Source of the DNA: Sorex araneus
Taxonomy: Eukaryota; Chordata; Mammalia; Eulipotyphla; Soricidae
Length of the DNA stretch: 64,000 nt
Assembly (NCBI RefSeq): GCF_027595985.1
Contig: NC_073302.1
Location: 12,383,811 to 12,447,810, forward strand
Reading direction: 5' to 3'
This document shows, in pieces, positions 1 through 64,000 of this stretch. Numbering within the stretch: position 1 is the first letter of the stretch; the number at the start of each line of letters is the position of its first letter. The notes under the pieces were generated by a model. The model was not told where the DNA came from. It saw only the letters and a list, made by a program, of their open reading frames with translations, and searched no databases. Both the position numbers and the translations under genes were made by a program.

Positions 1-254
1 GGTTTAAATTTGTCACCTTAAGTAGTGCAATGTTTAGAAAAAGAAGCAAAAAATTAACTGCTAGATACAGAACTAATAGGATCATGCCCTTCATGGAATG
101 TTCATTATGTGAAATTGTACTTTTTGTGATGACGGGTCAAATGTTCCTGAGAAGTTCATGAGACATGCAATAAAATATTCCCTTCTATTCGGCACAATAA
201 TTACTAGACAGGCTTAAGTACATTTGAAGTGCAACACATTATAATTCTGCTCAC

Positions 255-422
255 ATTAAAATCCAGTGTTGCCGCATCAGAGGGAATGTTAATGATAAAT
301 GAGGCTACTCCATCAGAATTTGTGGTACTTTGCATTGTTCCCAGATTCAGTGATTTATCAAATATTCCTTCCAGTATTACTGCAACCCCTCCTGTAACGT
401 GGCCAGGAGCATTCACCTGTAC
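255..422 (-). CDS. C5: C5 exon 11 (MG4)
   Basis: 168 bases, acceptor TTCCAATAG, donor AAT|GTGAGC, phase 0 at both ends. It encodes VQVNAPGHVTGGVAVILEG, then SDGVASFIINIPSDAATLDFN. The D-G-V-A-S-F and F-N end match human C5; the middle is shorter and poorly conserved. Exon 12 should follow to the left of position 1. Confidence 0.9.
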
Positions 423-1160
423 CTATTGGAACAAATCCATTTCAATAGCTAGTTAACACCATTAACTATAACAATATAGCAAATTGTACAATAGTTAGCA
501 TTGATTTTTAATAGATCAGTCTATATTTTATGGTAGCAAATAGCATAATAGAAAATAACACACATATCCTTTATACAGTCATGACTCTTCTATTAAGAAT
601 TTTCCCATTTTTAATGAACTATGATTTATAGTACTATTAGTGACAGTTTCCTGCACACATTTTCCCAATATCACCCTCCATAGGAATGTCTGCTGCCCCC
701 AAGAATGTTCCAGGAACCCCTGCACCTCCCCTCTATCTCCACCATTGATTCGTTTACAGCAAACCTCAAATAAATTACCTCTTTCACTACCAGGCACAAA
801 CTTGTTGGACTTAAGCTAGCAATCAAATGCATTACTTCTATCATTGTGTTTTAAGAATTTAAGATATATATAATAATACATTCAGTTTAAAGTCTAGTGA
901 CTGGATGGTTAGATTAGTGTTTGACATGGATTGGTAAAATTATGGTCAGACCAGTAACTAGACAATTTTTTGTTGTTATCACTTTTGTTCTCCTCTTTGC
1001 ATTATGGGCTTTATGATTGCCTTGTCTTACTCTTTGTCCCCTCAAACTCTTCTCCATTTTATTATCTACCTTGTAGTCCACAAAGGAGCAATAGCTCTCA
1101 GAGATTCTCTGCCCACTACAGACTCACAATGTATCATATTTGATTTTCTCGTCATCTCAC
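423..1160. other. C5 intron 10, no feature recognised
   Basis: AT-rich intronic sequence between exons 10 and 11. I see no exon, RNA gene or clear interspersed repeat. The short open frames here have no C5 similarity. Confidence 0.6.
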
Positions 1161-1273
1161 CTTGATGGGAAATGGATTTCCAGGCTTCAGGAAAAGAGGA
1201 GTGGCAACCAAATCCAGAGTGTAGGGTGAGATGCTGTATTTGATATCAGTTATTTTGCTTTCATGGAATTCAC
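1161..1273 (-). CDS. C5: C5 exon 10 (MG3/MG4)
   Basis: 113 bases, acceptor TTCTAACAG, donor AAG|GTGAGA. It encodes EFHESKITDIKYSISPYTL, then LVATPLFLKPGNPFPIK. The L-V-A-T-P-L-F-L-K-P-G run is identical to human C5 and marks entry into MG4. It ends in phase 0. Confidence 0.93.
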
Positions 1274-1659
1274 CTGTTAGAATATTATGCACTACTCTGA
1301 AAATATGGTACGCACAATGTAACATCTCCATGTTCCTTGATTCACACTCTTTGCTTTTCTTCATTTGATTAAGAATATGTCATTCGTTTATTCCCTGGTC
1401 ATTTAATAAAGAATTACAAATCTATATTTGGGTAATTTCTCTGCTCATCTTGAAAGAACCTGACTCCTCCATGAACCAATAAAGTGTGGTTGTCAGGAGG
1501 TTGGCCAGACTTCCATTCATCAGTTGCAATAATTATGTTCTTATCTAGACCATTTGAATTATCAGATAGTTTATCTCATTTTCTCACTGAATAATTAAAA
1601 AGAAAATAAAAATAGTCTCATGTCCTCAAGTATAAAGTATACTTTCCTGTGGGAAGATT

Positions 1660-2290
1660 CATGCATGTATGTTCTCACAGCTCGTTATTATTTCCAAGGT
1701 CACAGTTAAAGCATTTCCAAGCAGTGTTGAAGAGGGCAGCCTCAGTTTCCCCTTGCCAATGAGAGAAAGTCACAGTTTTCTCTTGCCTCCCTCCATCCAC
1801 CTAACACATGCTTCATCATCCCCAGGGTTCTGTCTTATCATTCCAGGAATTACCCAGGACCATAAAATTCTGCCCTGGAGCTTAGGCCCACAGGGAGCCC
1901 ACAATGACTGAGGCAAATGGCAAGAAAGCTAAACCAGTAAAGTCTTTAATTAATAAGAAGCATAAAGATCCCAATTTCCATCTAAAAGGGTCTACAGGGA
2001 CAGTCTTTATCTGTAACTTTTTTGCATCCTCTGCAATACTTATCAATTGAATACCAAAAGAAATTCAATTGACCAGAGAGCCTTTAGAAGGGGTTATACA
2101 AAACTCCCCTTTAACTTAGTCCAATACGGAATTCTTCCCTACTTGGGGAGCTCCTTTTCATTTCTCTTCCCCATTCCAATAAAGTTTTCTACTTTCCAAC
2201 TCTGAACATCTTTATTATTCAATATTTTCATTCTTGAAAATATTGAAGAACCTGGGAATAGCGAAGGAACACGGACCTGCCATCACTGCT
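1660..2290 (+). mobile_element. LTR-like element in C5 intron 9 (probable solo LTR)
   Basis: A roughly 600-base stretch unlike its surroundings, with pyrimidine-rich GC-moderate sequence, a plus-strand AATAAA at 2179 and a following T-rich stretch, as in the R/U5 part of an ERV LTR. Ends and target duplication could not be fixed. No internal viral genes are present. Confidence 0.35.
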
Positions 2291-2601
2291 TCTGACTCAC
2301 CTGTGACAGCGTGTTAAAAAAAAATCTTGTGATAATTCATTAAAACTTTTAAGCGGGCATCCAAATGACAGTGAAGTTTTTATAACTTTATTAATTTTTC
2401 TATAATTTGCTTATGCAAGTAAAATTTCCCGGTAGCACCATCACTTATTCTTCATGATAAAAGGTTATCTTTTCCAGGCATGATTTGGTGGGTCACTATT
2501 ATAGAAAGAAACTTTTATTTTAATTAAAGGTTTTTTTTATTTTATAAGGTAGTTCACATTAATAAGCACTCCATCTTCATGGAGCTCAATGATAGTATTT
2601 T

Positions 2602-2763
2602 TTTTTTTTTTTGCTTTTCGGGTCACACCCAGCGATGCTCAGGGGTTACTCCTGGCTTTGCACTCAGGAATTACTCCTGGCGGTGCTTGGGATGCCGGGG
2701 ATCGAACCTGGGTCGGCCGCGTGCAAGGCAAATGCCCTACCCGCTGTGCTATCGCTCTGGCCC
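2602..2763 (-). mobile_element. SOR-type tRNA-derived SINE, full length
   Basis: Antisense copy: poly-T start (the A tail), then the reversed tail and tRNA-like head ending in the reverse of CTGGAGCGATAGCACAGC. It is flanked by the perfect 15-base duplication CAATGATAGTATTTT at 2587-2601 and 2764-2778, which proves an L1-type insertion. Confidence 0.9.
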
Positions 2764-2848
2764 CAATGATAGTATTTTGATAGAGCAACTGTACTTGCCA
2801 AATACTGAATCAATGTCAGTTACTAATTAAAATGTGAAAAAAAATCTC

Positions 2849-2925
2849 AGGGACAAATGGAGACATTACTGGCGCCCGCTCAAGCAAATCAAAGATTAAT
2901 GGGAAGACAAGTGACAAGTGATTAA
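2849..2925 (+). mobile_element. SINE 3' tail fragment
   Basis: Sense fragment of the longer SINE type: GGACAAATGGAGACATTACTGG and the CAAGCAAATC motif. The tRNA-like head is missing. Confidence 0.7.
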
Positions 2926-3236
2926 AATGTAAATTTGGAAATGTGAAAGAACTCTAAGATGACCCCTGGGGTCATATTATTGCCACTAGCTATGATCAGA
3001 AATTGCACAAGTTTCTGCTGAAATTAATATGTATGAAGGAGAGTTAGCCCCAAGGTCAAGCGCATTCACGTCAAAACCAGAACTGTGATTTCTGGTGTGG
3101 GTTGCAATCAAGTTTGCAGAACCACAACGCAACCATACCTGTGACCTAGGTCAGGGCAAAAGAAACGAAGATAAATAAAGGGGGAAGCAAGGAAAAGGAC
3201 TTAGATATGAATTTACATAGTACTGTAGGTACTTAC

Positions 3237-3354
3237 CTGCACTTACGTCCACATAAATATTAAGGTACTTGTTATTTAAATCTTCTGGACTTTTATTTAA
3301 TTTTTTAATTTTCTCTGTAGCATTAAAACTGATTTGTGCAACACCATCAACCAG
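3237..3354 (-). CDS. C5: C5 exon 9 (MG3)
   Basis: 118 bases, acceptor AAAAACAG, donor GCAG|GTAAGT. It encodes LVDGVAQISFNA, then SPEDLNNKYLNIYVDVSA. The motif E-D-L-N-N-K-Y-L is identical to human C5. It ends in phase 1. Confidence 0.9.
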
Positions 3355-3479
3355 CTGTTTTTAAAAATGAGGACAAAAACGGAGAGACAATAATTTACAG
3401 AACTCATAGAGAAACAGACTCACAGAGAAACAAGTTCTCCTTTCATCAATCTGCAAAATCTGCACTTGAAAATAGCATT

Positions 3480-3660
3480 GTTTGGGGCAGGTATGGCGTT
3501 TGCCTTGCACAGGGCCTAGTAATGTTCAAATTTCCGCATTCCATATGGTTCCCCAGCATCACCAGGAGTAATTCCTGAGTGCAGAGCCAGGAGTTACCTC
3601 TGAACTTCGCAGAGTGTAGTCTAAGCCTCCCTGCCACCCCCCCACCCCACAACTGCCTCT
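3480..3660 (+). mobile_element. SOR-type SINE, diverged
   Basis: Sense. Recognised from GGCGTTTGCCTTGCACA, CCATATGGTTCCCCAGCA and AGGAGTAATTCCTGAGTG. An old copy with a degraded tail. Confidence 0.75.
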
Positions 3661-3815
3661 TCCCCCCACCCCACCAACAAAAAAGGACATTGTAGTTATT
3701 ATTTGGATCATTCCATTTAAGCCTTCAGCTTCAGGTCATCTTCTTCCTTCCTAGGAAAGAAGATTTTGATGGGACTGAAAATCTCTGATGTCTAATCATG
3801 TTAAAAATGTTGAAG

Positions 3816-4145
3816 GCCATGTGGGGGAAGGGAGTTGCGGACTGAATGAGGGCTAGAGACTGAGCACAGTGGCCACTCAACACCTTTATTGCAAACCTCA
3901 ACAGCTAATTAGAGAGAGAGAACAGAAGGGGATGCCCTGCCACAGTGGCAGGGTGGGTTGGGGGGAAATGGGATTGGGGAGGGTGGGAGGGATGCTGGGT
4001 TTACTGGTGGTAGAGTATGGGCACTGGTGAAGGGATGGGTTCCCGAACTTTGTATGAGGGAAGCATAAACACAAAAGTGTATAAATCTGTAAATGTGCCC
4101 TCACGGTGATTCACTAATTAAAAATAAATAAATAAATTTATAAAA
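3816..4145 (+). mobile_element. L1 3' end, 5'-truncated insertion
   Basis: L1 tail with GCACTGGTGAAGGGATGGG and CTCACGGTGATTCACTAATT followed by an A-rich end. The 13-base duplication AAAAATGTTGAAG at 3803-3815 and 4146-4158 brackets it. Only the last 330 bases of the element inserted. Confidence 0.85.
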
Positions 4146-4158
4146 AAAAATGTTGAAG

Positions 4159-5255
4159 CTGTCAGCCCAGCTTCCAGCCCGCCCCTGCCACTGGAAGTCA
4201 CGGCCTCAACCCGCCCTTGGAGCCATCTTGTCACAGCAGCCAGCAGTGAAGAATCCGGGCCGGCGGGCACCGCAAGCCAGAGAATGCTCCAGACCCCAAA
4301 CCGGGCCAACAACACTGGGGTGCCAGATGGAGAAGGTGGAGTCCCCGCCTTCTCCAGATGGAGTCCCAGTGACACTGAGCCTCTACTATCTCGGCTCCAG
4401 TATGTGGGACTGGGTTATCTCTCCAAACCGTGCGGCTGCTTACTCGGTCACGCAACCTTTCCTGATATACAGATAAAAAAAAATGCTCAGGAAAGGCTCC
4501 GCCACCCCTGAGTGGCCATTATCCCAGAGGCACAGAAACCAATCTCGGAAAGCAGCAGCTGCTGGCAGCTACAGTCCTGGACTACGGCCCTTGCAGCCCC
4601 GGGAGGGGAAGGGTTTTTGTTCTTCGGCCTTTTCCCCTTTTGGCAGCATGGCAACCACCACCATTCAGAGCCAATTGGACAGAGAAGTAGGAGCTTGCAG
4701 TGATGGGACGATGGCGGGGGGGTGGCAGGGGGCAGAACCGGCCCTGCTTCCTGCCCAAATGAGACCCCAAGTGGCCGCCCAGGAACAGCTCCTCTGCTCC
4801 TAAAGTCCATGATCCCAGAGGCACACAAACCAATCTCGGAATGCAGTGGATGCTGGCAGAAATACCTCTGGACTTAATACCAGAATCCCAAAACTAGGTG
4901 GCCGCTTTCACGACCGTGCAACATCGTATGTTCTTTGTTATCAACAATAGAAAACATAAGATGTAATGATGCCATTCCGACAGGTCTGACTGTTGGGGGA
5001 AAAGCTCCAAATAATTATAGTGAGTTTTCTGTCGAAAATTGAATGTAATCAAAGTAAGGAGAGAGTAAAGTGAAAATCATCTGCCACACGGGCAGAGGGG
5101 GAGGGGGAGGAGGGGTTCTTGGTGGTGGAACATGTGCACTGGTGAAGGGATGGGTGTTTGATCATTGTATGACTGAGATTTGATCCTGAAAGCCCTGCAA
5201 CTGTTCTCACGGCGACTCAATTAAAAAGAATAAAATAGAGACAAGGAAAAAAATT
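4159..5255 (+). mobile_element. Composite L1-tailed non-autonomous retroelement
   Basis: GC-rich, about 1.1 kb, without an L1 reading frame. It contains an imperfect internal repeat (CCCAGAGGCACAGAAACCAA at 4531 and a close copy at 4813). It ends with the L1-like module GTGCACTGGTGAAGGGATGG and a CACGGCGACTCAATTAAAAA end. Its last 280 bases share a module with the element at 36596-37890, so the two look like one family. The 5' boundary is uncertain because an L1 tail inserted next to it. Confidence 0.6.
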
Positions 5256-5516
5256 CTTTTGAGGCTGTAATTGGGTACCACTGTATCTGATGGATCCAAA
5301 TTTAAAGTGCATAATATCAGGTACACAAAATGATGAGGCTTCTTTGGAAAGCAGGTTTTGGAAACTGAAGTCATATATACTTCCAAAACCCAATGTCTTA
5401 TTGGTTTGGCTTAGTTCTGTAAACCCTTAAAGAGGAAAGCCCACTTTTATTCTATACATTCTGGTTAGCTTGCCCCAATTCTCCATTTCTGTAGAGACTG
5501 ATTTATCTCTTCTTAC

Positions 5517-5616
5517 CTTTGTCCTTTGTATTCCTGCAGGCAGGAATACATCTAAATCTTCTTTTATTGTGAAATAGACAAAAACATCCCCCTCAGGGAT
5601 ATTCCTATCATCATAT
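5517..5616 (-). CDS. C5: C5 exon 8 (MG3)
   Basis: 100 bases, acceptor TTTTAACAG, donor GTAAGA. It encodes YDDRNIPEGDVFVYF, then TIKEDLDVFLPAGIQRTK. The position of I-x-E-D-L fits human C5, but this is one of the least conserved exons and is several residues shorter than the human one. The phase (2 to 0) fits both neighbours, so I keep it as a real exon. Confidence 0.82.
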
Positions 5617-5642
5617 CTGTTAAAAGAAAATATGGTAACTTC

Positions 5643-5816
5643 CTTTCGGGTTTTGTTATTGTTTTGGGCATTTGGGTCCTTGGGGAGGAATCACCAGCAG
5701 TTTTCATGGCTATCTCCTGGCTTATGTGCAGGGACCACACGCAGTGCCTGGGAATCAAACAGAAGCCAGCTCCGTGCAAAGCAAGTGCCATAATGCCTTC
5801 CATCTTTCCAGCCCTT
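5643..5816 (-). mobile_element. SOR-type SINE, old copy
   Basis: Antisense and diverged: ends TTTCCAGCCC (reverse of GGGCTGGA), with TGGGAATCAAAC marking the degraded B box. Confidence 0.6.
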
Positions 5817-5862
5817 ACTTAACTCCTTTTTCGAAAAGCAATTTTGTCAATGAAATCTAATA

Positions 5863-6494
5863 TCACTGTCGCTGTATCACTGTCATCCCGTTGATCATGG
5901 ATTTGCTGTAGTGGGCACCAGTAATGTCCTAGCCCTGAGATTTTAGCAGCCTCTCCAAAGAGCTGCATTCGAGGCTCATTTGGGTAAGGGAAATGAGACC
6001 CATCATTGTTACTGTATTTGGCATATCAAATATGCCACAGAGAGCTTGCCAGGCTCTGCCGTGCAGGCAGGATGCTCTTGGTACCTTGCCAGTTTCTCCT
6101 GAAAGGGAGAACTAGGCTATAAGCTTCTGGGAGTTCTGTTTTATAGTCTCTGGATCTTGGCCATTGATGGGATTACACAGCACCGGTGGCAGTTTGTGGG
6201 TGTGGCTTCCAAGTGACTGGAAAATGGGGGATTTGGGTGCAGGAGGCCAGTCCCCATCTGAGCAGGCTTGGAGATCTCAGCCCCGGGTCCTGCACACCTG
6301 GGTTCCTCTGCCGGTTCCTTCATGCATGAGGCTCGTCTGAACATGTGGAAAGTGGCCTTGAGCACAGCTTTGGCTGAGTTCCTCAGGTCTTTGGATGCCA
6401 GGGCTCTGCCGGGGGCTGGAAGGGAAACTCAACCTGCCCCCCCTCCAAGGAGTCCCAGTGAAGACAGTCAGGCGCGGGAGCAAGATACTCTGCA
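5863..6494 (-). mobile_element. Long SINE-related composite repeat, copy 1
   Basis: Antisense. One end is the reversed tail of the long SINE type (ACTGTCATCCCGTTGATCAT, GGCATATCAAATATGCCA), and the rest is about 400 bases of other sequence (from about 6100). A second copy lies at 18133-18671. A near duplication AAATCTAATATCACT / AAATCTAATATAACC brackets the unit, so the fused element moved as one. Confidence 0.6.
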
Positions 6495-6989
6495 AAATCT
6501 AATATAACCACTGCGAAATCTAATATAACCACTGGAAATCCGCTTCTCTTTCTGGAAAGTGTTGATGTTCACTAATGCATTTCATTCAGAGTCCACCAGT
6601 GCCAAACTAAAGTAGCCATTTCTATTACTGTTGACAAATGAGGGACTTGAGTCCCAAGGTGACAGAAAGAACTTATTCCACTTCCATATATTTTAAGTTC
6701 ATAATTAGCACAGAACTGAGTTTTGACCCAGTGTCTGTATAAGGAACCATTAAACTTCTGTTCTTTTAATAAAAGAGTTACTATCATAATGAGCTTGTTT
6801 GGAAGTTCTAGCAGTGGAGCACAGCTGCTGGTATACCCTCGACTAAAGACAGGTCCATCTCTATTTGGGAAAGACTTTGACCGAGCATGCAGCTTCAAGA
6901 GGGTCGCACATGGAGTGGTGAGGGAGGAATGGGACACCCGCCTAGCCAGCCAGATCACCCAAATCAACCCCAGCGATCAATGGGGTGAC

Positions 6990-7242
6990 AGATGTCGCAG
7001 CCAGCACAGTGGGCAGGGCATTTGCCTTGCACTCTACCAACCCGGGTTCAATTCCTCCTTCCCTCTTGGAGAGCCTGGCAAGAGAGTGTCTCACCCGCAT
7101 GGCAGAGCCTGGCAAGCTACCCATGGCATATCCAATATGCCAAAAACAGTAACAAGTCTCACAATGGGGACATTACTGGTGCCTGCTCAAGGAAATTGGT
7201 GAACAACGGGATGACAATGATGACAGTGACAGTGATACTATC
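6990..7242 (+). mobile_element. SINE, long type
   Basis: Sense copy with head (CAGTGGGCAGGGCATTTGCC, GGGTTCAATTCC) and the long tail including CATATCCAATATGCCAAAAA, ACAAGTCTCACAATGG and GGGATGACAATGA. Confidence 0.85.
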
Positions 7243-7309
7243 ATATTGATCCCAAGGGTATTGGAGGCAAATTGTTTGTATATTAGCTGTGTATTAAAAA
7301 AAATGAATA

Positions 7310-7690
7310 CAAAGCCTGCAAGTCTCTCGCAGCCTGCATTTGGTGGTCTCAGGCCTTTCCCCCACCCTGGAAGACTGATGGCAATGGGTGGACAAAGGAG
7401 GAACCGAGGGCCAGGCTGGTTGGTATCAATTGTAGTTTACTCCAATCTCATCTCATTCTCTCCTGATTCCCCTTCCTCGGGTCCTCCTTGATTCTCCCCT
7501 TGGATTCGCCTTGATTCCTCTCTTGGATTCTCCTTCATTCTCCCCTTGCCCAATCTCTTTTCCTCCTCCTCCCTCTGCCCCTCTTACAGCCTAGTTATCT
7601 CCCAAATCATGAGGGGGTTGGGGTAGCAATTACACATAGGTGTTGTCATAAAGTCAACAGATATAAAGTCCCTCCCTCAATGTTATCCTG
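7310..7690 (-). mobile_element. LTR-like repeat fragment
   Basis: Contains short tandem motifs (GATTCTCC/GATTCGCC, 7480-7550) and a TACACATAGGTG end also seen in the LTR-like element at 30470-31130. No coding sequence. The class is uncertain. Confidence 0.35.
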
Positions 7691-7861
7691 CCATTAGTCA
7701 CATATTTACCTTTCTATTAAAAGGAAAACATGAACTCTCTCTATTTAAATATAAAGCAGCAAACTGGTGTTCATACCAGTTTGTCTGCAAGTATGATTTC
7801 TGGATCTATTCAATAAATTCTAGAATAACTGTATAACTGTCATACCATTTATTAATATTAG

Positions 7862-8107
7862 CACTTGTAGCACTGTCATGCCATGTTTATTGATTCGTTT
7901 GAGCGGGCACCAGTAACGTCACCATGGTGAGACTTGTTGTTACTGTTTTTGGCATATCAAATAGGCCATGGGTCGCTTGCCAGGCTCTGCCATGCAGTTG
8001 GGATACTCTCAATAGCTCTCTGGGCTCTCTGAGAGGGATGGAGGAATTGAACGCCGGTTGGCCTATTCCAAGGCAAACGCCCTACATGTTGTGCTATCGC
8101 TCCAGCC
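7862..8107 (-). mobile_element. SINE, long type
   Basis: Antisense, from GTAGCACTGTCATGCC to TGCTATCGCTCCAGCC. It is flanked by TTATTAATATTA on both sides (about 7848 and 8109), a probable target duplication. Confidence 0.88.
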
Positions 8108-8320
8108 AGTTATTAATATTAACTGCCACAAATAAAAAGAACTATATTTTTTAACATCACATTTCACTACCTGAGTAATTGGAGTCACCTAAATAGTCAG
8201 CGTGATGTTCAATATTTTAAATTATTTATTATAAAGTTATAAAACACCTCCAAGTACCAAAGCAACAAGTATACTTCTGATAATTATTGAACTCACCTGC
8301 AGTAACTATGGCAGTCATTT

Positions 8321-8571
8321 TGGGCTGGAGAGATAACATAGCGAGTAGGGCTTTTGCCTTGCACACTGCCGACCTGAATTCGATTCCTCTGTCCCTCTTG
8401 GAGAGCCTGGCAAGCTACTGAGAGTATTCCGCCCGCATGGCAAAGCCTGGCAAGCTACCTGTGACGTATTCAATATGCCAAAAACAGTAACAACAAGTCT
8501 TATAATGGAGACTTCCTGGTGCCCACTCGAGCAAATCGATGAACACTGGGATGACAGTGCTACAGTGCTAT
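8321..8571 (+). mobile_element. SINE, long type
   Basis: Sense, from TGGGCTGGAGAGATAACATA to the repeated TACAGTGCTA end. It ends close to C5 exon 7. Confidence 0.88.
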
Positions 8572-8699
8572 TATTTTAAATTTTGAATCAGTCTTTTTCA
8601 ACACAAAACCCATTGAAATCATCATATTTGACTCACTCCCAAAATTAAATACTTTTGCACACAGAGGCTTGATGAATCAGAAAATAAAAATTTTCTTAC

Positions 8700-8787
8700 C
8701 TAGCTTTTATATTAATCTTGAAGTCCTCTAGGTTTTTATAGCTGATAACATTGTTTTCTGGTTCTACTAAGACATAATTTGGTCCTT
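8700..8787 (-). CDS. C5: C5 exon 7 (MG3)
   Basis: 88 bases, acceptor ATTCTTAG, donor GTAAGA. It encodes GPNYVLVEPENN, then VISYKNLEDFKINIKA. The Y-K-N-x-x-x-F-x-I-x-I-K-A-R core matches human C5. The stretch before it is one residue shorter than in human. It ends in phase 2. Confidence 0.9.
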
Positions 8788-9455
8788 CTAAGAATAAATA
8801 TAAGCAAGAAATAATACATGTATTATTATAAATGCTATTCAAGGTGAAATTTTTTGCTTCAAGGGGATGATAAATATCACTAACATTAATGTCCTTCCCT
8901 TTGTCATGCCCACTATTCACACACAGGGAGCCTCTTTATCACCTCATAGAGACAAACTTCATCTTTCCTCTAGAAATGCTATCTTCACTGAAGCGCATGT
9001 GCTAGTATCAAAAGTCTGATAAGACCAAGATTCAGTTTTGCTTATTGTGTAAAGGTCTTTTCCTATGATTTTTATATAGTGTTTGATGATGCTGCCAGGT
9101 ACTAATGAAATTGAAAAGAAGTTGATTTATTAGTATACATGGTCTTTCACTCTAACCAAAATCTGAACATCAAACTCAAGCTCTCACCACGGCAAGACAT
9201 TAGTATTTGTAGAACATAAATTAATTTCTAAACGAGAACTAAATCAAGGGAGTGGAGGCAAATTTGGTACCAAGGTGACCAGAGCAGGTGGTAAAAGGCA
9301 AAGCAAGTATATCTTCAGGCTGCTTCTCTCTAGAGATAAGCAGAGCAAGAGGCTTATGATTTGACTGGAGTCCAAGACACTTAATAAGTAACTCCAAATC
9401 TCGACTTCAATCATGTCAGGGGGTATTCTGCTGCATGTCTTTTTCGAGACATTAC
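8788..9455. other. C5 intron 6, no feature recognised
   Basis: Short intron of about 670 bases between exons 6 and 7. I see no repeat of the families found elsewhere in the window. Confidence 0.55.
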
Positions 9456-9538
9456 CCTTTTTCTTAAACTCAAATTGTGTAGTTCCTGTTGTTGTGAAGT
9501 GCTCTCTGTACTTAGCATTAATTGTCCATAAACCAGGC
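9456..9538 (-). CDS. C5: C5 exon 6 (MG2 end)
   Basis: 83 bases, acceptor TTTTTACAG, donor GTAATG. It encodes PGLWTINAKYREHF, then TTTGTTQFEFKKK. The W-T-I-x-A-K-Y core matches human C5. The end of the exon is changed: the family-typical K-E-Y-V-L-P run that begins MG3 is not present across the junction with exon 7. It ends in phase 1. Confidence 0.88.
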
Positions 9539-9756
9539 CTGTAAAAACAAAACATTCAAAAAGTGTAGGTCCCATCAAATCATATCTCTAATTCACCCAT
9601 TGATTATATCTAGTATTCAAATGAGCTCGCAGTAAGGGTTAAGCACTGTGCTCATTGCTTTGTGTATTAACTCATTCAGTCCTCACATAAATATTTAATA
9701 ATACATTACATTATTGGGTTGGGTAACCCAATTACATTATTGGAGCAAGTAGACGC

Positions 9757-9858
9757 CATTGGGCTACACTAGCACACAACAGGGACGAATGGAGACGTTA
9801 CTGGCGCCCACTCAAACAAATTGATAAACAAAGGGATGACAAGTGATACAAGTGATTA
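9757..9858 (+). mobile_element. Short SINE variant (GGGCTACACTAGCACR head)
   Basis: The long-type SINE tail (GGAGACGTTACTGGCGCCCA) joined to a different short head, CATTGGGCTACACTAGCACA. The same head-tail joint recurs at 49029, and reversed at 41748 and 59383. Confidence 0.65.
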
Positions 9859-10184
9859 CATTATTATCTCGATTTTATCATCAGAATTATTCTCTTCCAG
9901 AGAGATTAATTAACTTGTCCAGGGACAAAAATGTAGACTTGGACTTTTATTGATCATTCTGGCTCTTAAAATCGTTGGCCAAAATTCTGTGCTAGTGGAA
10001 AGTGACCACAGTGGACAACCTAATATACTATGTCTGCAGGATTTTTAAGTTATAGATAAAATTACTAAATAACATAAAATATACCAAAGGACAGAAATAT
10101 GGATTATGTGTTTAGGACCATTTGATAAGATGAAGCTTGAATTGATCAAATGCAGTTTTGAAGACTTGACAACTCAAAGTTAGT

Positions 10185-10272
10185 GTGAATTTTTTTCAGT
10201 GTCAGGAATGAAATATGAGACTTCATACATGCAAAGCATTGACTGTACCCATGAGCCACATCTCCAGCCCCC
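10185..10272 (-). mobile_element. Old SINE fragment
   Basis: Antisense remnant ending GAGCCACATCTCCAGCCCCC. Too diverged to assign to a subtype. Confidence 0.4.
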
Positions 10273-10972
10273 AAAATAATTTTAGAGAGGCTGTATGGAG
10301 AAAGGAAAGAGCAAAGGAGCATCTAGTCATGAGGTAGATCTGGGTTCCCATTTCAGCTAACTTTTTAAGAGCTACATGGCCTGAAGAGGCCTATAAATTT
10401 CTCTAATACTTAATATTCTTAACTGGAAAAGAGAAAAATTAAGGAACTGAGTTCTTGGCACACAAGAATTCATAAATGTTCATTTTCTCTATATGTGGAA
10501 GTGTTAGAGTTTCAAAACACTATGCAATATGAAATTATCCATGTATGTCTCAGAATGTCCTCGGAATTATTGTCTGAAGTAATTTGAATGTTTTTGCAGA
10601 CTCTGAATCACATACTTAGTCCATTTGCAACATTGTTCTATTCTATGAAACTCTTAGAAACTTGGGGGCAGTGTCTGTCTCACAGTGTCCCGGGCCTGTC
10701 TTTTTCTCTGAATCAGACAGAGCAGACTGGCTTGGTGCTGGTGCTGGCCATGTTGTCAGGCCCTGTCCTTGCTGCAGAGAAGCCCGTGCAGATGTCCCTA
10801 TAGGAAGAGGAGAAAGGACACTCACTGGCTCTGAGAAATAGTAGGAAACAAACTTTCTTTACATCAGTTATTTTTTGTCATATATAAATGTCTCCAAAAA
10901 TCCATGCCATAACTCCAGGCACATCTACTGCTTATAAACAAAAGAATTTTAACAACAAATATTTTTAAATAC

Positions 10973-11064
10973 TTAGCATCTGATGGAATTTTGAAATCAG
11001 GGAAAGTTACAATTCCAGGATTTGTAGTACTTCCTACCATGTCAGTTTCTTTCCCTTTTGGGTC
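10973..11064 (-). CDS. C5: C5 exon 5 (MG2)
   Basis: 92 bases, acceptor CTTGTAG. It encodes DPKGKETDMV, then PGIVTFPDFKIPSDAK. The FPDFKIPS motif is as in human C5. The donor is GTATTT after AA, a weak match to consensus, but it gives the phase 2 that exon 6 needs. Confidence 0.88.
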
Positions 11065-12170
11065 CTACAAGTAAGAAGAAAAAAGTGAGTTTTATTTTTC
11101 AGACAACCTATAAAACATTAGTTCATATATACAAAATAGCATGTGATGGATTGTCTCAATAGATATATATTGTCTAAGAAACTATGTTGAAACTAGGTAC
11201 AGCAACATTGGCCAGTTATAGAGTCTGAGACTGTCAGCCATTCAAGTTAGTTAGCAAATATTAATAACACATAACAGAGTAAGGCAATTAGAAAGGCTTA
11301 TATTTAAAACAATCAAAAATAGAATGATGAATATTCAAGGTGTGTTAAACTCCTCACTTTCCTTCTCTCCGAGTGAAACTTCTAGGATAATTTTCAGGCA
11401 AAGTCTCCATGCTATGCTCAAAAAGTTTTCTCGATTTCCTGTCATATTCAGGATCAACTCACAATACATCAGGAAATGTCATAGCAATGTCCTCTGACCT
11501 CTTCAATGTCTCCTCTCCATGAAGACTCCTAACAAGGATCCACAAGGCTGTGTGGAGCCATTTACCTTCCCATCAAAACTACCTGAACCCAAACCTGTCT
11601 GTCCCAGACAGTATATCTTGATGCAAAGTAACATATCAAAGCTTCGACTCTATCATTCTGGAGTGTTTCTGAGACATTCCTCTGTGAGCAAGCCATTATT
11701 TGGTCCAGTCCTACACCTTGATTTTCATGTCTCCAAACCTCTGCTTCTTCTCAGATGCCAAGACATAGTTCAGCTTCTATCTGTCAATCTTCCCAGTGGT
11801 ATTCTAAAAGACCAAGATCAGAACCTGCCTTCATTCTTTAGCACTTTCTTCTAGAATAATTAGTAGCTATCTTTGGTTTCATTTCTCCTTAGATCTGTTT
11901 TTCAATTGGTCTTGTATTTTCTTTACCTGGTTTATTTTATTCAACTGAAAAATCAGTTATTATCTGTATAATCATGATGGTGACTCAAGTTTTCTAAGCT
12001 TCACTCTCTCATGTATGAGGAGAGGTGAAAATCATTGTAAGGTTGTCATAATAATGCATGTCATGGTCCTCTTACATAACACAAACACGTGCTCTACCTG
12101 CCCATGCTTCACAGCTACCAAGAAGACACACACATTTAACAGAATTGCATAAAGAAAGAGTCTTCCCCTT
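11065..12170. other. C5 intron 4, first part: nothing recognised
   Basis: Between exon 5 and the L1 remnant I see no clear repeat or exon. An open frame at 11519-11854 (plus strand) has no recognisable motif and is most likely chance. Confidence 0.5.
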
Positions 12171-12174
12171 TATT

Positions 12175-12900
12175 CCACTTCTGAGATTCCTTTATTCCCA
12201 GAATGGAATTACTGTGTCAAATGAGAACTCAATTTCTAGATTCCTGAGGAATGTCCATATTGTTTTCCAAAGAGGTTAGACCAGTCGGCATTCTCACCAA
12301 CAATTAAAGAGAGTTCCTTTCTCCACATTCATGCCAGCACTGGTTTTTATTGTTCTTTTTGATGTGTGCCAGTCTCTGTGATATGAGTTTATATCTCATT
12401 GTTTTGACTTGCATCTCCCTGTAGATTAAATGTAGAGCATTTTATCGTGTGCCTTTTGACCATTTGTATTTCTTCTTTGAGGTAGTTTCTGTTCATTTTT
12501 TTCCTCCATTTTTTGATGGGGTGGGATGCTTTTTTTCTTGTGAAGTTCTATCAGTGCCTGATAGATCTTGGATATCCACCCCTATTTGGTGGTTATTGGG
12601 TGAATGATGTTTCCCATTCAGTGGTCTGTCTCTGTATCTTGGTCACCATTTCTTTTGAGATGCAAAAGCTTCTTAGTTTAATGGAGTTCCATTTGTTTAT
12701 CTTTGCTTTCACTTGCGTGGTAGGTGTTGTTTCATCTTTGAAGATGCCTTTAGCTTCAGTGTCAAGGAGGGTTCTGCCTACATTTTTCTCCATGGAGCTA
12801 TGGACTCAGGTCTGATATTTAGATACAACTGAAATTCAACCATGAACAGCTTTGGAACCATGTATCTCACAATGATTCAATAAAAATAAATAATTTATTT
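12175..12900 (-). mobile_element. L1 ORF2 C-terminal remnant, antisense
   Basis: Antisense match to the end of L1 ORF2 (compare 24145-25345), including TTTGATGTGTGCCAGTCTCTG and ATTTTTTGATGGGGTGGGAT. It is frame-damaged. The last 80 bases are a sense L1 tail (CTCACAATGATTCAATAAAA). Confidence 0.75.
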
Positions 12901-12939
12901 AAAAAAAAGGTTGCCAATTGGATAAGATAATACTGAAAT

Positions 12940-13085
12940 TGGGGGCAGAGGTATAGAGCAGCGAGTAAGGTGTTTGCCTTGCACCCAACTAACCTGGGTT
13001 TGATCCCATGGCATCAGGAGTGATCCCAGAGCACAGAGCCAGGAATAAGCCCTGAGCACAGCCAAGTATGGTCCCCAAACCAAAA
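12940..13085 (+). mobile_element. SOR-type SINE
   Basis: Sense, diverged: GCGAGTAAGGTGTTTGCCTT, AACCTGGGTTTGATCCCATG and AGAGCCAGGAATAAGCCCTG. Confidence 0.75.
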
Positions 13086-13404
13086 TAAATACACAAACAT
13101 TTAAATTGGTACCTTGTACACATAATTGATGTACTATTGTAGCTTTGAAATAAGTTTTGTCACATTTGACCAGAGATAAAAGAATGAAAACTCTTTATTA
13201 ATATGATAAAATCATCGAAGTGAAATTTTTTATTTAAAATTTAGAAAAACTAAATATTAAGTCACATTAATTACAATGTTACTTGTGATTGCATTTCAGG
13301 CATTCTATATTCCAACACCAATCCCACCCCCAGTGCTGATTTCCCTCTGCCAATGTCCCCAAGTTCCCACCAGCCTGCCTCCTTGACAGGCACTGTCTTG
13401 CTTG

Positions 13405-13570
13405 TTCGTTTGTTTGGGGCTATACCCAGTGGTGCTCAGCATGTACTCTTATGTCTGTGCTCAAGATCATTCCTGGAAGCTTGAGGAACTATATGCAGTG
13501 CTGGGGATAGAACCCAGGTGGACTTCACACAAGGTGAAATCCCTATCCACTGTACTATTGTTCTGGACAG
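13405..13570 (-). mobile_element. SOR-type SINE
   Basis: Antisense, diverged: GGGGCTATACCCAGTGGTGC, GCTGGGGATAGAACCCAGGT and TGTACTATTGTTCTGG. An antisense L1-tail scrap precedes it (13310-13395). Confidence 0.7.
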
Positions 13571-13631
13571 GCACTTTTTTAGTTTGGTTGTTGTAGTCCC
13601 AATCTCTTACTTGAAGTATATTTGGCTCTGT

Positions 13632-13706
13632 AGCATATATATATATGTATATATATACATATATATGTGTGTGCATGTATATATATGTATATATATACTG
13701 AAAATA
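13632..13706. repeat. AT/GT-rich simple repeat
   Basis: Alternating TATATATGTATATATA sequence in C5 intron 4. Confidence 0.8.
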
Positions 13707-14337
13707 TGATTCAGCTTATCATAAATTATTTTTGTATTAAAGCCAGTTATAGAAAAGAAGAACAAATACAATTAATGGTATATAAAATTATTAATATATA
13801 TAAACCACATATGTACATGTATATGCATGCCTATACCATATCTCTATACCACCAATGTACTCGAGGTCCCTGCCCTCTTCCCCTGAACATTCATTCCCTC
13901 CTGTCATTCTTCTATACACATCAAGGTTAATTTTGATTTTAACCACAGGCAGTTCATTGCAACTTGGATGAAACTAGAGTTTTATGATCAGGGAAGTACG
14001 TCAGAAGGAGCAGAACAAACACTGGATGATACCTCTTTTGTGGTATATAAAGAAACAGGACAGGAAAATTTCAAGTATTAGATGATGGTAGATTCTTGCC
14101 CCTGATGACGGAACTAAGAATGTCAAGTAAGTGGGGAGACATACTAGGGGGAGACAGATAAAATGGACCAAACGTAACATAATGACATCGGTGGTGGGCA
14201 CTCTGGTGATAATTAGGTAGGGTACTTATCCATTAAAACCATTAGTGTTGACACTATTGCAGATATGTGACCCAAATATAGTAATAAAATATATTTTTTT
14301 AAGTTTGTCAATACTGTAGTGTGGCAGGCCGGGAGGG

Positions 14338-14346
14338 AGTGTGTGT

Positions 14347-14396
<50 letters not shown>
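14338..14396. repeat. (GT)n microsatellite
   Basis: About 28 GT units with two interruptions (GTAT). Located in C5 intron 4, about 180 bases from exon 4. Confidence 0.95.
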
Positions 14397-14398
<2 letters not shown>

Positions 14399-14570
14399 TG
14401 GGGTAAGGGGTAGTGTAGATCTTGAAACATTGGTGGAAGGATACTGTCACTGTGGCTGTAGGCTTGGAAGATTTGTATGCCTGAACCTAAGTTATTAACA
14501 GCATTATATATAATGGGTTTCAAATAAAATCTCAAAAGAAGGAAAAATTTTAAAGTAATGCCATACTCAC

Positions 14571-14641
14571 TATAAAAGTTAAGGTAACTTCTCTTTGAGC
14601 TGGTTTTAGGTCTTCATCAAATGCATAAACTCTAACGTTTA
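14571..14641 (-). CDS. C5: C5 exon 4 (MG2)
   Basis: 71 bases, acceptor TTTTACAG, donor GTGAGT. It encodes VNVRVYAFDEDLKPAQRE followed by VTLTFI, which matches the short fourth exon of human C5 almost throughout. It starts in phase 1 and ends in phase 0. Confidence 0.92.
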
Positions 14642-15265
14642 CTGTAAAAGAAAAGTCATTATAGAAAACTTTTTAAACTATGAATGAGAGATATTAATAA
14701 GCCTTGAGTATATGACCATGAAACTTAAAATAAAAAATACAAAATAAAGAAGTGCACATTTAAGCAGCAGATTGATTAGAATATTGAATAGAAACACCAT
14801 GTTGACATAGAAATAATTTTTTCACAGAAATCCTCATAGGTTCACTTAAATATTTCTATTAAAATAAAAATATGATTCAGCTTATTATAAATTATTTTTT
14901 ATCAAGGCAGCTTGCAAAAAAGAAGAAAAAAGATGAAAATGGTAAATTAAGTTATTGTAGACAAGGAAGAATGGTGCATAATGGTGTCAGCAGAATGAGC
15001 AAAGCACCGGACAACAAATCTGAGAATCTGAGGTTACCATAATCATTCTCTTTAAGCACGGTTCATAAAATATGCTGAATTCAGTCTACATCCAAAACTA
15101 AACCTTCTTTACCTCCTGTGAGCTTACTATAAGAAAAGATTGACTGGGGGGAAAAAGATTAAAATGATTTCTAGTTGTGGTACAAAGGCAAGCATTGCTT
15201 TGGTTTTCGCAACTTAGTTCAACACCGTCATTGTTAGTTAGTTCAACTTAGTTCAAAACTGAAGA
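14642..15265. other. C5 intron 3, first part: nothing recognised
   Basis: AT-rich intron sequence, followed by a heavily degraded SINE remnant at about 15270-15390 (ACGGGCTGGAGTGC, GTTTGATCCCAT). No exon is seen. Confidence 0.5.
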
Positions 15266-15778
15266 TAGATCAACGGGCTGGAGTGCATGTTTGAATGCAA
15301 TAGTTTGATCAAACCATGTTTGATCCCATCCCATCCCATGCTTGCCCCTTGCCAAGTGGGTACAGCCCCAGAGAAAAATAATTAAATTGAAATATCATTT
15401 GTAAAAAGAATAAAAATGAGTTTATTTCAAGTTATAATTTTGTCTCCATGTTAACTTTCTGTTCCATAATACATCAGTTCAGGTTTTAAAAACATTTTGA
15501 AAAAAGAAATTGGCATGATCCTAAAGTTTTTTTCTATTTTATACTGATATGTTTCTCATTTTTTGCTTTTATAATTTATAACTTAACTTTTGGTTCATCA
15601 ATTCTTAACCATTCTATATGGTATAAGTTGAGAATTAACTTCATTGGCGGGGGGGTAGGGGGACACAAAAATAAGTCATTGTCCTGATTTATCCATTAAT
15701 CAACTATCTTTCCCCCATTACCATGCCCCAGATTAAAATTTACTCTTAAACCTTAAAGTCTCCAATAAAATAAGTATT

Positions 15779-16010
15779 CACTGTTATCCTGTTGCTCATC
15801 GATTTGCTTGAGCACCAGTAACATTTCCATTGTGAGACTTGTTGTTACTGTTTTTGGCATATTGAATATGCCATGGGTAGCTTGCCAGGCTCTGCCATGT
15901 GGGAGAGATACTCTCAGTAGCTTGCAAGTCTCTCAGAGAGGGGCAGAGGAATCAAACCCGAGTCAGTCATGTGCAAGGCGAACGCCCTACCTGCTGTGTT
16001 ATTGCTCCAG
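15779..16010 (-). mobile_element. SINE, long type
   Basis: Antisense, from CACTGTTATCCTGTTGCTCA to TGTTATTGCTCCAG, with the CATATTGAATATGCCATGGG motif. Confidence 0.88.
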
Positions 16011-16406
16011 CATTAAAAACAATAAACAAAGCAAAATAATAGGTTGGAAAATCAACACACAAAATGTGTAGCATTCTATATGCAAATTGAGTACTTGTAG
16101 AGAAACAGACAACAACAAAATCAGTTCAACGGTGGTGAAAAATCAAGTACCTAAGAGTCAATTTACAAAAAAAGTGACACTATGATACCGATGAGAGGCA
16201 TTTGAGGCCACTGAACATGGCCAGAGTAACCTGCATGGCAGTGTCCAAGCACCCACATCCCTGGACCCTAGCACTGTACCACTCGCCTGACTATCACTGG
16301 GAATGGTCCCAGCACCCCTGAGCACTGCTTGGGAGCCCTGACCACTAAAGAAGATACAAGACTTATACATAAACAGCTTTAGATACATTTAAAAGACATA
16401 GCTGAG

Positions 16407-16580
16407 GGGCTGGAGCAATAGCACAGCGGGTAGGGCATTTGCCTTGCACGCGGCCGACCCGGGTTCGATTCCCAGCATCCCATATGGTCCCCTGAGTACT
16501 GCCAGGAGTAATTCCTGAGTGCATGAGCCAGGAGTAACCCCTGTGCATCGCCGGGTGTGACCCAAAAAGCAAAAAAAAAA
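16407..16580 (+). mobile_element. SOR-type SINE, full length, young
   Basis: Sense and close to consensus, with perfect B box GGTTCGATTCC, CCATATGGTCCCCTGAGTAC and a pure A tail. The 16-base duplication AAAAGACATAGCTGAG at 16391-16406 and 16581-16596 flanks it exactly. The host site is itself part of an L1 fragment. Confidence 0.95.
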
Positions 16581-16599
16581 AAAAGACATAGCTGAGAAC

Positions 16600-17320
16600 A
16601 CACGGAAAAGGAAGAGAATTCCCATACTTATGTATTGGAATAGTTAACAAAATTAAAACGACCATTCTTCCCAAAGCATTATACAAAGTCTGTGCAATCC
16701 CTATCAAAATGGAGGATATGGTGCGAGAGGAAACTTCAACCACTGTTGGTGGGAATGTTGTGATCAGGTTGTTTCTATGAAAAACAGTTTAGAGACTTCT
16801 CATGAAATTAAAAAGAAAACTCTCATCTAACCCAGTGATTCCACTCCTTGGCTTCTATCCCAAGAACACATAAACGTTATATGCATACTTTTGTCCAAAG
16901 CAGCAATATTTAAGATAGCTGAGATTCAGAAAGAACCCAAGTATCCAACAACAGTCAATGATTTAAAATGTGGTAGCAGAAAACTATTCAGCTATAGGAA
17001 AAGATTGCATCATGAAATTTTCTGCTATGTGGATGGACCTAGAGAGTATCCTGCTGAACAAAGTCTGAGGGAATGGGACAGACACAGAATGATCTCTCTC
17101 ATGTGTGGAATATAAGGAGGGACAGTAGGAGTATAGCAAGTATCCAGGGAGTAACAGAAACTCAGAACTGGTCTTCAGGGGGAATTGGGTGAATAAGGTG
17201 GGAAAGGGAGAATGCTTGGACAACAGAGGAGTGAGCAGACACTCTGGGGGTAGCGGTGGTGTTTATACACAATTATCATCATTAACAATATTTTAAGCCC
17301 CCATGCCTAAAATAAAATTT
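16600..17320 (+). mobile_element. L1 3' part (ORF2 end and 3' UTR), decayed
   Basis: Sense. Codons equivalent to the ORF2 C-terminus are visible (CATCATGAAATTTTCTGC, GGGACAGACACAGAATGATC), followed by an L1 tail. Many stops and frameshifts. Confidence 0.7.
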
Positions 17321-17473
17321 AGGAAAAAATTTTGTGGTTTATCTGTAGCACCACATTATCTGTAATCTCCTGGCACAATGAGGAATAATTCCACAGCACA
17401 GAGCCAGGAGTGGGGCCTGAGCACTGCTGAGTGTGGCCCGAACAACAACAAGTTGTGGCATTTACCTGTGATG

Positions 17474-17702
17474 AAGGGCTGGAGCGATAGCCTAGTGGCT
17501 AGGGTATTTGCCGTGCACGCGGCCAACCTGGGTTCTATTCCTCCACCCCTTTTGGAGAGCCCGGCAAGCCACCAAGAGTATCTCGCTCACACGGCAGAGC
17601 CTGGCAAGCTACCCGTGGCTTGTAAAAACAAGTCTCACAATAGAGACGTTACTGGTGCCCTCTCGAGCAAATCGATGAGCAATGGGATGACAATGATACA
17701 GT
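17474..17702 (+). mobile_element. SINE, long type (left arm of inverted pair)
   Basis: Sense, AAGGGCTGGAGCGATAGCCT to GGGATGACAATGATACAGTG. Only about 12 bases separate it from an opposite copy at 17715-17954. Confidence 0.9.
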
Positions 17703-17714
17703 GAAACTCTCTTT

Positions 17715-17954
17715 GTAGCACTGTCACACTGTTGTCCCGTTGTTCATTGATCGTTTGAGCGGGCACCAGTAAAGTCTCTATTGTGAGACTTGTTGTTACT
17801 GTTGTTGGCATATCGAATATGACATGGGGAGCTTGCCAGGCTCGTTGTGCGGGCGAGATACTCTCGGTGGCTCTCCAAAAGGGACAGAAGAATCAAACCC
17901 TGGTTGGCTGCCTGCAAGGCAAACTGCCTACCTGCTGTGCTATCGCTCCAGTCC
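17715..17954 (-). mobile_element. SINE, long type (right arm of inverted pair)
   Basis: Antisense, GTAGCACTGTCACACTGTTG to TGCTATCGCTCCAGTCC. With its neighbour it forms a near-complete inverted repeat of about 230-base arms in C5 intron 3. Confidence 0.9.
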
Positions 17955-18132
17955 TTAAATTTTCTCAACTATAATAAAACATGAAATCTTTCTTTATTTA
18001 CAGCACAATTGGAACTAGAGTCTCATATTCAATAAGTCACAGGGAGAAGGACAATTCTAAATGATTTTATTTACATTGTTTAGTAAGGAAGAAAAGCAAT
18101 GGAATAGACAGTATATACTAATAACTGTATAT

Positions 18133-18671
18133 AACGATCATGATCACGAAATCCCGTTAATCATCGATTTCTCGAGCTGGCTCAGTAACCCCTTAATTCG
18201 TCCTTTCCCTGAGATCTTAGAAGTCTCTCTCAACTCTGCCCTCCCAATGATGTCACACTGGAGGCTCTTTCAGGGTCAGGGGAATAAGATCCAGCTTGTT
18301 ACTGGCTTTAGCATATGAATACACCATGGGAAGCTTGCAAGGCTGTTTCATGTGGGCAGGGAACTCTCAGAAGCTTGCCAGTTTCTCCCAGAGGGAGAAG
18401 AAGGCTACAAGATATTGCTTCTGGGAGCTTGCTTTTAAGTCTCTGGATGTTGGCCATTGATGGGATTACACACACCTGAGTTCCTCTGCTAGTACCTGCA
18501 TGCGTGAGGCCTGTCTGAACATGTGGAGAGGGGTCTCAGGCATGGCTGTGGCTAGGTTCTGGTGGTCTTCGGCTGCCGGGAGCTCTGCTCAGGGTGGGGA
18601 GGGAAGCTGGAGCCCAACCCCTCTGAGGGGCCCCCGGGGAAGATAGCCAGGCATACGGCAAGAGACTCATA
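18133..18671 (-). mobile_element. Long SINE-related composite repeat, copy 2
   Basis: Antisense. Shares with 5863-6494 the reversed SINE tail and the extra module (CTCTGGATSTTGGCCATTGA, TGGGATTACACA, CTGAACATGTGGARAG, GTCTGAACATG). It is flanked by similar CAGTATATACTA sequences on both sides. Confidence 0.6.
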
Positions 18672-18978
18672 ACAGTATATACTACTAATAAGTATATAAC
18701 AGTAAATACTAATAACAAACTCTTAAGTTTAACTACAGAACTGAAATTACCAATCATTTGTGAGTAAAGGCTTGGATATAAGGAAGAAATGGTCCAGAAG
18801 TCACATTAGGACACTTGTGGTGGTGGCACGATGGCGGGGGGGAGTCGGAGAGAGGTCATGTCTTTGGCACTTTGGTGGTGGTAGAGGTGCAATAACTCTG
18901 CCACCAAAATCATAGTTATTTGCACTTATTATAATTATATTTCCTCAAGTATAATTTTTTAAAAATCCCACCTCATAC

Positions 18979-19144
18979 CTGATGTTTGATCTGGAGAGTA
19001 AATAGATTTATCTGTCTCAATAAAGATGAGTCCATTGTTATAACGAAGTGGAATTTTTGTTGTTTTGGAAAAATGAGCACATACAACTTCTAAGTACACA
19101 TGTGAAATTGCATTTGGTCTTCCAGGCAAATCTTTTTCTTCTAT
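18979..19144 (-). CDS. C5: C5 exon 3 (MG1 end, MG2 start)
   Basis: 166 bases, acceptor ACAG, donor GTATGA. It encodes DLPGRPNAISHVYLEVV, then AHFSK, YNNGLIFIETDK and YSPDQ. The TDK-x-x-Y-x-P-x-Q motif at the MG1/MG2 boundary is a hallmark of the C3/C4/C5/A2M family. The exon has an added cysteine (VVCAHFSK, where human has serine). It ends in phase 1. Confidence 0.92.
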
Positions 19145-19832
19145 CTGTTAAAATATCAATATTTTAATATTAATTGTACAAATAAGTGTATGTGGCCCTT
19201 TTCAGACATACTGATATGGTCAGAAATCTATACTAATAGGTTCATGGACATTTGTTTCATATTCCTTGAACAAAGGCTTCACATATTTGTCTGAGAAAAA
19301 GTTTGCTTGCTTTGATATATATTTTAGCAAAATAATTATTTTCCAGAATCAGGTATGTTTCCTAAAATATTAGCATAATTTAGTAAAACATATGTTCAGA
19401 ATGGAATGTTCTCCATTCTATAAATATTTTGGAACAAGAGATACATAATATATATCTCTCTCCAGATGTATTTTCTTTCTAATATTATATGAAATTTCAT
19501 TATATAAGTAATCTTTTCCTAACATTCATCATGTAACTGAGACAGTTTCAAAATTGGTTTTGTTTTCAAGTATCCAAACCTTTTCTCATCAATAATTTTT
19601 ATCTGATACATTCCGATTTGTGTATATTTACATGAACCACAAATCAAAAGCAAATTCCATAACATTTTATTCTGACCTGAATATATAAACATGGGCTATT
19701 TCCACTCATCAACCATTGCACACACTTTTGTACTGTGTATCATATCTTTATCTATATGTACAACAGATGAGTACATTAGTGATGCATGTGCTTTACAAGG
19801 AGAAATTAGACACGACGAGAAAATATACATAC
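19145..19832. other. C5 intron 2, no feature recognised
   Basis: AT-rich intron of about 690 bases between exons 2 and 3 without recognisable repeats. Confidence 0.6.
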
Positions 19833-20025
19833 GATTAAGCTTGCAAAGTCTTGGAATTTATTTTCTGGAGATAAATTAACTTGCCTACGGGAATATATGG
19901 AATTTTTGTCAGGATAACTTTTAATAGCAACAGACACAGCAAACGGTTCTGTATATCCATGAGCTTGAATCACTACTTTCTCAGAGGCACCAATACAGAC
20001 CACTTTAGGTGCGAAGACAACATAC
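19833..20025 (-). CDS. C5: C5 exon 2 (MG1)
   Basis: 193 bases, acceptor CTTGCAACAG, donor GTATGT. The translation runs YVVFAPKVV, then GASEKVVIQ, GYTEPF, IKSYPDK and PENKFQ, matching the first macroglobulin domain of human C5 residue by residue with no gap. It starts in phase 2 and ends in phase 0. One extra cysteine (VVCIGAS) replaces an arginine-containing stretch of human C5. Confidence 0.92.
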
Positions 20026-20239
20026 CTGTTGCAAGAGCAAAATTATAGAGATATTCTTTTAATAAAATATAATATTTAATTTTTTACCTAAGAAAAGCAA
20101 GACACATAATCAATGGTTCATGCACTTGCAGTACATATTTTATTTCTCAAGGTGTATTTTTTGTACACTAAAACTAGCAGACTCCAGAGAACATCTTAAG
20201 ATGCTTTTTTATGGAAGCAGATAAAAGGCAATTGGCTCT

Positions 20240-20560
20240 CTATCTCCAGGGGAATGTTTAATTGAGTCCCCTAAAGATACTGAGATAGGGATTATGAACT
20301 GGACGGCTCATGAGCATGAGTTCATAATGATCCAGAGATGCCTCTGGACCTTGCACCAGGACGATTTCACCTGGGTGCCTCAGATTGAACAGGCATTGGC
20401 CCTCCACCTGTCCCCTTTGGGTCCCGGCAGCCAAAAACTTCCAGAACTCAATGAAAACACCCGGTATGTGGGACCAGTGACTGCTAACTCCAGGTCTCAA
20501 GGGACCGGGAACAGGCCACTCCTTCCCATCTCCATGAAACATTTTAAATCAAAATACTAA
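20240..20560. repeat. Unclassified moderately GC-rich block in C5 intron 1
   Basis: A GC-richer island in AT-rich intron 1, with CCCGGCAGCCAAAAACTTCC. A loosely similar string (CCCCAGCAGTCAAAAACTTTC) occurs at about 58597, suggesting an interspersed repeat. The open frames on both strands here show no known protein motif. Confidence 0.3.
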
Positions 20561-20786
20561 TCAGCAAGTTATGCCTCTTGAATACCTGGATATCATCTTA
20601 TATTAGGACACAAATCATGCCAGGCCAGTAACAGCATTGATCAATAGATACAAGTGGACATTTTCATAAGTAGGAGGTTAATTTTTAGAAGTAGGAAATT
20701 AACATTTTAGGGCATGAACTAAATTTTGCTTCCTCTATAACTACTACACAAACATTTGCAAATAAAATATGAAATCCTTCACTTAC

Positions 20787-20851
20787 ATTTGCTCCTGTCC
20801 CCAACTTCTTCCCAAGTAGAAAAATATACATATTATGCTTAAGATATCCAT
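20787..20851 (-). CDS. C5: C5 exon 1 (start codon and signal peptide)
   Basis: The start codon is in a good context (gccATGg) and is followed by 21 codons, then a consensus donor (AT|GTAAGT). The peptide is MDILSIICIFFYLGRSWGQEQ minus its last residues as the mature start: a hydrophobic core followed by SWG and then QEQ. In human C5 the signal peptide likewise ends in TWG and the mature chain starts QEQ. The exon ends in phase 2 and exon 2 supplies the missing base. This start is chosen because length, cleavage motif and phase all agree with C5, and a promoter-like region lies just upstream. Confidence 0.9.
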
Positions 20852-20950
20852 GGCTGGGAAACTATTAAATTGTGCTTGTAGGGTATCTCTTTTCATGAGC
20901 TCTATTTAAAAGGTTTATTTAAATGAGTGTTCAGGTTAATAATTAATGTC
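20852..20950 (-). promoter_or_regulatory. Putative C5 promoter: HNF1 site and TATA-like box
   Basis: Directly upstream of the start codon. GGTTAATAATTAAT at 20934-20947 matches the palindromic HNF1 consensus (GGTTAATNATTAAC) at all but one defined position, 83-96 bases before the ATG. HNF1 drives liver genes, and C5 is mainly made in liver. A TATA-like ATTTAAATAA on the minus strand (20915-20924) would place transcription start about 35-45 bases before the ATG, giving a short leader. Binding and start site are inferred. Confidence 0.55.
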
Positions 20951-20999
20951 TGAGAGTTTGTTCACTTAAGTAAGAAACCCAATCATTTACAGGATAACC

Positions 21000-23220
21000 T
21001 CTTAGTGTTTATCAGCAATTTTGGAATCTGAAGCGAGTGCTGTTTGCTCATCGGTTTGTTTGTGATGAGTCTGTTTGACTATGATGAATCAAACAGTAAA
21101 GACACCCAGATAAAAGTCTCTTAGAAAATGTTTCAAAACTGGACACAGGCACAAAGTTCTTGAAGGCTGCCTTAGCTTCCACAATTTCTGGGAGTTGACT
21201 ATGAAGCGAAAGGCCAGAACCATTGCCTTTACTGGTTCCAGTGCATCGATCACACAGATGTAGGGGCTGATGGCTAGTTTCCTTATTGCTTTGTTTTTCT
21301 CATTAAGTCACCTTGATCGCTGGAGACAGCCCAGAGAAGCCTGGGAAGTCTTGTCTTCACACTATAATTTGACCTCAGTGAAAAGTTAACCTACTCCGGG
21401 AGACATACCAGTTAGGTTCCAAATCTCAAGGTGGAACAACCTTGCGCTATCATTCAACCTACTGAGCCCCCTTAACAGAGCTGTCTGAAAGAAGCACCTG
21501 AGTTGTTTGTTTGTTTGTTTATTTGTTTTTACCTTCCTTTCTGCCCTTCCTGCTTTCTACACTTCTTCCAAATCTCTCCTGAGAGACGTGTCACTTAAAC
21601 TGCTTGTAAGAGACGGTCTTAGATTTTGTCTCTTGGAGACTATTACATGTTAGAATGAATGGAGGAGATTGTCAACCAGGACCATCTGTGGCGAGTCTCT
21701 GAAGCTGCCCTGAGATAGGTGGGGTTTGAATTTGGATCCACCAGGCCTTTATCAGATCCACTTGAAAACACACCTGAAATCCCAAGGCAGTCTTCCAAAT
21801 GCTGAGGTGTAACCAGGAACTCTAGGACCAACAATAATGCATCAGTGTTCAGAACGTGGGCACAAGAGCTGAAGCTATTGCTGCCTTAGGTTTCCTTAAG
21901 TCTAAAACCAATAACATGCATAGATTTATTCTCAATAATAAATCATCTGTTTCGGATGACTAATGGTTAGATTACTATTTCAGACATTCTTCTGAACTGA
22001 AACTAATAAGCTAATATTTAATCAATGTATGAGTTTTGAGCCATGTCAAACAAAATCAAAGATTAGATAATTATGAAGCAAAAGTAGATTGTAAAGGATG
22101 ATTCAATGTAAAAGAATCTTTCGTTTGCAGCAGGTGCCATAAATCTGCCATAAATCTAGTGCAGCATATTCTCAGACCAAGAGTGTCAGGATCAGATCAC
22201 CTCTGATGAGACTGACTGGCTGAATTTTAATTTTGTGCTGATTGTCTCAATCATTGAAGGGCTCTGAAGAAGAAGGAATTACCATGTGGAGCATATGATC
22301 ACATAGGATCCAGTTTTGACCATTAGAGGACACAGATCTCTGGTCTGTACTCAATCCTATGCATAATCTCACTTTTACATCAAAAGATATCACCAAAGGA
22401 AAAAAAAATTCAGAGACCCAAAAGCTTTGAGTTAATGCATATTATTGCCAGTAATGGTATCATTTTTGGAGGCCACAAACATCCCACATTTTCCAACACT
22501 GAAATATTTATGGCTTCCATGCTGCTATATCTTTTCACAAATAGAGGAAATAATTGTTCAAGTGCTCTCATCTTTTAGCGAGAGATAACTCTCAAGCAAG
22601 GCTCACTGTGCACTGAAACAACTCCTAGTGATTCTCACATCTAGTGAGCTGAAAGGTTCCGTGTACCAGAGCTAGAAGGTTCAATGCTAGGGAATGAGGA
22701 TCTGGTGCTTTTCGGGCCTCTGTGGTGATGGGGATAACCAGAGTCACCCCAGCAGTGCTTGGGGAACATGAGGTTCACACAGTGGTTTCTTAGGCGTGTC
22801 CTGTGCTATGCCCCCTAAGGCTCACAGATCCATGTCGTGTGAGAATTTAATGTCAGGTCAGGCACATGCTCAAGTGGGATTGTTTAAGCCGACTTGTTTC
22901 AACAACACTATTTTATTCTAATACAGTCTGCTACCCTTGTACCCAAGAAGAACAATTTGATTATTATATAGTAAATTCAAAATTATTATCTGTTGCATGA
23001 CTGATTTTAAACTGGAGGAGAAGACAAAAGAGACTGAAGATCCAAGAGCAGTGTAGGAGGAGGGGGAATTACATGGGATGGGGGGTAGAAGTATTGGAGG
23101 GTGGTATCTAGCTGATCTTTAACAAGAAAGGGAGAGAGAAATAAAAAGAATAGAAAAATAAAAATGATATAGAGGAAAGGATGTGGGAAAACTCTTGGAT
23201 TTTTATCTTTGTATGAAACT
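21000..23220. other. Sequence 5' of C5, mostly unrecognised
   Basis: About 2.2 kb upstream of the promoter. A TTTG-type short repeat lies at 21505-21528 and a degraded antisense SINE may lie at 22700-22820. No open frame with motifs, and no CNTRL exon recognised. Confidence 0.5.
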
Positions 23221-25420
23221 GCCTACTTTGAGTAGTATCTGTTTAGCCCCTCTCCTACATTTTTCTATTGTGTTTTTTATATTTTTAAGTTTTACAAGTG
23301 CTTTATATACACTTGATTTTTACCCATTGTCAGATGAATAGTGAGCAAATGCGCAGGGTCAATCTGTACAGTATCTTTTAATTCTAGTCAGTGTTTCTTT
23401 TTAAATGAGATCCTTGTTAATTTTATGTCATCCTATTTGTATATTTATTTATTTTTATTTTTTACCTTGTTTTGCCTGGTCAATGACACTACATATCGTA
23501 AATGCCTCCAGATTCAATGTGTGAAGAGTCCTGCTTATGTTTTCCTGAATTCAGCTTGTGGGTTCAGGTCTGATAACAAGACATTTCATCCATTTAAATA
23601 GATTTTTGTGTATGCTGTGAGATAGGGGTCTGAGTTCATTTTCTTGCATGTGACTGACCAGTCTTTCCCTACCATTTGTTGAACAGCTTTTTTTTGCTTC
23701 ACTTCATATACCTAGCTCCTTCACCAAAGATTAGCTATCTGCAAACGTGAGTCTGTCTCTGGACTCTCAATCCTATTCCGTTGGTCTGAGAGTCTGTCTT
23801 TATTCTAGGTCCACACAGTCTTGGTTACCATAGCTTCATAATTTAAAGTCAGGATAAATACCTTTCATCTTCTTTTTCTAAAAATTTCATTGGATAAACA
23901 GAGAGTTTCATAATTTCATACTAAGCTGAGTAACATTTGCTCTGCATCCTTGAAAAATGTCATCAATATTTTAATAATGCTTGAATAGGATAGATATTTT
24001 GACAATATTAGTTTTTTAAATTCCTGAACATGATTTTTTTTTATTTTCCAGTATTAGCTTTTTTTTTTATTCGTGACTTCTAGTTTTCCATGTAGAAGTC
24101 ATTCACGTCCCTTTTAATGTTGATTCCTAGTTCCTTAAGATTTTTTTTTTTATCAATCAAGAGCTTTTATTTATTTATTTTTTTTATAATTTATTTATTT
24201 TTAATTAGAGAATCACCGTGAGGGTACAGTTACAGATTTATACACTTTTGTGCTTATACTTCCCTCATACAAAGTTCGGGAACCCATCCCTTCACCAGTG
24301 CCCATTCTCCACCACCCGTAAACCCGGCGTCCCTCCCACCCTCCCCAATCCCATCTCCCCCCCACCCCACCCTGCCACTGTGGCAGGGCATTCCCTTCTG
24401 TTCTCTCTCTCTAATTAGCTGTTGTGGTTTGCAATAAAGGTGTTGAGTGGCCGCTGTGCTCAGTCTCTAGCCCTCATTCAGCCCGCAACTCCCTTCCCCC
24501 ACATGGCCTTCAACTACAATGTAGTTGGTGATCGCTTCTCTGAGTTGCCCTTTCCCCGGAACGTGAGGCCAGCCTCGAAGCCATGGGGTCAACCTCCTGG
24601 TACTTATTTCTACGGTTCTTGGGTATTAGTCTCCCACTCTGATATTCTATATACCATAGATGAGTGCAGTCTTTCTATGTCTGTCTCTCTCTGACTCATT
24701 TCACTCAGCATGAAACTTTTCATGCCCATCCACTTAACTACAAAATTCTTGACTTCCTTTTTTCTAACAGCTGCATAGTATTCCATTGTATAGATGTACC
24801 AAAGTTTCCTCAACCAGTCATCCGTTTTGGGGCATTCGGGTTTTTTCCAGATTCTGGCTATTGTAAACAGTGCTGCGATGAACATACATGTGCAGATGTT
24901 GTTTCGATTGTACTTTTTTGATTCTCTGGGATATATTCCCAGCAGTGGTATTGCTGGGTCAAATGGGAGCTCAACCTCTAGTTTTCTGAGAATCGTCCAT
25001 ACTGTTTTCCAAAAGGGCTGAACTAGCCGGCATTCCCACCAGCAGTGTAGAAGGGTCCCTTTCTCCCCACATCCTCTCCAACAGCGGTTGCTTTTGTTCT
25101 TTTGGATGTGTGCCAGTCTCTGTGGTGTGAGGTGGTATCTCATGCTTGTTTTGATCTGCATCTCTCTGATAATTAGTGATGCAGAGCACTTTTTCATGTG
25201 CCTTTTGGCCATTCGTATTTCTTCCTTGGTAAAGTTTCTGTTCATTTCTTCGCCCCATTTTTTGATGGGGTTGGATGTTTTCTTCTTGTAGAGTTCAACC
25301 AGTGCTTTGTATACCATTGATATCAACCCCTTATCTGATGGGTATCTAGTTCCTTAAGATTTTTAAATGCTATTTGAAATAAAGTTGAATTTCTATTTCT
25401 TTTTCAAGTTACTGTTTGCT
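23220..25420 (-). mobile_element. Older antisense L1 ORF2 remnant, interrupted
   Basis: Antisense L1 ORF2 with many lesions, recognised from GTGAGATAGGGGTCTGAGTT and CCATTTGTTGAACAGC. A younger L1 interrupts it at 24145-25345, and a short remainder follows to about 25420. Confidence 0.65.
24145..25345 (-). mobile_element. Young 5'-truncated L1, antisense
   Basis: Contains an almost intact ORF2 C-terminus of 238 codons (24610-25326, minus strand). It has the L1-specific run [19 protein letters not shown], then PLLGIYP and [17 protein letters not shown]. The 3' UTR and A tail follow. The 18-base duplication CTAGTTCCTTAAGATTTT at 24127-24144 and 25346-25363 flanks it. Not a host gene. Confidence 0.93.
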
Positions 25421-25428
25421 GTTTGCAG

Positions 25429-25540
25429 GTGTCGTAATCCATATGCTAAAAACAGTGACAACAAGTCTCACGATGGAGACGTTATTGGTGCCGGCTCAAG
25501 CAAATTGATGAGCAACAGGATGACAGTGACAATTACTGTT
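25429..25540 (+). mobile_element. SINE, long type, 3' half
   Basis: Sense tail only: GTGACAACAAGTCTCACGAT, GAGACGTTATTGGTGC, GGATGACAGTGAC. Confidence 0.8.
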
Positions 25541-25577
25541 TACATATATAAATGAAATAGATGGGGGAAGGGCATAT

Positions 25578-25738
25578 TTTGGACCACACCTGGCAGTGCT
25601 CAAGGCTTATTCCTTGCTCTGCATGCAGGGATCACTCCTGGTAGGCTCAGGGATCCTCACAGATACCGGGGATCAAATCCGGGTTGGCCACTTGCAAGGC
25701 AACTAACTGCCTTACCTGCTCTACTAATGCTCCAGCCC
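25578..25738 (-). mobile_element. SOR-type SINE
   Basis: Antisense: GGACCACACCTGGCAGTGCT to CTACTAATGCTCCAGCCC, B box as GATCAAATCCGGG. Confidence 0.75.
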
Positions 25739-25989
25739 TATAAATGCAATGTATTTTTATATCTCTTTTGTAACCTAATACTTTATTTTGTACGTTTAAT
25801 TTTTCTAGGAGATTTTTAGTAGAAGCCAGGTGTGATTCACGAATGCAGAGCCAGGAGTAAGCCTTGAGCAACACCAGGTGAACCCCTGCAAAAGAGCTTT
25901 TTAGTGAAGTCTTTAGGGTCTTACTGTGTATAACCACACCACCCTCAAATAGTGACATTTTAGATTTTGGCATTTTTACTTGGAAAATC

Positions 25990-26137
25990 TCAGAATCTAC
26001 TCCTGACTCTGTGCTGAGGGATCACTCATCACTCCTTGTGGTGCTCAGGAGACCATATGGGGTATCCAAAATTTAACCTGGGGTTTGGCTACATACAAGG
26101 CTAGTGCCCTACCTCCTGTACTAATGCTCTGGCCCTC
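25990..26137 (-). mobile_element. SOR-type SINE
   Basis: Antisense, diverged: GTGGTGCTCAGGAGACCATA to ACTAATGCTCTGGCCC. A sense scrap of the same family lies at 25820-25890. Confidence 0.7.
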
Positions 26138-26139
26138 AA

Positions 26140-27490
26140 GCAACTGTTTTATTAAACTTCTTGGTATGTGTGTATTCTTCCAATACTCTTTATGTTTACC
26201 TATAATAAATTAGAAAAGCCTAAAAGATGAAAAAACTATCTTCTCCCTCAGTTTACATCTACAACAACCTATTTTGTGTAACCAGGTGACTAATTCAGAG
26301 AATTGATGGGAGCAAGGAAAAGAGTAAACAGGTTTCTCAGTCATGTGTATGTTCTAAGCACAGCGGATGCCCTTTTAAAAGTTCCTTTGCAACAGAAAGT
26401 GTCGGCAACTCTGTTTGCCTGTAGCTGAGGCATGCTGAACTTGTTCTCACTGTGACTCTCATGAAGGTCCGCAATTTTGGGGTCCACAGATGAATTTCAT
26501 TGTGAACACTGTATAAATGGGGCAGCAGGAATAATTGGGATCTTCTTCTTCACATACTCTATTGTACCATTAGATTTGACTAAAAAAGTTCATATGCAAA
26601 ATAATTATTTTGAGACAGAATTTGGCTTGAAATTAAGCATGAGGACTTCTAAATGCTGAGTTCTGTGCCACTGCACACATGGCTTGTCTAAAAATCCAAC
26701 TCTAGGGTATCTCTGCTTAGGACTACATAGACAAGAGTCTTAGAACATCACATGGGTCTCCCCAAATGACAACGGACATGGCACCTACAGAGCGAGTAGA
26801 GAATGTCAGGAAGATGAGACACTTCTCAGAGGCTATGAAAGCAACACAGAACTGCTGGCCTGGGGCTGGGTAGTTAGAGATGTTACAAAAGAGTCTGAAA
26901 GATGGGAGACTACCAGAATGGAAAGGGTGTTGGGGCTAAAATCTGGGAGGAGGAAAAGGAGGGGTTAGACTCACTAGAGAAGGAGAGGGTGGTCAGAGGA
27001 TAGAACCATCCAGAGACTTCAATAGACTCATCAATGGATGGAATTTATGGCCTAAGAGGAGCAGTCCCCCAAGGACAGGACAAAGAAAGTTCTAATCTGT
27101 AGAGGGTTTTGAGCACTTGTGGAACTATTATGGATGGCAAGTATAGATGTTTCCCAAGAAAGAAAAGGCCAAAAAGTAGGCTAGTATCATAGGTTTAGCA
27201 AAGTGAAGTCACATATGGTTGGCTATCCTGGGGTCATTCCTCAGAGCCTGGACATCAGGTCATATCATGGAGGCCTACAGAAGGAAGCAGATAGGACCTA
27301 GAGACATGATAGAGTCCCATTTCTGACAGAGAAACTGATGTATGGGGATTCCTTGTTTTTTGGTACAAAGTTTTTGTTGTAGAAATGTGGGATATAAATG
27401 GTGGCGTTGGTTACATCGCATCATGTATATATGTAATACGTCTGATATGTGTACTGAAAAGTTCAATATTATGTTATATTTATTATACTA
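26140..27490. other. Upstream region, nothing recognised
   Basis: About 1.3 kb of apparently single-copy sequence. Purine-rich stretch at 26870-27000. No exon or RNA gene seen. Confidence 0.45.
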
Positions 27491-27498
27491 CAATGTGC

Positions 27499-27504
27499 AA
27501 GTGT

Positions 27505-27543
<39 letters not shown>
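27499..27543. repeat. (GT)n microsatellite
   Basis: About 20 GT units. It produces valine/cysteine-rich spurious open frames. Confidence 0.95.
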
Positions 27544-27544
<1 letters not shown>

Positions 27545-27767
27545 TTCTGAAGTTCAGACTTGGGGTCTCAGACATGAAAGGCATGCTCTCTTCCGCCCAC
27601 CAGAATTCCATTTCAATGCACTTTTTAACCTGGAAAGAAAGAAAAAAGGGAAACAAATTGTACTATGAAATTTGCCAGATGATGCGTAAAGAAGTTAAAA
27701 AATTAGCATTTTTGATATATTATTAGGAAGTTCCAATTTTAGTGTATGTGCTGCTGAAGTGAAGGGA

Positions 27768-28012
27768 CTGGAGTGATCGGACAAGGGTAGGGTGTTTGCC
27801 TTGCACGTGGCGAACCCAGGTTCGCTTCCTTCGTCCCTCTGGGAGAGCCCGGCAAGCTACTGAGCATATCTCGCTCATACAGCAGAGCCTGGCAAGCTAC
27901 CCATGGCATATTCAATATGACAAAAAAAAGTAATAACAAGTCTCACAATGGAGACGTTACTGGTGCCCAATCAAGCAAATCGATGAATAACTGGATGACA
28001 GAGCTATTATTT
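27768..28012 (+). mobile_element. SINE, long type
   Basis: Sense: AGGGACTGGAGTGATCGGAC to AACTGGATGACAGAGCTATT. Confidence 0.85.
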
Positions 28013-28133
28013 GGAAGATGAAATGGATGTCAACTCTCACATCACATATCCTCAGAATCTTACTAACAATCTATTTGAGATGATACAGAATCACCTAGGA
28101 ACTATGCGTGTTTCCCTCAAGAAAATCAAAATT

Positions 28134-28306
28134 TCAGGAGTGGAGAGATAATGCAACAGATAGTTTCCTTTGTACAATACCAACCTGGGTTCAATTCCTG
28201 GCACCCTATTCTCTCTCACTAGTCCTGCAAGGAGTGGTTCCTTGGCACAGAGCTGGGGGTAAGCCCTGAGCATCACTGGTGTGTCTCCCCCCAAAAAAAA
28301 GTTTAA
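28134..28306 (+). mobile_element. SOR-type SINE, diverged
   Basis: Sense: GGAGTGGAGAGATAATGCAA, CCAACCTGGGTTCAATTCCT, and a CCAAAAAAAA end. Confidence 0.75.
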
Positions 28307-29199
28307 AAAGAAAAAAGATGAAAATAAAATTCTGGAGGCAATAGCTGAATGGTGATGCAGGACTGAATTCTTCCTCATCCTCTTTGTGGGTAGAAAACAA
28401 AGCAGCTTGATGTGGGCACCTCTCTTTGGTGGGTTTTTTGATTGCTGGGCAGATTCCCTCCTGTGAGAAGCTGCTGTCCAGGGTCCTTGGGTGGGACATG
28501 ATCAGAAGACCAAAGTGTTTGAGCAAGGTGGGGGATCAAATACTGCCATGTCAGAGTGAGGTCCCTCACACCAATCCCAGGCTGGTCACAGTTAGAACAT
28601 CTCTAGAGCCACAATGCCACAATATTATGTGTTAAGTATGAACTTGCTTCTCAAAATCCCTTGGATCCTGTAGAATCCCAAATTAGGTACCATTGTGACC
28701 CTGCTTGAAGTGTGACCAGAGAAAAAAGACCTGAGTTTTCCATTTCATTCTCCTTTTAGGGTCAGGTTCCTGATCCTTGAGAAACTGGTATAGTATATCC
28801 CAGGCATCCTTGACTTGGGAATGAGGCATACACTGGAAAGGCATAGGGGTCATGAGGGGCGGATCAAGGTAAGAGAAGATTGAGTTGTCACTAGGGATAG
28901 AGGAAAAGGATGGGTTAATCAGATTTAAAAGTTGGCATATGGGTAATATATAAAGCAGAGAGAAGGGCAAAGATATGAGGGAAATGCTGTTTAAATGATC
29001 CTGTCATCATGAATTCACAAGTGTTCACGAGCACTTCACATACAGCAGACACTGAGCTTGGGGTTGGGTAGCAGTGAACCAGACTGAGGCTCAAGGAACC
29101 CGTGTCTAAGGTTGAGAACAGAGCAACCCATGATGAACATTGTGAAGGGAAACTAGGTTGAGGAAGGAAAATGATTTACACTTAGAACTAGGTCTTCTT

Positions 29200-29880
29200 G
29201 TTTGTAATAGACAACCGACATAAGTGTTACTTAAATGAGATCAAAGTTTATTTTTCACATGAAAGAAATAAAAATCTGTGTTGACATGACCACAGGTCAT
29301 CAGAGATTGGAACTATTATTTTTTGTTCCTCCATGGTAGCATCAATCTTCCAATTTCACTGTTGCCTCTTAGTCAGATGAGTGCTGGAACTCCAAGTGTC
29401 ATTTTGGCTTAGGGCTGCAAAACTGAAAGATAAGAAGAGGACCCTCTCCTATGAATCAACTCTCCTTCCTAGAAGTATCATGCAATTTTGTTCCTTCAGG
29501 AGCTCATAACTTATCTTTACTCAATTTCAAGACCCAAAACAGTGGCAATATGGCAGGCTAAAATTGAGATTCTTAAAATAAGGAAGAAAGAGGTTATACT
29601 AGATTAACCAGATATTTATGACACAAAGTGTTTTCCTATGTTGCCTTTCAAATTATGAATATTGAGTATCTAATATTTAGAAATATTATCCTGACTTTAT
29701 AGGATGATAATTTTTGATACAGACCATTTTAATAAAATGTAAAACTTCTAAAGATATCATTATAAATTATATAAGTCTTCCCTTTTTGACAAAGATTCAG
29801 TGTTAGGCTTGGATCCCAGCTCCACTTCAAGCTATGTTTTTTCCCCCCACCCTTGCTTCAAGGTTTTTATTCTTGCAAAA
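29200..29880. repeat. Possible ancient interspersed repeat
   Basis: Stretch with the general look of an old mammalian repeat (TTTATTTTTCACATGAAAGA). I could not assign a family, and no exon is seen. Confidence 0.25.
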
Positions 29881-29884
29881 CATT

Positions 29885-30050
29885 ATTTTTTATATATAAA
29901 AAGTATATGTATATTGTATTTATATATTTATAATATTTATACATATATTTAATTTATAAATTAATAAACATATATTTATAAATATTAGAAATATATTTAT
30001 ATATATTTATTATATATTGATATATATATCAATATATATATACTTTAATT
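29885..30050. repeat. AT-rich low-complexity block
   Basis: About 165 bases composed almost wholly of A and T (TATATTTATAAATATT and similar). Confidence 0.85.
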
Positions 30051-30469
30051 TCTCCTTACAGAATTACAATTCTCCTCTAAGAGGAGAATACATAAAATAT
30101 CTTCTTCAGGTGAAGTTACAAAGTGATTGGTTAATAAAGTTTAGGGGAGGATAAGATAGACAAGGTGTGACAGTGTTGAAGTGTCTTGATTACTTTGTAT
30201 ATCAAAAGCATATGTGTTAGCACTATTACATTACCTAAGCCTGCAATGTTTTTTAAGAAAGAATAAACAAAACCTCTTGTTGAATAATTATTCAACACTA
30301 CTCCAACTCTATTCTTGCACTGCAAGTTTGTTGTATATATTAAAATCTAATAAATATTTCTTATTCTGATTTTAATGGAAATATACCATTTATCTCAACC
30401 TAAATCACCACTTACCTGCCCTGTTTGATATACTAGTCATTGTATTTTCAGTCTTTCCACTTTCTCCCT

Positions 30470-31130
30470 TTCCTTCACCTAAGTCTCCTTCTCTTGAAAC
30501 TCCTTTGAGAGTTTCCAAGAAAAGCATGGGGGCACTCAAGGGAATTGAGAATTCGGTGGCTGAGAGCTGCCTCCCCAGGTCGGCCCACAGCAGTGAGAGA
30601 CAGAAGAAGGACCGGGGTAACGGAGAAACAGGGTCCAGGCCCCAGGTTGCTGGTAGTCAGTTTATTTCTCTTTCCCAGCGTTGTCCAATCTCTCCCCTTA
30701 CGGCACAATCGTGGTCATAGTTTTTGGTCGTAGTCCCAGTCACCATAGTTCTCATACTCATAGGCCTCAAAGTCCTCTCCTTCATTATCTCCTTCCTAGT
30801 CTTGTCGTAGATTCATAGTTCTCTACCTTCAGTCACTGTCGTCCTTCTAGTCTTTACAGACCCTCTAGTCCTCAAAGACCTCAAAGTCCCAGAGTCCCCT
30901 TCTTTTCCCCTGAAGAGCATAGTTATATAGAAGTCATGAAGGGTGGGGGTACACATAGGTGTGATTGAACATTGCTATACCAACACGCAGAGGTAAAGCC
31001 ACTCTTTCTGGGGCAGTTCTAGGAGATTAACTCATGGGAAAAAATTTCATCTGAGGGTTCAGCACTCTAAATTACTAGGAGAACCTGCTCAAGGCAGGAT
31101 TTGATCCAGGATGTATTATTTTATCCTTGC
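30470..31130 (-). mobile_element. LTR-like element, antisense
   Basis: GC-moderate block with a reversed polyadenylation signal (GTTTATTTCT at 30659-30668) followed by short tandem motifs (CATAGTTCTC, CCTCAAAGTCC) and a TACACATAGGTG string. The organisation suggests an ERV LTR. No viral genes are present. Confidence 0.4.
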
Positions 31131-31769
31131 CTCAGATAGTAATCCATTTAAACAATCATAGTAAATTTATTGCTTATAATATTTCTAGTCATTTTGTATG
31201 AACACAGTAAGAGATGTATTAAGCTTAATGGTCGATTCTTCCTGGGGACATATCACTGTATTTCCCAGACCAAGTTATGCTCTCCTAACCCAGCAGGGTT
31301 CTTATTTAGTTACTACTTTTTTGGGTCATGACATAGTTTGTTCCATGACCATGCTTATTATACTTATGGTGCCTAGCTTTGATGCCAGGTAGCTTACAAC
31401 ATACCCTGGCTCCATCCAGCCCCTTTGTCAGGACCTTCCTTTTGGGGGTGTTAAAAAGTAAAGAAACTGAGGCTCAGGAAAATATGATGGATGCCCAGGA
31501 GTAAATAGTATTTGTAGTCAATTAACTCCCATGTTACAAAAGCATAGCATCAACTGTATTCCCATGTCTATACAAAAACACCAATGCCAAACCATGCAAA
31601 TGACATAAAGGAAATAGAAAAGCAATAGAGGATTATTATGTTTGATGGAATGGGGTGTGCCTCAAGAGCACTGTGTGGGAGTAGCTCAATAAACCTATGT
31701 TCTGTGTGGGAGAAGCAAGGACAACCCAATGTCATCCAACATTCCTGCACCTCAAAAAAAAACAGTGAA

Positions 31770-32970
31770 CAAGATACAAATACAGCCCACAGAATGGGAA
31801 AAATTATTTACTTAATACCCATCAGATAATATAAAAGATAGGTAAGGCACTGGTAAAACTTGACAAGAAAAAAAATTTTAACTCATCAAAAAATGGAGAG
31901 AAGAAATGAACAGAAATTGCCTCAAAGAAGAAATAGGATTGGACAAAAGGCACATGAAAACATACTCTACATCGCTAATCATCAGGGAGATGCAAATCAA
32001 AACAACCATGAGATATCCTCTCAAGACACAGAGACTGGCACACATCAAAAAGAACAGGAACAACCAGTCACGGATGTGGGGAGAAAGAGACTCTTATTCA
32101 TTGTTGGCGGAAATGCTGACTGGTCTAGCCCTTTTAGAAAACAATATGGGCATTCCTCAAAACACCAGAAACAGGGCTTCTATGTGACCCAGCAATACCA
32201 CTTCTCGGAATATACCCTGAGGACCCAAAAACATGCTGCAGAAATGCCATCTGCAGTTCTATTTTCATTGCAGCACTATTCACAATAGCCAGAATCTGGA
32301 AACAACCCAAGTGCCCAAAATACAGATGACTTGATAAAGAAACTGTGGTATATCTACACAACAAAATACTACGTAGCCATCAGGAAAAATGAAATCATGA
32401 AATTGGCTTATTGATGGATGGATATGGGGACTATCATTCTCAGTGAAATGAGACAGAAGGACAGGGACAGACAGGATAATCGCACTTCTTTGTGGGATAA
32501 TAAAACATAAACATTGTAGGATACTAATACCCAAGGACAGTAAAAACAAGGGCCAGAAAAACTGACCCATGGTGGGAAGCTTGCTACAAATGGTGCAGCG
32601 GGAGAGGGTAGTTAGGATAGAAAAGTCCACTTGACAGTGATAACGAGAAATAATCAATCTGGACAAACACTGGGTGCTGAGAGTAGGTAAAGCGATAAAC
32701 ATGATAATCTTTTCAGTATCTGTATTGCAAACCATATGCCCAAAAGAGCGAGAGCAAGAGAGAGAGACAGACAGACAGACACACAGAGACAGAGAGACAG
32801 AGAGAAAGGAGAAAGTGCCTTACAACAGGACAGGTTTTGGGGAGTAGGGGAGACACTGTTGGCAGGAAGTGTGCACTGGTGAGGGGAAGGGTGATGGAAC
32901 ATTGTATGACTGATACCCAATCATGAACAGTTTTGTAACAGTGTATCTCATGGTGGTAAAATAAAATAAG
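31770..32970 (+). mobile_element. L1 3' part: ORF2 C-terminus and 3' UTR
   Basis: Sense, decayed. Blocks matching the ORF2 end (ATGGAGAGAAGAAATGAACAG, CACATCAAAAAGAACAGG, GTGGTATATCTACACAACAA) precede a tail with a GA/GACA repeat at 32745-32815 and a GTATCTCATGGTGG end. Frameshifted. Confidence 0.8.
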
Positions 32971-32999
32971 AGATATTTTAGATGCCCCCCAAAAGCTTT

Positions 33000-34383
33000 C
33001 TATACACTTAATGCTCAATTCACTCAGCACTGAAGTGAATTGTGTGCACTGCTTTTACTTCAGATTTCTCAGTTCTAGTGTTACATGGAATGATTTAGGT
33101 TTCATGGTGCCATCCACGTAAGAACTTACATTCTAGAGTCTGGGTGTTGGAAGTGGTCTCTCAGCTGTCTCTTGTGATGTGGCCTATTTTTAGAAAGTGA
33201 TCTTGAAAATTCCACAGGTGCCGCACATCAGTAATACACAGACCTACAAGACATGAGTGTGCACAGGTGTATTGGGGCTTCTCCATTCAGCTTGGATATG
33301 CTTTAAGAAAATCAACTGCATCACAGTGAACACCACTACCATCCCGCGCCACCCCCCAATATTAGTTACATAGCCATAATTTTTCTTAAAGGTGCAGCTA
33401 ATTCAGCTGCATGTACATATCTGGGTACAAGCTAGAATAGGTTTTTGGTTTTTTTTTTTTTTCAAAATGTCTGACAAGTCAAGGAATGAGAGTATCATTG
33501 GTTCACATGCATTTGCTTCCTGACACTTTCTCCATTTTGCCACCATGTATTATCAACTGAACAGAAAGTATAGAGCTCAGAAAAATGCAGCAAACAAGTG
33601 AGAAAGTGTGGACCATGACAAGATGCCCTCCATCTACATCTCTCCTCAGCTCTTCTTGGTCATCAGATCACCAGATGTCTGTGGACTTTGTGTCTCCGTC
33701 ACTTACCTACTCAACTCATTCTCATATTATTTTGGTCAACTTTCCATTTTTTTAATAAGACAAGATATTACAATTTTTGTTAGAAACTGTTTTCATTTAT
33801 TAATATCTGTTGTGTAATGAGCTGAATAGATCTTATAAAATTTATCATGATTACTCATTTGTTATATGGGTAATGCTCTAGTTGTTACTAGATATAAATA
33901 TAGCATAAGCTATATTTAAAGCATAAGCTTTAAATATAGCATAAGCTTTTTTAGCAGTCTGTCCCGATCCTATTTTTAAATATAGCAAAAATTTATAAAT
34001 TTTAGTATCCATAATGATTAAAAATAAGACAACTATGAAAAAAAACCCATATCCTAAAAAATACTAGTACTGAGTGGCAGTTACCCATATTAATAATGGG
34101 GGAATACATTAATGAGTCCTATTTTTTATTCCCTGTTCAACCTGTTGGCAAATAATAAGATTTTAGGAAAAGGGAATTTGAAATAATTGCTCATGAAATG
34201 GTGACTTAAAGTGGTTAAATTAACTAAATATTTCTAATATATAAAAATTTCTTGTTTATCTTATTAAAATAAGTTTGAAATATACCACTGTTAGTGAAAT
34301 AAGCAGATTTCAATGGAAAAACTGCATCAGAGTGAACACCAGAGTGTTCCCGAATTTCAGTATTTCATATACAAGATTCTTAC
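33000..34383. other. Sequence beyond exon 19: no exon 20 seen
   Basis: This is where C5 exon 20 would be expected after exon 19. Reading the minus strand I found nothing like the conserved end of that exon (PYSVVRGEQIQL in human). The rest is AT-rich and unrecognised. Confidence 0.5.
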
Positions 34384-34457
34384 CTTTTTCTGAAATGCTG
34401 ACACTTTGGATTCCCCAGACACTTAGATAAGTCGGTACTATGAAATCCACCTTATGC
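34384..34457 (-). CDS. C5: C5 exon 19 (MG6 alpha side)
   Basis: 74 bases, acceptor TTGTTATAG, donor G|GTAAGA. It encodes HKVDFIVPTYLSVWGIQSVS followed by ISEK. The pattern F-x-x-P-x-x-L-x-x-W-x-I-Q-x-x-x-I-S matches human C5. It ends in phase 1, as human exon 19 does. It is the last recognisable exon of this block; nothing like exon 20 follows in the next 13.5 kb. Confidence 0.88.
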
Positions 34458-34599
34458 CTATAACAAAAAGTATTTCAGTTTTTATACACAACTTACTTAA
34501 TTGACTTGGATCCAACTTGACACCATCTCCTATTAAACACAATCTTTCTGTTTTTGCCGTATAGAATTTTGAAACAACAAAAAAGGAAAAGAAATCAGT

Positions 34600-35060
34600 G
34601 GCTGTTGGTTGGAAAGAATTATGAAAAAGGAAAGGGAGCCTAGGAGGTTGACTCCATGGCTTGGAGGCTGGTGTCTCATTCTGGGCAACTCAGAGAAGGG
34701 AACACCAAGTAAAATGTGGTTGGAGGTCATTCGGGGGAGGGGTGACGCTTGCCGAATGTAGACTAGAGACTGAAGGCAATGCCCGCTCAACACCTTTATT
34801 GCAAATCACAACACCTAATCAGAGAGAGAGAACGAAAGGGAATACCCTGCCATTGTAGCAGTTTGAGGTGGGGGGAGATGGGATTGGGGACGGTGGGAGG
34901 GACGCTGGGTTTACTGGTGATGGAGAATGGGCACTGGTGAAGGGATGGGTTCTCGAACTTTGTATGGGGGAAACATGAGCACAAAAATGTATAAATCTGT
35001 AACTGTACCCTCACGGTGATTCACTAATTAAAAATTAAAAAAAAATAAAATAAAATAAAG
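34600..35060 (+). mobile_element. L1 3' end
   Basis: Sense L1 tail only 140 bases from exon 19's acceptor side: ACTCAACACCTTTATTGC-like motif, GGGCACTGGTGAAGGGATGG and CTCACGGTGATTCACTAATT, then an A-rich end. A second decayed tail follows to about 35220. Confidence 0.8.
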
Positions 35061-35224
35061 GAAGGGAGCTTACCACTGTGGGAGAGGGTCGGGGAAATAG
35101 AAGGGAGTGGCACTAGGATGATGGTGAAGAAGTAGAGGGCTTGGCACTGGAATGTTCTATGCAGGAATTCCTACCATGAACAGTATTGTAAACCACAGTG
35201 CCTAAAATAACATTTTAAAAAAGA

Positions 35225-36570
35225 AGAGAGCAGAGCCTCTAACAGATTCAGAATAATTGTCTATACATCTTTGAGATTTAGGCATAAAGTATAATATTTG
35301 TGTAGATGAAGATCTGGTTACGTGCTGATAGACTGAATGTTTATACTTTACCCAATTTGGTGCCAAAAGCCGAACCCCCAAGGTGATTGTAGTTGGAGGT
35401 AAGATCTTAAAAGATAATTGAGTAATGAGGGTTTAGCTTGTAGCAGTAGAATGAATGTACTTATGAAAAAAGGACATCAAACATTTGCTCATCTCTTCTG
35501 CCATAAAAGATTATAGTGAAAGGTTGTGAGCCAGAAAGGTGGTTCTCACCACATACTAGTTTGCTAGTGTTTTTATCTTGGACTTCCATCTTTCAGAACT
35601 GTGATAAACTATCACAAAACACTGTCCTTCTATACTATTGCATGTAGCAGTTCTGTTTGACAGTCCAAGACATAGTAAATTACAACTTAAATTTCTATGA
35701 TTTGTTTTGATTGTCATGCTCTCACAGTTTGGAAGAACTGTGATGTGAATCATCAAATAAAAATAAATTACATTCACTGAACTTCAAAAAGCAAAGGGAA
35801 ATATGCAAACAAGGCTAAGACAAAAGGAATTTCAGATCACCAAAGTTCAATCATATTTCCTAAATTTTTAATATTTACAAATCACAGTTCTAAGATTTGT
35901 AGTCAGTGTAGGAATAAATCACAAAGAATTTGCCTTCATGGAATTTATTCTAAAACAGGAGACAAATGGGAAATATTTTTCACAAGGGGATAATAAATAC
36001 TTCAATAAAGCATATACAACTTCAGCGTAAGTGCAGAAAAGTGAGTAATAAACTATTGAGAGCCTATTTTTCAGACAACTCAATCTCTACATGGATTACA
36101 AAAGGAATCTAACATGAAATGGGATTTAAAGACCATTTCTAGTAAAATATATGTAGGAGATTTTTTTTAAAAAGTTATTTCTGGAGCATATGTGCACAGT
36201 AGGGAAGAGAGGTAGAGATTGTGGAGGAAGAGCTAGAGATACAAGAACTCTTGGAGAGAACATCATACAAATATAACTTTTGCTGAACAGGTCATGGAGA
36301 TGGAGAAGTGCTTAGGATGAGGAAAGAACATGACTTGGGGTTTTGTATTTTAATATAATCCCCTGGGCAGCTGTTTGGAAACTTAACTGGAAAAGAAAAA
36401 AGGATAGCACTAGAGTCAGGGAGAGAAAAACATCTGTTGTGACTTGCAGCAAACTAAACAAAATAACTAAACAAAATATGAATCACTTTCCAAATCTTTA
36501 GATTCACAACTTTATAGTGTGTGTTTCTTATGACAATATTTTCTCCTCTTATTTGTTATATGGAGAACTA
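35225..36570. other. C5 intron 18, nothing recognised
   Basis: About 1.3 kb of AT-rich sequence between the L1 tails and the composite element. Confidence 0.5.
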
Positions 36571-36595
36571 GTGTGATAAAGAAATACCAAAAGGG

Positions 36596-37890
36596 GCCCC
36601 TTTGGATCCGGCTGCGGAGCGAGCATGATGGAAGAGCCCAAGGGAGCGCCCTTGGACTCCAGGCAGCCCACTGAACTAATTCCGGCATGGGACCAGAGAC
36701 CCCACGGTGCGCTGAAACAGTGGGACCCGGGCATCCCCCAATTCTCTTAACCTGTCTCTCTCTCTCAACTCCTCCCTCCGGAGCACAGCGTAGGACTTCT
36801 CCATCTTATGAGCACCATAAAAGGGTAAAAGTTTGTAGTGATGTTATTTCTGGTTGTACTTTCCCTGGACTTTATACAGAAACCCAAAACCGCGCGGCCG
36901 CAGCAGCGGCCGCGCAACCTAATGTCATCTTAGCATCAGCAATATGTAATGGTTCGCTTTTAATGGGTCGGACTTTTGTGGGAGATCCTAACAAGAATAG
37001 TAAGTCTGTTGCTGAAATATTGAAGGCAATCAAAATGGTAGCCATCTCTCTAGACTAAACTAAGCTATATCCCCACGCCAGCTGAGAAGAAATTTTCTTC
37101 TTTCTCGGGAAGAAACGCGGCGTGTCGTCAAAGCAAACAGACCTGGTGGCGTGGGAATGGGATATAAGGGGAAAAATTATGTACATGGAACAGTGGGACG
37201 CTGGTGGAATCTCGAGCCGGAGCCGATACCAGCGCAAGACCTTCGGTTCCAGAAACTGCTTCCAGACACTCTACTAGTCTATCAACTAAGCCAGAGCCCC
37301 ACGTCTGCTGATGACGGGAAATAACCATCCTTTTTTTTTTTCCCTTGTCAGGCAGCGTGGCGATTACCAAACAGGCGTGAACTCGGTGGCGCGGGGCAAG
37401 GGGGAAAAAGAAAAGTTATGTAACAAACAGCGGGACTTAATATCTCTATATTCTTAGCAGTGGAGAACTATCAAATGCCTCCTTGGCAATAGGACTGCTT
37501 TTCTTTTTTGGGGGAAACCCCAACAACGGTAGTGAGTTGTGTGTTGAAACATGGAATGTAATCAAGATAAGGCGTAAACGAAGTGAAACTTATCAAGTAC
37601 AAGGGTGGGGACTGGGGAGGTGGGAGGGGGCGGCAGGTATACTGGGGGGGTTGGTGATGGAGGATGGGCACTGGTGAAGGGAAGGGTGTTTGAGAATTGT
37701 ATAACCGACATAATCCTGAGAACTATGTAACCCTCCACATGGTGATTCAATAAAATTAAAAAAAAAATAAAATGGGGACATGATGGATGGACTGGTGTTG
37801 GAATATTGTATGCCTGAAACTCAATCATGAATAATATTGTAACTCATGGTAATTAATAATAGTAATAATAAAAAATAAAAAAATAAAAAA
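36596..37890 (+). mobile_element. Well-preserved composite L1-tailed retroelement with 3' addition
   Basis: GC-rich and CpG-rich unit between perfect 18-base duplications AAAGAAATACCAAAAGGG (36578-36595 and 37891-37908). Most of it is unlike L1, SINE or LTR seen elsewhere here. It contains a GCGCGGCCGC hairpin and ends in a first L1-like tail (GGGCACTGGTGAAGGGAAGG, A-rich at about 37765). A second tail to 37890 is a probable 3' transduction. A 123-codon open frame (36687-37058) has no known motif. Confidence 0.8.
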
Positions 37891-38242
37891 AAAGAAATAC
37901 CAAAAGGGAAAGTGATCGTTTTTAGACATATTTCTATAAAACAATTCCTACAAAGAATAAAATCACTATATATTACTATATAGAAATGAGAAACCAAGAT
38001 TCACCACAATTTGCAAGCTAGATAAATAACTTCAAGGTAAGTGAAATGGCATTTTATGCTGATAATTAGTTTTCCAATATATCCTGTTACTAACACAGCA
38101 AAACACCCACCCACCAACACATAAAGCTAGATCAATGTAAATAATATCCTTAATTAGATATTATTTAGTAACAGAACAATTAGAATTAATTGTAATTTTT
38201 TTTATATTTTCTAAATAAAAGATAGTTAAAGTTTTAGAATAC

Positions 38243-38312
38243 CTTTGGAAAACATGATGCACATTCCATAACAAGTTTTCTGATATAAATTCTTTGCGTA
38301 CCTTCTTTGTTT
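38243..38312 (-). CDS. C5: C5 exon 18 (alpha' N-terminal region)
   Basis: 70 bases, acceptor TTCTAATTCAG, donor AG|GTATTC. It encodes TKKVRKEFISENLLWNVHHV followed by FQ and part of an arginine. The L-W-x-V-H-x-V core matches human LWEVHLV just after C5a. It starts in phase 1 and ends in phase 2, matching exons 17 and 19. Confidence 0.87.
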
Positions 38313-38409
38313 CTGAATTAGAAATATAAAGTACAGTCAAATTATTTTAATATATAACAGGATTATGTTAAACACAAATAAATATATTTTAGAGCTATAT
38401 TAAAGCATG

Positions 38410-38654
38410 GGGCTGGAGCAATAGCACAACGGTAGGGCATTCGCCTTTCACACGGCCGACCCGTGTTTGATTCCTCCGCCCTTCTCAGAGTGCCGGGCAA
38501 GCTACTGAGAGTATCGCAGCCCACACGGCAGAGCCTGGCAATCTGCCTGTGCATGTTGGATATGCCAAAAGCAGTAACAATAAGCCTCACAATGAGAGAC
38601 ATTACTGATGCTCGCTTGAACAAATTGATGAGCAATGGGATGACAGTGACAGTG
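38410..38654 (+). mobile_element. SINE, long type
   Basis: Sense, 100 bases from exon 18, flanked by ATTAAAGCATG at 38399-38409 and 38655-38665. Confidence 0.9.
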
Positions 38655-38708
38655 ATTAAAGCATGATGGTTTAATTTTAATAAAATATTTAATATATTTG
38701 AATATACA

Positions 38709-38880
38709 GGGATGGAGAGATAATACAATGGGTAAGATGGTTGCTTTGCATGCAACCCATCCTGGTTTGATCCCCTGCATCCCATAAGTCCTGTTAGCAC
38801 CACCAGGAGTGATTACTGAGTGATTGCAGAGCCAGGAGTAACCCCTGAGTATCTCTGGGTGTGGCCCCCTCAAAATATTA
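38709..38880 (+). mobile_element. SOR-type SINE, diverged
   Basis: Sense: GGGATGGAGAGATAATACAA, CCTGGTTTGATCCCCTGCAT, GAGCCAGGAGTAACCCCTGA. Confidence 0.75.
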
Positions 38881-39057
38881 AACACATAATGCTTCTACAA
38901 TATTAACAGGGAAAATCGTGATTTAAGGTGCCTAAAATACAATCAGCATAATATGCATTATGCTAATATCTCATAGGTATCAAACAAAATATAAACATGG
39001 ATTCAGATGTCAATGTAAATTTCATATACTCAAAGAAATGTTTTGGATGAATATAAC

Positions 39058-39094
39058 ACTACACTTGATCTTAGCCAAAAGGCCGAGAAGCGAT
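39058..39094 (-). ncRNA. U2 snRNA 5' fragment (retropseudogene)
   Basis: Exactly the first 37 nucleotides of U2 snRNA (starting ATCGCTTCTCGGCCTTTTGG), antisense, with no mismatch that I can see. It is flanked by TGGATGAATATAAC at 39044-39057 and 39095-39108. It is too short to be a U2 gene and lacks the rest of the RNA. The structure is a truncated reverse-transcription insertion. Confidence 0.93.
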
Positions 39095-39432
39095 TGGATG
39101 AATATAACAATTATAAGCAATGGCAACATATTGAAAAGGAAGTAAATACGACATCAAGCATTTTAATCTTATTTTTCACGTTGCTTAACTCAGAATTACT
39201 ACTATAATAAAAATTGGTGTAAAATTTTAACTGAATAGTAAAGAGTAATGATGTACAGAAGCAAGTCAACAAAATACAAGGAAGGATATTAAGAATACAG
39301 AAGTATCATTACATGGATAACAATACCCAATCAAAGTAAGTTTTTGAATAATGACTCCAAAAATAAGTGTTCATATGACATTGTTCAAATAAATGTTCAT
39401 ATGACAATGAATCATTGAAATCAAGAACTGTT

Positions 39433-39616
39433 GCTTTTTTTGTTTTTTGTTTTTTTGGGTCACATCTGGCGATGCACAGCAGGGGTTACTCCTGGCTCTG
39501 CATTTAGGAATTACTCCTGGTGGTGCTCGGGGGACCATATGGGATGCTGAGAATTGAACCCGGGTCGGTCACATGCAAGGCAACCGCCTTACCTGCTGTG
39601 CTATCGCTCCAGCCCA
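39433..39616 (-). mobile_element. SOR-type SINE, full length
   Basis: Antisense with T-rich start, GGTCACATCTGGCGATGCAC, to GCTATCGCTCCAGCCC. Duplication CAAGAACTGTT at 39422-39432 and 39617-39627. Confidence 0.9.
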
Positions 39617-39829
39617 CAAGAACTGTTTTTCAATGACACATAAAATAAGCACACTCTTAGAAGTATCATGAAGAAAAACAACAAAAACAAAAAAAAAAAA
39701 AGGCAAAGGAAAGCTTACTAAAGAGACTCAGAAATTAAAGGAAATACAATAAAACAGATAGTGTAAAAATGCAAATAATCCCAAGAGACTATCATAAACA
39801 AGTTTACCTCACTAAGTTATAGAACCCAG

Positions 39830-41440
39830 TAGAGTCGGATGAATTCTTAGAATCATAGCAAAGGACATGTATGACAGACCCACATCTACTCTCGTATTCA
39901 GTGATAAAAAAGAAAAACTTTTTTTCCCCCTCTCCAATCAGGCATAAGACAAGGACATCCACTGTTAGCAATCCCTTACTACAGAACTTAGGCAAAAGAG
40001 AGGAATAAAGGCATCCAAATTGAATTAAATACGTTATTTATAGTTGGCACAATAACACACATAGAAACCCTAAATAAGACTTCCTCAAAAAACTAGTAGA
40101 AATAAATAAATACAGGTCATTGGTAGTATACAGAATCAACATACAAAAATATGTTACACTTCTATGTGCAAAAGATGAACTAGAAAAGTGAAATCAAGAA
40201 AACAGTTCTATTTCAGATTGCATCAACTAAACTTAAGGGACTCAAGGAAATATCCAAGTGGCCAAATCCACGTATTTTGTGTGTGTAGGACCCCAGTTTG
40301 ATCCTGGTACTACATGGTCATCTATGCACCACCTAGTATAGCCCCAAGTGATCCTCAAACATCACCAGGTTGATCTCGGTGGTCCCAAATCCCACAGATC
40401 CTGAACAGCACTGCATCTTTGGGCTCTAGCATCAAACCTTCCAGGACAGTTAGCCAAGTGTCACAGGGAGTAGCCCACAGGCCTCTGGACACCGCTTGGT
40501 ACAGTGTTCAGGTACAATATTGTACACGTTTGTACAGTCTTCACTGAACCACCCCCCACAAAAGGATCTAGGGATAATCTAAATGAAGTGGAAAAAATAA
40601 TTCTAGATAGAAAAATCACTCTTATACAGAATAGAAGATAAGGTAATGGAAAGAGATTCTGTGCTTTGGTGCTGAAAGTAGTAACATCGATAAAAATGAT
40701 AATCCTTACCCTCTAAAATTATATGGATTGAATGCAATCCCCACTAGCACAACGGGTAGGGCGTTTGTCTTGCACGTGGCTGACCTGGGTTTGATTCCTC
40801 CGTCCGTCTCAGAGAGCTTGACAAGCTACCGAGAGTATCCCGCCCACACGGCAGAGCCTGGCAAGCTACCCATGGCATATTCGATATGCCAAAAGTTGTA
40901 ACAACAAGTCTCACAATGGAGATGGTACTGGTGCCCGCTCAAGCAAATCGATGAACAATGGGATGACAGTGCTATAGTACAAGAGTGCTACATAATGCAA
41001 TCCCCATCAAAATTCCGATGACATTCCTCAGGGAAATATAACAAACATTCCTCAAATTGGTATGAAACCACAAATGATGCCAAACAGACAAAGCAATTGA
41101 GGCATTATGTTTCCCAGCTTTAAATTATACTATAGTAGTAACCTAAAGCGGTGTGATATTGTAGTAAAAATAGATACACATAACAATGGAATAGAATTGA
41201 GAATCTAGAAATAAATCACTGCACACATAAACTGTTAATTTATGCCACGGGAACAAAGAAAATGAAATTAAAAAAATTTAATTGAACAAATAGCAGGTGA
41301 GACCATCGATGGTGGAGCAGCTCCAGTGAACCATTGTGTAAGGGAATTAGCACTTAGATAATGGACATAATATGGCAACGTTATACTCCTAAAACACAAA
41401 CGTTATGGCTAATTTTCTAAATAAAATGCATATATGTAAA
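39830..41440 (+). mobile_element. L1 ORF2 remnant, interrupted by SINEs
   Basis: Sense, decayed L1 sequence (CAGGCATAAGACAAGGACAT, ACTGTTAGCAATCC, AATTCCGATGACATTCC). It is broken by an old SINE at about 40260-40440 and a younger one at 40745. No useful reading frame remains. Confidence 0.6.
40745..40993 (+). mobile_element. SINE, long type
   Basis: Sense, inserted in L1 sequence, with AATGCAATCCCCA duplicated on both sides (about 40732-40744 and 40996-41008). Confidence 0.88.
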
Positions 41441-41747
41441 CATATACCTATACATTCTAACGTCTTGTCTCTGTAAATGAGGTCTGTTTGGGAATGGTCT
41501 TAACAGGAAATGATGAGGTATTGAGAAATACACTAGGATGACCTAAATAATAAAATTGTCTTATAACTTTAAGGTATCAAATATTCTTCTAAGAAAAAAC
41601 ACAAGACACAGATTTACAGGACATTACAGCCATGTAAAAACAGAAGCAGGGACTGTCATGATGCATCCACAACCAATGAGAGTTAGGAGGCAAAGGTAAG
41701 GAAATAATTAAACTTAGAGCCTAAATTAAGGAAATCAAGACTAAAAA

Positions 41748-41846
41748 ACACTGTCATTGTCACTGTCATCCTGTTGTTCATCGATTGTTCGAGCGGGTAG
41801 AAGTAAAGTCTTCATTTATCCCTGTCATGTGCTAGTGTAGCCCATG
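41748..41846 (-). mobile_element. Short SINE variant
   Basis: Antisense copy of the variant with reversed head TGTGCTAGTGTAGCCCATGG. Confidence 0.65.
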
Positions 41847-41849
41847 GTG

Positions 41850-43530
41850 TCTATCAATAAAAAAATATGATTCTTTGAAAGAATAAGGAAGTTTGACAAA
41901 CTATGAGCAAGACTCACAAAGAAAAAGAGAGCAAACCTATCAAACCGAATCAAAATGTAAAGGAACATGGCACAACAGAGACCACATAAATTCAAAAGAT
42001 CATCAGGGATTACTGTGAAAATCTTTAGCCATGAAACTGCTGAACCTAGAAGAAATGGATGCATTTCCGCATTTGTTCCTAGTCGAAAGACTGAGAAATG
42101 ATAGAAATGGATGTGTTTCTGGATTCCTAAAACTCCAGGACTGAATCAAGAGAAAAAGAGCTCTTGACCAGGTCAATGACTATCATGGAGATCAAAATGC
42201 TAACCAAAAAGCTCCCCAAGACAAAAGCCCAGACCCAAATGGATTTTACTAATTAGTTCTTTCAAACCTTTAGAGAAGACCTACCCCAAGCCTTTCTAGG
42301 CTCTTTCAGAAGTTGAAGAACATGAATTCTCTCAGATAGTTACTATGAGGCAAATATTACCATTTTCAAAAGCAGAGACATGACAAAAAGGAAAACTATA
42401 TATATATACATATATATATACATATATATGATGGATAAAAAAATTCTCAAGAAATCATTAGCAAGCCATATCCAACAATGCATCAAAAAGCTCATACACT
42501 ATTACCAAGTAGGGTTCATCCTTCTGTTGCAAGGATGGCTTAATATACACAAATCAACCGATGTAATATGCCATTTTAACACAAGAAAAAGTAAAAATTA
42601 TATTATCATATAAATAGATGCAGAAATAGCATTTGACAAGATCCAATATCCATTCATGATTTTAAAAGATTCAGTGAAATGGGGGCTGAAGGAATTTTCC
42701 TCAACATAGATAAAGCCATTTACCACAACCACACAATAAACATCATGCTCGATGATGAAAAACTGAGTGTTTTTCTAAGATTTTTCTAAGATTAAGCTTG
42801 AAACAAGGTTGCCCACTCTCTCCATCAATATTTAGTATGGTATAGAGGGTCTTTGGCAGAGCAATTAGACCAAAAACAGATATTATGAGCATCCAGAGAG
42901 GAAAAGAGGAACAAAACAATAAAAACTTTCACTTTTTGTTGTTTGGTTTTTGACTTTTGGTGGGTGGGGGCACACTCAGCCCTGCAGTCTGGATTTCCTG
43001 GTGGAGACTGAAGAAACCTATGTAATCTGGGGTTCAATCAAACCCTGGTTGTCTGCAGGCAATGTAAACACCCTAATTATACTATCTCTGGCCCCTAAAT
43101 TCTAAGGTTTTCCAGATGACATGATACCTTACTTAAAAAATCCTAAAGTCTCCATAAATAAGTCTCCTAGCAATGATAGACTTGTACAGTAAAGTGGCAG
43201 GCTACTAGATCAATGCACAGAAATCCATCGATTTCCTATATGCTAACAATGTAACAGAAGAAGAAAAATTAAAAAAAACAAGCCGGTTCATAATTGTGCC
43301 TAAGAAAACCAAGTACCTGGGAATCAGCTTAACAAATAAGGTGAATGACTTATAAAATGAAAAATATGAAGCATACTGAGAGAAATAAAAGAGGATGTAA
43401 GGAAATGGAAACACATCCCCTATATATGGATTGGTAGGATTCAATATTGTCAAAAGACAATCTTGCCCAAAGCATTATAAAAATTCAGTAAGTCCCTATA
43501 AAAATATCCTGGCAATTTTTAAACTCATAG
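41850..43530 (+). mobile_element. L1 ORF2 remnant (reverse transcriptase region)
   Basis: Sense, decayed. Recognised by order-preserving similarity to the L1s at 53.7-54.4 kb and 63.1-64 kb: AAGACAAAAGCCCAGACCCA, GAAAACTGAGTG, GGTTGCCCACTCTCTCC. A (TA/CA) repeat at 42396-42431 and an antisense SINE at 42935-43095 interrupt it. Confidence 0.75.
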
Positions 43531-43534
43531 ATCA

Positions 43535-44430
43535 AAGAATAGCCCCTCCTCACCCTGAAATACCACACAGTCACATGCTGGCAATCCTGGGTACCATCTT
43601 TCAGTTTTGCGACCGTCAGACTCCACCCCTAAGCCAAAGATTGGCCTCAACTCATATCATCCTACCCTCTAAACCTAGGTGCTTGCTCTGTGGAACCGGG
43701 ACCTGCCCCTCCCCACGCTGAAACCCCACAGCCACACACCAGGAAGTCTGGGAATCCCAGCCTTCTGCCCTGCACTATTGGACCCCACCTCGGCGCCATC
43801 AGACCACAGCTCATGTCAGTCTCTCCTCTAAACCCAAAATCTCATGGGCTTTACTACATCTATTACATTACTACATATATTATATTTTACGTACATTACA
43901 TTACTATATATATCTCCTATATTGGAGGCAGGTAGAAAGTGGAATTCTTATTTCTCAGAGAATAGACAACCCTAAATCTCAGCTAACTCAATTGAGTAAC
44001 TAATTGACACTTTGGGGTAATTTTCAAATTACACTGCATGGTAAGGAAAGTAATCTGAACAGTAGATGTAATATTAGTAGGCATCTGCTACTAATAAATC
44101 AACAGATCAGTTTTCAAGTAACTGGGAATGTAAACAAACCTCCACCATTAGCACCCACAGAACTTGAAGATTGCCAGTCATGTGGGAAACCAAGCTGCAG
44201 TCCCAGATAGTGACAGTAAACCCAATAAGTCCCCAAACCCATTAAAACGCTTAAGCCTGGTTGTTGAGGACTTAAAAATCAACACTCACTGCAATAGAAA
44301 TCATGCAAACATTTGCCAGTGAAATTAAACAATCTCTAGATAAGAAATTCTACCAACTCAAAAAACTTTTTCAGAGGATGAGAGATTCCATATAAACGGA
44401 ATAAGTCACTGAAGTTGAAAGCCTGCCTCT
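43535..44430 (+). mobile_element. L1 5' UTR-like region with tandem repeat
   Basis: Two imperfect copies of a roughly 150-base GC-rich unit (about 43535-43680 and 43690-43840; shared CCCCTCCYCACSCTGAAAYM and CTCATRTCA). Sequence resembling the start of L1 ORF1 follows. Assignment is by position and style only. Confidence 0.4.
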
Positions 44431-44434
44431 AGGG

Positions 44435-44594
44435 CTGGAGGTGGGGGAGGTGAGGGCAGTTGGGATAGAGAAGGAACCATTATGACAATGGTGGTTGGGA
44501 GGGGTCACTCTGGATGGAAGATGTGTTTGAAAGTGGGTAAAGGAGCAAACATGGTGACCTCTCAGTATCTGTACTGCAACGCATGATTCCTAAA

Positions 44595-44668
<74 letters not shown>

Positions 44669-44950
44669 GACAGAGAGACAGAGAGAGACAGAGAGAGACA
44701 GAGACAGAGAGAGACAGAGAGACAGAGAGAGACAGAGAGACAGAGAGAGAGACAGAGAGAGAAGAAAGGTACCTGCCACAGAGGCAGAGTGGGGTGGGCA
44801 TAGGTGTCAGAGGTGTCAGGAGGAATACTGGGGATATTCATGGTGGGAAATTTACACTGGTGGAGGGACAGGGCTTGGAACATTGTATGACTGAAACCTG
44901 ATCACAAAAGTTTTGAAACTGCATTTCAGAGTGATTTAATTTAAGAAATT
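44435..44950 (+). mobile_element. L1 3' tail with expanded GA repeat
   Basis: Sense tail: CTCAGTATCTGTACTGCAAC, then a (GA)n/(GACA)n stretch at 44596-44762, then TACACTGGTGGAGGGACAGG and TTCAGAGTGATTTAATT. Confidence 0.75.
44596..44762. repeat. (GA)n / (GAGACA)n simple repeat
   Basis: 165 bases of pure purine/AC repeat. It gives long serine/leucine or arginine/glutamate open frames in several frames that are not genes. Confidence 0.97.
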
Positions 44951-44984
44951 GATATTTTTGTTTTTGGGTTTTTAAAAAAAATTT

Positions 44985-45527
44985 TACTTACTTTTTAACT
45001 GAATCACAGTGAAATACACAATTACAAAGTTGTCCATGTTTGGGTTTCAGTCATACCATGTTCCAGTACCTGTCCCTTCACCATCCCAGTAATCTCTGTC
45101 TCTCTCCTGTCCAGTGCCCTTGCACACCCCCCTGCCCCCCACCCCGCCTCTGCAGCAGGCACTTTTCTTTTTTTCTTTTTTCTTTTTTTTAATTAGTGAA
45201 TCACCTTAAGGGTATAGTTACAGATTTACACATTTTCATGCTTGTATTTCCCTCATACAATGTTCGAGAACCCATCCATCCACCAGTGTTCATTCTCCAC
45301 CACCAATGAACCCATTATCCCTCCCACCCCCCAATCCCATCCCCCTTCACCCCACCTCTGTGGCAGAGTATTCCCTTTTGTTCTCTTTCTCCTTTTGGGT
45401 GTTGTGGTTTGAATAGGGGTATTGAGTGGCCATTGTGTTCAGTCTCTAATCTACTTTCAGCACGCAAGAGATCTCCAACCACATTTTACTTGGTGTTCCC
45501 TTCTCTATCTGAGCTGCCTTTTCCCCA
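44985..45527 (-). mobile_element. Two adjacent antisense L1 3' ends
   Basis: First tail at about 44985-45165 (CTGAATCACAGTGAAATACA), second at 45180-45527 (AATTAGTGAATCACCTTAAG to GCTGCCTTTTCCCC). Confidence 0.75.
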
Positions 45528-45853
45528 GCAGATGATTTTGTTTTTTAAAAAAGAATGAACCAAGAAAATATGCCAAGGGAAAGAAACATTTCTTAGTGTC
45601 TGTTCCCATTTCTGGAATTTCTATTCTCTCTCTGTAAAGATCCAGAAAAGTCCAGAGCCCGCTGGAAGAAAAAGATAAGAAGAAAATGGTAATGTGCACA
45701 AGGCTTCTTATGAGGGTGATGAAAATATTCAGAAAAGAGATAGTGGCCGTGTTTATTCAATTCTGCAAATACACTAACTACTGTTAAACTGTACACTTTA
45801 AGGGAGTAAGTTTTAGGATATATGAATAATGTATTGAAAAGTTTGTTACTTAT

Positions 45854-45877
45854 TATATGTGCTGCCGAAGCGAGCAC
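45854..45877 (-). ncRNA. U6 snRNA 5' fragment (retropseudogene)
   Basis: Antisense copy of about the first 24 nucleotides of U6 snRNA (GTGCTCGCTTCGGCAGCACA and four more). It lies between perfect 17-base duplications GAAAAGTTTGTTACTTA at 45836-45852 and 45878-45894. Not a functional U6 gene. Confidence 0.9.
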
Positions 45878-46149
45878 GAAAAGTTTGTTACTTAAAAGCA
45901 CTTTTACAAAGAAGTATATTAAAATCATTAAAATTCTTTTTTTAAAAAAAATGCACAGTAGCAAGCCATAGTGGCAGAATCTCACAAGGAGAAAACCACA
46001 CACATGAACTTGAAGACAAAATACAGGGTAGATTGATAAGGAAGTTGAAAAAGAAAACAGAAACAGAAGAATGGAGGAAAATGTGAGGTATTTGAATGAG
46101 GAAAGGCAATACATATAATCTTCAAGTTATAGGAATATCAGAAGATAAA

Positions 46150-46790
46150 AAGAAAGGGAAAGGGGAAAAATGAACTGGTGGGAGAGATAACAGTGGAGAA
46201 CTTTCCCACTCTCTGGAGGGAGGCAGCTGCAGATTCGAGAGACCAGAAGAGTAGCAAACAAAATAGTCTCGAACAGGACAATGCCAAGACATATAATAAT
46301 CAAAATGTTAAAAAAAATAACAATCCAAAGAAAATGAGGAACTTCTTAAAGCAGCAAAAGGGAAGGTAATGTTTAAATACAAGGGAGAAAAACAGAAGAC
46401 TCACAAAGGAGCTCTCCTATGAAGTAGAACAGGTGAGAAAAGAGTGGAATAACATTCACATTGCTGAATGAAAGAACACTGACAAAAATCCTCAAAAAAT
46501 ATTAGTAAACTGAACCCAACAGCACATAAAAAAAATCACACACATGATCAAGTGGAATTCATCTCAGGTATACATGAATGGTTCAATATATGCCATCAAT
46601 AAACGTAATACAAAATAATATGATCATATCAGTCAATGCAGAGAAGGATTTTGATAAGATCCAACATCACTCACGTTAAAAAAAAACCCTCAATAAAATA
46701 GGGTAGAAGGAACCTTCCCAAGATAGTAAAAGCTACCTATAAAAAGCCCATCGTCAGCCTACTCCAAATGGAATCCTGGTGACCAAGAGC
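46150..46790 (+). mobile_element. L1 remnant
   Basis: Sense and decayed. Order-preserving similarity to L1 RT region: GATCAAGTGGAATTCATCTC, GCAGAGAAGGATTTTGATAA, ATAAAATAGGG. Confidence 0.65.
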
Positions 46791-47068
46791 TTCCACAAGC
46801 AAGACCCAGATATGGGGGTTCGAGGACCAAATCTCCAGGCTGCATGGCAGCAGAGGATCCAGGCAGTCCCTCCCTGGGCCCCTGCCCGCCCAGCAGACTG
46901 GCTGTTGCACCCACAATTTGCGTCAGGTGCTACTTTAGCAAAACTTTAGATACAACACATGACTATATACACAGATATCACAGAATCATTTGGTCAAGTA
47001 TATTTTCTATAATTTATAGAATAAATTATTAATAAAGTACTATCCACAATAGTATCACAATAGTATGT

Positions 47069-47139
47069 CTGCTCCAATGCACCCTGTCACTTGGATTGTC
47101 TGTATAGGTCAAAATTCAGAAACAGTAACCCTAACCATA
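47069..47139. repeat. 71-base direct repeat, copy 1 (C5 intron 17)
   Basis: Starts CTGCTCCAATGCACCCTGTC and ends CCCTAACCATA. Differs from copy 2 at 48237-48307 at three positions only. Both are direct and flank exon 17. Confidence 0.9.
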
Positions 47140-47298
47140 GCTAATATCTGTCTGTTCTGCCATTTCCAGCTGAAGTAGAGGAGCTTATACTTCATCTTTT
47201 CTTGTTAAATCAAGTTTCTTCCCAAGGCAGCACAAATTCTGTCAGGTCCCTTCTTACTGCACTTTTCATGGTGTAAGAATTTTAACATATATACATAC

Positions 47299-47496
47299 CC
47301 ATTTTTGTTCTTAGGAGGAAACTGAGATGAGTGTTCTCACCCCGTAGTTGTCTTGCCCCATCACAACAATCAGAGAAGGCTTTGACACAACTGGGGCCAA
47401 TGTCAATCCGAGCAGCTCTTGTCTCACAGCTCTCCTCTGTTTTATGGATTCCATCACGACAGCATTTCTGAATCACCATGTGTTTGTATCTGGATA
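47299..47496 (-). CDS. C5: C5 exon 17 (C5a anaphylatoxin)
   Basis: 198 bases, acceptor ATCATCTCAG, donor G|GTATGT, phase 1 at both ends. It encodes the disulfide core of C5a: YKHMVIQKCCRDG, ESCETRAARIDIGPSC, VKAFSDCC. Six cysteines fit the three conserved disulfides of C3a/C4a/C5a. The seventh, free cysteine of human C5a is absent, as I recall also for pig. Predicted C5a is 72 residues (74 in human) and ends SFLLR, where human ends MQLGR, before the convertase cut. The human N-glycosylation sequon is lost (NTH). Confidence 0.95.
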
Positions 47497-48230
47497 CTGA
47501 GATGATAATACAACTACTCTAAGACAAGTACAAATCCAAAGTTTTGGGGCAGGATTTAGAGGCTCTAGTCCAGCTTCCTTTCTGGTGCCCCTGGTACACC
47601 CCTTCTTGTACCAAAGGTTAACAGCCCCCCCCAGAAATAGCTCCTTGAGTAAGGAATTACTTCCGGCCCAGACAATTCTTCTATTTCAGAGTTATAACTT
47701 TTCTTGACATCTAAACCAAAATCTAACTCCTCTGAGTTACTCACGGAATCAACCCTCTTTTGCAGAGAGGTCCCATAATCAAGAGTTTCTTGGATATCTA
47801 AAGGCAGGCTTCGTAGTCACCTTAGTCTTACTCTCTCCAGTAAACATTATAGGTTACTATATAATGTTTTTACCCCATGAAAACCCCATGTTTTCATGGG
47901 CTAAGACTGGTTTCAAAACCTTCCAACAGTCCCTCTCCACTGGTCACTTACTTAAGAGAGGCAGTCAAACTGTAATTGAATAAAGTCTCAGTGTCTAATC
48001 ATGTAGAGACAAAGACCATTCCTTTTGATCACTCTTCCCATTTTCTTACAAACCATGTACTGGGACATTGGAGTTACCTCCTCTGTCATTTAGAGATGGG
48101 AAGCAATGTTCAGAGAGGGGATGAGATGGCCCAGGTGGACATATCTACTTCATGTAAAATAAGGGCTGGAACTAAGAGGCAGTATCATGAAGTCAAAAGG
48201 CACTAGACCACAGAATAAAAGCTCTGACAC
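47497..48230. other. C5 intron 16, first part: nothing recognised
   Basis: Between exon 17 and the direct repeat. No interspersed repeat I could name and no exon. Confidence 0.5.
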
Positions 48231-48236
48231 GTGTGA

Positions 48237-48307
48237 CTGCTCCAATGCACCCTGTCACTTGGATTGTCTGAATAGGTCAAGATTCAGAAACATTAACCCT
48301 AACCATA
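48237..48307. repeat. 71-base direct repeat, copy 2 (C5 intron 16)
   Basis: 68 of 71 bases equal to copy 1 at 47069-47139. The rest of the intron to 49025 shows nothing recognisable. Confidence 0.9.
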
Positions 48308-49024
48308 ATTAGTAGCAATCCTAACCTTAACTTCACTAGTGTAAAGTGATTATAGTTTGTTTTTAAGAAAGCCAAGTTTTAGCTTTGATTAGAAGGGATT
48401 TTAAAGGATAAAATGCATTAAGTTACTGGTTAATGAACTTGAGCAAGGGTGCTTTACTTAAGTGATCTTATTTAATTCTTTGAACTCTGTAAGACAGAAA
48501 GAAATTGTCTGCATTTGACAAAATAAACTGATGCTTAGGAATAATAAATAACTTGCCTGAGATCACATAGCTGTAAAAAGTAAGCCAGGACTCAAGCCTG
48601 ATCTCTGATTATAACATTTTTGTTCCTTAAGTGATGCTGTTTTGGCAAAGTCCTGCTATAATTCAGGGTGGGGTGGTATTGCTTAATTGACATTATCATC
48701 ATTATTAAGCCACAGTATCTGCAACTCCCCCAAAAATTAATATCATGGATAGTGCACTTGAAATTTAAGTGGTACAGAAAATACTGGTTCTTTCATACCC
48801 ATCTTTCAGATCCTCTGGATAGGACATAAATAACAATACACTGAAAAAAACTGGTTCTCGGTAAGACATAGTGATCTCCAGAGAAGGGGACTGTGTTCTC
48901 AGCCTGATCTAGTTTCACATTTGGCCAATACCATTTATTATCACTATGGTATTGGGTATATTTGTTGTACATTTGACTTCTTCGTCAAAACCCTGAATGA
49001 ATGATTTGAGGCTCTTCCTGTTCC

Positions 49025-49145
49025 TGGAGTGAGCAGATATCATTGGGCTACACTAGCACGCGACAGGGACAAATGGAGATGTTACTGGTGCCCGCTCGAG
49101 CAAATCGAAGATCAATGGGATGATAAGTGATACAAGTGATACAAT
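49025..49145 (+). mobile_element. Short SINE variant
   Basis: Sense: CATTGGGCTACACTAGCACG head joined to the GGAGATGTTACTGGTGCCCG tail and a GATACAAGTGATAC end. Confidence 0.7.
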
Positions 49146-49633
49146 TGTACATTTATCATTATCATTAATTTTTCTCTGTGCCAGATGTTTTCACATGTAA
49201 AATGGAGCAGTAGGTACCTTCATCATGTAGTTAATATAAGTATTCAAAGAGAAAATTATGAAGCTCATCGTGAGGGTTTCACAAAGTCTGTCACAGTGTA
49301 AACGTATTAATATTGTTCTCGTTAGGGGGATGGCTTTCATTCTCACCAACCTATACATTTTGATAGAACAAAACCTAAGAGATAATTTTAAATTATTCTA
49401 TTTTAACTTAAGAGAATGGACATTATGGAGAACAATTTTCTTTATGTAAGGACTTGGTAAATTTTAAGTGTGGGATTATTTACCTAGAGTGCCTGAGGCC
49501 TGTGGAAAGTAAAATCACAGTGAGCACTGATTGTTTCACCTGCTCTATGTCACTTAGTTTGAAAGAAAAAAAATGTTGCAGATGCTGGGTTATTATATCA
49601 TAACTTAAAAATCAAAATAAATCTTTTAAGTAC

Positions 49634-49696
49634 CCATTCTTTCTACTTCGTCTTTCCATTCTCTTTTTGATCTGAGAATTTTCTTAAATGACGCAC
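49634..49696 (-). CDS. C5: C5 exon 16 (RSKR furin site, C5a start)
   Basis: 63 bases, acceptor TTTTTATAG, donor G|GTACTT. It encodes GASFKKILRSKREWKDEVER plus one residue. RSKR aligns with human RPRR, the furin-type site that separates beta from alpha chain, so C5a here would start EWKDEVERM. The human cysteine two residues before K-E-I-L is replaced by phenylalanine, leaving its partner in exon 15 unpaired. Confidence 0.9.
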
Positions 49697-49861
49697 CTAT
49701 AAAAAAGGGAGAGAATATCTGTTAGAATAAATACTTCAGTCATATAAGTATAAACAAAATATTCACAGATTGGAGGTGCAAGAGTACTCAAAGTGTTGGA
49801 AGCATGTGTGCCTGTGTAGGATGTGTCTCAATACTCAGCTCTGTAGTTCACCTGGGGACAA

Positions 49862-50035
49862 CTGGACTGGAGAGATAGTACAGTATTTAGGGCACTAGCC
49901 TTTCAGGTGGTTGACCTGGGTTTGATTCCAGCACCCCATGTGGTCCCTTGATTCCTGCTAGGAGTGATCCCTAAATGCAAAGTCAGGGGTAAGCCCTGAA
50001 CATGGCAAGGTGTGGTCAAACAGAAATAAAATGAA
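49862..50035 (+). mobile_element. SOR-type SINE, diverged
   Basis: Sense: GGACTGGAGAGATAGTACAG, GACCTGGGTTTGATTCCAGC, GGGGTAAGCCCTGAACATGG. Located between exons 15 and 16. A further degraded SINE-like block follows at about 50315-50560. Confidence 0.75.
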
Positions 50036-50763
50036 AGCAATACATGAGAACAACCACATATAATCCTGGCCCACCCAAATCCACTTGGGGGCTGATGCAA
50101 GACAGACTATATGTAATAGCCCTATTTGTAATCTCCCCTGACCCTGGGTATTAGTTTTTTTCTTTATTAAAATTAAGTTTTAAAAATAGAGTTTAAAAGA
50201 TCATTTTTACTGCTACAGTTGTTTTTATTTTCAAAGAGTATGCTGTGGCTGCCATCAACTTTGGTAGGGTCATAAAAATCAATGTATTCTCTTGAAATGA
50301 CATTTGGGTTAGGGGCCATGAGATAGATTGACAGTCAGAGGAGCATGCTTCCATGCACAGGCCCCAGGTTCCATCCCGGGCAATGCATACCATACCTCCT
50401 CCTCCATCCTCTTGCAACATCCCCAACACCACCAGGTATAACCCAGAGGCTTGTGCATGACCCTGAGTTCAAGTTTGATACCTGGCAACACACCATCACC
50501 TCATTGTTTTCCCCAGCACCACCATCCATAGCCTTGGAAGCTCCAGCACTGTCTTATGTGGTCTTATGACACTCAGTTGCCACCAGCTACAGTCCTGGTG
50601 ACGTCCAGTATTACTATACCCCAGAATGAAACACTCTGTGCCAGATGGCCAAATGGTTAGGTGTCACTGGGAGTGATCTTGGGTCTTGTAAGCACTTCTT
50701 GAGAGTCTCCTCTTTCATACCCCTAAAATTAATCTTAAGATTTATTGAAAAAAAAAGAGTTAC

Positions 50764-50893
50764 CATCTTGTTGGGAGTTATCTGCATACACGTTGGTAAG
50801 GACAGTGAGTCCCGTGGAGTAGAGCACCTCAACATTATTTCTGCCACCACCTGTTCCACACTCTGGGTCACTTTTGTGTGAAGACTGAAGTAT
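50764..50893 (-). CDS. C5: C5 exon 15 (beta-chain linker)
   Basis: 130 bases, acceptor TTGAGCAG, donor G|GTAACT. It encodes SDPECGTGGGRNNVEVLY, then TGLTVLTNVYADNSQQD. The C-G-x-G-G-G-x-N-N and L-T-N-x-x-A-D-x-S-Q motifs match human C5 with no gap over 43 residues. It ends in phase 1. Confidence 0.92.
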
Positions 50894-51009
50894 CTGCTCA
50901 AGAAGAAATCAATTCCCCCAAAAAACAACAGTCAGAGAGCATTATGGAATACGTGGACTGTGAACAGTGTTAGCCCCAAGTGACTAGCATACTAAAGGTT
51001 AAAATTGAA

Positions 51010-54000
51010 TTCTGCAGTTTCCCCAAACATTTTCCCTTTCCCTGCTTTACATAAGAATATCAGTAGTGGCTCATCCCATTCAGGTATTGGCCTGTGTCAG
51101 GGCTCCTTTCCAGAGCATGATTCTAACCAGTCCCCAGGAAAGCCAGTTTTCATCCTTGGCCTGTGGAGGATGGGAATTGAGGCACATAGCGCTCACCCCA
51201 AGGGGCAACATTCGGGGTGCCCACTGCTCATCCCATTCAGGTATTGGCCCATGTCAGGGTTTCTTCCCAGGGCCATGGCCGCTAATGTGGCCATGATTTA
51301 TTCTCTCCCCTCCATATCCCACAAAAACAATAAGGTACCCTCTTAGTTGGAACTCTCACCAGGTTGGCTTAACCACCGGAAACACATTAGCCAATAACTC
51401 ATTAAGCCTACCTCAATTAATACTGCACCATAAGCAGAATAGTAACAGTGAGTGTGAAGGGCTAAGCCACATAGGTCACAATGGGAAAACAATGCAGTTC
51501 CCCACCAAGCTTACTTACCAAAGAGGCTAGCCCAGAAGACCCCAATGAAGTTCTAGATAACCTTTCTGACAAGGAATTTAGAAGGGAGCTACTGAGGATG
51601 TTTAGGGAGCTAAAAAAAACCAAGGGAAAACAATGCCAATAAAATACAAGAGGATTTGAAGGTAGAAATGCAGAAAATGCAAACAAAATTACAAACAGAA
51701 ATTTCAGACCTGAAAAATTTGGTAGGCGAATTAAAAACCTCAGTGGAAGTCCTCAGCAGCAGAGTAACAGCTGCTGAGGACAGAATGAGTTGAAAGATGA
51801 AGTCTAGAGACTCTCTAGAAAAGAACAGAAAATGGAAAAGAGGCTGAAAATCCAGGAACAGATGGCAAGAGAAGATTGTGATGAAGCCAAGAGGAGTAAT
51901 ATAAGAATTATTGGAGTCTCAGAGGGACAGGAAGAAAACCCTGATGAAGAAGAAACTGTCAAAGACATCATTGCTACGTTGTTCCCAGAGCTGAAGAAAA
52001 CATGTGACCAAATTCAGGAGGCCAGAAGGGTACCAGCCAGAAGAAATCCAAATAAAAATACCCCAAGATACATCCTGATCAAAATTACCAAAACCTTATA
52101 TAGAGACAAAATCCAGAAAGCAGCAAGATCAAAGAAAGAAATTGCCTATAAAGGAGCATCCTTAAGATTCACAGCCGACATGTCTGATGAAACCCTCACA
52201 GCCCCCAAACAGTGGTGAGATATAGTGAAAAAACTCAATGACATAAACATCTCACCAAAACTTACCAGGCTAGACTCTCATTCATAACAGAAGGAACAAC
52301 ACACAGTTTCACAGATAAACAACAGCTCAGGAACTTCATAGACTCAAAACCATGGTTACAAGAACGAGGGGAACGGGCTACTTTATGACAAGACAGGTCC
52401 CTCAAATACACCAAATTTCAGCAGAAAAATGGGACAAAACCCCATAACAATAATCTCTCTCAACATCAATGCCAATTTAAAGACACAGAGTGGCAGGATA
52501 GATTAGAAAATTGAACCCAACATTCTACTGCCTGCAAAAACCACATCTCAATAGTCAGAGCAAACACAGACTCAAAGTCAAAGTCTGGAAAACAATCTTA
52601 CAGGTGAACAACTCCCATAAAAAAGCTGGGGTAGCCATCCTAGTATCAGACTACATTGACTTCAGACTGAAGAAGGTCACAAGAGACAGTGAAGGTTATT
52701 TCTTATTGATACATGGATCTGTACAACAGGAAGAACTAACAATACTAAATACATATGCACCTGATGAGGGACTGGCAAAGTACTTAAAACAACTACTCAT
52801 AGACTTGAAGAAAGACATCAATAGCAACACAATACTAGTGGGAGACTTCAACACCGCTTTATCACCTCTTGATAGATCAACCAGACTCAAGCTTATCAAG
52901 GACATACTTCATCTCAGGGAAGAAATGAAAAAAAGGGACTTAGTAGACATATACAGGACACTTCATCCTCAAAAAGCTGAATGCACATTTTTCTAAAGTG
53001 TGCATGGAACATTCTCCAAGATAGACCAATGCTGAGCCACAAAACATACCTCTATAAAATTAAAAAGATAGAAATTGTATCAACGATCTTCTTAGACCAC
53101 AATGCATTGAAATTAGAAATAAATCACACATACAAACAGAAAATAAAGCAAACACCTGGAAATTAAACAGCTCATTATTGGGCAAGGAGTGGCTTAGAAA
53201 GGAAATCAAAGAGGAAATCAAAAGATTCCTGGAAATGAATGAAAATGAGGACAAGAGGGGCTGGAGCGATAGCACAGCGGGTAGGGTGTTTGCCTTGCAC
53301 GCGGCCAACCCGGATTCTATTCCCAACATCCCATATGGCCCAGTGAGCACCGCCAGGAGTAATTCCTGAGTGAAAGCCAGGAGTAACCCCATGCATCACC
53401 AGGTGTGACCCAAAAAGCAAAAAAAAAAAAAAAAAAAAGAGGACACGAGTTACCAAAACTTATGGGACACAGCAAAAGCTGTGTTAAGAGGAAAGTTTAT
53501 AGCTTTACAAGCATTCCTGAGGAAGGAGGAGTGAGCCCACATAAGTAACCTAACTTCACAGCTTAAAAGTTTGGAGAATAACTAACAAAAGGAGCCCAAT
53601 CCAAACTGGAGGAAGAAAATAATAAAACTCAGAGCAGAAATTATCGAGATGGAAACCCAAAAAACCTTTCAAAACATCAATGAAACCAAGAGCTGGTTCT
53701 TTGAGAAAATAAACAAGATTGAAAAAACTCTAGCAAAACTCACAAAAAAAGGGGAGAGAGAAAACCCTAATAAACCGAATCAGAAATGAAAAGGGGGACA
53801 TTACAACAGAAACTGCAGAAATTCAAAGGATCCTCAGAGATTACTTTGAGAATCTTTATGCCACGAAAAACAAAAACCTCGAGGAAATGGATAAATTTCT
53901 AGACTCCTATAGCCTCCCAAAGCTGAACCAAGAAGACCTGGAATACCTGAACAGATCTATTACCATCAAGGAAATTGAAAGAGTAATAAAAATTATCCCC

Positions 54001-54425
54001 AAGCACAAAAGACCTGACCCAGATGGATTCACTAGTGAATTCTTCCAAACCTTTAAAGAGGACTTACTCCCAATCCTCTTTAAGCTTTTCCAGGAAATTG
54101 AAGTGTCAAAAACACTTCCAAACATTTTCTATGAAGCAAATATCACTCTGATACCAAAAGCAGACAAAGATACCACAAAGAAAGAGAATTACAGACTGAC
54201 ATCCCTGATGAACACAGATGCAAAGATCCTCAACAAAATATTAGCAAATAGAATCCAACGACTCTTCAAAAAGATCATACACCATGACCGATTAGGATTT
54301 ATCCTAGTGATGCAAGGATGGTTTAGCATTTGCAGGTCATCAATATCATCATCATATCAATAACAGAAATAATAAAAACCACACGATGATATCAATAGTT
54401 GCAGAGAAGGCATTTGACAAGATCC
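51010..54425 (+). mobile_element. L1 with 5' UTR, ORF1 and 5' half of ORF2, 3' end missing
   Basis: Sense, in C5 intron 14. The 5' UTR has a tandem unit (CTCATCCCATTCAGGTATTGG at 51070 and 51227). ORF1 covers about 51480-52220, with a coiled-coil-like stretch and IRIIGVSEGQEENPDEE in the 128-codon open part at 51832. ORF2 starts about 52440. The endonuclease region includes AGVAILVSDYIDF and TILNTYAP, and the RT region includes [25 protein letters not shown] interrupts it at 53257. It stops abruptly at about 54425 with no tail. Confidence 0.85.
53257..53438 (+). mobile_element. SOR-type SINE inside L1 ORF2
   Basis: Sense, near consensus with long A tail. GAGGACAAGAG before and GAGGACACGAG after are the duplicated L1 target. 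Confidence 0.92.
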
Positions 54426-54439
54426 AGCTCCCGTTTTAG

Positions 54440-54830
54440 GGGGGGGGGTTGTTACTTAGTTTCATATTTTTTGGCCACAGTCAATCAGGGGCTACTCACA
54501 ACATGGTGTTTGGGAAACATTCCTTGTGGTACTCTGAGTACATGGACACCAAAGGATAGAATCCATCTCTCTGCATACAAAACATGCATTCCAGCATCTA
54601 TTCTCCCTGACCTACATTTTAAATATCTTTATTACTGATAGCAATCTCTAGGGATTGTTGGGAATATTTAGTAAGATTACAAAAGCTGTGTTGGGAGAAA
54701 GCTAGAAGGGCAGGAACTCATGCTTTGCATCTTGGGGACCTGGATACAATCTCCCGACTCTGCATGGTCTCCCAAGCACCACAGAGAGTGATCCTGGAAC
54801 ACCAACAGGTAAAAAGACACAAAAATATTA
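54440..54830. mobile_element. Two degraded SINE remnants
   Basis: Antisense remnant at about 54450-54610 and sense remnant at about 54690-54800 (ACCTGGATACAATCTCCCGA). They mark the point where the L1 is cut off. Confidence 0.5.
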
Positions 54831-55029
54831 CAGATACAAAGACCTTGTAATGATACTAAACTAATAAAAAATGTTTAGTAACTGTTACTTGTTTTGCTCT
54901 CAGTAAATGGAGCTGAGAAGATAAATGTGGCTATAAATGCATGTTTCCCTTTATTCTGCCATGGAGAGAAACACGGAGTTCAGCTGGTCCAAAGTCATAC
55001 CAAGTGTTGGTAATCGGCATTTACTTAAC

Positions 55030-55176
55030 TCTTTCTATGGGATTTTTGTCTCTTTCTTCATCTTGATAGGTAGCCATGTTCACTGCTGATAATGCTATCG
55101 AGGCTTCTGATTGAGTTTCTATAGTAAGAGAAATTTTGCGAGGAGTGTGTGTATCTCTACTTGGAGACCAATTAAT
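55030..55176 (-). CDS. C5: C5 exon 14 (MG6)
   Basis: 147 bases, 49 codons, separated from exon 13 by an intron of only 102 bases with a clear pyrimidine tract. It encodes INWSPSRDTHTPRKISLTI, then SIALSAVNMATYQ and NPIER. The human counterpart carries the family motif A-V-D-S-A-V-Y; here it reads AVNMATY. This is the most diverged exon, and its donor (GTTAAG) is poor, but length and phase fit exactly. Confidence 0.78.
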
Positions 55177-55278
55177 CTGAAATGAGTTGAGAAAGAAAGA
55201 ATCTTCTTGTTAGATTAAACAGTGTCAGTGTCAGATTAAAGAGGAGGAATTCAGGCTGGCAAGGGTATTTGAGGCTAC

Positions 55279-55488
55279 CCGGAGCTGATTGCCACACTTT
55301 TCTTGAATCTTTAGGCAGACTGAATCAGACACTAATTCTGTCATCTGATCTTCTGTGACAAAGTAATAGACGAGGAGACAGCCTGTAGGAGCCATGTGCT
55401 GAGTTAGGGGAAGTTTCAAAATTTGGGAAGATAAACCTGGGAGCTTCTTCTCAGAACCGAAGTGGACAATTTTGCCCTTAGATGAAAT
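55279..55488 (-). CDS. C5: C5 exon 13 (MG5 end, MG6 start)
   Basis: 210 bases, 70 codons, acceptor TTATTTTCAG, phase 0 at both ends. It encodes SSKGKIVHFGSEKK, then LLVYYFVTEDQMTELVSDS and QEKCGNQLR. The cysteine in E-K-C-G-N-Q-L corresponds to the human residue that links the beta and alpha chains. Two additional cysteines are present (PTGCLL and DSVCLK, where human has R and W). The donor GTAGCC is weak. Confidence 0.9.
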
Positions 55489-56828
55489 CTGAAAATAAGC
55501 AACAATAAAAAAACATCAGAGTGGGTTAAAAACTAAGATTTTAAATATTTACATATAAATATTTAAATATATATTTAAAATGTTTAAATATATTTAAATA
55601 TTTATATGTAAATATAGAATGGACACTTACAGATTATGACACTTATTGATGGGCACAAACCTAATTACAGAAATAATTTCATAGAGATATTTCTCTGCAT
55701 TAAGCCACATATGAATTTATATATGTGATCATCATAACATTATTTCTTTATCTAAACCTTTTAGTAACATAGAAATTGAGGATCACAGACACAAATGATT
55801 TATTAACTCAAAAGTTGCTTCTCTCAGAATCAATAAACTTCTTGCTTACTTCAAAAAATGTTACTTTTTGCAAATAATATATTATCAGTCACTGAAAGGA
55901 AGAGATCTTGGAATTGTTTGTATTCAAAGTTTTCTTTCTGAACAGGAATTTATCTAGGAAATGACCTCTGATCATGTTAACTCAGAGTCCAGGCCTTCGT
56001 TAAGTAGAATATCATGCTATTGTCATTGCTAGCTTGTACTTCAATTTTTTTCTATTTTTCATGTTTTTCTGCCTCTATTATTGTTATGATGATCTAGTCC
56101 AGAGCTATATACACCTGGTTATGATGATTGCCAGGGTATCAACCCTAGTTTCAGTGCTCTCACCTTTTCGGATGTGATATACCAGCTTTAATACACTATG
56201 TTTTATTGTCAGAGATCCCAAATAACAGTTCCACCAGGATGGCCATTGGTATATGGAGTTGTATTTGCCATGGAAACCTCGAACTCATACCTGCAGCCTA
56301 GGTACTACACCATGACTCAAAAAAGCCAGCACTAGTTTGCATTTTAGATAGCAACGAACAATGCCTGGAAATACTACATTCTTTTTTGAGTACACAGTTA
56401 ATATATTCCCTTTGTAAATAAGGCATGTTCTTAAAGAATGTTATGGTCCCTATGAGTCTAATCCCTGGTCATGCTCTTCATTCGCCAGGACCAATCTGGG
56501 GACTGAATGAAGGCTCTGATCAGACGGCTGGCTTCACAACACAGATTATAAATCTAAGAGTTAGGAAAAATAAAACAAAATCTCAAAACTACCCCTGAAT
56601 CCCTGTGACCAAGGCAGATTATTGACTCTCTATACTCTACAGCACTGTTGTATGGAGTTCAGGGAGGAGTTTTGAGGCTCTGTTAGGCTGTTACGAAGAT
56701 GATTGTGAATGTGCTATTTAGACTGTAAACGGTTGTGTAGGTGCATCCACACATTCATTAAATTCATTAGGTGAGTAATACATTACTGGGTTATTTACAC
56801 AAAGAACAGTTGCAAGAAGTGACCTTAC
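55489..56828. other. C5 intron 12, nothing recognised
   Basis: Intron of 1340 bases between exons 12 and 13, AT-rich near 55540-55620. No repeat family assigned. Confidence 0.5.
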
Positions 56829-57032
56829 CAGGTAATTGTAGTGTGTAATTCTGTCAACATAAGGACTTTTAGGAGTGACAGTTATGCTGAGATATTCTCC
56901 CAGAGGCAAACTCTTGTAACTGTCAGGCCAACTGAGGAAAAGGAAACTTTGGCTGTGTGTTGAGTAAGCCACTGCTTGATAGTCATTGCTGGCCTGATAT
57001 TCCTCTGGAAGTTTTGGATCATCCGTTCTGAC
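56829..57032 (-). CDS. C5: C5 exon 12 (MG5)
   Basis: 204 bases, 68 codons, acceptor TTCTTTAG, donor CTG|GTAAGG, phase 0 at both ends. It starts [11 protein letters not shown] and ends [17 protein letters not shown]. With about two thirds of residues matching human C5, it is the best conserved exon here. It is the exon expected directly after exon 11, yet it lies about 36 kb upstream of exon 1. Confidence 0.93.
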
Positions 57033-57060
57033 CTAAAGAACACAGTAGCAAAAATGTGAA

Positions 57061-57225
57061 GACCAGAGTGATAGTACAGCATGTAGGGCTTTTGCTTTGG
57101 AATCGGCCACCCTGGATTTATTCCCCGGAATCCTATATGGTCCCTCAAGCCGGCCAGGAGTGAACCCAGAGCGCAGATCCAGGAGTAAGCCCTGCACACC
57201 ACTGAGTGTGGCCTCCACAAAACAA
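57061..57225 (+). mobile_element. SOR-type SINE
   Basis: Sense: ACCAGAGTGATAGTACAGCA to CACTGAGTGTGGCC and a CAAAACAAAA end, 30 bases from exon 12. Confidence 0.75.
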
Positions 57226-57484
57226 AACAATACAATACAAAACAAAACAATGCAGTGCTGACTAAACTTTGCATCAATGATGACAAGGATGATGAGGGTG
57301 GTGGTGGTTAGTGATCCTCAACATTTTTCTAGCTGTCACTGGCAGATCTGGTTCTAATGATAGCTTAATAAATGTATCCACGTGCTTCGTATGTATTTGG
57401 ATTCACAAAGTTTGTGTAAAGACAAATGAATCTCTACTGCTTTAATACCATACTAAGTTGTGGTCTAACTGGCACTCATTTGTG

Positions 57485-57935
57485 GAATATAGAATAACAT
57501 CACATGAAGCTGACATACAAGAACAGTAGATACAAGGGCCAGGAGGATTGTCCCATAGATGGAAGACTGCTTCATGAGTGGAGGGGAGTAGACAGATGGA
57601 ATAGAGAAGGGATCACTAAGAAAATGATGGCTGGAGGAACCAGTTGGGATGGGAGATGCATGCCGAAAGTAGATATTGGACCAAACATGCTGACCACTCA
57701 GTGTCTGTGTTGCAAGCCATGATGCCCAAAAGCAGAGAGAGAGTATGGGGCATATTGTCTGCCATGGACGCAGAGGGTGGTATGGAAATGGGGGGTATAT
57801 TCGGCATATCGGTGGTGGGGAATGTGCACTGGTGGAGGGATGGGTGTTTTATCATTGTGAGATTGTAATCCAAACATGAAAGTTTGTAACAATCTCACGG
57901 TGATTCAGTAAAATAAAAATAATAATAATAATAAG
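57485..57935 (+). mobile_element. L1 3' end
   Basis: Sense tail: CTCAGTGTCTGTGTTGCAAG, GTGCACTGGTGGAGGGATGG, CTCACGGTGATTCAGTAAAA and AAT repeats. Confidence 0.85.
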
Positions 57936-58227
57936 TTGTGGTGTAATGTATCTACATTCTGTTGGTTAAATATAATAAAATTAATTATGAACATCTGGAA
58001 CTTTGAAAGAGCCCCCAAAAAGGCAAAGCATAAGGGGGTATCTGACATATGTACTCTCCCCTTAGGTCACCTAGGAGGACTAGGAGTGAGGCTGGCAGGA
58101 GTGCCTTATTTTTGCATAAAAGAAAGCTTATATATTTTTTCAAATATCCAGTGGAAAATGTACGGAAACAACAATGCACAGAAGGGCCCTCAGTGTATGA
58201 GATGAGTCTTTAGCATCATCTTTCAGA

Positions 58228-58375
58228 TTGGGCTGGAGGCAGAGTGCTTGCCCTCTTGTGACTGACCAGTGTTTGATCCCAGCACCTGATATGGTCCCCT
58301 GGGCCCTAGTAAGACTTATCCTTGAGCCCAAAGGAGTAATCCCTAAAAACCACTGGGTGTGAAAAAAATAATTAA
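58228..58375 (+). mobile_element. SOR-type SINE, diverged
   Basis: Sense: ATTGGGCTGGAGGCAGAGTG, AGTGTTTGATCCCAGCACCT, CCACTGGGTGTG. Confidence 0.7.
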
Positions 58376-58579
58376 ACAAAACAAGCAAGCAAACAAGAAA
58401 CAAAAAAAAGAGACAAAATATAGAAAATAAAAATTTGTTTCACAAGAAGAGAGGAGAAGGTGAGCAGAACATTGAGAATCACCCATAACTGAGAACAGTC
58501 TAAGGATTACTGGACAAGGTAGAAAATAAAAGAGGAGATCAAAGAAGAAAACTTAAAAATAAGGAAATTTACTTTTTAA

Positions 58580-58799
58580 AAGGCTGGTGAGACCCAGCCC
58601 CAGCAGTCAAAAACTTTCAGAACCCAGCCACCACCATGCTCAAGGCCACTCCCCACATGCTCAGAACTGAGCCTTATGCACAAGTGAGCCTATTCCTAGA
58701 CCACATAGTCACATCATAAGACACTCCCCAACCATTCTCCAAGAGTACCACATCACATTTGATGGGGTCCAAATAGTAGGCAACCAGTCTTAGAGGGAA

Positions 58800-58839
<40 letters not shown>

Positions 58840-59360
58840 CTAACCGGAATATAGGATGAGTCCTTGGAGGCTGACCTGCAAGCGGGCAGAACCCTGGACC
58901 CCACTTTCACCAGTGGGCAAGCGAAGGCTTGTGAGTTCACCTGATCTGGAAAGGGTTAACATTTCTTCCCTCAGCTGCCTTGGCCTTACTCTAACTCCTA
59001 GTATAACAAAGCAATCTTCCCTTTCTCACAGACTAACCCAGCTGGGCTTTGGAATGCAGACATTCTCTCACACCCCCTTATCCCCCCAGGTGCTGGGCTG
59101 TAACCCATGGTTGCAGCCTAGGTTGCTGACCATTGGGATTACAGATTCAACAGAACAAAATATTCCTTGGTCCCTCCTGTAAACCCTTTCCCCGTTAACA
59201 ATTTCTCTGTATTGAGTGCATTAGATGTGTGTTCATAGGATGGTAAATATAAGGGGTTGAGTAATGCTTCTTTATGCTTCTCAGCCAGAGTGAGCAAGAA
59301 GCCTCTCAAGAAAATCTCATTTCTCTCTCATCTCTCATCTCAGCACCCCTGACTGAAGAA
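58580..59360 (+). mobile_element. LTR-like element with (TG)n
   Basis: About 780 bases with a TATAAG-like box (AAATATAAGGGG at 59245) and a following TCTCTCATCTCTCATCTC stretch, suggesting U3-R-U5. A (TG)n run lies at 58803-58839. No internal viral gene. Ends not defined. Confidence 0.35.
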
Positions 59361-59382
59361 ATATTCACACAACATATATCAC

Positions 59383-59490
59383 TGAATCACTGTATCACTG
59401 TCATCCCATTGTTCATTGATTTGCTCGAGCGGGTGCTGGTAACATCTTCATTTGTCCCTGTCACGTGCTAGTGTAGACCAATGCAGACCC
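59383..59490 (-). mobile_element. Short SINE variant
   Basis: Antisense: CACTGTCATCCCATTGTTCA to TCACGTGCTAGTGTAGACCA. A TATATA repeat follows at 59493-59545. Confidence 0.7.
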
Positions 59491-60743
59491 ACATATATGT
59501 ATATATACATATGTATATATCTACATATATATATATATATACGAAAGTTCACAACACTAAACCTTTAGCTACATGATAATGATATCTTAAAGAAGGTCTT
59601 AATGGCCCCTGCCAAAATAAAACAATAATCACACTCTTTCCTCTCTGGATACATTTTTTTGGTAGTATTTTCAGAGGTCTTTCATAAAAAACAACACACA
59701 AAATATATTATTTCACTTCTGATTCAGGAATCACCTCAGGAAGTGTTTGGGGGACTATGTGTGGTGCCGAGATCAAACCCAGATGAGGCTTCCAGCGCTG
59801 CCTGGCTCCCTCCAGCAGCAGGTGCCTGGACCTCCCCAACCAGTGACCCTGCATGAGCCTCAACCCAGAACCCAGATGACAACACCTCCCAGCATCCCAC
59901 GGACTGGCACCCCTCTTCTAGCACTGCCCTGGTTCCCTCCAGCAGCAGGTAGGCAGACCTCCCCAGCTAGTGACCCATTCCCTGCATGTCTCCAACCCGA
60001 ACCTGGATGACAACATTTCCCAGCATCTCTCAGGACCTACAGTGTGCAGGGGGTGTGGGCTCCTGTGGGGGACAGTGGCCCCAGGTATTTCCCCCTTTCC
60101 CTGCACTCTGGACTCACATCTCAATTTCCATTACCTAGTTCTTTGGAGGACATCCTGGTTATCTCAAACACACTAGCCAATAGCCCTCTAGCCTATTCCA
60201 ATCTCACCAAAATAACAGTGAACACAAGAAGCTGTGCAAGCCTAATATAAAAGAACACATCCTTTGAAGCTTCACTAGAGGCCTCACATAAGTCACAGAG
60301 GAGCACCTAAGAGGAAGGTAGTATCATAGAAGGGGGGAAAGGTGACCACCATCAACTGAGGTCATCCAGAATCCTTTCCTCGCAGCAAGAGGGAAATACT
60401 GATAATGAATTGGAATGTCCCACCTCCATACGACCACAACAGCATGAAGAAATAGCAAAAATACCCACCATAAGGAGAAGATAAAGAAAAGAGTCCAGAA
60501 ACCTCAACAGGGGTTACCCACAAATACAATCTCTCCAGTAAAGAATTCAGAGATGAACTGTTGAGGATGTTCAATGAACTCAAAGAAACGGTGGGACAAA
60601 CACCCAGTCAATTGAAGGAGGACATAAAAGAAGCAATGGAATGGACAGCCAAGAAAATACAGGAAGAAATGAGAGCAGAAATTAGAAAGGTACAAACAGA
60701 AGTGTCACTAATAAAGGACTCAGTAGATGAAATTTAAAACTCA

Positions 60744-60912
60744 GAGGCTGGAGCGGTAGCACAGTGGGTAGAGCATTTGTGTGGCATGCAGCCGACTCTG
60801 GTTCAACTCCCAGCATCCCATATGGTCCTCCGAAAAACGTCAAGAGTAATTCCTGAGCACAGAGTCAGGAGTAAGCCCTGTGCATTGCTGGGTGTGACCC
60901 AAAAAGAAAAAA
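60744..60912 (+). mobile_element. SOR-type SINE inside L1 ORF1
   Basis: Sense: GAGGCTGGAGCGGTAGCACA, CCATATGGTCCTCCG, GGGTGTGACCCAAAAAG. Confidence 0.88.
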
Positions 60913-62769
60913 AAACTGAGTGGGTGCCCTCAGCAGTAGAATGACTACAGCCGAAGACAGAATCAGTGAGCTTGAAGATTAGCTGCAGAAAGCTTACAAG
61001 TAAGAATCAGCAATGGACCTGAACGCTTTGTAACTTTCCACATGGTGAATTAATAAAAGAATTTAAAAAAATAAAAAAATAAAAAATAACAATAAACAAC
61101 ATTAACAAAAACAGGAAAAAACTCAATTAGTTGGTAGAAATATATGTGAAAACAACCTTTCTTTTTTTTAAAATTAATAATAATAAAAAAAGAACCAGCA
61201 ATGGGGAAAGATCTCAAAATAGCTCAAGGACGAATCAGAGACCTAGGAGATAAACTCAGTGGAACAGCATAAGAATTATCGAAGTATCAGAAAGAGAGGG
61301 AGACAGCCGCAGTGAAAAAGCCACCGTTAAAAATATTGCTGAGAAGTTACCAGAGCTGGAAAATGCAGGCATCCAGATACAAAGAGCCTGAAAGGTGCCA
61401 ACTAAAGAAACCCTAATAAAAGACTCCAAGACAAATCATAATGAGAATGATGAATACCATGGAGAGACACAATATTGCAAGCAGCAGTCAAAGAAGGAAA
61501 TCACAAACAAAGGAGCACCCTGTAAATCATGTCTGATTTACAGCAGACATGCCAGAGGAAACCTTCCAAGCCCAAAGACAATGGTGAGATATAGTGAAAA
61601 AACTCAATGAAATGAATGCCTCATCAAAAATACTTTATCCGGCTAAACTTTCACTCAAACTTGAAGGAACAATACACTATTTCATGAATAAACAACAGCT
61701 CAGGAACTTCATAGAATCAAAACCAACTGTAAAATAAGGGCAAAACGGGGCCACAATAAGACACGAAAAATCCCTACAAGCACAACAAACCTTAGAGAAA
61801 GATGGCACAAAACCCTATAACAATAATCTCTCTCAATGTCAATGATATAAATGCATCAATTAAGAGATGCAAAGTAGCAAAATGGATTCAAAAACCGAAC
61901 GCATCATTCTTCTCCTACCAGAAACACATCTGAACAGTCAGAACAAACACAGACTCAAAGTCAAGAAATGGAAAACAATCCTGCAAAGAAACAACTCCCT
62001 CAAAAAATCCGGGTGGTCATACTAGTATCCAACAACATAGATTTCAGGTTGAATAAGATTAGAAGGGACAGTGAAGGCCATTTTTTAATAATTAAAGGAT
62101 ATGTATAGAAGGAAGAAATCACACTCCTAAACATATACGCACCAATGAAGGACCAGCTAAATACTTAAAACAACTGATAGTAGATTTTAAGGAGGACATT
62201 GGTAGCAATACAATGGCAGTTGGAGACTTCAACACCGCCTTATCACCTTTAGATAGACCAACAACATTAAAACTCAGAAAGGAAACACTGGTTTTGAAGG
62301 GAGAAATAGAAGAGAGAGGGCTAATAGATCTATACAGGCCTTTGTATTCCCCCCCCAAAAAAAAATGAATACACTATCTTTTCCAGAGCACATGGAACAT
62401 TTTTCAAAATAGACCACATGCTGGGTCACAAAACATACCTCAATAAAATTAGGAAGATAGAATTTGTTTCAACTACATTTTCAGGTCACGATGCACTGAA
62501 GATAGAAGTTAATCAAACAGAGACATGGAGAACCAAATCAAATACCTTGAAATTAAACAACTCAATGTAGAACAATGTGTGGGTTAGACAGGAAATTAAG
62601 GAAGAAATCAAAAGATATCTGGAATCAAATGAGAATGAAGACACGAGCTACCAGAACTGGTGGGATGCAGCTAAAGCCATGTTAAGAGGGAAATTTATAA
62701 CTCTGCAAGCATTTCTCAGCAAGGAAAAAAGGACCCACATAAATAACTTCACTTCACAGCTCAAGATCT

Positions 62770-62955
62770 TGGGATTGAAGTGATAGCACAGCGGGTAGAA
62801 CGTTTGCCTTGCACGCTGCCAACCCGGGTTCGATTCCCAGTATCCCATATGGTCCCCTAAGCACCGCCAGGAGTAATTCCTGAGTACAAAGCCAGGAGTA
62901 ACACCTGTGTATTGCCAGGTGTGACCAAAAAGTAAAAAAAAAAAAAAAAAAAAAC
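62770..62955 (+). mobile_element. SOR-type SINE inside L1 ORF2
   Basis: Sense, near consensus with perfect B box and an 18-base A tail. The L1 word CAGCTCAAGATCTT before and CAGTTCAAGAACTT after are the duplicated target. Confidence 0.9.
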
Positions 62956-64000
62956 ACAGTTCAAGAACTTAGAAAAGGACCAACAAAAGAAGCCTAAACC
63001 AGGCAGAAGGAAAGAAATAATAAAACTTAGAGCAGAAATCAATGACACGGAAACCCAAAAAACAATCTGAAAGAACAATGAAACCAAGAGCTGGTTCTTT
63101 GAGAAAATAAACAACATTGATAAGCCACTAGTAAGACTCACAAAGAAATAGAGAGAACCCTAATAAACAAAATCAGAAATGAAAAGGGGGACATCACAAG
63201 AGAAACCAAAGAAACTCAAAATATCATCAGAGACTACATTGAAAGTCTGTATGCCATGAAACAAGAGAACCTAGAAGAAATGAATAAATTCCTGGATTCC
63301 TATAATCTCCCAAGGCTGAACCAAGATTATTTGAAATACCTGAATAGACCTCTTACTATCAGGGAAATTGAAGCTGTAATCAAAAGTCTTACCCCAAACA
63401 AAAGCCCAGGTTCAGATGGACTCATTAGAGAATTCTTCCAAACATTTAAAGAGGACCTATTGCTAAGTAATCTCAAACTTTTTCAGGAAATTGAAGAAAA
63501 AGAAACTCTCCCAAACAGTTTCTATGAGGCACATATCTCCCTAATACCAAAAGCAAACAGAGACACCACTAACAAAGAAAACTACAGGTTGATATCTCTG
63601 ATGAACACAGATACGAAGATCCTCAACAAATTACTAGCAAATAGAAACCAACAACTCATTCAAAAGATCATATACCATGACCAAGTGGGATTCATCTCAG
63701 GGATGCTAGGACGGTATAACATTTGCAAGTCAATCAAAGTAGTCTATCATACAACAAAGAAAGATAAAACCATATGATCATATAGAGAGATGCAGATAAA
63801 GCATTTAACAAGATACAGCACCCATTTATGATGAAAACTCTTACCATAAAGAATATAGAAGGAACTTTGCTAAATATAGTCAAAGTCATCTACCTATGGC
63901 AAGCATGGTAGAATGGTAAAAAGCTAAGACAAGGATGCCCACTCTCACCACTTCTATTCAACACAGGACTGGAAGTACTTGCAATAGTGATTAGGTAAGA

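What the first reader, a model, noticed from the sequence alone, without database searches (positions are those of the whole stretch)
20851..57032. C5 exons 12-19 lie upstream of C5 exon 1 on the same strand
Seen: eleven exons (1-11) from 20851 to 255 and eight exons (12-19) from 57032 to 34384, all minus strand, with no exon present twice and none missing between 1 and 19. In a normal C5 gene exon 12 follows exon 11. No run of N marks a join. Inference: either a tandem C5 duplication whose upstream copy has lost exons 20 onward, or an assembly in which the 21-64 kb segment belongs to the left of position 1. The exact complementarity of the two exon sets argues for misordering; an uninterrupted window without gaps argues for a real rearrangement.
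Basis: partly seen in the sequence, partly recalled or inferred. Interest (0 to 1): 0.9.

Follow-up and report, generated by a model that had tools for sequence, protein, structure and literature searches.

The report
Tandem short complement-C5-like genes in shrew
The back half of one short copy of the immune gene C5 lies in front of the first half of another copy in what looks like a shrew gene cluster, so the odd exon order is most likely a real head-to-tail row of genes and not a mistake in the genome assembly.

Summary
In detail: exons 1-11 (20851-255) and 12-19 (57032-34384) lie on the minus strand in that order, with open frames and AG/GT borders. The best explanation is neither a broken C5 nor a misordered assembly. 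Both blocks belong to a short C5 paralogue family, annotated 'complement C5-like' (743-841 aa in Sorex), which ends soon after the C5a-like domain. The blocks come from different paralogues: exons 1-11 are 87% identical to S. araneus P0002 but 58% to S. fumeus P0007; exons 12-20 are 85% identical to P0007 but 67% to P0002. Trees and AU tests reject a common origin. So the window holds the 3' end of one short gene, a 12.3-kb spacer, and the 5' end of another. The outer halves of both copies lie outside the window and could not be read. A new example of a known kind, moderately interesting as a fast-evolving complement gene cluster.

The parts
33161..57032 (-). Upstream C5-like copy, 3' part: exons 12-20 including the stop codon (exons 12 57032-56829, 13 55488-55279, 14 55176-55030, 15 50893-50764, 16 49696-49634, 17 47496-47299, 18 38312-38243, 19 34457-34384, 20 33243-33161)
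   Evidence: Splice sites and open frame; 331/388 identical (85%) to Sorex fumeus P0007 and 211/317 (67%) to S. araneus P0002; tree support 100/97 with P0007
49634..49696 (-). Exon 16: carries RSKR, the counterpart of the RPRR chain-processing site of C5 (role of the site recalled)
47299..47496 (-). Exon 17: C5a-like domain with all six cysteines, and an Arg 18 residues after the last CC
   Evidence: Pfam ANATO 9.1e-10; pattern check
33161..33243 (-).
   Evidence: tblastn with P0007 residues 801-820, 80% identity, E 2e-6; sequence read
33132..33155 (-). Just after the stop: matches the last eight residues of the longer C-termini of P0006, P0008 and P0011 in another frame, so this copy's C-terminal end is shifted relative to those three
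20852..33160 (-). 12,309-base spacer between the stop codon of the upstream copy and the ATG of the downstream copy
   Evidence: a weak human-C5 hit at 26881-26825 (E 5.1) was not matched by any of nine C5-like queries
255..20851 (-). Downstream C5-like copy, 5' part: exons 1-11 (1 20851-20787, 2 20025-19833, 3 19144-18979, 4 14641-14571, 5 11064-10973, 6 9538-9456, 7 8787-8700, 8 5616-5517, 9 3354-3237, 10 1273-1161, 11 422-255)
   Evidence: Splice sites and open frame; 364/419 identical (87%) to S. araneus P0002 and 244/419 (58%) to S. fumeus P0007; tree support 100/99 with P0002-P0004
57033..64000 (-). Presumed part of intron 11 of the upstream copy; its exons 1-11 are expected to the right of the window
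   Evidence: No convincing C5-like exon found here; inference

Best explanation
The window lies inside a head-to-tail array of short C5 paralogues ('complement C5-like') in a Sorex shrew. Reading the minus strand, it starts in intron 11 of one copy, runs through exons 12-20 and the stop codon of that copy, crosses a 12.3-kb spacer, and enters exons 1-11 of another copy, a different paralogue. Shown: the anatomy, open frames, family membership, and different paralogue identity of the two halves. Inferred: that the missing halves of both copies lie just outside the window, and that the genes are expressed. Proposed function (inference): a secreted protein with the C5 beta-chain part and a C5a-like domain, but without the later regions that C5 needs to start the membrane attack complex, so it would act by releasing a C5a-like peptide or by competing with C5, not as a lytic component.
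For: Short C5-like proteins exist in several placental mammals, with several different copies in S. araneus and S. fumeus (sequences). Block 1 is 87% identical to P0002 and 58% to P0007; block 2 is 85% identical to P0007 and 67% to P0002; the S. araneus/S. fumeus orthologue yardstick is 88.7% for P0011/P0008. Trees put the halves in different clades (100/99 and 100/97) and four AU tests reject the swapped placements (p 2e-4 to 6e-72). The upstream copy ends in the terminal exon that its relatives use. All 20 exons are open with AG/GT borders.
Against: The other halves of both copies are outside the window and could not be read; the window's own genome did not complete. A chimeric single gene combined with a misassembly cannot be excluded with the window alone. 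The last residues of the upstream copy are shifted out of the frame that P0006, P0008 and P0011 use, with the stop a little earlier; the rest is intact. The clades for the AU tests were named after the trees were seen, and the 26 comparison rows were selected from the listed hits. The search that found the short proteins admits only lengths of 0.55-1.75 times the query, so full-length members of the C5-like clade would not have shown there. Same contig is inferred from equal contig lengths in the listings, and on the 452.7-Mb S. araneus contig this does not prove adjacency. Function is not tested.
Confidence: 0.93

Rival explanations
1. Assembly misordering: one C5(-like) gene whose 3' block was placed upstream of its 5' block.
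For: Each exon occurs once and the sets are complementary; the reading phase at an exon 11/12 junction fits.
Against: The two halves belong to different paralogues. No exon is missing for a short C5-like gene that ends at exon 20. There are no N runs. Several paralogues are annotated in each of two Sorex species.
Confidence: 0.03
2. A full-length C5 duplicated in tandem, with the upstream copy having lost its later exons as a local event.
For: The upstream copy stops at exon 20 while C5 has further exons; full-length C5 exists in two Sorex species.
Against: The eight Sorex C5-like proteins (743-841 aa) and those of rhinoceros, cat, alpaca, colugo, hare, squirrel and mouse lemur (809-842 aa) are short (found under a length filter) and form one side of a 100/100 split from ten C5 proteins. 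The shortness is therefore most likely old and shared.
Confidence: 0.02
3. Decaying pseudogene fragments.
For: The sequence is only 49-53% (block 1) and 42-48% (block 2) identical to the ten C5 proteins compared, and the C-terminal end is frame-shifted relative to three paralogues.
Against: Introns are present, 20 of 20 exons are open, splice borders are AG/GT, and RSKR and six cysteines are kept.
Confidence: 0.02

Closest known systems
'Complement C5-like' of Sorex fumeus (P0007) and Sorex araneus (P0002, P0003, P0004, P0011)
   Same: Same exon content in the part seen and same domain order; block 1 is 85-87% identical to P0002-P0004 and block 2 is 85% identical to P0007
   Different: No listed protein is identical to either window copy
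Complement C5 (full length, e.g. P0155 S. araneus, human C5)
   Same: N-terminal half is homologous, exon order 1-20 collinear, chain-processing site and C5a-like domain present
   Different: The shrew C5 proteins have 1,671-1,682 aa and the PF07678, PF07677 and PF01759 domains that the eight short Sorex proteins lack in the listing; opposite side of a 100/100 split
'Expressed sequence AI182371' of mice (P0062, Mus spicilegus)
   Same: Short C5 relative with MG1, MG2 and ANATO domains; mouse AI182371 is reported in a section on secreted proteins (PMC9301574, passages seen)
   Different: Much shorter (356 aa) than the shrew proteins (743-841 aa); not placed in the trees here

Membership tests
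Short complement C5-like paralogues | Closer to C5 than to C3/C4 | tested here: met
   C5 1.5e-193, C3 1.3e-48, C4 3.7e-35 (joined query with some exons missing)
Short complement C5-like paralogues | Falls with the C5-like proteins and not among full-length C5 proteins | tested here: met
   Both halves on the C5-like side of a 100/100 split, 17 rows against 10
Short complement C5-like paralogues | Reading frame ends soon after the C5a-like domain | tested here: met
   Stop in exon 20, upstream copy; the end of the downstream copy lies outside the window
Short complement C5-like paralogues | R-X-K/R-R site and six-cysteine C5a-like domain | tested here: met
   Upstream copy; of 16 C5-like proteins in that call, 15 have the site before the domain and 16 the six cysteines
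Short complement C5-like paralogues | Expressed and secreted | not testable with these tools
   Needs RNA or plasma proteomics of a Sorex shrew
Full-length complement C5 | Exons after exon 20 with the later C5 domains | tested here: not met
   No convincing such exon between the stop at 33161 and the next ATG at 20851
Misassembled single gene | Both blocks derive from one paralogue | tested here: not met

The most novel reading that the evidence does not exclude
Sorex shrews have expanded a truncated, non-lytic C5 paralogue into a fast-evolving array whose members carry diversified C5a-like domains, some with and some without the C-terminal arginine. The cluster would serve as a set of C5 decoys or alternative C5a-like signals, shaped by conflict with pathogens or blood-feeding parasites that target C5.
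Probability: 0.2. Interest if true: 0.65.

Novelty: new member of a known kind. Interest (0 to 1): 0.35.

Why it matters
It removes a suspected assembly error and points to an apparently little-described group: short C5 paralogues in placental mammals, multiplied in shrews. In the exon 1-11 tree the shrew copies lie 0.33-0.62 changes per column from the node at which rhinoceros and cat C5-like proteins lie 0.065 and 0.11 away (branch lengths, summed by hand), so they could show how complement genes diversify. Work on shrew C5 should also be aware that 'C5' hits may be short paralogues.

Tried and rejected
The weak human-C5 hit at 26881-26825 (E 5.1), which looked like a degenerate later exon of the upstream copy, was dropped: the terminal exon with a stop was found upstream of it at 33243, and none of the nine C5-like queries matched there at E up to 1.

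A local loss of exons was considered and dropped, because the relatives are themselves short.

Six paper searches gave no description of this family that I could see; most papers were seen as listings only. 'AI182371': 10 papers, of which I opened passages of one, PMC9301574. 'Sorex araneus'/'genome'/'complement C5'/'gene duplication', at least 3 of 4 terms: 94 papers, 20 listed. 'complement C5-like': 6 papers, one opened. 'C5-like' with 'shrew': 0 papers. 'C5 gene'/'paralog'/'complement C5'/'tandem duplication'/'mammals', at least 4 of 5 terms: 3 papers, one opened. 'hemolytic complement' or 'AI182371': 560 papers, 10 listed, none of those 10 relevant by listing. The shrew comparative genomics paper PMC11544316 has no occurrence of 'complement' in its main text (passages seen; supplements not seen); it reports expanded families linked to the immune system without naming C5 in the passages shown. 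PMC7768046 (passages seen) reports that C5 is linked to CNTRL in most genomes analysed; CNTRL was not looked for in the window. PMC11428827 (passage seen) lists a 188-kDa 'complement C5-like' in pangolin, which is full-length size and so probably not this family.

The first PDB and Pfam queries lacked several exons and held a short out-of-frame stretch before exon 17; the query ended at exon 15 and lacked one junction residue. The exon set used for searches is that. My first notebook entry holds provisional exon borders and numbering that one search replaces. The trees used 26 proteins chosen from those listed; the other listed proteins, mouse-type short forms among them, were left out. P0017 (squirrel) is named 'complement C5 isoform X2' and P0014 'complement C3-like' in the database; I counted both as C5-like (P0014 only, not in the trees). 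P0071 (Callospermophilus, 1198 aa, 'LOW QUALITY') is a longer C5-like record that I did not examine.

Full report
The question was why C5 exons 12-19 lie upstream of C5 exon 1 on the same strand.

Observation. The minus strand carries exons 1-11 at 20851-255 and exons 12-19 at 57032-34384. Borders were chosen from homology and splice signals; 19 of 19 acceptors are AG, 19 of 19 donors GT, and each block reads open in frame. The encoded protein is C5-type: PDB phmmer gives C5 1.5e-193, C3 1.3e-48, C4 3.7e-35, and Pfam finds MG1, MG4, an MG2 match below its cut-off, the A2M bait-region domain and ANATO. tblastn with human C5 recovers exons 1-7 and 9-15 at E below 0.01 and exons 8 and 19 weakly; nine C5-like queries together recover all 20 exons, none convincingly twice. 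There are no Ns. One exon was missed: exon 20, 83 nt at 33243-33161, ending in TGA.

What it is. A protein search with joined exons returned 69 proteins, headed by 'complement C5-like' from Sorex araneus (P0002, P0003, P0004, and P0011 further down) and Sorex fumeus (P0005-P0008), 743-841 aa, with similar short proteins in other placental mammals such as rhinoceros, cat, alpaca, colugo, hare, squirrel and mouse lemur. That search admits only lengths of 0.55-1.75 times the 648-aa query, so its lengths are filtered. In an exon 1-11 tree and an exon 12-20 tree of 27 rows each (the window plus 26 chosen proteins), 17 C5-like rows and 10 C5 rows fall on opposite sides of a 100/100 split (midpoint root). 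The shortness is thus most likely an old family trait.

Two different copies. Window block 1 (exons 1-11) is identical at 364/419 positions (87%) to P0002, 354/415 to P0003, 356/416 to P0004, 328/415 (79%) to P0005, 250/415 (60%) to P0011 and 244/419 (58%) to P0007. Block 2 (exons 12-20) is identical at 331/388 (85%) to P0007, 252/390 (65%) to P0011, 211/317 (67%) to P0002, 234/378 (62%) to P0003 and 227/379 (60%) to P0004. The yardstick for orthologues between the two Sorex species is 88.7% for P0011/P0008 in both blocks, and 91% and 86% for C5. In the trees, block 1 joins P0002-P0004 (100/99) and block 2 joins P0007 (100/97). Forcing block 1 with P0007 (with or without the Suncus protein) or block 2 with P0002-P0004 (with or without P0005) is rejected (p 2.1e-4, 3.6e-7, 5.9e-72 and 1.8e-65; groups named after the trees were seen). 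The two blocks are therefore not halves of one ordinary gene; only a chimeric gene plus a misassembly would rescue that reading.

Against a fully clean picture. Just after the stop of the upstream copy, 33155-33132 matches the last eight residues of the longer C-termini of P0006, P0008 and P0011 in another frame. The end of this copy has thus shifted frame relative to those three; P0007, its closest relative, also has an end of its own.

Why the exons look complementary. Exons 1-11 span 20.6 kb, exons 12-20 span 23.9 kb, the spacer from stop to ATG is 12.3 kb, and 7.0 kb lie between exon 12 and the window edge. One unit is thus 63.7 kb or more, if the two copies are alike in size. A 64-kb cut from a head-to-tail array with such a unit shows each exon about once in circularly permuted order. 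No misassembly is needed.

Species. The window is most likely from a Sorex close to S. araneus: block 1 sits with the three S. araneus copies. No listed protein is identical to either window copy, so the species is not proved, and the window's own genome could not be searched.

How it may work. The upstream copy keeps RSKR (the counterpart of the RPRR or RPKR site of the three shrew C5 proteins), six cysteines in the C5a-like domain, and an arginine 18 residues after the last CC; in those three C5 proteins the arginine of LGR lies 19 residues after it. Among 16 other C5-like proteins in that call, 16 have the six cysteines, 15 the R-X-K/R-R site, and, counted by eye, 10 an arginine at positions 17-19; P0002, P0004, P0005, P0006, P0009 and P0015 lack it. 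The eight short Sorex proteins lack the PF07678, PF07677 and PF01759 domains listed for shrew C5, so they should not start the membrane attack complex (inference from recalled C5 biology). Mouse AI182371, a shorter relative by name and domains (P0062), is reported in a section on secreted proteins in PMC9301574 (passages seen). A decoy or C5a-like role is a guess.

Rate. From the node that rhinoceros and cat C5-like proteins share with the shrews in the exon 1-11 tree, those two lie 0.065 and 0.11 changes per column away and the shrew C5-like rows 0.33-0.62 (summed by hand). Errors in gene models could add to this.

Verdict. Observation confirmed; tandem duplication well supported; local loss of exons and misordering not supported. 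The result is a new member of a known, apparently little-described kind.

Noticed in passing
   Followed up: yes
33132-33155 (-): Out-of-frame match to the C-termini of P0006, P0008 and P0011 just behind the stop of the upstream copy: a small frame shift at the end of this gene
   Followed up: partly
6715-7008 (-) and 38927-39094 (-): 7SK-like (141.9 bits) and U2-like (50.5 bits) sequences inside introns, probably retropseudogenes
   Followed up: no
52166-54056 and 61535-63449; 24613-25353 (-): Two similar copies of a long interspersed repeat, and a 247-aa open frame that looks like the end of an L1 ORF2 (label recalled)
   Followed up: no
e.g. 16404-16521, 53255-53372, 62769-62886: Many copies of a tRNA-like SINE that I recall as typical of Sorex shrews (label recalled)
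   Followed up: no
about 1274-1350 (-): The S. araneus gene model P0004 includes some 20-27 residues that align with intron sequence just before exon 10 here, so that model may include an intron piece
   Followed up: partly
47063-47146 and 48231-48314: An 84-base direct repeat, 90% identical, 1.2 kb apart near the C5a-like exon
   Followed up: no
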